54,874 bases of DNA from Haemophilus sp. C1 (GTDB taxonomy: Bacteria > Pseudomonadota > Gammaproteobacteria > Enterobacterales > Pasteurellaceae): assembly GCF_001276515.1 (NCBI RefSeq), contig NZ_LDVZ01000013.1, positions 1 through 54,874 of the forward strand, given 5' to 3'. The position numbers and the translations under genes are program-made. The notes under the pieces are model-generated. The model was not told where the DNA came from. It saw only the letters and a program-made list of their open reading frames with translations, and made no database searches. Positions 1 to 54,874 of the stretch are shown piece after piece; the stretch's first letter is position 1; each line of letters starts with the position of its first letter.

Positions 1-11
1 ACAATCCTTTA

Positions 12-60
12 AATAACAGTCTAACTTTTTGGGGTCAGATCAAAATAACCGCACTTTTTA
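12..60 (-). mobile_element. Outer end of an IS150-type (IS3 family) element, with flanking uptake signal
   Basis: Read on the minus strand, this stretch is an uptake signal core, then TTTTGATCTG, then ACCCCAAAAAGTTAGACT. It matches the repeat at the other end of the window (54816-54874), with a 1-base gap and a few substitutions. The form resembles the terminal inverted repeat of the IS150 group of the IS3 family (CTGCACCC...GTTGGAC). The element itself would lie to the left, outside the window, so no transposase is visible here. Because both window ends are outward-facing copies of one repeat, the window may be a contig that stopped in this repeat (inference). Confidence 0.55.
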
Positions 61-105
61 ATTAATGACAGTTTATGAATTAATCTATATAAATGGGAAA
101 ATGTC

Positions 106-957
106 TTAGTGAGCAAGCACCTGTTTCACTGCTACATCCAATCCTGCAGTTGGACGGCCAAGCAATTTCTCAAGGATTTTGTCTTCTGAGAATAATGCAC
201 CGTTTGACGCATCTACATCCCATTGTGCGATTAAGCCTGCAAAGCCTTCATCTAATCCTGCTTGCACAAGTGCTGCGGCATAATCTGCTGCAAGAATATC
301 CACGTAAGGGATATCTTTACCTGTTTGTTTGCTGATTTCTGCGGCAAGATCAGATAATGCCCAGCTGGTTGATCCGGCAAGCTCGTAAGTTTGGTTTTCA
401 TGGCCTTCACCTAAAGCCACATTTACGGCCGCTTCTGCAAGTTCTGCGCGAAGTACGGAGGAAATTTTGCCGTTTTTTGCCGAACCGTAGAAAGCATTGT
501 TCGCTAATGCTGCCGGAATTGAAGCTGTGTAGTTCTCTGTGTACCAGCCATTGCGTAAAATCGTATAAGTGATGCCGGAGGCTTTTAATGCGGCTTCGGT
601 TGCAACGTGTTCACCGGCAAGGGATTTCACAGTATTGTCGTTGGTGGCGCCGAGTAAGCTGGTGTAGATAATATGTTTCACACCTGCTTTTTTTGCCGCT
701 TCAATCACGTTGTTGTGCTGTACAAAACGCTGACCGATTTCATTGCTTGACACCAAAATTAACGTATCCACGCCTTGTAATGCCTCTACTTGCCCTTTTG
801 TTTTTGAATAATCAAATTTGCGGGCTGCTGCTCCTGAAATTTTTCCTGGAGAGCGTACAAGCGCGATGACGTTTGCTTGCTTTGCTTTTAATAAGTCTAA
901 TGCGATTGCGCCAAATTGACCTGTTGCACCAGTAATTGCGATAGTTTTAGTAGTCAT
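106..957 (-). CDS. qorB: NAD(P)H-dependent quinone oxidoreductase, QorB/YtfG-like
   Basis: 283 aa, NmrA-like atypical short-chain dehydrogenase. The N-terminus has a Rossmann fold with the dinucleotide-binding motif GATGQFG at residues 10-16. The lack of a classical YxxxK catalytic pair fits the NmrA/QorB type. The family reduces quinones with NADPH in the cytosol. An AAGGA ribosome site precedes the ATG at 957. The gene is divergent from a HxlR-family regulator, the same arrangement as E. coli ytfG/ytfH, which supports the assignment more than the sequence alone. Substrate is not shown by the sequence; another NmrA-type sensor or reductase is possible. Confidence 0.8.
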   Translation of the reverse strand: MTTKTIAITGATGQFGAIALDLLKAKQANVIALVRSPGKISGAAARKFDYSKTKGQVEALQGVDTLILVSSNEIGQRFVQHNNVIEAAKKAGVKHIIYTSLLGATNDNTVKSLAGEHVATEAALKASGITYTILRNGWYTENYTASIPAALANNAFYGSAKNGKISSVLRAELAEAAVNVALGEGHENQTYELAGSTSWALSDLAAEISKQTGKDIPYVDILAADYAAALVQAGLDEGFAGLIAQWDVDASNGALFSEDKILEKLLGRPTAGLDVAVKQVLAH

Positions 958-1122
958 GATATTTTCCTTCTTGTTAAGTTGAAATGATATTTGAACATTT
1001 GATTGTTCGCTTGATGTGGCGTATTATATTTTAAAACTTCCTTTTAGGAAGTACTTATAAAAATGTAAGTTTTGGAAAATTTAAAAATATTTTTTAATTA
1101 ATTGATTTATAAGGAATTAAAA

Positions 1123-1482
1123 ATGGAAAAAATTTTTGATCGGGGTAATGTATTGGCTTCAGCTTGTCCATCTCGCCAAATTTTGCAACATTTAACCAGT
1201 CGTTGGGGTGCATTGGTATTAGTAAGTTTACATTCGGGCACCAAGCGTTTTAGTGAACTTCGCCGTGCTATTGATGGTGTTAGCGAACGTATGTTGACTA
1301 AAACCCTGCAGGAATTAGAAGCCGATGGGATGTTAATTCGTAAATCCTATAATACCGTGCCACCGCAAGTGGATTACACATTAACAGAATTTGGGGCTGA
1401 AGCTTCCAATAAGATGTTTGAGTTAGTGGATTGGTTGGAAACAAATTTGACAGGAATTTTGGCTGCAACAAAAAAACATTAA
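1123..1482 (+). CDS. qorR: HxlR-family redox-responsive transcriptional regulator, QorR/YtfH-like
   Basis: 119 aa winged-helix HxlR-family protein. I chose the ATG at 1123 because AAGGA at 1111-1115 is well spaced for it; an in-frame TTG at 1102 would add seven residues but has no ribosome site. A conserved-looking Cys15 lies just before the HTH (ACPSRQIL), the place where QorR/HypR-type members carry their thiol sensor. The recognition region spans roughly residues 45-75 ([16 protein letters not shown]). Divergence from qorB across 165 bp suggests it controls qorB and itself in response to disulfide or quinone stress, as in related pairs (inference). Confidence 0.8.
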
Positions 1483-1538
1483 GGAAATCTACCGCACTTT
1501 TAAGTAAAATAGCGCAATTTTTTAAAGAGATAATAAAT

Positions 1539-2150
1539 ATGAAAGCCAAATTAGTCAGTTTACTTGCGCAAGCAAATATAAAAATAAGTGATAAACAAAT
1601 TCAGCAGTTGATTGATCTTGTCAATTTACTCAATAAATGGAATAAAGCTTATAATTTGACGTCAGTTCGTGATCCACAAGAAATGTTAGTCAAACATATT
1701 TTAGATAGTCTTGTTGTAAGCCCTTATTTACAAGGCGATCGTTTCATCGATGTCGGTACAGGCCCTGGCTTGCCTGGTCTACCTTTAGCAATTATTAATC
1801 CTTCTAAACAATTTGTTCTCCTTGATAGTTTAGGCAAACGTATTAGTTTTATTAGAAATGCAGTACGTGAGCTTGGGCTCACTAATGTAACGCCTGTTTT
1901 GAGTCGAGTAGAAGAATATCAACCTGAAGATAAATTTGATGGCGTATTAAGTCGCGCTTTTGCTTCGTTAAAAGATATGACTGAGTGGTGCCATCATTTA
2001 CCCAAAGAAAACGGTCATTTTTATTCATTAAAAGGTATTTATCAGGAAGATGAAATTAATGAATTGAATGAAAAATATACTATTCAAGAAGTGATTGAAT
2101 TACATGTTCCAGAACTTATAGGTGAACGACATTTAATCGTTTTGCGTTAA
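1539..2150 (+). CDS. rsmG: 16S rRNA (guanine527-N7)-methyltransferase RsmG
   Basis: 203 aa. RsmG (GidB) methylates N7 of G527 in 16S rRNA using SAM; loss gives low-level streptomycin resistance in other bacteria. The SAM site is visible as [11 protein letters not shown] around residues 72-82, and the family signature [11 protein letters not shown] lies near 32-42. The ATG at 1539 is used because it gives the usual family length (about 205 aa); the frame is open upstream, but the extra 36 residues are non-conserved and overlap qorR. It lies directly upstream of the atp operon, the classic gidB-atp order. Confidence 0.95.
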
Positions 2151-2218
2151 ATAGTTACAATTTTGTAAAAAATTTTCTAAAAGTGTGATTTAGTTAACGT
2201 TTTTCAGTGCTTTTTAAG

Positions 2219-2246
2219 TTGAATCTAATTTGATCAAATGTATAAT
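2219..2246 (+). promoter_or_regulatory. Predicted sigma-70 promoter of the atp operon
   Basis: TTGAAT at 2219-2224, a 16-base spacer, and a perfect TATAAT at 2241-2246, 24 bp before the atpI start. It lies in the 119-bp gap after rsmG, so the atp genes can be transcribed independently of rsmG. Confidence 0.7.
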
Positions 2247-2269
2247 TAGGGCGTTTTAAGGTTTTAAAA

Positions 2270-2644
2270 ATGTCGAGAATTGTACAACAAGCGAAAGTTC
2301 AGTATCAAAAAGCTATTTTTATTGAAATAGTCATTATGCTGCTATTGGCTTGTTTTTTTGCTTTATGGCAAATGAAAAGTGCGCTTGATTTTTTATTCGG
2401 ATTTCTTTCGGCATTAATTCCTTTTGGTGTTTTTGTGTATGTGGTTTTTTATAGAAAACAACATTTAGCCACAAAATTAACCGCACTTTATAAAGGAGAA
2501 GCAATAAAGTTTGTTCTAACCATTGTTTTTATTAGTATTTCATTTAAATACTTTTCGGTTACAAATTTTATTATTTTTTTTAGTGGTTTTTTTATTGCAT
2601 TAATGTTGAATAATTTAGTTCCATTTTTGCTTCGCCGAATTTGA
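2270..2644 (+). CDS. atpI: ATP synthase assembly protein AtpI
   Basis: 124 aa, very hydrophobic, with about four membrane segments (near residues 17-34, 37-58, 76-96 and 99-118). AtpI helps assemble the c-ring of F1Fo ATP synthase and is not part of the finished enzyme. Identification rests on size, topology and its position as first gene of the atp operon. An uptake signal lies inside the gene (about 2482-2490). Sequence conservation in this family is low, so context carries much of the weight. Confidence 0.88.
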   Translation: MSRIVQQAKVQYQKAIFIEIVIMLLLACFFALWQMKSALDFLFGFLSALIPFGVFVYVVFYRKQHLATKLTALYKGEAIKFVLTIVFISISFKYFSVTNFIIFFSGFFIALMLNNLVPFLLRRI

Positions 2645-2662
2645 TTTTTATACTTGTACTAA

Positions 2663-3460
<798 letters not shown>

Positions 3461-3497
3461 TCATTTTTTATTAACCGGCTCTAGGGCTAAAACTTAA

Positions 3498-3770
<273 letters not shown>

Positions 3771-3819
3771 TCACCTTATTTGCTTATCAACGTAAAACAA
3801 GCATAGTAAGGAGGACGTT

Positions 3820-4290
3820 GTGAATTTAAATGCAACATTGATTGGTCAACTTATCGCATTCGCACTTTTTGTGTGGTTTTGCATGAAGTTTGTTTGGCCA
3901 CCAATTATTAATGCGATTGAAACACGTCAAAGCCAAATTGCGAACGCTTTAGCGTCAGCTGAAGCAGCTAAAAAAGAGCAAGCAGATACGAAAAATCTTG
4001 TTGAACAAGAACTTTCAGCTGCAAAATTACAAGCTCAAGAGATTTTAGATGCTGCGAATAAACGTCGCAATGAAGTATTAGACGAAGTGAAGGCAGAAGC
4101 CGAAGAACTAAAAGCAAAAATTATTGCTCAAGGTTATGCAGAAGTAGAAGCAGAACGTAAACGTGTTCAAGAAGAATTACGTCTTAAAGTGGCTTCATTG
4201 GCAGTGGCTGGTGCTGAGAAAATTGTGGGTCGTTCTATTGATGAAGCGGCAAACAATGACATTATTGATAAATTAGTTGCAGAGTTATAA
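3820..4290 (+). CDS. atpF: F1Fo ATP synthase subunit b
   Basis: 156 aa. One N-terminal membrane helix (about residues 5-25) is followed by a long charged Ala/Glu/Lys-rich coiled coil that forms the peripheral stalk. The start is GTG at 3820, marked by a near-perfect AAGGAGG at 3808-3814; the next ATG is three codons in. Length equals the E. coli protein. Confidence 0.96.
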
Positions 4291-4302
4291 GAGGCTTAGC
4301 TT

Positions 4303-4836
4303 ATGTCAGAATTAACTACAATAGCTCGCCCTTATGCAAAAGCTGCATTCGACTTTGCCATTGAACAAAGTGCGGTCGAAAAATGGACTGAAATGTTAGG
4401 TTTTGCTGCAGCCGTAGCTGAAGATGAAACGGTAAAAGCTTACTTAAGTAGTTCTCTTTCTGCACAGAAATTAGCTGATACAGTAATTTCTATTTGTGGC
4501 GAACAATTGGATCAATATGGGCAAAATCTTATTCGGTTAATGGCTGAAAATAAGCGTTTGAGTGCTATTCCTGCGGTGTTTGAAGAATTTAAACATCACG
4601 TAGAGGAGCACCAAGCTATTGCAGAAGTTGAAGTAACGTCTGCGCAACCATTGAATGCAACACAAATCGAAAAAATTGCAGCTGTAATGGAAAAAAGATT
4701 AGCTCGCAAAGTGAAATTAAATTGCAACGTGGATAACGCACTTATTGCTGGTGTGATTATTCGTACTGAAGACTTTGTGATTGACGGAAGTAGCCGTGGG
4801 CAACTTACTCGTCTCGCAAATGAGTTGCAATTATAA
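4303..4836 (+). CDS. atpH: F1Fo ATP synthase subunit delta
   Basis: 177 aa (E. coli 177). Delta joins the top of F1 to the b stalk. The N-terminal helical domain starts with the typical [14 protein letters not shown], and the C-terminal [15 protein letters not shown] is the family signature for delta/OSCP. An uptake signal core lies at 4368-4376 and encodes QSAVE without disturbing the frame. It is 12 bp behind atpF. Confidence 0.96.
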
Positions 4837-4848
4837 GAGGAATACAAG

Positions 4849-6390
4849 ATGCAACTAAATTCAACTGAAATTAGTGAATTGATTAAAAAACGCATCGCTC
4901 AATTCGACGTGGTCAGTGAAGCGCGTAATACAGGGACAATTGTTTCTGTAAGCGATGGTATTATTCGCATCCACGGTTTAAGCGATGTAATGCAAGGTGA
5001 AATGATCGCCTTACCAGGTAATCGTTATGCGATGGCACTTAACCTTGAACGTGATTCTGTTGGTGCTGTAGTTATGGGACCTTACGCAGATTTAGCGGAA
5101 GGTATGGAAGTTCAATGTACAGGTCGTATTCTTGAAGTACCCGTTGGTCGTGGTTTATTAGGTCGTGTAGTTAATACGCTTGGTCAACCAATCGATGGTA
5201 AAGGCGAAATTGAAAATGATGGCTTCTCACCAGTAGAAGTGATTGCGCCAGGCGTTATCGATCGTCGTTCTGTTGATCAACCTGTTCAAACCGGTTACAA
5301 AGCCGTTGACTCAATGGTGCCAATCGGTCGTGGTCAACGTGAATTAATCATCGGTGACCGTCAAACTGGTAAAACTGCGTTAGCAATTGACGCTATTATT
5401 AACCAACGTAATTCAGGTATTAAATGTATCTATGTTGCGATTGGTCAAAAAGCCTCTACTATCGCAAACGTCGTGCGTAAATTAGAAGAACATGGTGCGC
5501 TTGCAAATACTATCGTGGTAGCCGCATCTGCATCTGAATCAGCAGCGTTACAATATTTAGCACCTTATGCTGGTTGTGCGATGGGTGAATATTTCCGTGA
5601 TCGCGGTGAAGATGCGTTAATTGTTTATGATGATTTATCAAAACAAGCCGTAGCTTATCGTCAAATTTCATTATTATTACGTCGTCCACCAGGTCGTGAA
5701 GCCTATCCAGGTGATGTGTTCTATTTACATTCTCGTTTACTAGAACGTGCTTCTCGTGTAAACGAAGATTACGTAGAAAAATTCACTAAAGGTGAAGTAA
5801 AAGGAAAAACTGGTTCTTTAACCGCACTTCCGATTATTGAAACCCAAGCGGGTGACGTTTCAGCATTCGTTCCAACCAACGTAATTTCTATTACCGACGG
5901 TCAGATCTTCTTAGAATCTAACTTGTTTAACTCAGGTATTCGTCCTGCGGTAAACCCAGGTATTTCGGTATCTCGTGTTGGTGGTTCAGCGCAAACTAAA
6001 GTTATTAAGAAATTAGCGGGTGGTATTCGTACCGCGCTAGCTCAATATCGTGAATTAGCAGCTTTTGCACAGTTTGCATCAGATCTAGATGATGCGACTC
6101 GTAAGCAACTTTCTCACGGTGAAAAAGTAACTGAATTATTAAAACAAAAACAATTTGCTCCATTATCTGTTGCAGAACAAGCGGTTGTATTGTTTGCTGT
6201 TGAATTTGGTTATTTGGATGACGTGGAATTATCAAAAATTGCAAGTTTTGAGACCGCACTTTTAGATTATTCTAACCGTAATCACGCTGAGTTTATGCAA
6301 GAGCTTACTAAAACCGGTAACTATAATGACGAAATCAAAGATACATTAAAAGGTATTTTAGATAGTTTTAAAGCGAATAGTGCTTGGTAG
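4849..6390 (+). CDS. atpA: F1Fo ATP synthase subunit alpha
   Basis: 513 aa, the same length as E. coli AtpA. The Walker A motif GDRQTGKT is at residues 169-176. The N-terminal beta-barrel, central nucleotide-binding domain and C-terminal helical domain follow in order, ending DSFKANSAW. Alpha alternates with beta in the F1 hexamer and binds non-catalytic nucleotide. Two uptake signal cores lie within the gene (about 5821 and 6253); both are read as Thr-Ala-Leu. Confidence 0.98.
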
Positions 6391-6405
6391 TAACGGAGAG
6401 ATAAG

Positions 6406-8665
<2,260 letters not shown>

Positions 8666-8695
8666 TCACTTCAAGTCATTTGAAGGAGAACAAAA

Positions 8696-9124
8696 ATGGC
8701 GACATTTAATTTAACAATAGTAAGCGCAGAGCGAAAAATCTTTGAAGGTGAAGTAAAACAAATCCAAGCAACAGGTGTTGAGGGGGAATTAGGTATTCTC
8801 CCTGGACACACTCCATTGCTAACGGCAATTAAGCCAGGGATTGTTAAATTTACCCTTCAAGATGGAAATGAAGAAGTTATCTATGTTTCCGGTGGTTTTT
8901 TAGAGGTTCAACCAAATATTGTTACGGTACTAGCAGATGTTGCTATCCGTGGTAGTGAATTAGATGCTGATCGTATTCGCGAAGCAAAACGTAAAGCTGA
9001 AGAGAACATTGTATCTCATGCATCAGATGTAGATCATGATTTACTGGTTGCGAAACTTTCTAAAGAGTTAGCAAAACTTCGAGCTTATGAATTGACTGAA
9101 AAACTCTTGAAAACAAGACGGTAA
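8696..9124 (+). CDS. atpC: F1Fo ATP synthase subunit epsilon
   Basis: 142 aa. The N-terminal beta-sandwich carries the signature [13 protein letters not shown] (about residues 31-43). The C-terminal two-helix domain, the ATP-sensing brake of F1, runs from about residue 88. Last gene of the operon; a hairpin made of two facing uptake signals follows within 5 bases. Confidence 0.97.
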
Positions 9125-9127
9125 TAA

Positions 9128-9157
9128 AAAAGTGCGGTGAATTTTCACCGCACTTTT
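9128..9157. terminator. Bidirectional terminator built from two inverted uptake signals
   Basis: A 14-bp perfect stem (9128-9141 with 9144-9157) and a 2-base tip are formed by two facing AAGTGCGGT cores, with A and T runs on the two sides. It separates convergent atpC and the lipoprotein gene, so it can stop transcription from both. Confidence 0.85.
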
Positions 9158-9167
9158 GTTTGTTTCC

Positions 9168-10031
9168 TTAAAGAAATTTTACATAGTTATTTCGCTTAAA
9201 TTCAGGTCTAAATAATTCTTCTAGTTGCCCAAAATAGAGAAACAAATCCTGCTCTCCTGCTGCGTAAGGGGCGATTTCATAGACATCATAAATAAAATGT
9301 ACACCTCTAGAATCTAAGTAAATATTGTTCGATAAATTAAAACTATCGGCTCCAATAAGAGGTTCATATTCCTTGTTGCTATTATTATATTGCTCCCATA
9401 AAAGTTTTTTTACTTTCGGTAAATCTTTTTCATTAAATAAATCATTTAATGTCAAAATATGGCGTGTAGTTAGATCAATCGTGAAATAGCGATTGCCTTC
9501 TATCCCATGAGCACCACCTTCATAGTCATAATAACTAATAGCAAAGGTTGCAAGTTTTTCTTTTTGTGCAATAAAATCTGTCCACATAGAATGAGAAATA
9601 CCAAAAGATGGTGTTTCTTTTACTTCTTTTTTGTCTTCCTCAAAAGCTGTTTGATAACGTGCTACAAATTGTTCTCGAGAAATATTTTTCGTTTCTTCGT
9701 TTTCAGTCAATTTTTTCCATAACAAATCATTAAGCCAATCAATATTGGTTTTTATTGTTGAAATTGAATACTCAATTTTGGTTTCTTCAGGCTGATAATC
9801 TTCTTTCGATTTAGGATGTTTAATAATTTCAGATTGATTAAATATTTCATCATTTTCCACAAAAATTGCTGGGATTGTTTTTTCTATTTGATCTTTTAAT
9901 TTGGTATTTTCAGCACTGAGTTGTGCTACTGTTTGATTTAGTTGTTTTATTTTTGCTTCAGTATCTTTATCTTGGCAGCCTGTGAGTAAAATGACAGAAC
10001 TAATTAATGCAGCAACGAGCGTTTTTTTCAT
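9168..10031 (-). CDS. Lipoprotein with RsiV-like DUF3298 domain
   Basis: 287 aa. A lipoprotein signal peptide ends in the lipobox LLTGC with Cys19. Residues about 22-50 form a heptad-like coiled coil (KIKQLNQTVAQLSAEN). The C-terminal half has the pattern of the DUF3298/DUF4163 family: YDYEGGAHGIEG, then LTLNDLF, then a final VYEIAPYAAGEQ. These domains occur in RsiV-type sigma-factor inhibitors and in free-standing envelope lipoproteins; there is no sigma factor nearby, so the second is more likely here. It starts 18 bp after the selB stop on the same strand and may be co-transcribed. Function unknown. Confidence 0.75.
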   Translation of the reverse strand: MKKTLVAALISSVILLTGCQDKDTEAKIKQLNQTVAQLSAENTKLKDQIEKTIPAIFVENDEIFNQSEIIKHPKSKEDYQPEETKIEYSISTIKTNIDWLNDLLWKKLTENEETKNISREQFVARYQTAFEEDKKEVKETPSFGISHSMWTDFIAQKEKLATFAISYYDYEGGAHGIEGNRYFTIDLTTRHILTLNDLFNEKDLPKVKKLLWEQYNNSNKEYEPLIGADSFNLSNNIYLDSRGVHFIYDVYEIAPYAAGEQDLFLYFGQLEELFRPEFKRNNYVKFL

Positions 10032-10049
10032 ACTTTTTTCCTTTTTAAA

Positions 10050-11909
10050 TCATAAATCAAAAACATTCTTATCGCGTAGAATATGGTCATTGCCTTTGCG
10101 ACGTAAAAATCCCATTCGGTCGAAATATTCCATCAGTTGAACGGTAAGTTTGCGCCCGAAATTCAATTTATCACGTACTTCATTTACTGAAACTTTTCCT
10201 TTTTCTTCTGCGATTTGTTTGATGAGCCTTGCATAAGCATAGATGGTTTCAGTTAAGAAAAATCTATCTTTCACGATTGGTGTGAGGTAACCCAATTTCC
10301 CAGCTTTATACATAAAATTACGCATGGTACTTTCATCCATCGCCAAGGCATTCGCCATATCACGTACCCAAATGGCTTGACCTTGGGCTTTTTCAAATTC
10401 ATCGAGTACACTTGACCAATATTTTTGTTCTTCTTGGCTAAATTGGATTTTATGTTCGGGTAAGTGAAGCCAACCTCGAGTTTGCTGTAATCTTCCCTCT
10501 TCTAACATTTCATCAATAAAATGATTGATCAAGTTTTCAGGCTGGTGTAAGGCAGTCATTCGATATAATCTGGCTTTGCTTACACCAAGTTGATCATTAT
10601 GTTGCTCGTGATAAGTATTAAGTGCGGTTAAAATTTGCTGTGTTTTTTCTTGTACGTAATTAGTATTAAAACACCAATCTTGATAACGTACGGCGTCCCG
10701 CTCGGCGAGTGCTTTATCTAATTGCAAGGAAGTCAGTTGCTCCGTCCACATTAATTGGCGTGCTGTTGTCGCATTATGTTGAAGGGTAAGTGCAATACGT
10801 TGCGAAGCATTTTCTGCCAATGCTAAATTCGCTAAGAAATTTAACCGCACTTCAGTACGTTTATGACGTTTTGGCGAGTTAATTTCCAATACTCGTGCGC
10901 CAGCAATTAAGGTTTTTGTATCGCCACTGCGTAAAATAAGTTTGTCTCCAAAAGCCAAGAATAATGGCGAATCTAATATGATTTCAGCTAAAGTGCGGTC
11001 ATTTTTTGCGACATTTTTTCCTTGTAATAAGGTGAGCTTACCCGTAGTGCGACTCGCTCCGTGATAAATATGCACAGGTTGGCTTTCATTTAATGGTACT
11101 TCAGCCAAAATTTGTACACTGATGCGATCTGTTGGTGAGAGGGGTTCATCCTGCAATAACCAATCGCCTCGTTTCATTGGTATGCGGTCTAAATCAGCAT
11201 TTAAATTTAACGCTAAACGCTGCCCTGCAATACCTTGTTCGCTTGATGTATTTTGTGCGTGAATCGCTTTTACACGAACTTTCTGTCCAGTGGAAAGGTA
11301 AAGTTCATCGTTTACTTTCACTGTTCCTGAAAAGGCTGTGCCTGTCACGACGGTGCCCGCCCCTTTTACACTGAATACTCGGTCTATTGCGTAGCGGAAA
11401 GGTTTCTGGGTATCAGCCAATTCAGGTAGATTAGCTAAGTAATGACGTAATTCACTAATGCCTTGTCCCGTTTCTGCTGAGGTAACGAAGTAGTTAGCAT
11501 CGCGTAAAAAACTATAATCTTGTTTAATTGTTTGGATTAACGATTCTATTTGCTCTGAATTTGTACGATCTGCTTTTGTGATGACAACAATAATTTCGTG
11601 GAATTGAAGTTGGCGTAATATCGCTAAATGTTCTTTTGTTTGCGCTGCAACGCCTTCATCCGCAGCCACAATTAACATTGCATAATGCACACCACCTAAG
11701 CCCGCCAGCATGTTTGACAAGAATTTCTCGTGCCCCGGCACATCAATAAAGCCAAGAACTTTATTTTCTAAAGGCAGATAGGCATACCCCAAATCAATGG
11801 TCATACCGCGTTTTTTTTCTTCTGGTAAATGCGCGGTACTTGTGCCAGTTAATGCTTTTAATAATGCTGTTTTGCCGTGATCAACGTGACCTGAAGTGAC
11901 AATAATCAT
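10050..11909 (-). CDS. selB: Selenocysteine-specific elongation factor SelB
   Basis: 619 aa (E. coli 614). SelB replaces EF-Tu for Sec-tRNA and binds the SECIS hairpin of selenoprotein mRNAs. Visible: G1 motif GHVDHGKT at residues 7-14, G3 motif DVPGHE from residue 56, EF-Tu-like domains II-III, and four C-terminal winged-helix modules after about residue 370 for SECIS binding. The start overlaps the selA stop by 4 bp (ATGA), implying translational coupling. Confidence 0.97.
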
Positions 11910-13291
11910 AGTTCGTCCAATGTATTTAATAATGTTTCAATATCCGCGAGGCTACGTAAGTCTAGCCAAATTTTTCCGTTTTCCATTCGCCCAATAATAG
12001 GTTGGGAAAGTTGTTTAAAACGAGATGAAAGTGCGGAAAGTTTTACGTTTGTTTTTTCTTCAATAGTAACAGCAATGGAAGGGATTCTTTCCATTGGTTG
12101 TGATCCACTACCGATTTGTGCTTGACTAGCTTCAATTTGAATCTCAAATTGTGAACTTAAGCGAGATTCTAACCGCTCTTTTAGACGCATAGCATTTATT
12201 TTGAGTTGCTCTAATGGCTGCGTGAGTAATCGCAAAGTCGGTAATTTTTCAGTTAATTTTTCAGGATTTAAATATAAACGTAATGTGGCTTCTAAGCCGG
12301 CTAAAATGACTTTATCGCAACGTAATACACGCTTGAGAGGATGGGCTTGTAATTGTTCGATCCATTCTTTTTTACCCACGATAATACCTGCTTGCACACC
12401 GCCAAGTAATTTATCGCCAGAGAAAGAGACCAAATCTACGCCTTGGGCGACTTTTTCTTGCACGGTCGGTTCTTTTGGCAAGCCATATTGGCTTAAATCA
12501 ACTAACGCACCACTGCCTAAATCCGTTACTACGGGCACATTCATTTCTCGCCCCAGCTCTGAGAGTTCTTCTTCTGAAACTGAAGAAGTAAAACCACAAA
12601 TTTGATAATTGCTGCTATGCACTTTCATTAAAAAAGCCGTATTTTCAGTGATAGCATTGCGATAATCTTTCAGGTGAGTACGATTAGTGGTGCCCACTTC
12701 CACTAAATGACATCCAGCTTGTTCCATAATATCTGGAATACGAAATGAGCCGCCAATTTCAATTAATTCGCCACGAGAAATAATTACTTCTTTACCTTGA
12801 GCAAAGGTCGCTAACATTAACAATACCGCAGCGGCGTTGTTATTCACTATACAGGCTGCTTCAGCACCTATGAGTTTGCATAATAATTCACTGATGTAAT
12901 TATCGCGATGACTACGCTTACCTTCATCTAAATCATATTCAAGCGAAACATTTTTCTGCATCGCAGAAAGCGCTGCCTGTTGTGCTGCTTCAGACCAAAG
13001 TGCCCGCCCAAGATTTGTGTGTAACACCGTGCCAGTCAGATTATGTACCGCTTTGATTTGTACTTGGTTTTGTTTTTGTAGGCGAGAATGAATTTCTATA
13101 AAAGTGCGGTCAGAATTAGAAAAATATTCAGGAAGTTGATTGTTTTTTTGAATAAATTGACGAGCTTGCGTTAATAATTCTCGACATATTGCCACGACTG
13201 CAGTGTGACCAAATTCGGTAATGAGTTGTAGGCCTTGAGGTGTTTTGAGAATTTTGTCAACGGAAGGAAGTTGTTGAAAAAGTGCGGTCAT
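11906..13291 (-). CDS. selA: L-seryl-tRNA(Sec) selenium transferase SelA
   Basis: 461 aa (E. coli 463). PLP enzyme that converts Ser-tRNA(Sec) to Sec-tRNA(Sec) with selenophosphate. The PLP lysine is Lys294 in [10 protein letters not shown]. The start codon is directly followed by an uptake signal core in reverse sense, which encodes the N-terminal Thr-Ala-Leu. It is divergent from the selC tRNA gene by 70 bp, giving a compact selC/selAB locus. selD is not in the window. Confidence 0.97.
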
Positions 13292-13314
13292 TTTTGAATC
13301 CGTTTAAAATAACG

Positions 13315-13343
13315 TTGAATTGCTGATTAATTTACGCTAAAGT
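13315..13343 (+). promoter_or_regulatory. Predicted sigma-70 promoter of tRNA-Sec
   Basis: TTGAAT at 13315-13320, exactly 17 bases, then TAAAGT at 13338-13343. The expected start would be near 13350, about a dozen bases before the mature tRNA. Confidence 0.65.
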
Positions 13344-13361
13344 AACCGCAATTTCAACTAC

Positions 13362-13456
13362 GGAGGGGCGTCATCTCCGGTGAGGTGGCAGGATTTCAAA
13401 TCCTGTTGAGGACGCCAGCGTTCTTGGGTGGGTTCGACTCCCATTCCCCTCCGCCA
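13362..13456 (+). tRNA. selC: tRNA-Sec (anticodon TCA)
   Basis: A 95-base gene with encoded CCA. The acceptor arm pairs GGAGGGGC with its complement near the 3' end, giving the 8-bp stem typical of tRNA-Sec. The anticodon stem-loop is AGGATTTCAAATCCT with TCA at 13396-13398. A long variable arm follows, and the T arm has GGTTCGACTCC. Size, long extra arm, TCA anticodon and the neighbouring selAB genes all agree. It reads UGA as selenocysteine. Confidence 0.97.
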
Positions 13457-13503
13457 ATTCTATATATTTCATTTTTATCATTTCTATTTTTTATAAAAAT
13501 AAA

Positions 13504-13535
13504 AGCGGTCAAAACCGTTTTTAATTTTGACCGCT
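13504..13535. terminator. Hairpin terminator with AGCGGTC arms
   Basis: An 11-bp perfect stem (13504-13514 with 13525-13535) of AGCGGTCAAAA and its complement, followed by CTTT on the plus strand and AAAAT on the other side. It lies between the tRNA gene and the convergent pepD stop and can serve both. Confidence 0.75.
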
Positions 13536-13554
13536 CTTTAGGATTAATACCTAA

Positions 13555-15009
13555 TTATTTTGCTGGAATGTCCGCGAGTACTCTTGTCAATAAATCCCAA
13601 TAAGTTTGTACCGTTGCAATTTCCACTTTCTCATCTGGTGAGTGAGCATTTCGAATTGTTGGCCCAACTGAAATCATTTCTATGTGTGGATAATGTTCTT
13701 TTAAAAGACCACATTCTAATCCTGCGTGAATGACTTTCACTACAGGTTGCTCGCCTAGCACTTCAGCATAATGTTTGCGAGTAACGTCTAAGATGGTTGA
13801 GTCATTTACAGGTTGCCAGCCAGGATAAGGCGCAGAAAACTCAACTTTTGCATTTGCTAAGATTGCAAGTGAGCTAAGCATTTCAGTCACGTAATATTTA
13901 CCGCTTTCAATTAATGAACGAACTAAAATAGTGCTTTTTACAACATTGCCTTCTGTTTTCAATACGCCAACGCTTAATGAACTTTCTACAACATTTTTAA
14001 CTACATCACTATTGCGGATTACGCCGTTTGGCAATACGTTGAGTGCGTTAATAACCGTTTGAGTGCTTTGTGCTGTGAATACGGTAGGGGATTTTTCTGC
14101 AAATTCTACAAAAAGTGTGAAATTAGGTTCTGCAATTGCTAATTCTTCTTTAAGCACAACCGCAAGATTTTCTACCGCATTTTCTATGGTTTTTACATCG
14201 CCATTAAAGGCTAACACAGCCGCTGCTTCTCGAGGAATTGCATTACGAATTGAACCACCACGAATTTCAGAGAGAGCAAAGTGCGGTTCATTTTGAGAGA
14301 GTTTTGCTAATACTCGTGCTAAGACTTTAATTGCATTTGCACGCCCTGTGTGAATATCGCCGCCAGAGTGGCCGCCACGTAAACCTTTAAGGGTGATTTG
14401 TGCGCTGTGCTCAAACGTATTAGTTTCATATTGAACGGGAATTTCAAAGTTTGCGTTAATTCCGCCCGCACAACCAATGTAAATTTCGCCAATTTCTTCG
14501 GTATCTGTATTGATTAAAATTTCAGATTGTAACCAGTTATGACGTAAGCCTTTTGCGCCATCCATGCCGGTTTCTTCTGTCATTGTTAAAAGCACTTCAA
14601 GAGGTGGATGCGCTAAATCATCGCTTTCTAACACCGCTAAAGTAGAGGCTAAACCGATACCATTGTCAGATCCTAACGTTGTGCCTCGTGCTTTTACCCA
14701 TTCTCCATCAATATAAGGTTGAATAGGATCTTTGGTAAAATCATGCGGGTTACCTTCATTAGCCTGTGGCACCATATCTAAGTGCGCTTGTAGAACAACA
14801 GGCGTGTGATTTTCCATTCCTTTCGTTGCGGGTTTACGAATGAGAACATTCCCCACTTCATCGCGTTCAACAAAAAAATTCTTTTCTTTCGCCCAATTTA
14901 CAATAAAGTTAGCTAACACATCTTCATGATGAGAAGGGTGAGGGATTGCACAGATTTGATCGAACCATTTCCATAACAATGAAGGTTGAAGTGTTGTAAT
15001 TTCAGACAT
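13555..15009 (-). CDS. pepD: Aminoacyl-histidine dipeptidase (peptidase D, M20C)
   Basis: 484 aa (E. coli 485). Zinc dipeptidase with broad specificity including carnosine-type Xaa-His. Metal-site residues are recognisable: His76 and Asp78 in QAHLDMV, Asp115 in TLGSDNGIG, Glu145/Glu146 in [10 protein letters not shown]. The inserted dimerisation lid domain between the two parts of the catalytic domain has the usual size. An uptake signal core lies in the gene near 14279. No signal peptide; cytosolic. Confidence 0.96.
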
Positions 15010-15115
15010 ATTTGCTCCTTTTTACTGAAAATATTCACGAAATAATAGCATAAAACACCATTTCGGGTTATCCTTACGCAATTTTTATTTATCGATAAAT
15101 TTCTAAGGTGCAATT

Positions 15116-15583
15116 ATGAGCGAAAAATATGTGGTGACTTGGGATATGTTTCAAATGCATGCCCGCAAATTATCAGAACGTTTACTTCCGGCTTCTCAAT
15201 GGAAAGGTATTATTGCGGTGAGTCGCGGTGGTTTATTTCCAGCAGCTGTTTTGGCTCGTGAGTTAGGTCTTCGCCATATTGAGACTGTTTGTATCGCAAG
15301 TTATCACGATCATAACAATCAAGGTGAATTACAAGTTCTTCATGCCGCTCAAGTGCCAAATGGCGGAGAAGGGTTTATCGTAGTAGATGATTTAGTTGAT
15401 ACGGGTAATACAGCGCGTGCGATTCGTCAAATGTACCCTAATGCAAAATTTGTAACTGTATTTGCAAAACCTGCAGGTGCAGAATTAGTAGATGATTACG
15501 TGATTGATATTCCACAAAATACTTGGATTGAGCAACCTTGGGATTTAGGTTTAACCTTCGTTCCACCTCTCTCTAGAAAATAA
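15116..15583 (+). CDS. gpt: Xanthine-guanine phosphoribosyltransferase
   Basis: 155 aa (E. coli 152). Salvages guanine, xanthine and to a lesser extent hypoxanthine with PRPP. The PRPP motif [11 protein letters not shown] lies at residues 90-100. Divergent from pepD (106 bp apart). I recall that H. influenzae Rd carries two gpt copies, one beside pepD and one beside glpK; here one copy is flanked by both genes. Confidence 0.95.
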
Positions 15584-15603
15584 TTTTTATACAGATACAG
15601 AAT

Positions 15604-15644
15604 AAAAGAGCGGTCAAAATAAAAGAAGTTTTGACCGCTCTTTT
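15604..15644. terminator. Strong bidirectional terminator with AGAGCGGTC arms
   Basis: A 16-bp perfect stem (15604-15619 with 15629-15644) with the core AGAGCGGTCAAAA, A-rich on one side and T-rich on the other. It lies between convergent gpt and glpK. The same core appears in the 13504 terminator. Confidence 0.85.
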
Positions 15645-15665
15645 GTATGAGAATTAATTTATAAA

Positions 15666-17177
15666 TTATTCTTCATCTTCTTTTGCCCATTCTAATGAGC
15701 GTTTAACTGCTTTTTTCCAGCCTTTGTAGCGACGTTCGCGTTTTTCATTGTCGCTGTCTGGACTGAAGGTGCGTTCTACACGGGCTTTATCGCGAAGCTC
15801 GTCTAAATCTTTCCAAAAGCCTGTTGCTAAACCAGCAAGATAAGCGGCACCTAGAGCGGTTACTTCTTTCACGACAGGGCGTTCAACATTTACATCTAAA
15901 ATATCAGCTTGGAATTGCATTAAGAAATTATTGTTTGTCGCGCCACCATCTACACGGAGATATTGTAAGCGTTCACCCGAATCTGATTGCATAGCCTCTA
16001 AGACATCGCGGGTTTGGTAAGCGATAGATTCTAAGGTTGCACGAACAATATGATTACGGTTTGCACCGCGAGAAAGGCCAAAAATTGCACCGCGCGCATA
16101 TGGATCCCAATATGGTGCACCTAAACCCGTGAAAGCTGGAACAACATATACGCCATTACTATCTGTCACTTTTTGTGCGAAGTATTCAGAGTCAAAACTA
16201 TCGTGAACAATTTTGAGTTCATCACGGAGCCATTGGATTGATGCACCCGCGATAAATACAGAACCTTCTAAGGCATATTCTGGTTCGCCTTTTGCATTAC
16301 AAGCAATGGTTGTGAGAAGTCCATTTTTGGATGTAATGGCTTTGTTACCTGTGTGGAGCAACATAAAGCAGCCTGTGCCATAAGTGTTTTTGGCTTGGCC
16401 TGCATGTACGCAAAGATGTCCGTAAAGCGCAGCTTGTTGGTCGCCCGCAATCCCTGCAACAGGAATACGAACGCCGCCTTTACCACCGATATTGGTTTGG
16501 CCGTAAATTTCAGAGGAATTACGCACTTCAGGTAACATTGAACGAGGAATATTCAAGATTTCAAGCATCTTGTCATCCCATTGTTTGGTGTGAATGTTAA
16601 ATAACATGGTACGAGATGCATTGGTATAATCGGTTACGTGCACTCGGCCTTGAGTCAGTTTCCATACAAGCCAAGTATCAACGGTACCAAATAATAATTC
16701 GCCTCGTTCTGCTTTTTCTCGAGCACCTTCAACGTTATCCAAAATCCATTTTACTTTTGTACCAGAGAAGTAAGGATCAACCACTAGGCCAGTGGTATTA
16801 CGAATGTATTCTTCATGACCATCGGCTTTTAATTTATCGGTAATGTCTGCTGTACGGCGACATTGCCATACAATAGCGTTGTAAACAGGCGTACCCGTTG
16901 CTTTTTCCCATACAATGGTGGTTTCACGTTGGTTGGTGATACCGATAGCGGCTATTTCATCAGATGTAATGCCCGCTTTGGCAACGACTTCATTTAAGGT
17001 TGAGCTTTGAGTTGCCCAAATTTCCATTGGGTTATGTTCTACCCAGCCAGCTCGAGGGTAGATTTGGGTAAATTCACGTTGTGCTATTTCAACCACATTC
17101 GCATTATGATCTAATAATACTGCGCGAGAGCTTGTTGTGCCTTGGTCTAATGCAATGATGTATTTTTTGTCTGTCAT
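15666..17177 (-). CDS. glpK: Glycerol kinase
   Basis: 503 aa (E. coli 502), FGGY family. Phosphorylates glycerol to sn-glycerol-3-phosphate. The N-terminal phosphate-binding loop DQGTTSSRA is at 11-19; [15 protein letters not shown] and the [18 protein letters not shown] segment near 410-430 are FGGY signatures. It lies 20 bp downstream of glpF on the same strand, forming a glpF-glpK operon. Confidence 0.97.
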
Positions 17178-17197
17178 AGTATTACTCCTTCAAATAA

Positions 17198-17992
17198 TTA
17201 TTTACTATCGCAATTACAAGGTAAATTGCTGCCAATTGCTTTTTTGTATAACCATGCACCAGCTAATGCGCCTAAAACAGGTGCAACCATTGGAACGATA
17301 AAATAAGGGATTTCGCGACCGCCTGTTAAAGCGAGTTCGCCCCAGCCAGCGAGGTAAGCGAAAAATTTTGGTCCGAAGTCACGAGCTGGATTCATGGCAA
17401 AACCTGTTAATGGGCCCATAGCACCGCCGATAACCGCAATTAATACACCGATTAATAATGGAGCAAGTGGACCACGAGGTACACCGTTTCCATCGTCAGT
17501 TAATGCCATAATTAATGCCATAAGAATTGCAGTAATCACAAATTCCACAGCAAAGGCTCCACCAATGCTTAAACTTGGATGAGGATAAGTGGAGAATGTA
17601 CCCGCAAGGCTTAAACTTTCTTGTGTACCACGAACAATGTTGTGGGCTGTTTCATAATCAATAAAAACATTGCGGTATAAGGTATAAACTAATGCTGCAG
17701 CAAAGAATGCGCCTAGCATTTGTGAAATGATGTAAGGAATTACTTTTTTGCCGTCAAAGCAAGCAAATTTCCAAAGGGCAATGGTTACTGCAGGGTTTAG
17801 ATGTGCACCAGATAAACCAGCTGTTGCATATACTGCAAGTGCAACGCCCATCCCCCACATAATGCTGATTTCCCACAAGCCAAAACTAGCGCCAGCTACT
17901 TTTAGTGCTGCAACGCAGCCCACACCAAAGAAAATCAATAAGGCTGTACCTAAAAACTCGCCAATACAGTTCGCTTTTAATGATTTATCCAT
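17198..17992 (-). CDS. glpF: Glycerol uptake facilitator (aquaglyceroporin)
   Basis: 264 aa with six membrane helices and two half-helices. Both NPA boxes are present: NPA at 66-68 (GAHLNPAV) and 201-203 (AMNPARDFG), with the selectivity Arg204 after the second. The Asp after Arg204 marks the glycerol-type rather than pure water channel. Upstream on its strand comes the terminator of glpT; protein D (hpd), expected between glpF and glpT in H. influenzae, is absent. Confidence 0.96.
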   Translation of the reverse strand: MDKSLKANCIGEFLGTALLIFFGVGCVAALKVAGASFGLWEISIMWGMGVALAVYATAGLSGAHLNPAVTIALWKFACFDGKKVIPYIISQMLGAFFAAALVYTLYRNVFIDYETAHNIVRGTQESLSLAGTFSTYPHPSLSIGGAFAVEFVITAILMALIMALTDDGNGVPRGPLAPLLIGVLIAVIGGAMGPLTGFAMNPARDFGPKFFAYLAGWGELALTGGREIPYFIVPMVAPVLGALAGAWLYKKAIGSNLPCNCDSK

Positions 17993-18210
17993 AGATCACT
18001 CCTTAGAAGTGCGGTTGAAATGAAGGGTGTTTTCCCTAAATAAAAGGGAAGAAGAATTTATTAGAATAGAATACGGAGTTTTTTGAAATAGCCTCCTTAT
18101 TTGAATTCTAGGTTAGAACACCTAGATTGATTATGATGTTACTCTGTTAGAGTAGCCTTTTGACTTCTAATTGAAACCTATTTAATTGTGTTTTTTTCAG
18201 AATTTGTTAC
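17993..18210. other. glpF upstream region, no ORF
   Basis: About 218 bp upstream of glpF on the minus strand. It holds one uptake signal core near 18007. No coding potential of note and no recognisable remnant of hpd. It should contain the glpFK promoter, but I cannot place one with confidence. Confidence 0.6.
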
Positions 18211-18248
18211 AAAAAAGGCGACTAAGCAATTTGCCCGCCGCCTTTTTT
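18211..18248 (-). terminator. glpT terminator
   Basis: A 10-bp stem AAAAAAGGCG / CGCCTTTTTT (18211-18220 with 18239-18248), 7 bases after the glpT stop. On the minus strand it ends in a T run. Confidence 0.85.
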
Positions 18249-18255
18249 AAGCTAA

Positions 18256-19698
18256 TTATTTAGTACCGTAGGTATCGCCTAATTTCGCTTTGTGTTTTCC
18301 TTCTTCAACCATTACGATTAAGAGTAATAACACCGCTAATACACCACCGCCGATCATTACGTAGAAACCACCGTCCCATCCGTAATGTTGAGCTGCCCAA
18401 CCGATAACTGCAGATGCAGAAACTGTACCACCTAAGTAACCGAATAAACCAGTGAAACCTGCTGCAGTACCTGCTGCTTTTTTCGGTGCTAACTCAAGCG
18501 CGTGTAAACCGATTAACATTACAGGACCATAGATTAAGAAACCGATTAAAGTCATTAAAATGAAGTCAGTTAATTGGTATGGGTTTTGATACCATGCGCT
18601 GTAGTTTGCTAATTCAGCTTCTGGTGTAGCTGGGTTCATCCAGTACGCAACAACCGCTGCAGTAGTTAAGATCATGAAGATGAAACCTGTTAAACCACGT
18701 TTACCTTTGAACACTTTATCTGATACCCAACCACATAATAATGTACCCGGAACCGCTGCTAATTCATAGATTGTGTATGCCCATGCGGTACCTTTGATGT
18801 TGAAGTGTTTTACTTCGCTCAAGTAAACCGGAGACCATTTTAATACGCCGTAGCGGATTAAATAGACGAACACGTTAGCAATCGCGATGTACCATAACAA
18901 TTTGTTTTTTAATACATAAGTTACGAAGATTTCTTTTGCAGTTAAATCGTTTTCGTAAGTTTTTTCGTTATAGTCATCAGGGTAATCATTACGCCATTTT
19001 TCGATTGATGGTAAACCACAAGATTGTGGAGTATCACGCATGACGAAGTACACAGGAATTGCACAGATCATCGCTGCAATACCAGGATAGTATAAAGATT
19101 GTTGCCAGATGTCTTTTGCTTGCGCTTCAATACCGTGAGTACTGAAGAAAATTGCACTAGCTAATAACACCATTGCACCTGGCATCATACCACCGATATT
19201 ATGCGCTGTATTCCAAATTGACACGATAGTACCGCGTTCAGATTTAGACCACCAGTGCACCATTGTACGACCACATGGAGGCCAACCCATACCTTGGAAC
19301 CAACCATTTAAGAAGATCATCACCCACATGATAGCGATACCAGAGGTCGCCCATGGGAATAGACCCATTAAGGTCATACATAAACCAGATAGTAATAAAC
19401 CAAATGGTAGGAATACACGAGGGTTAGAACGGTCAGACATACCAGCCATTACGAATTTTGATAAACCGTAAGCAAGACCAGCTGCAGAACCGATTACACC
19501 AAGCTCAGCTTTTGTATAAAGGCCAGCTTGAATTAAACCAGGTTGTGCTAAGTCAAAGTTTGCACGCACGAAATAGTATGCGGCATAACCAAAGAAGATC
19601 CCTGCGAATACTTGCCAACGTAAGCGTTTATACGTGGAATCAATTTTTTCCGCCGGAAGTTCCGCAATATGCGGAGCGGGTTTGAATGGTCCAAACAT
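18256..19698 (-). CDS. glpT: Glycerol-3-phosphate:phosphate antiporter
   Basis: 480 aa, MFS organophosphate:Pi antiporter with 12 membrane segments. The GlpT/UhpT hallmark region ([30 protein letters not shown]) is clear. It is somewhat longer than E. coli GlpT (452) because of N- and C-terminal tails. It is divergent from glpABC across a region with two CRP-type sites. Import of G3P feeds GlpABC and lipid synthesis. Confidence 0.96.
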
Positions 19699-19810
19699 AA
19701 TTTTTTCTCCAACTTTTAATTATGTGTAAGTTTTATTCACCCTTTATTAGACAGTAAGGGATAGGCGCATAATAAAAGAAAATAAAAAATAAGGAAGTAA
19801 AAAAAGTAAA

Positions 19811-19832
19811 AAATGTGAAGTGTTTCACAAAA
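19811..19832. promoter_or_regulatory. CRP-binding site 1
   Basis: TGTGA-N6-TCACA at 19814-19829, matching both half-sites of the CRP consensus with flanking A/T. It lies in the divergent glpT-glpA control region. Confidence 0.85.
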
Positions 19833-19865
19833 ATTTTACACCATTTGAGCGAATGCGAAAATTAT

Positions 19866-19881
19866 TGTGATCGGTATCACA
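19866..19881. promoter_or_regulatory. CRP-binding site 2
   Basis: A second perfect TGTGA-N6-TCACA, centred 52 bp from the first. Two ideal sites suggest cAMP-CRP control of both divergent operons. Confidence 0.85.
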
Positions 19882-19990
19882 AAATTGTTTTCTTTTGCGC
19901 TCAAAATGTTGTTAATTTTGCCGCACTTCTCTACAATGCCTGTGATTTTTATATTACTTTTTTGTTAAATTTTGGGAATTGGGGGTAAAC

Positions 19991-21682
19991 ATGGGATTAT
20001 CGCCTAGCATATATAAAGATGTTGGAGATTTTTCGCCACTCAGTACCGATGTCATTATTATCGGTGGTGGCGCAACGGGTGCTGGTATTGCGCGTGACTG
20101 TGCACTTCGTGGTATTGATTGTATTTTATTGGAACGCCGCGATATTGCGACCGGTGCGACAGGACGTAACCACGGATTATTACACAGCGGTGCACGTTAT
20201 GCCGTGAACGACCAAGAATCTGCTGAAGAATGTATTAAAGAAAACCGCATTTTGCGCAAAATTGCGCGTCATTGCGTAGATGAAACGGAAGGCTTATTTA
20301 TCACGTTGCCTGAAGATTCTCTCGACTATCAAAAAACCTTCCTTGAGAGTTGTGCAAAATCTGGAATTGATGCGCAAGCCATTGATCCTGACTTAGCTAA
20401 AATTATGGAGCCTTCTGTAAATCCAGATTTAGTGGGGGCTGTTGTTGTGCCAGATGGTTCTATTGACCCATTCCGTTTAACGGCCTCTAATATGATGGAT
20501 GCGACAGAAAACGGCGCAAAAATGTTCACTTATTGCGAAGTAAAAAATTTGATTCGTGAAGGTGGAAAAGTGATTGGTGTGAATGTGTTCGATCACAAAA
20601 ATCGTAGAGAACGCCAATTTTTTGCACCGCTTGTTGTGAATGCTGGTGGTATTTGGGGACAAGGGATTGCGGAATATGCCGATCTCAAAATCAAAATGTT
20701 CCCAGCGAAAGGTGCATTGCTCGTAATGGGCCATCGCATTAATAAACTTGTCATTAACCGCTGCCGTAAACCAGCTGATGCCGATATTCTAGTTCCAGGC
20801 GACACAATTTGTGTTATTGGTACAACGTCAAGCCGTATTCCTTATGATCAAATTGATAATATGCAAGTGACGCCAGAAGAAGTGGATATTCTTTTCCGTG
20901 AAGGTGAAAAACTTGCCCCGAGCTTGCGTCATACTCGCGTATTACGTGCTTATGCTGGGGTGCGTCCATTAGTTGCGAGCGATGATGATCCATCAGGTCG
21001 TAATGTGAGCCGTGGTATTGTGCTACTTGACCACGCAGAACGTGATGGCTTAGATGGCTTTATTACTATCACTGGCGGTAAGTTAATGACTTATCGTTTA
21101 ATGGCTGAATGGGCGACCGACCTTGTTTGTAAAAAACTTAATAAAACGGCTCGTTGTGTAACAGCGGAGCAACCTTTGCCGGGCTCTACTGAAAGTCGTC
21201 AAGAGACCAACCAAAAAGTCATTTCATTACCAAGTACCATTCGTTATTCTGCTGTGTATCGTCATGGTTCACGTGCTACTCGTTTGCTTGAAAAAGAACG
21301 TTTAGATCGTTCAATGGTGTGTGAATGTGAAGCGGTGACGGCGGGCGAAGTGCGCTATGCAATTGATGAACTTAGCGTAAATAACATTGTGGATTTACGT
21401 CGCCGTACTCGTGTTGGTATGGGTACTTGCCAGGCTGAGCTTTGTGCATGTCGTGCTGCTGGCTTAATGAACCGTTTTGAGGTGGCAACACCAACTCAAT
21501 CAACCACTCAACTTTCTGCTTTTATGGAAGAACGCTGGAGAGGTATTGAGCCGATTGCTTGGGGTGAAGCTATTCGCGAAGCCGAATTTACATCTTGGAT
21601 GTATGGTAGCGTATTAGGTTTAAATGATGTGAAACCACTTGATGAACAAGCACAACAAGGGACGGATAGCAATGAATTTTGA
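19991..21682 (+). CDS. glpA: Anaerobic glycerol-3-phosphate dehydrogenase subunit A
   Basis: 563 aa (E. coli 542). FAD-dependent catalytic subunit that oxidises G3P to dihydroxyacetone phosphate. The FAD motif GGGATGAG is at 25-32. Near the C-terminus a BFD-like [2Fe-2S]-type cysteine cluster (CECE, then [10 protein letters not shown]) is seen. I take the ATG at 19991, preceded by GGGGG; the frame opens four codons earlier at TTG. It overlaps glpB by 11 bp. Confidence 0.96.
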
Positions 21683-22970
21683 TGTAGCCATTATTGGCGG
21701 TGGTTTGGCGGGTTTAACCTGTGGCATCGCCCTTCAACAACGCGGCAAACGTTGCGTGATTATCAACAACGGTCAAGCAGCCATTGATTTTGCATCCGGC
21801 TCTTTAGATTTATTAAGCCGTATGCCATCAACCAAAAATGGAGAAGGTCGCGCGGTAGAAAATTTAAAAGAAAATATCACCGCACTTCGTAATGAATTGC
21901 CAGCCCATCCTTATAGTTTATTGGGCGCAGAGAAAGTGCTTGCTAAAGCACAAGATTTTGAACGTTTAGCCAATGAATTAAATCTTGATTTACTTGGTTC
22001 TACGGAAAAGAACCATTGGCGTGTAACAGGCTTAGGCAGTTTACGTGGTGCGTGGCTTTCACCAAATAGTGTGCCAACTGTACAAGGCAATGAACGTTTT
22101 CCGCATAAACGTATTGCAGTGCTTGGTATCGAAGGTTATCACGATTTTCAACCTCAACTTTTAGCGGCGAATTTGGTGTTAAATCCACAATTTGAGCATT
22201 GTGAGGTGACCAGTGGTTTCTTAAATATTCCACAATTAGATGAACTTCGCAAAAATGCTCGTGAGTTCCGTAGTGTAAACATCTCTCAACTTCTAGAGCA
22301 CAAACTTGCGTTCAATGATCTCGTTAAAGAAATTATTGAATCAGCGCAAGGCGCAGAAGCCGTATTTTTACCGGCTTGTTTTGGTTTAGAAAACCAAGAA
22401 TTTATGACCGCACTTCGTGATGCAACTAAACTCGCATTATTTGAATTACCAACGTTGCCACCATCATTACTTGGTATGCGTCAACGTATTCAATTACGCC
22501 GTAAATTTGAATCCCTTGGCGGTTTAATGATTAATGGTGATAGTGCATTGAGCGCAACATTTGAAGGAAATCAAGTACGTTGTATCAACACTCGCTTGCT
22601 CGAAGATGAGGAAATTACCGCAGATAATTTCGTACTAGCTTCAGGCAGTTTCTTCAGTAAAGGTCTCATTTCTGAATTCGATAAAATTTATGAGTCAGTT
22701 TTTGAATCCGATATTATCGGTGTTGAAGGGTTTAACGATAAAGATCGTTTCACTTGGACTGCTCATCGTTTTGCTCATCCACAACCTTATCAATCAGCCG
22801 GTGTGGCAATAAATGCTCAATGCCAAGTGCAAAAGAGCGGTCAATATTTAACGAATTTATATGCCGTCGGTAATGTAATTGGTGGGTTTAATGCGCTTGA
22901 GCTTGGTTGTGGTTCGGGTGTCGCAGTTGTAACAGCCTTGGCAGTTGCTGATGAAATCTTGGCGAAATAA
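21672..22970 (+). CDS. glpB: Anaerobic glycerol-3-phosphate dehydrogenase subunit B
   Basis: 432 aa (E. coli 419). Flavoprotein subunit with an N-terminal dinucleotide fold GGGLAG at 9-14 and a closing [23 protein letters not shown] near the C-terminus typical of GlpB. The ATG at 21672 lies inside the end of glpA, so translation is likely coupled. Two uptake signal cores (about 21881 and 22408) and one AGAGCGGTC-type variant (near 22833) lie in the gene. Confidence 0.95.
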
Positions 22971-22981
22971 GGGGGAATAAT

Positions 22982-24262
22982 ATGGATAATAATATTCAAC
23001 GACTCATTGATAGTGCAAAGCAATCCATTAATTCACCTGAAAGCCATAAATATATCGACGAAAGTTTTGAAAGCTGTATTAAATGTACGGCTTGTACCGC
23101 TGTTTGTCCGGTTTCACACAACAATCCGCTTTATCCTGGTCCAAAACAATCAGGCCCAGATGGTGAGCGTTTACGCTTAAAATCTGCAGAACTTTACGAT
23201 GAAGCACTTAAATATTGTACCAACTGTAAACGTTGTGAAGTGGCTTGTCCATCTGATGTGAAAATCGGTGATTTAATTGTGCGTGCGCGTAATAATCACT
23301 TAGCACAGTCTAAAAAACCGTTAATGAATAAATTGCGTGATGCGATTTTAAGTAACACTGATGTAATGGGGAAAATCAATACGCCATTAGCGCCGATTGT
23401 AAACACCATCACAAGTCTAAAAGCCACCAAATTTATGTTGGAAAAAACGCTAAAAATCAGTAAAGAACGTACTTTACCTAAATATGCGTTTGGCACGTTC
23501 CGTAGCTGGTATATGAAAAATGCGTTACAAGACCAACAAAAATTTGAGCGTAAAGTCGCGTATTATCATGGTTGCTATGTGAACTATAATAATCCACAGC
23601 TTGGTAAAGAATTCCTTAAAGTGTTCAATGCGATGAACATTGGAGTGATGTTACTAGAAAAAGAAAAATGCTGTGGTTTACCATTAATGGTGAACGGTTT
23701 CCCAGAGCGTGCACGTAATATTGCACAGTTCAATACCGATTACATTGGAAAAATGGTAGATGAAAATGGACTAGACGTGATCAGTGAAGCATCGAGCTGT
23801 TCACTTAATCTGCGTGATGAATACCACCATGTTTTAGGTATCGACAATGCTAAAGTGCGTCCGCATATTCATATGGTGACGCCATTCTTATACCAACTGT
23901 TCAAAGAAGGTAAAACATTACCATTGAAACCACTTAAACTTCGAGTGGCTTATCACACCGCTTGTCACGTAGATAAGGCGGGTTGGGCACCTTATACTTT
24001 GGAAGTGTTGAAAAAAATTCCTGGTTTAGAAATCATTATGTTACCTAGCCAATGTTGTGGTATTGCTGGGACTTACGGTTTTAAATCAGAAAACTATGAG
24101 GTTTCACAATCTATTGGTAAAAACCTATTCGATAATATTAACGAAGGTGGGTTTGATTACGTCATATCTGAATGCCAAACCTGCAAATGGCAAATTGATA
24201 TGTCATCCAATGTGACCTGTATTCACCCATTAACCTTACTCTGCATGTCGATGGATGCTTAG
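22982..24262 (+). CDS. glpC: Anaerobic glycerol-3-phosphate dehydrogenase subunit C
   Basis: 426 aa (E. coli 396). Membrane-anchoring iron-sulfur subunit that passes electrons to menaquinone. Two ferredoxin-type [4Fe-4S] motifs are present: Cys32/35/38/42 and Cys79/82/85/89. Two CCG domains follow (CCGLPLM and CCGIAGTYG), as in heterodisulfide-reductase-like subunits. It lies 11 bp after glpB and is followed by a hairpin terminator. Confidence 0.96.
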   Translation: MDNNIQRLIDSAKQSINSPESHKYIDESFESCIKCTACTAVCPVSHNNPLYPGPKQSGPDGERLRLKSAELYDEALKYCTNCKRCEVACPSDVKIGDLIVRARNNHLAQSKKPLMNKLRDAILSNTDVMGKINTPLAPIVNTITSLKATKFMLEKTLKISKERTLPKYAFGTFRSWYMKNALQDQQKFERKVAYYHGCYVNYNNPQLGKEFLKVFNAMNIGVMLLEKEKCCGLPLMVNGFPERARNIAQFNTDYIGKMVDENGLDVISEASSCSLNLRDEYHHVLGIDNAKVRPHIHMVTPFLYQLFKEGKTLPLKPLKLRVAYHTACHVDKAGWAPYTLEVLKKIPGLEIIMLPSQCCGIAGTYGFKSENYEVSQSIGKNLFDNINEGGFDYVISECQTCKWQIDMSSNVTCIHPLTLLCMSMDA

Positions 24263-24269
24263 AAATAAG

Positions 24270-24302
24270 AAAAATGCACTTTGTAATGAAAGTGCATTTT
24301 TT
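24270..24302 (+). terminator. glpABC terminator
   Basis: A 13-bp stem, AAAAATGCACTTT (24270-24282) with AAAGTGCATTTTT (24289-24301), and a T run, 8 bases after the glpC stop. Confidence 0.85.
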
Positions 24303-24310
24303 ATAAGTAG

Positions 24311-24625
24311 AAAAAAGTGCGGTAAATTTTATTTGTATCCAAAAAGCTAGACTAAACAAATTAACCATTGAGATGAAGATTTTATTATGGGTAAACATTA
24401 CACAATCAAATTTAAAATAGGTTATCCAACCAATTCTGAATAGGAAAATGAGTATCAACAGATACTGCTAGTTTTTATAATAAATAAGATCAATGGTTCA
24501 AACCAAGGCTGGCGTATCAAATGGCAACTTATCGATGTTCAACTGAAATTAAAAGGACTGAATTCGACACAATATCATCATCAGTCCTTAATTAAATAGT
24601 CTAGGTTTTGTGGCAAATCAATTTA
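24311..24625 (+). mobile_element. Internally deleted IS150-type (IS3 family) remnant with both terminal repeats
   Basis: This 360-bp gap between convergent glpC and asnA has no intact gene. The left end is an uptake signal (24315-24323), then AATTTTATTTG, then ATCCAAAAAGCTAGACT. The right end, read on the minus strand from the asnA stop codon, is TAAATTGATTTGCCACAAAA then CCTAGACT. Both align with the repeats at the window ends. Inside, an ATG at about 24387 begins MGKHYTIKFK and stops after 18 codons, like the first residues of an IS3-family OrfA. The interior is degenerate and too short for a transposase. Confidence 0.6.
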
Positions 24626-25615
24626 CAGAATGTTTGAAAATTCTTCTAACATTTCTTTTGGCCATACGCTTGATTGCACTTCACCAATATGTTTTTTACG
24701 AAGTAAAAGCATCGCTAAGCGAGATTGACCGATACCACCGCCGATAGTTAATGGTAATTTCCCGCCTAATAAATCTTGGTGCCAATCCATTTTTAAACGG
24801 TCTTCATCGCCTGTTAAGCCAACTTGTAAGCGTAATGCACTTTCATCGACACGGATACCCATTGAGGAAAGTTCAAAGGCTTTGCCTAATTGGTCGTTCC
24901 ATACCAAAATATCGCCATTTAATCCTTTGTAGCCATTTTCAGATTCTGTTGTCCAGTCATCATAATCTGGTGCGCGGCCATCGTGAGGTTTGCCATCTGA
25001 AAGTTTGCCACCAATTCCGATCAAGAATACTGCGCCGTATTCTTTACAAATTGCGTTTTCACGTTCTTTACTGCTTAAATCTGGATAGCGTTTGACTAAA
25101 TCTTCACTATGCACAAAGGTAATCTGTTTTGGAAGAATGGAAGGAATATCAAAACGTGCTTCTACGGCTAATTCCGTTAAACGAATAGCACGATAAATAG
25201 AATTTACCGTTTCTTTTAAGTATGCAAAATTACGACGACCTTCAGGAATCACTTTTTCCCAGTCCCATTGATCCACATAAACAGAGTGAGTTGGGTCAAG
25301 AGAATCTTCATCTGGACGCAATGCTTTCATATGAACAAACAAGCCTTCGCCTTCTTTAAATTTGAAGCGAGCCAATGTATGGCGTTTCCATTTCGCAAGA
25401 GAATGTACAACTTCAAATACCGCATTTGGAATACATTTCACATTAACCTGTACGGCTTTTTCAATGCCAGATAAGTTATCTTGCATTCCGTTACCCACTT
25501 GGCTCAAGATCGGGCCTTGCACTTCAATAATGCCAAGTTGTTCAATAAGATTTTGGGTGAAAGTGTTCTTCACAAAGCTGATTTCTTGTTGTTGTAAAAT
25601 AAATGTCTTTTTCAT
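24623..25615 (-). CDS. asnA: Aspartate--ammonia ligase
   Basis: 330 aa, exactly the E. coli AsnA length. Makes asparagine from aspartate, ammonia and ATP; class II aminoacyl-tRNA-synthetase-like fold. The C-terminal [16 protein letters not shown] is the class II motif 3 arginine region. Its stop codon abuts the right end of an IS remnant. It is divergent from asnC, its expected regulator. Confidence 0.97.
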
Positions 25616-25767
25616 TTTGATAACCTTTTTAAAGAGAAGTAATGTTTTTGAGTATTATTCAGTAAATAATGATTTTATTTCAAGTATTTTGTTTACTTTC
25701 TTTTTCTAGTTGAATATTATCTAATTCATTAGGAAAAAATTAAATAAAATCTAAAAGAGGAAGTTTT
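25616..25767. promoter_or_regulatory. Divergent asnA/asnC control region
   Basis: 152 bp of very AT-rich DNA with no uptake signal or ORF of note. By analogy with E. coli it should contain AsnC operators and both promoters; I cannot assign exact boxes. Confidence 0.5.
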
Positions 25768-26220
25768 ATGCACAACATTGATAGTTTAGATCAAAAAATA
25801 TTACGTGTACTCACTAAAGATGCGAGAACACCATACGCAGAAATGGCTAAAAATTTTGGTGTTAGTCCAGGAACGATTCATGTGCGAGTAGAAAAAATGC
25901 GTCAATCGGGCATTATTAAAGGCACAAAAGTGATTATTGATGAGCGTAAATTAGGTTATGACGTATGCTGTTTTATCGGTATTATTCTAAAAAGCGCAAA
26001 AGATTATGATAAAGTAATCAAAAAGCTAGAAAGCTTCGATGAGGTGGTGGAAGCCTATTATACAACGGGCAATTACTCAATTTTCTTAAAAGTGATGACG
26101 CACACAATCGCAGAACTACATTCTGTTTTGGCGACCAAGATTCAGTTAATAGATGAAATTCAATCCACTGAAACCTTGATTTCAATGCAAAATCCAATTT
26201 TGCGAGATATTAAACCTTAA
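25768..26220 (+). CDS. asnC: Lrp/AsnC-family regulator AsnC
   Basis: 150 aa (E. coli 152). N-terminal winged HTH (residues about 5-60, with YAEMAKNFGVSPGTIHVRV) and a C-terminal ligand-binding RAM/AsnC domain. Activates asnA when asparagine is low in E. coli. GAGGAAG precedes the ATG. Confidence 0.95.
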   Translation: MHNIDSLDQKILRVLTKDARTPYAEMAKNFGVSPGTIHVRVEKMRQSGIIKGTKVIIDERKLGYDVCCFIGIILKSAKDYDKVIKKLESFDEVVEAYYTTGNYSIFLKVMTHTIAELHSVLATKIQLIDEIQSTETLISMQNPILRDIKP

Positions 26221-26246
26221 AAGCACAGAAAAGTGCGGTAAGATTT

Positions 26247-26642
26247 TTATTCAAATTTATCTTGGTGTTTAAATTTCAATAAATCTCTCCGCTCTTTTTT
26301 GTTTGGGCGACGATCAGGATGGGGCATTGAAAGGGAATTATTTTTTCTTGCCCACGCTATTTCTTCTCTTTTTTTCACGCTATTTTCGGTTTCTTGATAA
26401 AGTAATTGCGCTTCTGGCGCACCTCGGCGTTGATCGCTTAACGCAAGGATTTGAATTTCTTTTTCTTCGTTTCCTTGGCGAAGTTTTAACATTGCACCCA
26501 CTTCTACAATTTTACTTACTTTCGCACGTTGATTGTTGTAATGCACTTTACCACTTTCAATCATGGCTTTAGCAATGCTCCGTGTTTTGTAAAATCGGGC
26601 AGCCCACAACCATTTATCTAATCTGACTTCTTTTTCTGCCAT
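26247..26642 (-). CDS. hslR: Ribosome-associated heat shock protein Hsp15
   Basis: 131 aa (E. coli 133). S4 RNA-binding domain at about residues 7-65 (VRLDKWLWAARFYKTRS), then a basic C-terminal tail. Hsp15 binds free 50S subunits that carry stalled peptidyl-tRNA. The start is the ATG at 26642 with AAGGA in front; the frame is open 37 codons further upstream, but this adds a hydrophobic stretch not found in the family. Convergent with asnC; an uptake signal lies between them near 26231. Confidence 0.93.
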   Translation of the reverse strand: MAEKEVRLDKWLWAARFYKTRSIAKAMIESGKVHYNNQRAKVSKIVEVGAMLKLRQGNEEKEIQILALSDQRRGAPEAQLLYQETENSVKKREEIAWARKNNSLSMPHPDRRPNKKERRDLLKFKHQDKFE

Positions 26643-26815
26643 TATTTTTTCCTTATTTTTGATTAAGCAAAATAGTACCACAAAGAATGCTAATGAACTG
26701 TTATTAAAAATTTTATTCTTTAATAAGACTTTTATTAAATGAAAAAAAATCAAAACAGGTTACTTTAAACATTTTTCAATAAAACAAAATTTATGTTAAA
26801 AAAACTTGAAAAATG

Positions 26816-26863
26816 GTCAAATTTTTGACAAGGTTGAGCGGTTTTCTTTTTTAAGCTCAAGGA
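26816..26863 (+). promoter_or_regulatory. Possible operator and leader hairpin before the OPT transporter
   Basis: A 14-base palindrome GTCAAATTTTTGAC lies at 26816-26829. A 6-bp stem, TTGAGC (26834-26839) with GCTCAA (26855-26860), overlaps the AAGGA ribosome site (26859-26863) of the next gene. The hairpin could mask that site. Confidence 0.35.
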
Positions 26864-26870
26864 ACAATTT

Positions 26871-28859
26871 ATGCATAACGAAAACTTAAAAGAATTGACC
26901 GTTCGAGGAATTATCCTCGGCGCATTGATTACAGTGATTTTCACTGCATCCAATGTGTATCTCGGTCTAAAAGTGGGAATGACATTTGCGTCATCTATTC
27001 CATCTGCTGTGATTTCTATGGCAGTACTCAAATTTTTCAAAGATTCTAGCATTCTTGAAAATAATATGGTGCAAACTCAAGCATCTTCAGCTGGTACGCT
27101 TTCTTCTGTGATCTTCGTCTTACCTGGTTTATTAATGATGGGCTACTGGCAAGATTTTCCATTCTGGCAAACTATGTTGATTTGTGCTGCTGGTGGTACA
27201 TTGGGCGTGTTATTCACTATTCCACTACGCCGTGCGATGGTGGTAAATAGTGATTTACCTTATCCTGAAGGTGTAGCGGCTGCAGAAATCTTAAAAGCAG
27301 GTAATCATACAGATGGCGACAGCGGTGTGAAAGATATTGCTTACGGTGGTGTTTTAGCGAGCTTAGTTGCATTTTTAACTAATGGTTTACGCGTTATGGC
27401 TGATGGCGCAAGTGCTTGGATTCAAACGAGTAAAGTAGCGTTCCAATTACCAATGGGCTTTTCACTTGCCTTACTCGGTGCGGGTTATTTAATTGGTATT
27501 GTGGGCGGTATTGCAATGTTAGTCGGTGTAATTTTGACTTGGGGTGTGGCAGTGCCATATTTCACAATGTCAGGAGATATTGCCGCAGATGCAAGTTTAA
27601 TTGATGCTGCGATGACCGTTTGGAAAACCAAAGTACGTTATATTGGTGTGGGGACAATTGGTATTGCTGCGATTTGGACATTGCTGATTTTAATGAAACC
27701 AATGATTGAAGGGATGGTTCATTCTTTCCGTATGCTGAAAGGTGGACAAGAGGCGTCAGAACATCGTATTGATATTGACCTTTCTCCAAAAACAATGATT
27801 TATATCTTAATTGCGACGGTTGCGTTAATTGTTATTTCATTACATCACTTTATTGCAGCGGCACCAATTTCGCCTGAGCTTTCCATTTTATTAGTGGTAG
27901 TTTGTACTTTCTTAGCTGTATTTATCGGCTTCTTTGTGGCTGCGGCTTCTGGTTATATGGCAGGTTTAGTGGGTTCATCTTCAAGCCCAATTTCTGGTAT
28001 CGGAATTATTTCTGTTATCGTGATTTCATTAGTATTGGTGTCAATCGGTAATGCTTCGGGCTTATTTGAAACCGTAGATGGTCAGAAATTTTTAACCGCA
28101 CTTACATTGTTTACGGCATCTATTGTAATCACTACAGCCTGTATTTCTAATGATAATCTACAAGATTTAAAAACGGGCTTATTAGTTGAAGCGACACCTT
28201 GGCGACAACAAGTCGCATTAATTATCGGCTGCTTTGTGGGTGCGCTTGTTATTGCGCCTGTATTAGAAATTTTATACCACGCTTATGGTTTCAGTGGTGC
28301 ATTGCCGCGTCCAGATATGGATCCGTCACAAGCCTTATCTGCGCCACAAGCAACGTTAATGACCACCATTTCTCAAGGCATTTTCACAAATAAATTGGAA
28401 TGGACTTACATCTTAACTGGTGTGGGCTTAGGTGCTGTGTTAATTACGATTGATGCGTTTTTGAAAAAAGTCAGCAACAAAGTCTTTGGCTTGCCAGTTA
28501 TTGCCGTGGGGATTGGTATTTACTTACCGCCATCAATTAATATGCCTGTGATTGTCGGAGCATTCTTAGCGTGGATTATGGCTCGCCATATTGCAAAACT
28601 TGGTAACAAAGAAGTGTCAGCTAAAGCAGAACGTTTCGGTACGCTTTTCTCTGCAGGTTTAATTGTAGGCGAAAGTTTAATGGGGGTAATTTTAGCATTC
28701 ATTATTGCGGCTTCTGTTACCACTGGTGGTTCTGAAGCGCCATTATCCTTAAATCTTGAAAACTGGGATACTATTGGCGAGTGGTTAGGGTTAATCGTAT
28801 TTATCGTGGGCATTGTGATTTTTGCATCTCGCGTATTACGTGCGAAAAAATCTGATTAA
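26871..28859 (+). CDS. OPT-family oligopeptide transporter
   Basis: 662 aa, about 15-16 membrane helices. It begins ELTVRGIILGALITVIFTASNVYLGLKVG, the signature start of the bacterial OPT (TIGR00733-type) proteins. These proton-coupled carriers are thought to take up oligopeptides or metal-peptide chelates; the substrate cannot be read from the sequence. Single gene with its own terminator. An uptake signal core lies inside (about 28096). Confidence 0.92.
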   Translation: MHNENLKELTVRGIILGALITVIFTASNVYLGLKVGMTFASSIPSAVISMAVLKFFKDSSILENNMVQTQASSAGTLSSVIFVLPGLLMMGYWQDFPFWQTMLICAAGGTLGVLFTIPLRRAMVVNSDLPYPEGVAAAEILKAGNHTDGDSGVKDIAYGGVLASLVAFLTNGLRVMADGASAWIQTSKVAFQLPMGFSLALLGAGYLIGIVGGIAMLVGVILTWGVAVPYFTMSGDIAADASLIDAAMTVWKTKVRYIGVGTIGIAAIWTLLILMKPMIEGMVHSFRMLKGGQEASEHRIDIDLSPKTMIYILIATVALIVISLHHFIAAAPISPELSILLVVVCTFLAVFIGFFVAAASGYMAGLVGSSSSPISGIGIISVIVISLVLVSIGNASGLFETVDGQKFLTALTLFTASIVITTACISNDNLQDLKTGLLVEATPWRQQVALIIGCFVGALVIAPVLEILYHAYGFSGALPRPDMDPSQALSAPQATLMTTISQGIFTNKLEWTYILTGVGLGAVLITIDAFLKKVSNKVFGLPVIAVGIGIYLPPSINMPVIVGAFLAWIMARHIAKLGNKEVSAKAERFGTLFSAGLIVGESLMGVILAFIIAASVTTGGSEAPLSLNLENWDTIGEWLGLIVFIVGIVIFASRVLRAKKSD

Positions 28860-28877
28860 TCCTTAAATTTATTTTAG

Positions 28878-28909
28878 AATAGGCTACCTTTTGGATAGCC
28901 TATTTTTTA
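28878..28909 (+). terminator. Terminator of the OPT transporter gene
   Basis: Stem AATAGGCTA (28878-28886) with TAGCCTATT (28896-28904), then a run of T. The T run ends two bases before the ATG of the next ORF. Confidence 0.8.
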
Positions 28910-28911
28910 TT

Positions 28912-29328
28912 ATGAAATCTTACTTAAAAACACTTATTTTTTTCCCTCTAATTTTACAAGTAATCGTCACCGCACTTTTGATTTGGTTCGATGATGATTC
29001 AAGTGGCGTTATCGTTCCTTTTTCTAGATATGCTCTCACAGTATTTCTTCTCGCCACCATTCCCGCATTTTTAATCGCACTTTTAGCCGCAAAATTCCGT
29101 TATACACGTTATAATATTGCCTCGATTGTATTAGTTTCCTCTATCATTTCATTTGTTTACTGCAATATGGCATCTTATTTTTATTTGTTATTACTTGGCG
29201 AACAAGAATCATCCTTTTGGGAATGGGTAACGAATGGAGGATTATCGCTCGGATTAGTGAGTACGTGCGGAATGGTTTTTTATGCTCTATTTGTTATGCC
29301 GTGGTTGCTGCCAAAAACAAGAGAATAA
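28912..29328 (+). CDS. Small inner-membrane protein of unknown function
   Basis: 138 aa with four predicted membrane segments (about residues 5-25, 41-59, 67-92 and 111-131). I take the ATG at 28912; there is no clear ribosome site because the upstream bases are the T run of the preceding terminator. The frame is open seven codons further upstream into the hairpin. No family recognised. It lies 4 bp ahead of cysQ and is probably co-transcribed with it. Confidence 0.75.
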   Translation: MKSYLKTLIFFPLILQVIVTALLIWFDDDSSGVIVPFSRYALTVFLLATIPAFLIALLAAKFRYTRYNIASIVLVSSIISFVYCNMASYFYLLLLGEQESSFWEWVTNGGLSLGLVSTCGMVFYALFVMPWLLPKTRE

Positions 29329-29332
29329 TTTT

Positions 29333-30142
29333 ATGCTGACGCTAAACGAACATTTACTTAACCAAGTATTGTTGATTGCTTATCAAGCAGGTAAGCATTT
29401 GCAACAGTTTTATCAAAAACAGGTTCATGTTGAATTGAAAGAAGACAACACGCCTGTGACGGAAGCGGATCTTTTTGTGAGCCAATTTTTAACCGAAAAA
29501 TTGACCGCACTTTTCCCTAATGTTCCCGTTCTTTCTGAAGAAAATTGTCATATTTCCTTTGAAGAACGTAAAAATTGGAAAGAATATTGGTTGATTGATC
29601 CTCTTGATGGCACACAACAATTTATTAATCGTACCGATCAATTTTCTGTGTTGATAACCTTAGTTCGTAAAAATAAACCCGTGTTAAGCGTTATTCATGC
29701 GCCAATTTTATCGATAACTTATTATGCAATGCGTGATTTCGGCGCATTTAAAAAACAACTGGATCAGGTAAAAAAACTCACTAAAAACACGACAAATTTT
29801 GACCGCCCTTTACGAATTGCCGTAGGTGCAACTACTTCACAAGAAAAAGTGCGGTCGATTTTACCGAAGGATTTTCCTTGTGAATTTGTTGTGGTCGGTT
29901 CAAGTAGCTTAAAAAGCGGTTTGGTGGCTGAAGGCGCAGTAGATTGTTATGTTCGTTTAGGACAAACAGGCGAATGGGATACAGCTGGTGCTGAAGTGCT
30001 GCTGGGGGAAACTCACGGTGCTATTTTTGACTCTCATTTTGAGCCTTTAACCTATAACCAGCGTGAAACCTTGATTAATCCGCATTTTGTCATGGTGGGT
30101 GATCAATCGTGCGATTGGCGTTCTGTCTTTCAATTTAATTGA
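29333..30142 (+). CDS. cysQ: 3'(2'),5'-bisphosphate nucleotidase CysQ
   Basis: 269 aa (E. coli 246), inositol monophosphatase superfamily. It hydrolyses PAP (3'-phosphoadenosine 5'-phosphate), and PAPS-derived nucleotides. Metal ligands appear in SEEN (68-71), DPLDGT (89-94) and the C-terminal GEWDTAGAEVLL. Start ATG at 29333; the open upstream frame overlaps the previous gene. Two uptake signal cores lie in the gene (about 29505 and 29849). Confidence 0.93.
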   Translation: MLTLNEHLLNQVLLIAYQAGKHLQQFYQKQVHVELKEDNTPVTEADLFVSQFLTEKLTALFPNVPVLSEENCHISFEERKNWKEYWLIDPLDGTQQFINRTDQFSVLITLVRKNKPVLSVIHAPILSITYYAMRDFGAFKKQLDQVKKLTKNTTNFDRPLRIAVGATTSQEKVRSILPKDFPCEFVVVGSSSLKSGLVAEGAVDCYVRLGQTGEWDTAGAEVLLGETHGAIFDSHFEPLTYNQRETLINPHFVMVGDQSCDWRSVFQFN

Positions 30143-30217
30143 TTGGTTCGATTGGTTTTTTTCTCTAGAATACGGCATCATTTTCTGATATTACTCGGAA
30201 TCTTATAAGGAATAATT

Positions 30218-31702
30218 ATGCAAACTGATAATAACTGTATCGTCATTTTTGGCGCGTCTGGTGACTTAACTCACCGTAAACTCATTACAGCTCTTTATAA
30301 TCTCTACAAAATCGGGCGTTTGAGTGAAAATTTTTCCGTTCTAGGTGTTGCTCGCTCTGAGTTGAACGATGAAACTTTCCGCGAAAAAATGCGTGAGGCG
30401 TTAATCCATAATGAAGAAACAACACCAGAAACCTTAGATGCTTTCTGCTCTCATCTTTATTACCAAGCTGTGAATACTTCGGATGCTCAAGATTATGGCA
30501 AACTTGTTCCACGCTTAGATGATCTTCATGATAAATATAAAACCTGTGGTAACACCCTTTACTATATGTCCACTCCGCCAAGTCTTTATGGCGTGATTCC
30601 TGAGTGTTTGGCTGCACATGGTTTAAATACGGAAGAATATGGCTGGAAACGTATTATCGTTGAAAAACCTTTTGGTTATGATGAAAAAACAGCGCAAGCA
30701 TTAGACATACAAATCCATCGTTTCTTTGAAGAACACCAAATTTATCGTATCGACCATTATTTAGGTAAAGAAACTGTTCAAAACTTGCTTGTATTACGTT
30801 TCTCAAATGGTTGGTTTGAACCGCTTTGGAACCGTAATTTCATTGATTATGTAGAAATTACGGGTGCAGAATCTATTGGCGTGGAAGAGCGCGGTGGCTA
30901 TTATGATGGTTCTGGCGCAATGCGAGATATGTTCCAAAACCATTTATTGCAAGTATTAGCAATGGTTGCAATGGAGCCGCCAGCGATTATTAATGCGAAT
31001 TCAATGCGTGATGAAGTAGCAAAAGTGATGCATAGTTTGCGACCATTAACTGCAGAAGATATGGAGCATAATCTCGTTTTAGGTCAATACATTGCGGCTG
31101 AAATTAACGGCAAAATGGAAAAGGGCTATCTAGAAGAAAAAGGTGTGCCTGCAGATTCTCGCACTGAAACCTATATCGCATTGCGTTGTGAAATTGAAAA
31201 CTGGCGTTGGGCTGGTGTGCCGTTCTATGTCCGTACGGGTAAACGCTTACCGGCTCGTGTGACCGAAATTGTGATCCATTTTAAAACCACACCACATCCT
31301 GTATTCAGCCAAAATGCACCAGAGAATAAATTGATTATTCGTATTCAACCTGATGAAGCTATTTCAATGCGTTTTGGTTTGAAAAAACCAGGTGCAGGTT
31401 TTGAAGCGAAAGAAGTATCAATGGATTTCCGTTATGCAGATTTAGCAGGCGCACAAGTATTAACCGCTTATGAACGCTTATTGTTAGATGCGATGAAAGG
31501 TGATGCAACCTTGTTTGCTCGTACTGATGCTGTGCATGCCGCATGGAAATTTGTGCAACCGATTTTAGATTACAAAGCTAATGGTGGTCGTATTCACGAA
31601 TATGAAGCTGGCACTTGGGGCCCTGTGGCAGCCGATAAATTAATCGCAAAACAAGGTAAGGTTTGGCGTAAACCAAGTGGATTAATGAAGAAAAAAGTGT
31701 AA
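30218..31702 (+). CDS. zwf: Glucose-6-phosphate 1-dehydrogenase
   Basis: 494 aa (E. coli 491). First enzyme of the oxidative pentose phosphate pathway. NADP-binding [10 protein letters not shown] starts at residue 12; the active-site RIDHYLGKE is at 177-185. TAAGGA precedes the ATG. It heads a zwf-pgl-gnd series of the three oxidative steps, interrupted by accessory DNA between pgl and gnd. Confidence 0.98.
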
Positions 31703-31711
31703 CGATGATGA

Positions 31712-31828
31712 GCCTAGGGTAGGTATACCCTAGGCTAGCAAGAGTACTCCCTCTCTAGGGTAAAATTACTGTTCCCCAAAGGGGAACCACTATCACGATA
31801 ATTAGCCGTGGGTATACCTACCCACGGC
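31712..31828. repeat. BIME-like set of hairpins between zwf and pgl
   Basis: Hairpin 1: GCCTAGGGT (31712-31720) with ACCCTAGGC (31727-31735). Hairpin 2: GCCGTGGGT (31805-31813) with ACCCACGGC (31820-31828). Their centres, GGGTAGGTATACCC and GGGTATACCTACCC, are exact reverse complements, so the two are inverted copies. Between them lies a perfect GTTCCCC-AAA-GGGGAAC hairpin (31771-31787) and a small CCCT-CTCT-AGGG. The whole 117-bp block fills the zwf-pgl gap. Confidence 0.75.
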
Positions 31829-31846
31829 ATCACAAACGGAACAGCA

Positions 31847-32545
31847 ATGAACACCATCATTTTCCCTGCCGCTCAAGATGCGGTCGAAAAAATCGCTCAA
31901 GAATTTGTGATCTATAGCCAATTAACTCACCCTGTGCATATTTCCCTTTCGGGTGGCTCAACGCCTAAGTTGCTATTTAAAACCTTAGCCAAATCATCTT
32001 ATGCTGAACAAATTAACTGGAAAAATCTGCATTTTTGGTGGGGCGATGATCGTATGGTTCCGCCATCTGATCCTGAAAGCAACTATGGCGAAGTGCAAAA
32101 ACTCTTATTCGATCACATTCAAATTCCAGCAGAAAATATCCATCGAATTTGTGGTGAAAATGAACCGCACTTTGAGCTAAAACGTTTCGAAGAAGAATTA
32201 AGTGCGGTCATTCCAAACGGTATTTTTGATTGGATCATTTTAGGCATGGGAACTGATGGTCATACCGCCTCTCTCTTCCCACATCAAACCAATTTTGATG
32301 ATGAAAACCTTGCTGTCATTGCCAAGCACCCTGAAAGCGGTCAAATCCGCATTTCTAAAACAGCCAAACTCATCGAACAAGCCAAACGCATTACCTATTT
32401 GGTGACAGGCGAAAGCAAAGCGGATATTTTAAAAGAAATCCAAACGACTCCAGCTGAAAACCTGCCTTACCCTGCAGCAAAAATTAAAGCAAAAAATGGG
32501 GTGACGGAATGGTATTTGGATAAAGCGGCGGCAAAATTGCTATAA
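31847..32545 (+). CDS. pgl: 6-phosphogluconolactonase
   Basis: 232 aa, DevB/SOL-type lactonase. Hydrolyses 6-phosphogluconolactone after Zwf. Signatures: SGGSTPKLLFKTL near residue 37, WGDDRMVPP near 66 and ILGMGTDGHTASLFP near 130. The ATG at 31847 fits the family length; the frame is open 13 codons earlier into the hairpin block. Two uptake signals in the gene (near 32165 and 32203). The last 32 bases before its final codons are repeated exactly 1,890 bp downstream. Confidence 0.95.
   Translation: MNTIIFPAAQDAVEKIAQEFVIYSQLTHPVHISLSGGSTPKLLFKTLAKSSYAEQINWKNLHFWWGDDRMVPPSDPESNYGEVQKLLFDHIQIPAENIHRICGENEPHFELKRFEEELSAVIPNGIFDWIILGMGTDGHTASLFPHQTNFDDENLAVIAKHPESGQIRISKTAKLIEQAKRITYLVTGESKADILKEIQTTPAENLPYPAAKIKAKNGVTEWYLDKAAAKLL
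32501..32532 (+). repeat. Direct repeat, copy 1 (pgl 3' end)
   Basis: 32 bases starting GTGACGGAATGG, encoding VTEWYLDKAA of Pgl. An exact copy lies at 34391-34422 in the same orientation. The two copies bracket the accessory patch between pgl and gnd. Confidence 0.9.
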
Positions 32546-32571
32546 TAAATTGAGTATCGCAGGCTTGCAAA

Positions 32572-32964
32572 ATGATAGACTACAAAGTGAATGAACCAAT
32601 TGCAGTTAGACAATTTATTGAATTGCTAAATAAAACAACGCTCGGGGCACGCCGTCCGTTAGAGGATGAAAAACGCGTCGCAGCGATGTTGTACCATGCA
32701 GATTTATTAGTTACTGCTTGGGATGGTGAACAATTAGTGGGCATAGCACGTTCCGTGACGGATTTTGCCTATTGCTGTTATTTATCTGATTTAGCGGTTG
32801 ATGAACAATATCAAAAACAAGGTATTGGATTGCAATTGATTGAACACACTAAACAAGCCTTACATCCAAAAGCCAAAATCGTGCTGTTATCAGCTCCACA
32901 AGCTGTAGATTATTATCCGCATATTGGATTTACACAGCATATGAGTGCGTGGACGAGGAGTTAA
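32572..32964 (+). CDS. GNAT-family N-acetyltransferase
   Basis: 130 aa. Acetyl-CoA-binding motif A is visible as DLAVDEQYQKQGIGLQLIEHT (about residues 79-99), and a C-terminal YYPHIGF is the usual GNAT beta-bulge/motif B region. Acceptor unknown. It lies between pgl and gnd. A degenerate partial copy of its 3' third lies at 33371-33532. Confidence 0.88.
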   Translation: MIDYKVNEPIAVRQFIELLNKTTLGARRPLEDEKRVAAMLYHADLLVTAWDGEQLVGIARSVTDFAYCCYLSDLAVDEQYQKQGIGLQLIEHTKQALHPKAKIVLLSAPQAVDYYPHIGFTQHMSAWTRS

Positions 32965-33024
32965 TTTATTAGCATTGTACGGACTAAAATAAGATATAGA
33001 TACATCAGATGCGGAGTTACTTTA

Positions 33025-33357
33025 ATGTTAAATTTAGATAATAAAAAATTTATTGCTGTTGAAAACACTGCAAATGGTGAGGTCAGCAGCCAAACCGAAT
33101 TTCATTACCATCAACAAGGTAAAATGATTTGGGCAGAATATGGTGGCGGTGAAATTTTAAAAGGCTTTTTAATTGGGAAATGGATTGACGATACTCAAAT
33201 TGAATTTACGTATCAACATTTAAATCAATCTCTAGAAAATCGTTTGGGGCGTTGCTGTACAACATTTTCTTTAGAAGAAAGTAAACTCATCGGTCATGAA
33301 AAATGGCAGTGGCTAGACACGTTAGAGCAAGGCAGCTCTTTAATTAAAGAAATTTAA
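33025..33357 (+). CDS. Conserved small hypothetical protein (family often named n-acetylglutamate synthase)
   Basis: 110 aa, no membrane segment or signal. Rich in beta-strand: repeating glycine turns (AEYGGGEILKGFLIGKW, FTYQHLNQ, HEKWQWLDT) suggest a small antiparallel barrel. Homologues I recall are commonly labelled n-acetylglutamate synthase, but it has no GNAT or kinase-like domain, so that name is unreliable. CGGAG precedes the ATG. Function unknown. Confidence 0.75.
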   Translation: MLNLDNKKFIAVENTANGEVSSQTEFHYHQQGKMIWAEYGGGEILKGFLIGKWIDDTQIEFTYQHLNQSLENRLGRCCTTFSLEESKLIGHEKWQWLDTLEQGSSLIKEI

Positions 33358-33370
33358 AAGAAGTTTTGCT

Positions 33371-33532
33371 ATAGAATATCAGAAACAAGGTATCATCTTG
33401 TAGTTGATTGAACACACTAAACAAGCCTTGCCCCACAAGCACAAAATTGTGCTTTTATCTACTTCACAAGCCGTGAATTATTATCCATATATTGGATTTT
33501 CTCAGCATGTGAGTGCGTGGACGAAGAGTTAA
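33371..33532 (+). pseudogene. Partial duplicate of the GNAT gene, 3' end only
   Basis: This 162-bp stretch matches the 3' end of the acetyltransferase gene at about 32805-32964: shared words include TTGATTGAACACACTAAAC, ATTATTATCC, ATATTGGATTT and GAGTGCGTGGACGA before a TAA. Substitutions and an early stop (TAG) break the frame. No start is present. It looks like the scar of a tandem duplication that covered GNAT and the 110-aa gene. Confidence 0.85.
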
Positions 33533-33552
33533 AAAAATACTTGGAAAGGTGG

Positions 33553-33608
33553 CCGCACTTTTGTGTAGCAAGAAGATAGATTACTGATAGCGCACGCTTC
33601 ATAGCGTG
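33553..33608 (+). repeat. 56-bp direct repeat, copy 1, with REP-like hairpin
   Basis: Begins with an uptake-signal-like CCGCACTTTTG, continues GTAGCAAGAAGAT and ends in a hairpin GCACGCT-tcat-AGCGTGC (33592-33609). Matches 34278-34333 with four mismatches in 56. The copies flank the nuclease-like pseudogene. Confidence 0.85.
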
Positions 33609-33629
33609 CACCATCATAGGGAGAAAGCA

Positions 33630-34153
33630 ATGACTACAATTAATAAAGACTATGAGTTTTTAGGAAGAATATTTACTGAGTTTTTCAAACAAAAACATAT
33701 TATCAATAGATTAAATGAAATTGATGAACACAACGTATATGGTTGGGAGATTTGGCTTCAAGTTGAATTACTTTTATTTTTTCGTAAAAATGCAGAACAA
33801 CTTGATATAGCAGAAGTTTATAGGGAAGAGCCTTGTTTAATGGATCGTAGAAAAGGCACCTCAATAAAGTGTTCTATAGATTTTATTATTCGACAAAAAA
33901 GAGCACATAGTTTTATTCCTGTTGAAATTAAACAGTGTTTTTATGCTCCACGTTGTCTTAACCAAATGGTTAGAGACATCGAAAAGTATTCTTTAGAGTC
34001 CGTGATTTACCTACAGATAGAGCGATTTGGTGTCTTGGTGTGCATCAAGAGCCAATAAATCAGAAAGAATTTGATAAGAAATTAGAAGATTATTCACCAA
34101 AGATTTCTTGTCAGCCAATTAAAAATACAAATTATATGTTTACATTATTTTAA
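33630..34153 (+). pseudogene. PD-(D/E)XK nuclease-like gene with a single frameshift
   Basis: ATG at 33630 with GGGAGA before it. The 5' frame gives 142 aa, ending at 34058. A second frame continues from about 33995 as VRDLPTDRAIWCLGVHQEP... to a stop at 34151-34153. One extra T in the T3 run at 33992-33994 would join them into a 174-aa protein. Motifs of a PD-(D/E)XK fold are visible: Glu46 in WLQVELLLFF, Asp84 in CSIDFII, and Glu99/Lys101 in PVEIKQ. Size fits a small free-standing nuclease of unknown role. A sequencing error in the T run is possible. Confidence 0.7.
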
Positions 34154-34177
34154 ATATAGTGGAGTCACACCTTTGAT

Positions 34178-34246
34178 AGCGCGCGTCTCCCGACGCGTGC
34201 TGATAACTTACTAAATTTGTAAGGCACGCGTCGGAAGACGCGCGCC
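34178..34246. repeat. REP pair in inverted orientation (BIME-like)
   Basis: Hairpin 1 AGCGCGCGTC-tccc-GACGCGTGCT at 34178-34201; hairpin 2 GGCACGCGTC-ggaa-GACGCGCGCC at 34223-34246. Hairpin 2 is the reverse complement of hairpin 1 with about two differences. The spacer is 21 bp and AT-rich. Confidence 0.85.
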
Positions 34247-34277
34247 AGCGTAAATAAAAAAACAATTGAAAAAACGA

Positions 34278-34333
34278 CCGCACTTTTGCGTAGCAAGAAG
34301 ATGGATTACTGATAGCCCACGCTTCATAGCCTG
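34278..34333 (+). repeat. 56-bp direct repeat, copy 2
   Basis: Second copy of the 33553-33608 unit. It is followed by a hairpin of GCACACGTT and AAATGTGTGC (about 34350-34370) and then GCTATCG, which pairs with GATAGC near 34311, so the whole unit (about 34310-34376) can fold as a nested structure. Confidence 0.8.
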
Positions 34334-34390
34334 TGCTTGTAAATAAAGGCACACGTTGGGAAATGTGTGCTATCGTGGGGAAAAAAAGGC

Positions 34391-34422
34391 GTGACGGAAT
34401 GGTATTTGGATAAAGCGGCGGC
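34391..34422 (+). repeat. Direct repeat, copy 2 (pgl 3' end)
   Basis: Exact 32-base copy of 32501-32532. It is read in the same frame as in pgl and is continuous with the ORF that follows. Confidence 0.9.
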
Positions 34423-34441
34423 CAAAAATCTTGATGTTAAG

Positions 34442-35173
34442 ATGCTATTGGTGAAAAAATATCAAGATATTTTTAAAGAAAACCAAGAAATAATCGATAC
34501 TTTACTAAGTAACTCCAATTTATCAAAAATTCATTTGGGATTTGTGCCTGATGATTTTAAGAAGAAAAAACATCAAATTTTAATTGTAGGGAGAGAAACT
34601 AGAGGTTGGGATTTAAAGTATCTAGAAAAATATGATAAGAACTCGGTTTATCAATTAATGGATTTGAGTAAATCTTGGGTTATTCGTAATCTAGAAAGGT
34701 CTGATTCAGTAAATAAAAAAGGAAAATGTTTCTTTAATTTCTTTAGAAAAGTATCTCAAGAAAATCCTAATGCAAGTATTTTATGGGCGAATATATTCTG
34801 TGTGTCTTATAAAAAATCGAATCCTAGTAAAATAGACACTAAATCAGTATTTGCAAATATAAAGAAAATATCAGAATTTTTATTAAAAGCTCAAATTGAA
34901 ATTTTACAACCTAATATCATCATATTTGCATCTGGACTTGATAGACAAGCAATCATTGCTAGAAGGGCTTATTTTAAAGATGATTTAAAACCATCAGGTA
35001 AAAGTGTGGTGTCTGGTTTAGATAAAAAATATTTAGAACAGTTTTATTTTTCAGGTAATTACGATGAGGATATTTTATGTTATAGAACTGTTCATCCATC
35101 TAGTATAAGAGAGCATTCAGTGATTGCGTTAAAAGAACTTAGAAAAATCTTAAAATCAAAGACAATGGATTAA
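34442..35173 (+). CDS. Hypothetical protein, possibly uracil-DNA-glycosylase-like
   Basis: 243 aa from the ATG at 34442; no clear ribosome site. The frame is open back to 34367 through the copied pgl tail, so the first residues may come from a junction. The order HQILIVGRETRGW (about residue 40), ASILWANIFCVS, PNIIIFASG (about 162) and CYRTVHPSS (near the end) recalls the UDG-like superfamily, where a loop before the first helix and a C-terminal His-Pro-Ser are catalytic. This is fold-level guesswork. The gene is very AT-rich and rich in Lys/Ile/Asn, unlike gnd and pgl, suggesting transfer. 20 bp upstream of gnd. Confidence 0.6.
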   Translation: MLLVKKYQDIFKENQEIIDTLLSNSNLSKIHLGFVPDDFKKKKHQILIVGRETRGWDLKYLEKYDKNSVYQLMDLSKSWVIRNLERSDSVNKKGKCFFNFFRKVSQENPNASILWANIFCVSYKKSNPSKIDTKSVFANIKKISEFLLKAQIEILQPNIIIFASGLDRQAIIARRAYFKDDLKPSGKSVVSGLDKKYLEQFYFSGNYDEDILCYRTVHPSSIREHSVIALKELRKILKSKTMD

Positions 35174-35193
35174 TATAAAAACAGGAGAAAACA

Positions 35194-36648
35194 ATGTCAG
35201 TAAAAGGCGACATCGGTGTTATTGGCTTAGCCGTAATGGGGCAAAACCTCATTTTAAATATGAATGATCATGGCTTTAAAGTGGTGGCATATAATCGTAC
35301 CACATCTAAAGTGGATGAATTTTTACAAGGTTCGGCAAAAGGCACCAATATTATTGGCGCATATTCTTTAGAAGATTTAGCTGCTAAATTAGAAAAACCA
35401 CGTAAAGTGATGTTAATGGTACGCGCGGGTGAGGTAGTGGATCAATTCATTGAAGCATTACTGCCACATTTAGAAGAAGGCGACATCATTATTGATGGGG
35501 GTAACTCAAACTATCCTGATACCAACCGTCGTGTAAAAGCATTGGCTGAAAAAGGCATTCGCTTTATCGGTTCGGGTGTTTCGGGCGGTGAAGAAGGGGC
35601 GCGCCATGGGCCATCTATCATGCCTGGTGGTAACCACGAAGCATGGCCATATGTTAAACCAATCTTCCAAGCAATCTCAGCTAAAACAGAACAAGGCGAA
35701 CCTTGCTGTGACTGGGTTGGTGGTGAAGGTGCTGGCCACTTTGTGAAAATGGTTCACAATGGTATCGAATATGGCGATATGCAATTAATCTGTGAAGCGT
35801 ACCAATTCTTAAAAGAAGGTTTAGGCTTAAGCTATGAAGAAATGCAAGCGATCTTCGCAGAATGGAAAAAGACCGAACTTGATAGCTATTTAATCGATAT
35901 CACCACCGATATTCTTGGTTATAAAGATGCTGATGGTGAACCTTTAGTTGAAAAAATCTTAGATACCGCTGGCCAAAAAGGAACAGGTAAATGGACAGGT
36001 ATCAATGCATTAGATTTCGGTATTCCATTAACCTTAATCACTGAATCCGTCTTTGCTCGTTGCGTGTCTTCATTTAAAGATCAACGTGTTGCAGCAAATC
36101 AATTATTCAATAAAACAGTTGTTTCAGTTGAAGGTGATAAGAAAGTTTGGATTGAAGCAGTGCGTAAAGCATTATTGGCGTCAAAAATCATTTCTTATGC
36201 GCAAGGCTTTATGCTTATTCGTGAAGCCTCTGAACAATTTGGTTGGGATATTAACTATGGTGCAACGGCGTTATTATGGCGTGAAGGTTGTATCATTCGT
36301 AGCCGTTTCTTAGGTAACATTCGCGATGCGTACGAAGCGAACCCAGATTTAATCTTCTTGGGGTCAGATAGTTACTTCAAAGGCATTTTAGAAAATGCAT
36401 TAAGCGACTGGCGTAAAGTGGTGGCAAAATCTATCGAAGTGGGTATTCCAATGCCTTGTATGGCGTCTGCGATTACCTTCTTAGATGGCTATACTTCAGC
36501 ACGTTTACCTGCAAACTTATTGCAAGCACAACGTGACTATTTCGGTGCGCACACTTACGAGCGTACTGATAAACCGCGTGGTGAATTCTTCCATACTAAC
36601 TGGACTGGTCGTGGTGGGAATACTGCCTCTACCACTTACGATGTGTAG
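35194..36648 (+). CDS. gnd: 6-phosphogluconate dehydrogenase, decarboxylating
   Basis: 484 aa. Third oxidative pentose phosphate enzyme, yielding ribulose-5-phosphate, CO2 and NADPH. NADP fold GVIGLAVMGQNL at 8-19; catalytic region GEGAGHFVKMVHNGIEYGDMQ near 180-200, ending with NTASTTYDV. CAGGAGA precedes the ATG. Confidence 0.98.
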   Translation: MSVKGDIGVIGLAVMGQNLILNMNDHGFKVVAYNRTTSKVDEFLQGSAKGTNIIGAYSLEDLAAKLEKPRKVMLMVRAGEVVDQFIEALLPHLEEGDIIIDGGNSNYPDTNRRVKALAEKGIRFIGSGVSGGEEGARHGPSIMPGGNHEAWPYVKPIFQAISAKTEQGEPCCDWVGGEGAGHFVKMVHNGIEYGDMQLICEAYQFLKEGLGLSYEEMQAIFAEWKKTELDSYLIDITTDILGYKDADGEPLVEKILDTAGQKGTGKWTGINALDFGIPLTLITESVFARCVSSFKDQRVAANQLFNKTVVSVEGDKKVWIEAVRKALLASKIISYAQGFMLIREASEQFGWDINYGATALLWREGCIIRSRFLGNIRDAYEANPDLIFLGSDSYFKGILENALSDWRKVVAKSIEVGIPMPCMASAITFLDGYTSARLPANLLQAQRDYFGAHTYERTDKPRGEFFHTNWTGRGGNTASTTYDV

Positions 36649-36662
36649 TTAAAAATATCGCT

Positions 36663-36705
36663 AAAAATTACCGCACTTTGAGATATTAAAGTGCGGTAAT
36701 TTTTT
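36663..36705 (+). terminator. gnd terminator built from inverted uptake signals
   Basis: ATTACCGCACTTT (36667-36679) pairs with AAAGTGCGGTAAT (36688-36700), extended by A and T runs. Lies 15 bp after gnd. Confidence 0.85.
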
Positions 36706-36737
36706 ATCTATTTTCTGTTTATATTTGGGAAATAAAA

Positions 36738-36760
36738 AACGGTGCTATTTCAGCACCGTT
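36738..36760 (-). terminator. dcuB terminator
   Basis: AACGGTGCT (36738-36746) pairs with AGCACCGTT (36752-36760); on the minus strand a T-rich run follows, 20 bases after the dcuB stop. Confidence 0.85.
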
Positions 36761-36780
36761 CTTTGTTATCGAATCACATT

Positions 36781-38103
36781 TTAAAGAATAACGTGAGAAA
36801 GACCTAAACCGATTAATAAGCAGAAAAGCATGCTTAATAAACCCGGAAGCATAAAGCTGTGGTTTAAAATGTATTTACCGATTTTGGTTGTGCCCGTGGT
36901 ATCGAAGTCAAGAGACGCGATGATTGGGCCATAGTTAGGGATAAAGAAGTAACCATTTACAGCAACAAATACACCGATTAATACTGGTGCTGGGATACCT
37001 AATGCGATACCAAGTGGGAACAATGTTGCTACTGTTGCGCCTTGGCTGTTTACTAATACTGAAAGTACAAATAGCGCGAAAGCAAATGCCCATGGTGCAG
37101 TTTCAACTAAGCCTTTCACCATTTCTTTTACTTCAGTTATGTGCGCTTGCATCAAGGTATCACCTAACCATGCAATACCGAAGATTGCGATTACTGCACG
37201 CATACCTGCGTGGAACACTGAACCTTTAGTGATTTCAGTGCCATCTGGTTTACAAGTTAAGATAATTAACGCACCAATCGCTAACATAATGATTTCGATA
37301 GTGTGTGCCATCCCCATTGGTTTACCATCAAATACTGGACGTAAAGATGGAACCGCACCCATGATTACAACAAGTAATGAACCAAATAAGAACAAAGAAA
37401 CAGAAATTTTAGCGGTTTTGCTCACTTCTACTTCTTTGACTGAAGTGGTAGAAGCAAAAGTATCTGCATATTTTGGATCATTTAAACGACGTTGATATTC
37501 CGGATCATCTTTTAATTCTTTACCCATTTTGTTTACAAATAAACAAGCAATAAAAATACCTAAGATGGTTGAAGGAATAGTTACCATTAATACGTCGCCA
37601 AGATGGATGCCTTGAGGTTCAAGATAAGCAACGACCGCTACAACAGCTGCCGCAATAGGGCTTGCTACGATAGCAAATTGTGATGCGATTACGGCCATTG
37701 ACATCGGACGTTCTGGACGGATACCGTTTTGACGGCTCACTTCAGCGATAACTGGTAATACAGAATATGCCACATGGCCAGTACCTGCTAAGAAAGTGAA
37801 TAACCAAGTTACTGCCGGAGCGATAAAAGTAATGTGTTTAGGATTACGACGTAATATTTTGGTTGCGATTTTGATCATGTAGTCTAAACCGCCAGCCGCT
37901 TGCATTGCTGCTGCTGCAGAAACTACAGCCATAATCATAAACATAACATCAATAGGTAAACCTGCTGGTTTTAAACCAAAGCCAAAAGAAAGAATAGCAA
38001 GACCTAAACCACCAAATACACCTAAACCGATACCACCTACTCGTGCACCCACAAAGATACACAATAATACGATGGCAAATTGTAGTAAGAACATTGCAGA
38101 CAT
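36781..38103 (-). CDS. dcuB: Anaerobic C4-dicarboxylate transporter DcuB
   Basis: 440 aa, Dcu family, 10 or more membrane segments. Exchanges fumarate or aspartate for succinate during fumarate respiration. The N-terminal [22 protein letters not shown] and the central [18 protein letters not shown] are Dcu hallmarks. DcuA and DcuB are close relatives, so the A/B choice follows recalled naming in Haemophilus. Its 248-bp upstream gap holds two uptake signals. Confidence 0.9.
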
Positions 38104-38351
38104 ACTGCCCCCTAAGTTAATTAAAAAACATCTTTGTTTTATTTGTTAAAACAGCGACTAATATAGCAACAAATAGGTATCGATTCCATAACATGGATCA
38201 ATAAATTGTGGTCAAAAGTGCGGTTATTTCTAGTTTAGTTATAGATGTATAATTCAAGGTATTTAACGTTCATAAGAATTTTTTTGAAAGATAACCCAAG
38301 TGCGGTTATACTTGAGCCCTATTTTGACGTACTTAATCAGTAGAGAAAACA
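38104..38351. promoter_or_regulatory. Divergent dcuB/yibN upstream region
   Basis: 248 bp without a gene. Two uptake signal cores (near 38217 and 38302). A half-match to an FNR site, TTGATCCAT on the minus strand near 38190, is too weak to call. No other structure seen. Confidence 0.4.
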
Positions 38352-38798
38352 ATGCAAGAATTTATCCCAATGGCAACAGAGTTTGCTCAAAAACATACTC
38401 TTTTAGCGGTTTCTTGGTTTGCGATTTTCGTGATGGTAATTTATACCTTCTATAAAGGCGCAACGAGTAAATTTAAAGTAATTACTCACAATGAGGTGAT
38501 TCGTTTAATCAATGCGGATGAAGCTATTGTGGTGGATTTACGTAGTATTGAAGAATTTCAACGTGGTCATATCATTGATAGCATTAATTTACTTCCAAGC
38601 GAAATTAAAAATCAAAACATCGGTAAAATTGAACAACACAAAGAGAAAGCAATTGTGTTGGTAGATATTAACGGTGTTTCCGCACCAGCTTCAGCTACAC
38701 TTTTAGCGAAACAAGGTTTTAACCGTGTGTTTGTGTTAAAAGAAGGCATTTCTGCATGGGCTGCGGCAAATTTACCTTTAGTTAAAAAACATAAATAA
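38352..38798 (+). CDS. yibN: Membrane-anchored rhodanese-fold protein, YibN-like, lacking the catalytic cysteine
   Basis: 148 aa. One membrane helix at about residues 17-34, then a rhodanese domain ([32 protein letters not shown]). The active-site loop reads [12 protein letters not shown] where active rhodaneses have Cys, and the protein has no cysteine at all, so sulfur transfer is excluded. It sits 13 bp ahead of secB, as yibN does (with grxC between) in E. coli, where YibN has been linked to the YidC insertase. A role at the membrane insertion machinery fits better than sulfur chemistry (inference). Confidence 0.85.
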
Positions 38799-38811
38799 TA
38801 AGGAATAGAAA

Positions 38812-39321
38812 ATGTCAGAACAAAAACAAGACGTTGCAGCAACAGAAGAACAACAATCCGTTCTTCAAATTCAACGTATTTATGTGAAAGATGTGTCTTT
38901 TGAAGCACCAAATCTTCCACATATTTTCCAACAAGAATGGAAACCAAAACTTGGTTTTGATTTAAGCACCGAAACGATTCAAGTTGGTGATGATTTATAC
39001 GAAGTAGTATTAAACATTTCTGTTGAAACTACACTTGAAGATAGTGGTGATGTCGCATTTATTTGTGAAGTAAAACAAGCGGGCGTATTCACTATTAGCG
39101 GTTTAGAAGATGTTCAAATGGCACATTGTTTAACCTCTCAATGCCCGAATATGCTTTTCCCTTATGCGCGTGAATTAGTGTCTAACTTAGTAAATCGTGG
39201 TACGTTCCCTGCGTTGAATTTATCTCCAGTAAACTTTGATGCATTGTTTATTGAATATATGAATCGTCAACAAGCAGAAAATGCAGAAGAAAAATCTGAA
39301 GAAGGTCAAACTAAACACTAA
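38812..39321 (+). CDS. secB: Protein-export chaperone SecB
   Basis: 169 aa (E. coli 155). Cytosolic tetramer that holds precursors unfolded and delivers them to SecA. The core from [19 protein letters not shown] to [15 protein letters not shown]...[12 protein letters not shown] is the family signature. It has an acidic C-terminal tail. It lies 13 bp after yibN. Confidence 0.97.
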
Positions 39322-39335
39322 TTAAGTGGTAAAAC

Positions 39336-39368
39336 AAAAGGCAAGCTAGGAATCCTAACTTGCCTTTT
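39336..39368. terminator. Bidirectional terminator between secB and aphA
   Basis: AAAAGGCAAG (39336-39345) pairs with CTTGCCTTTT (39359-39368), and an inner TAGGA/TCCTA continues the stem. T runs on both strands suit both convergent genes. Confidence 0.88.
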
Positions 39369-39389
39369 TTGTTGTTAAAGTGCGGTCAA

Positions 39390-40097
39390 TTAATAGCTTG
39401 AATTGATTAACACTTCTTCGCCATAGCCGCCTAAAGTTGGCATTGGTTGATAAGTTGAGTTTGCGGCACGCATTAAACGAATACCACGAACACCTGCTTC
39501 TTTAGCTGCTAGCACATCATCATCGCTATCGCCGTAGTGAATACTCACTTTATGTGAAATGATTGCAGGCGTTTTGTTATATTTTGTTGTACGTTCACGG
39601 CTACCCATAAATTCAACTGGGTGCATATTCTTAATATTGAACGTTTTTTCTAAAATTGGTGTTACGCCATCCACTTTACCTGCAGTACGACCAGTGAAAA
39701 AGTAAACTTGGTCGCCACGTGCTTGGTGCATATTAATTAAATCTATGGCAATTTGTTTTGGAATAGAATATTTATCGCAACCTGCGTTTACTTCATTCCA
39801 GAAATCTTGATTTTTCAAATAATCGTGTTTACCTGGTGAGAATTTTTGTTGTCCGTGGTAAAAGCAAGGGCTACTGAAAAGCACGGTATCATCAATATCA
39901 AAGCTTACATTAATTGGTGCTTTACCTTCTAAACTTTGTTTGATTTGATCAACACTAATCCAATGAATAGGTTGCTCTTGTAACATTTCACGAGCATTAG
40001 TGCCAGATTGAGTATAAGGTTCTGTTTTGCCTGCCATCGCTGGAACTGCAGCTGCAGTTAAAAGTGCAATTACAGATAATTTCATGATGTTTTTCAT
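39390..40097 (-). CDS. aphA: Class B acid phosphatase AphA
   Basis: 235 aa (E. coli 237). Periplasmic, with a Sec signal peptide cut after Ala22 (VPAMA). HAD/DDDD nucleotidase: first motif FDIDDTVLF, last motif YGDSDDDVLAAKEAG. It removes phosphate from nucleotides and other small esters outside the cytosol. In Haemophilus, which must import NAD precursors, it could also act on NMN, a job mainly assigned to the class C enzyme e(P4); that is inference. Confidence 0.95.
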   Translation of the reverse strand: MKNIMKLSVIALLTAAAVPAMAGKTEPYTQSGTNAREMLQEQPIHWISVDQIKQSLEGKAPINVSFDIDDTVLFSSPCFYHGQQKFSPGKHDYLKNQDFWNEVNAGCDKYSIPKQIAIDLINMHQARGDQVYFFTGRTAGKVDGVTPILEKTFNIKNMHPVEFMGSRERTTKYNKTPAIISHKVSIHYGDSDDDVLAAKEAGVRGIRLMRAANSTYQPMPTLGGYGEEVLINSSY

Positions 40098-40253
40098 TGT
40101 GTTTCCTCACAAACGTTGATTTAAAAACCGCTCAGATCATACACTTTTTTAATATGCATTCAATAATTAGCAATCGTTTGCTGTTTCAAAGTATGATCAA
40201 CTTCACATTTTTTATTTATGAGTGAAGAATAAATCTACAATATAAATTTCCCT

Positions 40254-40281
40254 CTTGAATTTAATCAATTTGTCGCCATAT
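40254..40281 (+). promoter_or_regulatory. Sigma-32 (heat shock) type promoter of hslVU
   Basis: CTTGAA at 40254-40259, a 16-base spacer, and CCATAT at 40276-40281. This matches the E. coli heat-shock pattern CTTGAA ... CCCATNT, in which the dnaK promoter also has a 16-base spacer. Start would be near 40288, about 30 bp before hslV. Confidence 0.75.
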
Positions 40282-40318
40282 AACGAACAACTTTTCACTT
40301 TATAAAAAGGACTGAATA

Positions 40319-40846
40319 ATGACAACGATTGTAAGCGTACGTCGCAATGGACAAGTCGTCGTAGGCGGTGATGGACAAGTTTCTTTAGGCAATACCGTAA
40401 TGAAAGGTAATGCCCGTAAAGTACGCCGTTTATATAATGGCAAAGTGCTTGCTGGTTTTGCAGGTGGTACGGCTGATGCATTTACGCTTTTTGAATTATT
40501 TGAACGTAAACTTGAAATGCATCAAGGGCACTTACTAAAAAGTGCGGTGGAATTAGCAAAAGATTGGCGTACAGATCGTGCACTCCGTAAGTTAGAAGCG
40601 ATGCTAATTGTGGCGGATGAAAAAGAAAGTTTAATCATCACGGGTATTGGCGATGTGGTTCAGCCCGAAGAAGATCAAATTTTAGCAATCGGATCTGGTG
40701 GTAACTATGCGTTGTCTGCAGCACGTGCATTGGTGGAAAATACCGAACTTTCTGCTCGTGAAATTGTTGAAAAATCTTTGAAAATTGCTGGTGATATTTG
40801 CGTGTTCACAAATACCCATTTCACTATTGAAGAATTACCGAATTAA
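40319..40846 (+). CDS. hslV: ATP-dependent protease subunit HslV
   Basis: 175 aa (E. coli 176). Threonine protease of the HslUV complex. After Met removal the catalytic Thr begins [20 protein letters not shown]. The [14 protein letters not shown] segment is typical. An uptake signal core is at about 40540. Confidence 0.98.
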
Positions 40847-40856
40847 GGAAAAAGCT

Positions 40857-42188
40857 ATGTCTGAAATGACTCCTCGCGAAATAGTTTCTGAATTAGATCA
40901 ACATATTATTGGTCAAGCCGATGCAAAACGTGCAGTGGCAATTGCGCTACGTAACCGTTGGCGTCGTATGCAGCTTCAAGAACCTTTGCGTCACGAAGTA
41001 ACCCCAAAAAATATTTTAATGATTGGTCCAACTGGTGTGGGTAAAACTGAAATTGCGCGCCGTTTAGCCAAATTAGCTAACGCACCATTTATCAAAGTGG
41101 AAGCAACGAAATTTACCGAAGTGGGCTATGTGGGGAAAGAGGTGGATTCCATTATTCGTGATTTAACGGATAGTGCGATGAAGCTTGTTCGCCAACAAGA
41201 AATTGCGAAGAACAGAGCAAGAGCTGAAGATGCGGCTGAAGAGCGTATCTTGGATGCTTTACTTCCTCCAGCAAAAAATCAATGGGGCGAAGTTGAAAGC
41301 AATGATAACAGTAGCACACGACAAACATTCCGTAAAAAATTACGCGAAGGTCAATTAGATGATAAAGAAATCGAAATTGATGTGTCTGCAGGCGTGTCTA
41401 TGGGTGTTGAAATTATGGCTCCTCCTGGCATGGAAGAAATGACAAATCAACTACAATCATTGTTCCAGAATTTGGGTTCAGACAAAACGAAAAAACGCAA
41501 AATGAAAATTAAAGATGCGTTGAAAGCGTTGATTGATGATGAAGCAGCGAAATTAATTAACCCTGAAGAACTTAAACAAAAAGCCATTGATGCTGTAGAA
41601 CAAAATGGTATCGTCTTTATCGATGAAATCGACAAAATTTGTAAGAAAGGTGAATACAGTGGTGCAGATGTATCACGTGAAGGTGTGCAACGTGATTTAC
41701 TTCCGTTAGTGGAAGGTTCGACTGTTAGTACCAAACATGGAATGGTAAAAACCGATCACATCTTATTTATTGCATCGGGAGCATTCCAAGTTTCTCGTCC
41801 TTCAGATTTAATTCCAGAGTTGCAGGGTCGTTTGCCGATTCGTGTTGAACTAACCGCATTAAGTGCGGCTGATTTTGAGCGTATTTTAACGGAGCCACAT
41901 GCTTCTTTAACCGAGCAATACAAAGCCTTGATGGCAACAGAAGGGATGAATATAGAATTCACAACAGATGCGGTGAAGAAAATTGCTGAGGCTGCATTCC
42001 GAGTGAATGAAAAAACAGAAAATATCGGTGCACGCCGTTTGCATACCGTAATGGAACGTTTAATGGATAAAATTTCTTTCAGTGCAAGTGACATGAATGG
42101 TCAAACGGTCAATATTGATGCGGCTTATGTAGCGGATGCACTTGGCGAAGTGGTTGAAAATGAAGATTTGAGTCGTTTTATTCTTTAA
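40857..42188 (+). CDS. hslU: HslU ATPase/unfoldase subunit
   Basis: 443 aa, same as E. coli. AAA+ ATPase that feeds substrates to HslV. Walker A GPTGVGKT at 57-64, Walker [12 protein letters not shown], the intermediate (I) domain between about 110 and 240, and the C-terminal DLSRFIL that docks into HslV. AAGGA sits ahead of the ATG at 40857. The open frame upstream overlaps hslV and is not used. Confidence 0.98.
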
Positions 42189-42207
42189 TGATAAAGATCT
42201 TACATAT

Positions 42208-42396
42208 AAAAGTGTGGTGAATTTTGGATCTATATCCCAAAATTGAATAGTTAATCAAATACTGAGTTCCGTATTGTACGGGACTCAGCTTTTTTATAAG
42301 TCTATTAATGGGACAAAATAGAGTTTATTTTGCCCAACTCGAAATTCTGTCACATCGGTGCGAACTGTTTTTGGGGAAGCTCAAGGTTCACCGCAC
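42208..42396. mobile_element. Degenerate IS150-type remnant between hslU and gph
   Basis: Left end on the plus strand: AAAAGTGTGGTGAATTTTGG, then ATCTATATCCCAAAATTGAA, a decayed copy of the 54816 repeat. The right end, on the minus strand from about 42396, is an intact uptake signal, then GAACCTTGAGCTTCCCC, then AAAAACAGTT, a weaker match. About 190 bp with no ORF; it also contains the hslU terminator. The right-end match is tentative. Confidence 0.45.
42262..42295 (+). terminator. hslVU terminator
   Basis: CTGAGTTCCGTA (42262-42273) pairs with TACGGGACTCAG (42277-42288), one G-U, followed by CTTTTTT. Confidence 0.9.
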
Positions 42397-42416
42397 TTTT
42401 TTGTTAGATAAGAAAC

Positions 42417-43091
42417 TTAAAGAATCGTTAAGAGCTGGGCAAAATCATCAAACACCCAATCTGGATTGGATTCACTGATAGGGATATTGTAATTGTAACC
42501 GTAAGTTAAACCAACAACTGCACAGCCAGCAGCGTGGCCTGCGATAATATCATTTTTAGAATCACCCACGAAAAGCACTTGGCGTGGTTCAAAACCAAAT
42601 TTTCCGCATAAATAATAAAGCGGACCTGGATGTGGTTTAATGGCAGGTAAAGATTGCCCACCCAACATTTCACTAAATAAATGATCAATTCCAAACGCTG
42701 CCAATACTGGTTGAACGTGCTTTGTCGGTTTATTGGTAACAACCGCTAAGACATAACCTTTTTCTTTCAAGGTTTCTAAAGTTTCTTTTACATTTGGATA
42801 CAGGCGACTGACATTACATAAATTCTCGCCATAATAAAAATTAAAACGCTCTGTTACCTGTTTAATCTCTTCTTCAGTCAAAACTTTTCCTGTTTGTTTT
42901 TGCGCCCAATCTAACGCTCGTGCAATTAATACAGGCGCGCCATTGCCGATCCAAGTTAAAACTAATTCTTCAGGTGCTTGCGGTAAATTAAATTCAGCCA
43001 AGGCAGAATTTACGGATAACGCTAAATCAGGCAGGCTATTTACCAAGGTGCCATCTAAATCAAAGCCAATAAGTTTAAATTGTGTATTCAT
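42417..43091 (-). CDS. gph: Phosphoglycolate phosphatase
   Basis: 224 aa. HAD superfamily; nucleophile Asp11 and Asp13 in GFDLDGTLVNS, motif II VVTNKPTK, motif IV VGDSKNDIIAGHAAG. Removes 2-phosphoglycolate formed in DNA repair. It lies 45 bp after rpe on the same strand, as in the E. coli dam-rpe-gph cluster. Confidence 0.95.
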   Translation of the reverse strand: MNTQFKLIGFDLDGTLVNSLPDLALSVNSALAEFNLPQAPEELVLTWIGNGAPVLIARALDWAQKQTGKVLTEEEIKQVTERFNFYYGENLCNVSRLYPNVKETLETLKEKGYVLAVVTNKPTKHVQPVLAAFGIDHLFSEMLGGQSLPAIKPHPGPLYYLCGKFGFEPRQVLFVGDSKNDIIAGHAAGCAVVGLTYGYNYNIPISESNPDWVFDDFAQLLTIL

Positions 43092-43136
43092 TGTTTTTCT
43101 CTGTTCTATTGCAATTGCATTTCATTAAAATGACAG

Positions 43137-43811
43137 TTATGCGCTCACACTCGCTAACTGTATACGCATTTGGTCAATAACTTGTTTATAATCAGGCTTA
43201 CCAAAAATTGCAGAACCCGCCACAAACATATCTGCACCCGCCGCGGCGATTTCTGCGATGTTATCAACCTTCACACCGCCATCTACTTCAAGACGAATGT
43301 CATAACCACTTTCATCAATGATCTTACGAGCCTGTTGTAATTTCTTTAATGTTGCAGGAATAAAAGATTGTCCGCCAAATCCGGGATTCACTGACATTAA
43401 TAAAACCACATCCACTTTATCCAAAACGTAATCTAAATAGCTCAATGGCGTCGCAGGATTAAAAACTAATCCAGATTTACAACCACAATCGCGAATAAGC
43501 TGCAAAGAGCGGTCAATATGTTCGCTAGATTCTGGGTGGAAAGTAATGTAGTTTGCACCTGCTTTAGCAAAATCGGGAATAATGCGATCGACTGGTTTTA
43601 CCATTAAATGCACATCTATCGGTGCGGTAATGCCATAATCACGTAAAGCTTGACATACCGCAGGACCAAAAGTGAGATTAGGTACATAATGATTATCCAT
43701 TACATCAAAATGAATAACATCCGCGCCCGCATTAAGTACGTTTTGTACATCATCACCAAGACGAGCGAGATCGGCAGAAAGAATTGATGGGGCGATAAGA
43801 TAAGGTTTCAT
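43137..43811 (-). CDS. rpe: Ribulose-phosphate 3-epimerase
   Basis: 224 aa (E. coli 225). TIM barrel; [17 protein letters not shown] and [16 protein letters not shown] are signatures. Start ATG at 43811 with GGAG ahead; the frame is open ten codons further upstream. Joins the product of gnd (ribulose-5-P) to the non-oxidative pentose branch, although the genes are apart here. An AGAGCGGTC-type variant lies in the gene (near 43506). Confidence 0.96.
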
Positions 43812-43907
43812 AAAGGTTCTCCGTTGAGAAAATGAGTGCATTTAGTTTACTCACTTAAGTTCAAAAAACCAATAGTAATCCTTATATGAAATAACAAGAT
43901 AAACAAA

Positions 43908-43931
43908 GAAAGGGCAGTTGAGTGCCCTTTC
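43908..43931 (-). terminator. gyrB terminator
   Basis: GAAAGGGCA (43908-43916) pairs with TGCCCTTTC (43923-43931); on the minus strand a T-rich stretch follows. Confidence 0.8.
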
Positions 43932-43957
43932 AGTTATTAATATAAATAGACGGAAAT

Positions 43958-46381
<2,424 letters not shown>

Positions 46382-46475
46382 TTATCTCATTCTTTTGTAA
46401 ATAAAAATTGGGCGGGATTATAGCAAAAAATCGCCGTTTTGGCGATGCTTTTCGGGAAAGGAAAGATATAAAAAA

Positions 46476-46495
46476 AGGGCGAATAATCTCGCCCT
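46476..46495 (-). terminator. tex terminator
   Basis: AGGGCGA (46476-46482) pairs with TCGCCCT (46489-46495), followed by a run of T on the minus strand, 9 bases after the tex stop. Confidence 0.82.
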
Positions 46496-46503
46496 ATAAC
46501 TTG

Positions 46504-48822
46504 TTATTTTTTCCAATTTTTTAGCGCATCAGCAAAGGCATTGCCCATCGCATTATTACCTCTTGAATTACGCTCCTCTCGTTGCGTATTTCCACGAGGT
46601 CTTGCAGATAAAGTGCGGTCAGATTTGCCATCATTTTTGACCGCACTTTCATCTAATCGCATCGTCAATGCAATGCGTTTACGTGGCACATCCACGTCTA
46701 ACACTTTAACTTTTACAATGTTGCCTGTTTTTACCACTTGATGGGGATCTTCCACGAATTTATCGCTTAATGATGAAATATGTACTAAACCATCTTGATG
46801 AACACCAATATCCACAAATGCGCCAAAATTGGTTACATTAGTAACAGTTCCTTCTAAAATCATTCCAGATTTCAAATCCGTGATTTCTTCCACGCCTTCT
46901 GCGAATACAGCAGTTTTAAACTCACCACGCGGATCGCGCCCTGGTTTTCCCAATTCTTTGAAAATATCTTGAATGGTCGGTAAACCAAATTGCTCATCAA
47001 TAAATTGTTTAGCATCAAGCTGACGTACCACACCCGCATTCCCCATTAAATCTTGGATAGATTGTGCAGTGGCTTGCAAGATTTTTTCGACCACAGGGTA
47101 AGCTTCTGGGTGAACACCTGAAGCATCAAGTGGATTTTTCCCGCCTGCAATACGCATAAAGCCTGCACATTGCTCAAAAGCTTTTGGTCCTAAACGCGGC
47201 ACTTTTTTCAATTCGCTGCGACTTTCAAAACGGCCATTTTCATCACGATATTCCACAATGTTTTGCGCTAAGGTTTTTGTCATCCCCGCTACGCGAGCAA
47301 GCAATGGCGTGGATGCCGTATTCAAATCCACACCTACTGCGTTTACACAGTCTTCCACCACAGCATCGAGTTTACGCGCAAGTTGGGTCTGGTTTACATC
47401 GTGCTGATATTGCCCTACGCCAATGGCTTTTGGTTCGATTTTCACTAACTCCGCCAACGGATCTTGTAAACGACGAGCAATAGACACCGCACCACGTAAA
47501 GACACATCTAAGTTCGGGAATTCATTTGCGGCAAATTCAGAAGCAGAATAAACGGATGCGCCCGCTTCACTCACTACAACAGTTTGCGGTTTATTTTCTT
47601 TGATTTCTTTAATCACTTCTTTCGCAAAACGTTCGGTTTCACGAGAAGCCGTACCGTTACCAATGGCAATTAATTCCACGTTATGTTTGCGGATTAAGCT
47701 GAAAATCGCCACTTGTGCTTCAGCTTCACGCCCCGTGTGTGGATAAATGGTGGCGGTATCTAATAATTTACCTGTGTTATCCACCACTGCAACTTTAACG
47801 CCTGTACGCAAGCCTGGGTCCAAGCCCATGGTACTTTTCGCGCCAGCGGGTGCTGCCATTAAAAGTGCGGTCAGATTTCGAGCGAAAACATCAATGGCTT
47901 CTTCTTCCGCTTTTTCACGTAAACTTGCCATTAATTCGGTTTCTAAATGCAACGAAACTTTGATTTTCCACGTCCATGCAATCACTTGTTCACGCCATTT
48001 ATCCGCTGGTTGACCCGTGAAACGGGCATCTAAATAATCACGAATAATCTCTTCACAATAGCTTTGGCGACTACCCTCTTCTGCATCAGGATCAGCATTT
48101 AAGCTTAATTGTAAAATGCCCTCATTACGTCCACGGAACATGGCTAATGCACGGTGAGAAGGTACATTTTTCAATAATTCTTGGTGGTCGAAATAATCTT
48201 GGAATTTTGCGCCTTCCGTTTCTTTGCCTTCGATCACTTTAGATACAATAACCGCATTTTTCGCTAAATAATCACGGACTTTAGCTAATAAACCCGCATC
48301 TTCAGCAAAACGTTCCATTAAAATATAGCGTGCACCGTCTAACGCAGCTTTGCTATCAGCTACGCCTTTTTCAGCATCAACAAAGGAAAGTGCGGTTGAT
48401 TCTGGATCATTTTTTGGCTCGTTCCAAAGTAAATCAGCCAATGGCTCAAGACCCGCTTCAATCGCAATTTGCCCTTTAGTACGACGTTTCGGTTTGTATG
48501 GCAAATACAAATCTTCTAATTCGGTTTTGCTTTGTGTCGCATGGATTTTGTCACGCAATTCATCGGTCAATTTCCCTTGCTCTTCAATAGATTTCAAAAT
48601 GGTTTGACGACGATCTTCTAATTCACGTAAATAAATTAAACGGGTTTCAAAATGACGAAGTTGGGTGTCATCTAAGCCACCGGTAGCTTCTTTACGATAA
48701 CGGGCGATAAATGGAATGGTGTTGCCATCATCTAATAATTGAATGGCGGCGAGGATTTGTTGGGGTTGAACGGTTAATTCTGCCGCAATAATTTGGCTAA
48801 TTTGTTGATTTAACATTGTCAT
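46504..48822 (-). CDS. tex: Tex-family RNA-binding transcription accessory protein (YhgF)
   Basis: 772 aa (E. coli YhgF 773). N-terminal HTH-rich Tex domain, YqgF/RNase-H-like fold around [19 protein letters not shown], helix-hairpin-helix stretch near [20 protein letters not shown], and a C-terminal S1 domain ([20 protein letters not shown], about residue 647 on). The S1 domain binds RNA; role in transcription and translation. The first of two close in-frame ATGs is preceded by AAGAAG. Four uptake signal cores in the gene. Confidence 0.95.
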
Positions 48823-48923
48823 ACTTCTTTGTTATGAAAGGATTCGAGAAAAAACGGGGATAGAATACTGGTTTTAAGCTGTTGGCTCAAATATAATTCG
48901 AAAAACTTTCTTTTATTTTTATT

Positions 48924-49400
48924 ATGGCAAAATCAAATTATATTACCCGTCAAGGCTGGAATGAGCTTGACCAAGAACTCAAGTTTTTGTGGAAAGAAGA
49001 ACGCCCCAAAGTTACCCAAGCAGTCTCAGATGCAGCCGCGCTAGGCGATCGTAGCGAAAATGCCGAATATATTTATGGTAAACGTCGCTTACGTGAAATT
49101 GATCGTCGTGTACGTTTTTTAACTAAAAGATTGGAAGTACTACAAATTGTCGATTACAACCCAAAGCAAGAGGGAAAAATTTTCTTTGGCGCATGGGTAG
49201 AATTGGAAAATGAAGATGGTGAAATTAAGCAATATCGTATCGTCGGTTGCGATGAATTTGCCCCTGCAAAAAATTGGATATCCATTGATTCCCCAGTTGC
49301 TCGAGCTTTAATCGGAAAAACATTAGACGATGAAGTGCGGGTAGAAACGCCCTCAGGTTTCATCACACTTTATGTGAATAAAATTTGGTATGAGAAATAA
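48924..49400 (+). CDS. greB: Transcript cleavage factor GreB
   Basis: 158 aa. N-terminal antiparallel coiled coil with the acidic tip (SENAEYIYGKRRL) and a C-terminal FKBP-like domain. Rescues backtracked RNA polymerase. The GreB rather than GreA assignment rests on the starting YITRQGWNELDQELKFLWKEERP. Confidence 0.95.
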   Translation: MAKSNYITRQGWNELDQELKFLWKEERPKVTQAVSDAAALGDRSENAEYIYGKRRLREIDRRVRFLTKRLEVLQIVDYNPKQEGKIFFGAWVELENEDGEIKQYRIVGCDEFAPAKNWISIDSPVARALIGKTLDDEVRVETPSGFITLYVNKIWYEK

Positions 49401-49469
49401 CTCGGAAAAATAAAAGATAGTGAATATCTAAGTACAAAGAGAAAACTAATAGGCTAGATATAAACTATC

Positions 49470-50087
49470 TTACTTGCCTCTTTCCTTATTAGCAGCAAAA
49501 TCAGCACCTTTTGCAAGCATTCTCAACTGCAAAATCACACGAGCTTTAAGTTGCTCACGCTCAGCTTTACTCATATCTAAAGCATTCGCCCCAGCAGTGA
49601 ATACGATTGTTACGATGCCTTCCGCTTGAACATAAGCAACATATTGCGAATATTGATGTTTGTAGGAAATATATTCAGCTAACTCATCAACAAAATGCTT
49701 AATTTCACGTGCTGCCGCAGTACGAAAAGCTTGAGATGTTCCAGAACTTTCGCGTAATAGCAAGCGAAAAACGTTCGTACTGTTAGTGATAAATTCAAAA
49801 AATGTATCCACAGAAACAGAAATAACGCTACCGCCAGCATCAATACGTTTACGCGCTTGACGCATTAATTGGCGCAACATCAAACCAGCCTCATCCACCA
49901 TTTCTAAGCCGAGTTCATCCATATCGCTAAAATGACGATAGAAAGATGTAGGCGCAATTCCAGCCTCGCGCGCAACCTCTCGCAAACTCAAATTAGAAAA
50001 ACTTTTTTCTGCGCTAAGTTGATTAAATGCCGCATCCACTAAAGCTCGACGAGTCTTTTCTTTTTGAACAGCACGAACACCAGCCAT
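49470..50087 (-). CDS. fabR: TetR-family repressor FabR
   Basis: 205 aa. N-terminal HTH ([20 protein letters not shown]) and C-terminal ligand domain matching FabR, the repressor of unsaturated fatty acid genes fabA/fabB, over its length ([10 protein letters not shown] start; [21 protein letters not shown]). It overlaps the oxyR stop by one base (TAATG), so the two are one transcript. In E. coli oxyR and fabR are also close. Confidence 0.93.
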
Positions 50088-50992
50088 TATTTCAACCCAC
50101 CTAGAATAGATTTAACTTTATCGCTGACCGCACTCGCCACACGCTCGTAACGATTACGCAATGGTGAACCAGGACGATAAACTAACGCAATAGTGCGTGA
50201 TGGCTCAGGCGAATAACAAGGAATATATTTCACACCTTTTCGCGTGCCTTCATTCAGTACCGCTAATTCAGGCATAAAAGTGATACCTGCGTTTGCTGCC
50301 ACCATATTGCGCAAAGTTTCAAGGCTAGTCGCTTGGAAATGCGAATTTTCTTTTGCGCCAGCAGTGAAACAATAATCTAGCGCTTGATTACGTAAACAAT
50401 GACCATCATCAAGCATTAACATTTCTTGACCATTTAATTGGTTCATTGGAAGTTTACTTTCTTGAGCCCAAGGATGATGCTCTGATACGGCGAGTAACAT
50501 TTTCTCGTTGAAAATAGGTACTTCAATAAAAGCCTCAGTTTCTGGAACAGTGGCAACGATGGCACAATCTAAACGCCCCGTTTCCAATTGTTCTAATAAT
50601 TGATGCGTTTGCGCTTCATAAAGAAAAACTTCTAAATCAGGGAATGCTGCTTTTAACGTTGGCACAATATAAGGGAGCAAATAAGGACCAACTGTTGGAA
50701 TTAAACCGATGTGTAATGGCCCGGTCATTTCTTTACCTTGATTGCTCGCCATTTCTTTCAATAATTTTACTTCTCGAAGAACTGTGCGAGCCTGATCAAC
50801 CAATAGCATTCCAGATTGAGTAAACAACACTTTACGACTAGTGCGCTCTAACAAGATAATACCGAGCTCATCTTCTAATTTACGAATTTGACCACTTAAT
50901 GTTGGTTGGCTCACATTACAAGAATCGGCAGCACGGCGGAAATGTTTATATTCAGATAAGGCAACAAGATATTCTAGATCACGGATATTCAT
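50087..50992 (-). CDS. oxyR: Hydrogen peroxide sensor OxyR
   Basis: 301 aa LysR-family regulator. N-terminal winged HTH ([22 protein letters not shown]). The peroxide-sensing pair is conserved: Cys199 and Cys208 in [15 protein letters not shown], at the E. coli positions. Divergent from the peroxiredoxin-glutaredoxin gene, which it very likely activates. Confidence 0.97.
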
Positions 50993-51114
50993 GAGATTTT
51001 CCCTATAGAAAAATTCAATTAAAAGAATAGAATTAATTGATTATGACTATATCATAATTTTCCCTATAATACAGCGCATAAAATTTAAATTAACAACCAA
51101 TAGGAGAAAAAACG
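50993..51114 (+). promoter_or_regulatory. oxyR/peroxiredoxin divergent promoter region
   Basis: A TATAAT -10 box at 51065-51070 for the rightward gene, with only TATGAC at the -35 position (51042-51047, spacer 17). Several ATAG and CTAT quartets (near 51003, 51027, 51048 and 51064) are of the kind OxyR contacts. A poor -35 and OxyR half-sites suit activator-dependent expression (inference). Confidence 0.5.
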
Positions 51115-51840
51115 ATGTCTAATATGGAAGGAAAAAAAGTCCCTCAAGTGACATTCCGCACTCGTCAGGGTGATAAATGGGTTGATGTAACTACCTCTGA
51201 ATTATTTGATAACAAAACAGTGATCGTGTTCTCATTACCAGGCGCATTCACTCCAACTTGCTCATCATCACACTTACCACGTTACAACGAATTAGCGCCA
51301 GTATTCAAAAAATACGGTGTAGACGATATTCTCGTTGTATCTGTAAATGATACTTTCGTAATGAACGCATGGAAAGAAGATGAAAAATCTGAAAACATCA
51401 CTTTCATTCCAGATGGTAATGGTGAATTTACCGAAGGTATGGGTATGTTAGTTGGCAAAGAAGATTTAGGTTTCGGTAAACGTTCATGGCGTTATTCTAT
51501 GCTTGTAAAAAACGGCGTAGTTGAAAAAATGTTTATCGAACCAAACGAACCAGGCGATCCGTTCAAAGTATCAGATGCTGACACTATGTTGAAATACCTT
51601 GCACCACAACACCAAGTGCAAGAGTCTATTTCAATCTTCACAAAACCTGGCTGTCCTTTCTGTGCAAAAGCAAAACAACTTTTACACGATAAAGGCTTAA
51701 GCTTCGAAGAAATCGTATTAGGTCACGATGCAACAATCGTGAGCGTACGTGCAGTTTCAGGTCGCACTACTGTTCCACAAGTATTTATCGGTGGTAAACA
51801 CATTGGCGGTAGCGACGATTTAGAAAAATACTTTGCATAA
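51115..51840 (+). CDS. Hybrid peroxiredoxin-glutaredoxin
   Basis: 241 aa fusion of a Prx5-type peroxiredoxin (1-165) and a glutaredoxin (170-241). Peroxidatic Cys49 in [13 protein letters not shown]; the Grx motif CPFC is Cys180/Cys183. Reduces peroxides with electrons from glutathione without a separate reductase. This fusion has been studied in H. influenzae, with these same cysteine numbers as I recall. Divergent from oxyR. Confidence 0.96.
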
Positions 51841-51882
51841 GCAGGCAAGTATTTAGCTGATTATTATTTGGGAATGTAATTT

Positions 51883-51905
51883 AAAGGGCGCATTTAGCGC
51901 CCTTT
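51883..51905. terminator. Terminator between peroxiredoxin gene and slyX
   Basis: AAAGGGCGC (51883-51891) and GCGCCCTTT (51897-51905) with a 5-base loop and a T run. Suits both convergent genes. Confidence 0.85.
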
Positions 51906-51931
51906 TCATTTGTACGATTTTATTGCAAAAT

Positions 51932-52153
51932 TTAATAATGTGGCGGGGGTGTTTCTTCAGATTGGCTTGCAATGTTAGACGGTTGAAAATCTTTTAATTT
52001 ATTTGCCATATAACGTAATTGGACTTGCATTTTATCAATATCAAATTGCTGTTGAACTAAAGCGTGATTTAATTCATCTAATAACTGTTCCTGAAATGCA
52101 ATTTTCGTTTCAAGTTCTTCGATGCGATTTTCTAACATTTGTTGAATTTGCAT
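51932..52153 (-). CDS. slyX: SlyX family protein
   Basis: 73 aa (E. coli 72). Nearly all coiled coil ([24 protein letters not shown]), with a Pro-rich tail ending PPPHY, the family signature. Function unknown; the gene is usually beside fkpA/slyD, as here. Confidence 0.92.
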
Positions 52154-52250
52154 AAATTTTCTCTAAATTCTAAAAAAAAGTTGAGAATAGATAGAAAGCA
52201 ATTTAATCTATTCCTCGTATTATTCCATTCATTATAAAGGATTAACTCAT

Positions 52251-52976
52251 ATGTTAAAAATTCAAAAATTATCTATCGCAGCATTAATGGTAAGTGCGGT
52301 GATTTCTGGCCAAGTTTTTGCAGAAGATAACGCATTCGATGAAAAAGCAGCATCTTATGCTGTAGGTACGTTAATGGGCAGTCAAATGAAAGATCTGGTT
52401 GATTCCCATAAAGATGTTATCAAATATGATAATGCTCGTATTTTAGATGGCTTAAAAGATGCTTTAGAAGGCAAAGTGGATGTGCGTAAAGATGAAAAAA
52501 TCCAAAAAACCTTAGAATCTATTGAAGCAAAATTAGCGGCTGCATCAAAAGCAAAAGCAGAAGCGATTGCTAAACAAGCAAAAGAAGAAGGCGATAAATT
52601 CCGCGCTGAATTTGCTAAAGGTAAAGATGTAAAAACTACGCAATCTGGTTTAATGTACAAAATTGAAAACCCTGGTAAAGGCGATGCAATTAAAGCAACA
52701 GATATTGTTAAAGTACATTACACGGGTAAATTACCAAATGGAAAAGTATTTGATAGCTCCGTAGAACGCGGTCAACCTGTAGAGTTTCAACTTGATCAAG
52801 TAATTAAAGGCTGGACAGAAGGTCTTCAATTAGTGAAAAAAGGCGGAAAAATTCAATTAGTTATTGCACCTGAATTAGGATATGGCGAACAAGGTGCTGG
52901 CGCATCTATTCCACCAAATTCAACATTAATTTTTGATGTAGAAGTATTAGACGTCAATCCAAAATCTGCAAAATAA
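52251..52976 (+). CDS. fkpA: Periplasmic peptidyl-prolyl isomerase FkpA
   Basis: 241 aa. Sec signal peptide cut after Ala24 (GQVFA). A helical dimerisation domain (about 27-125) is followed by an FKBP domain (about 140-235: VHYTGKLPNGKVFDSS, GWTEGLQL, YGEQGAG.SIPPNSTLIFDVEVL). Folding helper in the periplasm. An uptake signal in the signal-peptide coding region reads Ser-Ala-Val. Confidence 0.94.
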   Translation: MLKIQKLSIAALMVSAVISGQVFAEDNAFDEKAASYAVGTLMGSQMKDLVDSHKDVIKYDNARILDGLKDALEGKVDVRKDEKIQKTLESIEAKLAAASKAKAEAIAKQAKEEGDKFRAEFAKGKDVKTTQSGLMYKIENPGKGDAIKATDIVKVHYTGKLPNGKVFDSSVERGQPVEFQLDQVIKGWTEGLQLVKKGGKIQLVIAPELGYGEQGAGASIPPNSTLIFDVEVLDVNPKSAK

Positions 52977-52990
52977 TTAATGAGTTTAAT

Positions 52991-53018
52991 AGCGCGCGTT
53001 GTTTAACGCGTGCTTTTT
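52991..53018 (+). terminator. REP-like hairpin acting as fkpA terminator
   Basis: AGCGCGCGTT-gttt-AACGCGTGCT (52991-53014) with one G-U, followed by TTTTT. Same sequence family as the REP hairpins at 33592 and 34178. Confidence 0.75.
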
Positions 53019-53065
53019 ATTATAAAAAACGAGCAGAATTTTTACCGCACTTTTAACCTAAAACT

Positions 53066-53731
53066 ATGACATTAAACGATAAATATCCTTTCACTGACGA
53101 AGATCACGCTATCATAAATTCCTACAAAGCGGTCGTTGATGGTGTAAGTGCACTGATTGGCGAACACTGCGAAATCGTGCTTCATTCTCTAGAAGATATT
53201 GAACATTCTGCTATTTGTATTTCCAACGGACATAACACTAATCGACAAGTTGGTTCGCCAATCACCGATCTTGCCTTACGTTCGCTACGAAATATGCAAA
53301 GCGAAAGTGTTTCAAAGCCTTATTTTACACGAGCAAAAGGCAGCGTACTGATGAAATCAGTTACTATCGCTATTCGTAATAAAACTCAACGTATTATTGG
53401 TTTGCTTTGTATCAATATCAATTTAGATGTACCCGTGTCTCAATTTTTGCAATGCTTTATGCCAACGGAGCATACGAATGAAACATCTTCGGTTAATTTT
53501 GCGAGTTCTGTGGAAGACTTGGTTGCGCAGACTATTGAAAAAACCATAGAAGAAGTCAATGCAGATCTCTCTGTTGCCAATAATACTAAAAACCGACAAA
53601 TCGTCCTTTCTCTTTACGAAAAAGGTATTTTTGATATTAAAGATGCGATTAATTTAGTCGCAGAACGCTTAGATATTTCCCGACATACGGTTTACCTGTA
53701 CATCCGTCAAATCAAACAAGAGCAAGAATAA
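53066..53731 (+). CDS. yheO: YheO-type PAS/HTH regulator
   Basis: 221 aa. N-terminal YheO-like PAS domain (roughly 12-115; GEHCEIVLHSLEDIEHSAICI) and C-terminal HTH (YEKGIFDIKDAINLVAERLDISRHTVYLYI). Ligand unknown. It overlaps tusD by one base (TAATG), as in the yheO-tusDCB order of E. coli. Confidence 0.9.
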   Translation: MTLNDKYPFTDEDHAIINSYKAVVDGVSALIGEHCEIVLHSLEDIEHSAICISNGHNTNRQVGSPITDLALRSLRNMQSESVSKPYFTRAKGSVLMKSVTIAIRNKTQRIIGLLCININLDVPVSQFLQCFMPTEHTNETSSVNFASSVEDLVAQTIEKTIEEVNADLSVANNTKNRQIVLSLYEKGIFDIKDAINLVAERLDISRHTVYLYIRQIKQEQE

Positions 53732-54111
53732 TGCGCTATGTTATCGCCGTCAAAAGCCCCATTTACGGAAAACAAGGGGCGTTTTTAGCTTATCAATTTG
53801 CAGAAGCCTTAATCAAAAAAGGACATGAAATCTCACAGATTTTTTTCTTTCAAGATGGGGTAACTAATGGAAACGCATTGGTATATCCAGCCAATGATGA
53901 AGTTAATTTACAAAAACATTGGCAAATGTTTTCCATCACCCACAATGTTCCTTTGCATTTATGTGTTGCAGCATCTCAACGACGAGGTGTCGTCGATAAC
54001 TTAACCACATCAACCATAGATCACTACAATCTTGCAGAGGGATTCATAATTGCAGGCCTTGGTGAATTTATAGTAGCAAGTTTAAAAGCAGATCGAGTGA
54101 TAACTCTATGA
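53731..54111 (+). CDS. tusD: Sulfur relay protein TusD
   Basis: 126 aa, DsrE family. The sulfur-carrying Cys78 (PLHLCVAASQRRG) is at the position of the E. coli active cysteine. Takes persulfide sulfur via TusA and passes it through TusE to MnmA for 2-thiolation of tRNA uridine 34. Overlaps tusC by 4 bp. Confidence 0.95.
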   Translation: MRYVIAVKSPIYGKQGAFLAYQFAEALIKKGHEISQIFFFQDGVTNGNALVYPANDEVNLQKHWQMFSITHNVPLHLCVAASQRRGVVDNLTTSTIDHYNLAEGFIIAGLGEFIVASLKADRVITL

Positions 54112-54467
54112 AAATAGCCTTTTTATTTCGCACATCGCCACATGGCACATCTATTTCACGAGAAGGCTTAGATACAATTCTTGCCGCAACAGCTTTTTGT
54201 GATCCAGATGACATTGGCGTATTTTTTATAGATGATGGCGTATTAAATCTTATCAACGCTCAACAACCTGAACTTATTCAACAGAAAGACTTCATTAGAA
54301 CCTTTAAATTATTAGATTTATATGATGTAGAACAACGCTTTATCTGCACAGCGTCTTTACAGAAATTTAAGCTAGACGATAAGCAACTCATCCTATCTTG
54401 TGAAAAAATTGACCGCTCTTTATTGATAGAAAAACTTAATCAAGCAGAAAAATTGTTTACTTTCTAA
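54108..54467 (+). CDS. tusC: Sulfur relay protein TusC
   Basis: 119 aa, the same length as E. coli TusC. DsrF-type subunit of the TusBCD hexamer (AFLFRTSPHGTSISREGLD). ATGA overlap with tusD. An AGAGCGGTC-type variant in reverse lies in the gene (near 54411). Confidence 0.93.
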   Translation: MKIAFLFRTSPHGTSISREGLDTILAATAFCDPDDIGVFFIDDGVLNLINAQQPELIQQKDFIRTFKLLDLYDVEQRFICTASLQKFKLDDKQLILSCEKIDRSLLIEKLNQAEKLFTF

Positions 54468-54475
54468 GGAATATT

Positions 54476-54763
54476 ATGCTCTATACATTTTCCCTATCAG
54501 ATTACCCTAAAACTGAACTAAATGATTACTTTTCATACATTACAGAAAAAGATGCGGTAATATTATGGCAAGATGGTGTGTTATTGGCAGTTAAATATCC
54601 TGATTATTTTGCCAAATGTAAAGGGAATTGCATGATATTGAAACAAGATATTTTAGCAAGAAATCTCTCCGCACTTTTACCTCAAAGCAGCAAAATAAAA
54701 TTAATTTCAATAGAAGAACTTGTTGGAATCACTGAAAATTATTCACCGCAGCTATCACTATAA
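54476..54763 (+). CDS. tusB: Sulfur relay protein TusB
   Basis: 95 aa, the same length as E. coli TusB. DsrH-type subunit (LYTFSLSDYPKTEL; ITEKDAVILWQDGVLLAV). AAGGA lies before the ATG. In E. coli rpsL follows; here the window ends at an IS-type repeat instead. Confidence 0.92.
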   Translation: MLYTFSLSDYPKTELNDYFSYITEKDAVILWQDGVLLAVKYPDYFAKCKGNCMILKQDILARNLSALLPQSSKIKLISIEELVGITENYSPQLSL

Positions 54764-54815
54764 AAATCAAATAATCTAGTAAATACTTAAGCGAAATATC
54801 AGACGCAGAATAAAC

Positions 54816-54874
54816 AAAAAGTGCGGTGAATTTTGATCTGCACCCCAAAAGTTGGACTCAACAAACCAACAATT
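54816..54874 (+). mobile_element. Outer end of an IS150-type (IS3 family) element, with flanking uptake signal
   Basis: Uptake signal core at 54819-54827, then GAATTTTGATCTGCACCCCA, then AAAGTTGGACT. The last part matches the IS150-group terminal repeat form (CTGCACCC...GTTGGAC). The element would continue to the right, beyond the window. It is the mirror of the repeat at 12-60. Confidence 0.6.

Follow-up and report, generated by a model that had tools for sequence, protein, structure and literature searches.

An IS3-family insertion sequence found between inverted uptake signals in terminator-type hairpins of Haemophilus

Uptake signals and IS tips in the window

Why do copies of an insertion sequence in Haemophilus sp. 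C1 adjoin DNA uptake signal sequences (USS)? An earlier note on a 54,874-nucleotide stretch of this genome (contig NZ_LDVZ01000013.1, hereafter the window) claimed four places where a USS runs into an IS tip, the element either carrying the USS or inserting next to one. We re-read the sequence at each site and found all four present (Table 1). Sites 1 and 4 are IS3-family copies cut by the two window ends; sites 2 and 3 hold decayed copies. The shared unit described in that note was recovered at the sites, with two corrections: the partner ends of sites 2 and 3 (24620 and 42383) had been missed, together with the second USS of site 3 (42390-42398), and the (G)AATTTT stretch is target rather than element, as read from the IS-free orthologues of site 3, so that the element starts only at TGATCT.

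The site 2 relic aligned to IS copies at 77-83% around query positions 412-583 and was also found at L245, L246 and L247; no USS lies past its decayed right end. The site 3 relic also occurs at L265 (G004), and its hslU side at L266 (G008); site 3 shows no target duplication.

Table 1. Coordinates of IS-A ends, relics and adjoining USS in the window
Feature	Position	Strand	Basis
IS-A right end, inward part lost at window end	1..42	-	same sequence as right ends of L032, L041
Site 1 target flank AAATA (43-47) and inward-facing USS AAGTGCGGT (48-56)	43..56	-	sequence; orthologue L284
Site 2 USS (24315-24323) and flank AAATTT (24324-24329), left dyad arm	24315..24329	+	IS-free dyads L255, L256
Site 2 decayed IS-A, internally deleted: relic of the left end, start of orfA, relic of the right end	24330..24620	+	
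Site 3 USS variant AAGTGTGGT (42210-42218) and flank GAATTT (42219-42224), downstream of hslU	42210..42224	+	
Remnant of a decayed IS at site 3, its right-end tip starting at 42225 and its left-end tip ending at 42383	42225..42383	-	
Terminator-like hairpin in site 3 relic right end: stem 42262-42288, then CTTTTTT	42262..42295	+	
Site 3 second USS (42390-42398), inward-facing, and flank	42384..42398	-	
Site 4 USS (54819-54827) and flank GAATTT (54828-54833)	54819..54833	+	
Site 4 IS-A left end, rest lost at window end	54834..54874	+	24 tip bases match search pattern, 0 mismatches

IS3-family elements have terminal inverted repeats with TG...CA ends, a 3-5 bp target duplication, and orfA and orfB overlapping with a -1 frameshift; subgroups such as IS150 are assigned in ISfinder by transposase phylogeny. 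The element at these sites, here called IS-A, is about 1.24 kb long and has two long reading frames in succession (orfA and orfB). In complete copies both ends carry TGATCTG tips, which we take to resemble those of IS150; a few tips differ by one base. OrfB matched the NF033516 profile (transpos_IS3) with 315.9 bits (cut-off 160) as well as PF00665 and PF13333 (rve/DDE integrase core), and OrfA matched PF13518 (helix-turn-helix). IS-A is a member of the IS3 family, with both the TG...CA-type ends and the 3-5 bp duplication of its definition.

Spacing of USS from the element tips

The window holds 73 USS cores when one mismatch is allowed, where 10.4 would be expected, so their density alone is no evidence of an association, and we relied on spacing instead. 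We used 50 complete IS-A copies from four H. parainfluenzae-group genomes (100 ends) and scored a USS as inward-facing when its core ended 3-10 bp outside the tip, a range chosen after seeing the flanks. The sister element IS-C (23 loci, 19 with both ends) was rejected as a negative control because USS or variants occur at several of its tips; 2900 control windows were instead taken from more distant parts of the IS-A flanks. Exact inward USS were present at 54/100 IS-A ends against 1/2900 control windows, and USS within one mismatch at 77/100 against 3/2900, which rules out chance adjacency from USS density. All 50 copies had a USS within one mismatch at one end at least; after collapsing the copies to 44 sites, the same held for 44/44, and for 34/44 when an exact USS was required. 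The distance from USS to tip was mostly 5-7 bp, often at both ends. An A-tract (at least 3 A at positions -17 to -14, taken from the flank profile) accompanied 95/100 ends against 277/2300 control positions.

IS-free orthologues and target duplications

To read the target before insertion, we scanned IS-free sites for inverted USS pairs (dyads) by plain mismatch search. At three occupied H. parainfluenzae-group sites, the dyad was present in 25/25 IS-free orthologues read. IS-free dyads also exist for each of the four window sites, not in every genome: the site 1 orthologue reads AAAAGTGCGGTAGATTTTCACCGCACTTTTT; at site 2 the two orthologues of Table 1 have a dyad and 5/7 IS-free orthologues have none; at site 3 the full dyad occurs in 7/7, as GCGGTGAATTTTCACCGC or GCGGTAAATTTTTACCGC; and at site 4 imperfect dyads lie at the same place in 8 genomes. 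A 3-4 bp duplication between USS and tip was found in 44/50 IS-A copies, against 26.5% of mismatched flank pairs. The proposal that the element inserts next to an uptake signal is thus borne out by the IS-free dyads and duplications, and the insertion is in fact between two signals.

Relatives in other genomes

We compared more distant relatives in ten genomes other than the four that supplied the 50 IS-A copies. A USS within one mismatch at one or more ends was found for 7/8 copies in G135, 7/11 in G067, 4/7 in G062 and 8/16 in G023, and at the tips of 0/23 copies in G108, G115, G046, G044, G047 and G155. Hairpins without USS host some relatives in G044, G046, G047, G062, G115 and G155, and ordinary terminators are the location of some USS-less relatives, such as L204, L230, L235 and L237. 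Over all 115 copies, 82 reached an inverted-repeat score of at least 16, against 2.9% of 690 control windows; no inverted repeat was found around 3/4 G155 copies or around the G108 copy, and the G023 lineage is loosely specific, with L205, L206, L209 and L210 in no hairpin. At several IS-C loci the tip directly adjoins an outward-facing USS or USS variant, and some loci (L353, L354, L366, L367 and L370) have an inward one on one side.

Choice of hairpin

IS-A lands between the two arms of an inverted USS pair, within the loop. This arrangement, AAAGTGCGGTnAAATTTnACCGCACTTT, is an established terminator type in Haemophilus; according to PMC1852404, 17% to 29% of Pasteurellaceae terminators contain a known USS. 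The GCGGT motif was exact in both arms of 33 IS-A copies, in one arm of 15 and in neither of 2 (n=50). In 400 kb of G105, the corresponding counts for 84 intergenic hairpins taken as background were 18, 8 and 58, a bias with Fisher p 7e-15 (for G105 alone, 17/17 and p 5e-8), to be read with the scoring in mind, as background hairpins came from a simple script and IS sites were scored differently, by a GCGGT no more than 24 bp from the tip. Insertions in opposite orientations at the same site in two genomes were seen in the clusters L133/L161 and L130/L170. Medians for a copy's own left and right flanks versus cross pairs were 22 vs 24 in G105 and 26 vs 22 in G102, a comparison that is uninformative for IS-A because all arms are USS-like.

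For IS-A, its position, the duplications, the empty sites and the preference for GCGGT-type hairpins are direct observations. We are highly confident that IS-A enters the loops of terminator hairpins, strongly preferring inverted-USS-pair hairpins in the Haemophilus genomes examined, with a 3-4 bp duplication and separation of the arms. Insertion parts the two dyad arms, leaving each IS end facing an inward USS or USS-like arm, mostly 5-7 bp away. The transposase would read the palindrome as target through the A-tract, the GCGGT arm and symmetry.

Somewhat unlikely, in our judgement, is that any palindrome or terminator-like hairpin would serve the transposase as target, USS being merely a common kind in this host; the relatives in USS-less hairpins fit this, but GCGGT-type hairpins are far more frequent among IS-A sites than among the hairpins of G105, with the difference in scoring noted above. 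It is very improbable that insertion is random and that selection spares only copies in intergenic terminators: terminators would be safe places, yet chance placement accounts neither for base-level precision at both ends and an A-tract at fixed distance, nor for GCGGT-type hairpins being favoured over others (48/50 vs 26/84) or one terminator being struck in both orientations. USS-dependent DNA uptake is established, and most IS-A copies hold a USS within orfB, so uptake could have spread copies near USS and caused their over-representation; we give this just as little credence, as uptake should not require both tips to be flanked by an inward USS within 5-7 bp. That USS are carried at the tips of a mobile unit ending outside them is refuted: the near-constant distance from both tips, which it would explain, is set against dyads in IS-free orthologues, duplications between USS and tip, and the 23 USS-less copies in six genomes.

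Comparison with known systems

Palindrome- and terminator-targeting insertion sequences are already known. According to PMC1525189, IS1397 and ISKpn1, which like IS-A belong to the IS3 family, also target an extragenic palindromic repeat, a choice attributed to the transposase. Their target is REP, whereas here it is a USS dyad, as read from IS-free sites, or, in relatives, an ordinary terminator-like hairpin; IS-A and its relatives occur, unlike them, in Haemophilus and in genomes of that family. IS1272/TnSha1 (IS1182 family) resembles IS-A in stem-loop insertion and in using both orientations at one site; many of its target hairpins are terminators, several of them confirmed (PMC4923244). 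It deletes part of the hairpin without duplication according to the same source, whereas IS-A, with its IS3-type transposase, keeps both arms and duplicates 3-4 bp; the stem deletion without duplication typical of IS1182-type elements was not seen for IS-A. The USS-dyad terminators of Pasteurellaceae described in PMC1852404 are the IS-A target itself, and the main text of that paper contains neither 'insertion sequence' nor words beginning 'transpos'. We found no literature report of an IS targeting USS dyads in titles and abstract openings, a search that covered few subscription journals.

Insertion into USS dyads accounts for IS copies adjoining USS and joins three subjects that are usually treated separately: how transposons choose their targets, how transcription terminates and how DNA is taken up. 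It offers about 100 natural target dyads per genome (estimated from 22 in 400 kb) for studying palindrome recognition by IS3-type elements, and may explain why Haemophilus genomes show rearrangements and breaks between contigs at USS.

Termination and DNA uptake

Inward-facing hairpins occur at both element ends and are conserved within hand-picked sets, in which pairs changed on both sides numbered 2/14 and 5/21. Their fold z-scores were -5.1 and -3.3, and positions 42219-42300, around the hairpin kept in the site 3 relic, scored -4.86; in L131, both end hairpins escaped a simple scan for terminators. From the predicted folds and the one hairpin kept in a relic, the end hairpins may replace the split terminator, in which case they would take over termination for neighbouring genes and make the site harmless.

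Bracketing by USS might, speculatively, also raise the spread of IS-A by natural transformation, and the benefit to an IS of sitting between uptake signals becomes testable. We regard as doubtful the further idea that IS-A is specialised on USS dyads, the two bracketing USS, the third in orfB and the replacement terminators forming a lifestyle for harmless insertion and spread by transformation. That IS-A would travel well by natural transformation is plausible; at the USS density of one host (about 0.6 per kb), long fragments would usually carry a USS anyway.

IS-A copies and their sampling

IS-A, the IS3-family element of this study, measured 1243 and 1244 bp in two G002 copies and has TGATCTG tips (TGATCGG in one G002 copy), a helix-turn-helix in OrfA, and in OrfB an rve core; OrfB scores as IS3 family. 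We searched 140 genomes of the same family, scoring up to 18 candidates per genome, and found relatives at an E-value of 1e-60 or better in at least 43 of them among the matches listed. A subset of these matches, 119 copies from 14 mostly multi-copy genomes, was retained, yielding 115 copies with both ends present after discarding L143, L187, L207 and L221. Fifty complete IS-A copies came from four genomes of the H. parainfluenzae group (G105, G102, G097 and G100), where OrfB was 93-98% identical to the query among the full-length matches listed; the first three were placed in this group by inference from the genus they share with G100.

A perfect DNA-uptake signal (USS) also lies within orfB at element position 633-634 in L131 and other IS-A copies (17/17 in G105, 12/12 in G097, 11/18 in G102, 2/3 in G100). 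The G135 element, 64% identical, has an internal USS in 8/8 copies at a different position and in the opposite orientation, and none was found in copies of the other nine genomes.

Sequence matches indicate that the window is Haemophilus DNA, and the nearest of the genomes compared has 39% of 31-letter words in common with it. The window is rich in USS (73 core occurrences with at most one mismatch, against 10.4 expected), and its IS copies are listed below. The contig probably breaks off at both ends as a result of the IS being present in the genome in multiple copies.

IS-related features of the window
Feature	Position	Strand	Remark
IS-A right end (site 1)	1-42	minus	window's first end lies inside an IS copy
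Decayed IS copy (site 2)	24330-24620		
asnA/gph ends joined to IS relics	24621 and 42384		
Decayed IS copy (site 3)	42225-42383		
IS-A left end (site 4)	from 54834		window's other end lies inside an IS copy

Uptake signals flank the tips at near-constant spacing

Using a spacing range chosen after inspection of the flanks, we found a USS facing the element and ending 3-10 bp outside the tip at 54/100 ends of the 50 IS-A copies when exact and at 77/100 when allowing one mismatch, compared with 1/2900 and 3/2900 control windows farther out in these same flanks. With one mismatch allowed, such a signal was present on at least one side of every copy. Merging orthologous sites reduced the copies to 44 sites, of which 34 had an exact USS at one or both ends, all 44 had one within one mismatch, and 25 had one within one mismatch at both ends. 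The most conserved flank positions were an A-tract at -16 to -14, with at least three A at -17 to -14 at 95/100 ends against 277/2300 control positions. Among the ten other genomes, a USS within one mismatch flanked at least one end in 7/8 copies of G135, 7/11 of G067, 4/7 of G062 and 8/16 of G023, and either end in 0/23 copies of the remaining six. At L356, L363, L368, L371 and L373, IS-C, a sister element with similar tips, is positioned differently from IS-A, directly abutting a USS or USS variant on its outer side (AAG|TGCGGT).

Uptake-signal dyads at empty sites

For three G105 insertions we retrieved 25 readable IS-free orthologues in the same genus (6, 10 and 9), all of which contained a USS dyad, that is, an inverted USS pair (for example GCGGTTAATTTTGACCGC; one arm is mismatched in L347). 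The first site was also occupied in two more genomes (L339, L349), and its match in G095 was left out; of the three sites, just one had a match in G103. In the window, a dyad was present in 7/7 IS-free orthologues of site 3 and in 2/7 of site 2, the other five having a different sequence; the site 2 relic is common to three genomes. Site 4 had an imperfect dyad (1-2 USS mismatches per arm) in 8/8 readable orthologues, after setting aside L300 (diverged) and L291 (ending at a contig end). For site 1, four of six matching genomes had a dyad (three with one mismatched arm), L288 had a variant hairpin and G009 a broken gene beside another IS end.

The earlier note had described (G)AATTTT between USS and IS repeat, proposing that the element either carries a USS or prefers to insert next to one. 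The motif is indeed there; since IS-free orthologues hold the dyad, it belongs to the loop of the target, and of the two proposals only the target preference stands.

Duplications of 3 or 4 bp flanked 44/50 IS-A copies (26.5% of mismatched pairs), 7/8 in G135 (39%), 22/34 in G067, G062 and G023 (12.5%) and 16/22 in G046, G044, G047, G115 and G155 (7.4%). AT-rich loops probably account for the high control rates of IS-A and G135.

Terminator hairpins as targets

The inverted-repeat score reached at least 16 in 82/115 copies but in just 2.9% of 690 control windows. Once joined, the two flanks of a copy folded with a median of -16.5 kcal/mol, compared with -8.2 in control windows. Copies lacking a USS had an inverted repeat in 20/39 cases, these being plain terminators like that at L204 (AAAAAGCCCCTTTTAAA, IS, AAAAGGGGCTTTTTATT), and no inverted repeat was found in the rest of these 39, which include all 8 such copies in G023, 3/4 in G155 and the G108 copy. 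The target is a terminator-like hairpin, and IS-A prefers those with a USS.

In 400 kb of G105, a simple purpose-written script called 84 intergenic terminator hairpins, of which 26 contained GCGGT on either strand, 18 of them in dyad form. GCGGT lay within 24 bp of a tip at 48/50 IS-A sites, a yardstick that differs from that of the hairpin scan. IS-A thus probably does not take terminators indiscriminately. Extrapolating from the 22 GCGGT dyads counted in these 400 kb, we estimate about 120 in the genome, some tenth of them occupied. In two genomes, two IS types about 58-60% identical, IS-A and a relative, seemingly occupy one terminator, AAAGGGCGATTAAAAACACTATGATTTTTAACCGCCCTTT (L033 in G002, L059 in G009).

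USS dyads are described as terminators (PMC1852404), and insertion has been described in REP palindromes for IS3-family elements (PMC1525189) and in hairpins and terminators for an IS1182-family element (PMC4923244). IS-A shares a palindromic target with the REP-targeting elements as described there, but its palindrome is a terminator-like hairpin, very often a USS dyad. We found no report of an IS3-type element in the loop of such a terminator in the open-access literature searched and, as far as that literature shows, this insertion, with both arms kept, is new.

Probable rearrangements between IS copies

In six genomes (L248-L253) asnA and gph are adjacent with a USS dyad between them. The window has them separated by about 17.8 kb, with an IS relic at the end of either gene (sites 2 and 3), an arrangement consistent with IS copies having recombined; the names asnA, gph and hslU were assigned by reading the sequence. 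Likewise, in G115 one copy has a left flank similar to the right flank of a second copy (L223/L224, perhaps also L243/L244), so that these flanks appear to have been swapped through IS-IS recombination.

IS ends as possible terminators

Both IS-A ends have predicted inward-facing hairpins kept across relatives (hand-picked sets of 10 and 9 sequences), with paired changes on both sides in 2/14 pairs of the left one (GATCTGCACC...GGTGCAGATTTTTT) and 5/21 of the right one, and fold z-scores of -5.1 and -3.3 respectively. A terminator scan of L131 flagged neither hairpin, its loop limit of 8 excluding the left one. At site 3, downstream of hslU, a strong hairpin of terminator type survives in the decayed right end, with the sequence CTGAGTTCCGTATTGTACGGGACTCAG and then CTTTTTT. 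The IS-A ends may thereby replace the terminator split by insertion. End hairpins of other IS shield transposase genes from outside transcripts, and the left hairpin could also do so for orfA. Palindromes of about 80 bp near position 1500 in L012 and L030 combine a USS or variant, the IS left-end hairpin and a USS, and are perhaps IS remnants or small non-autonomous elements.
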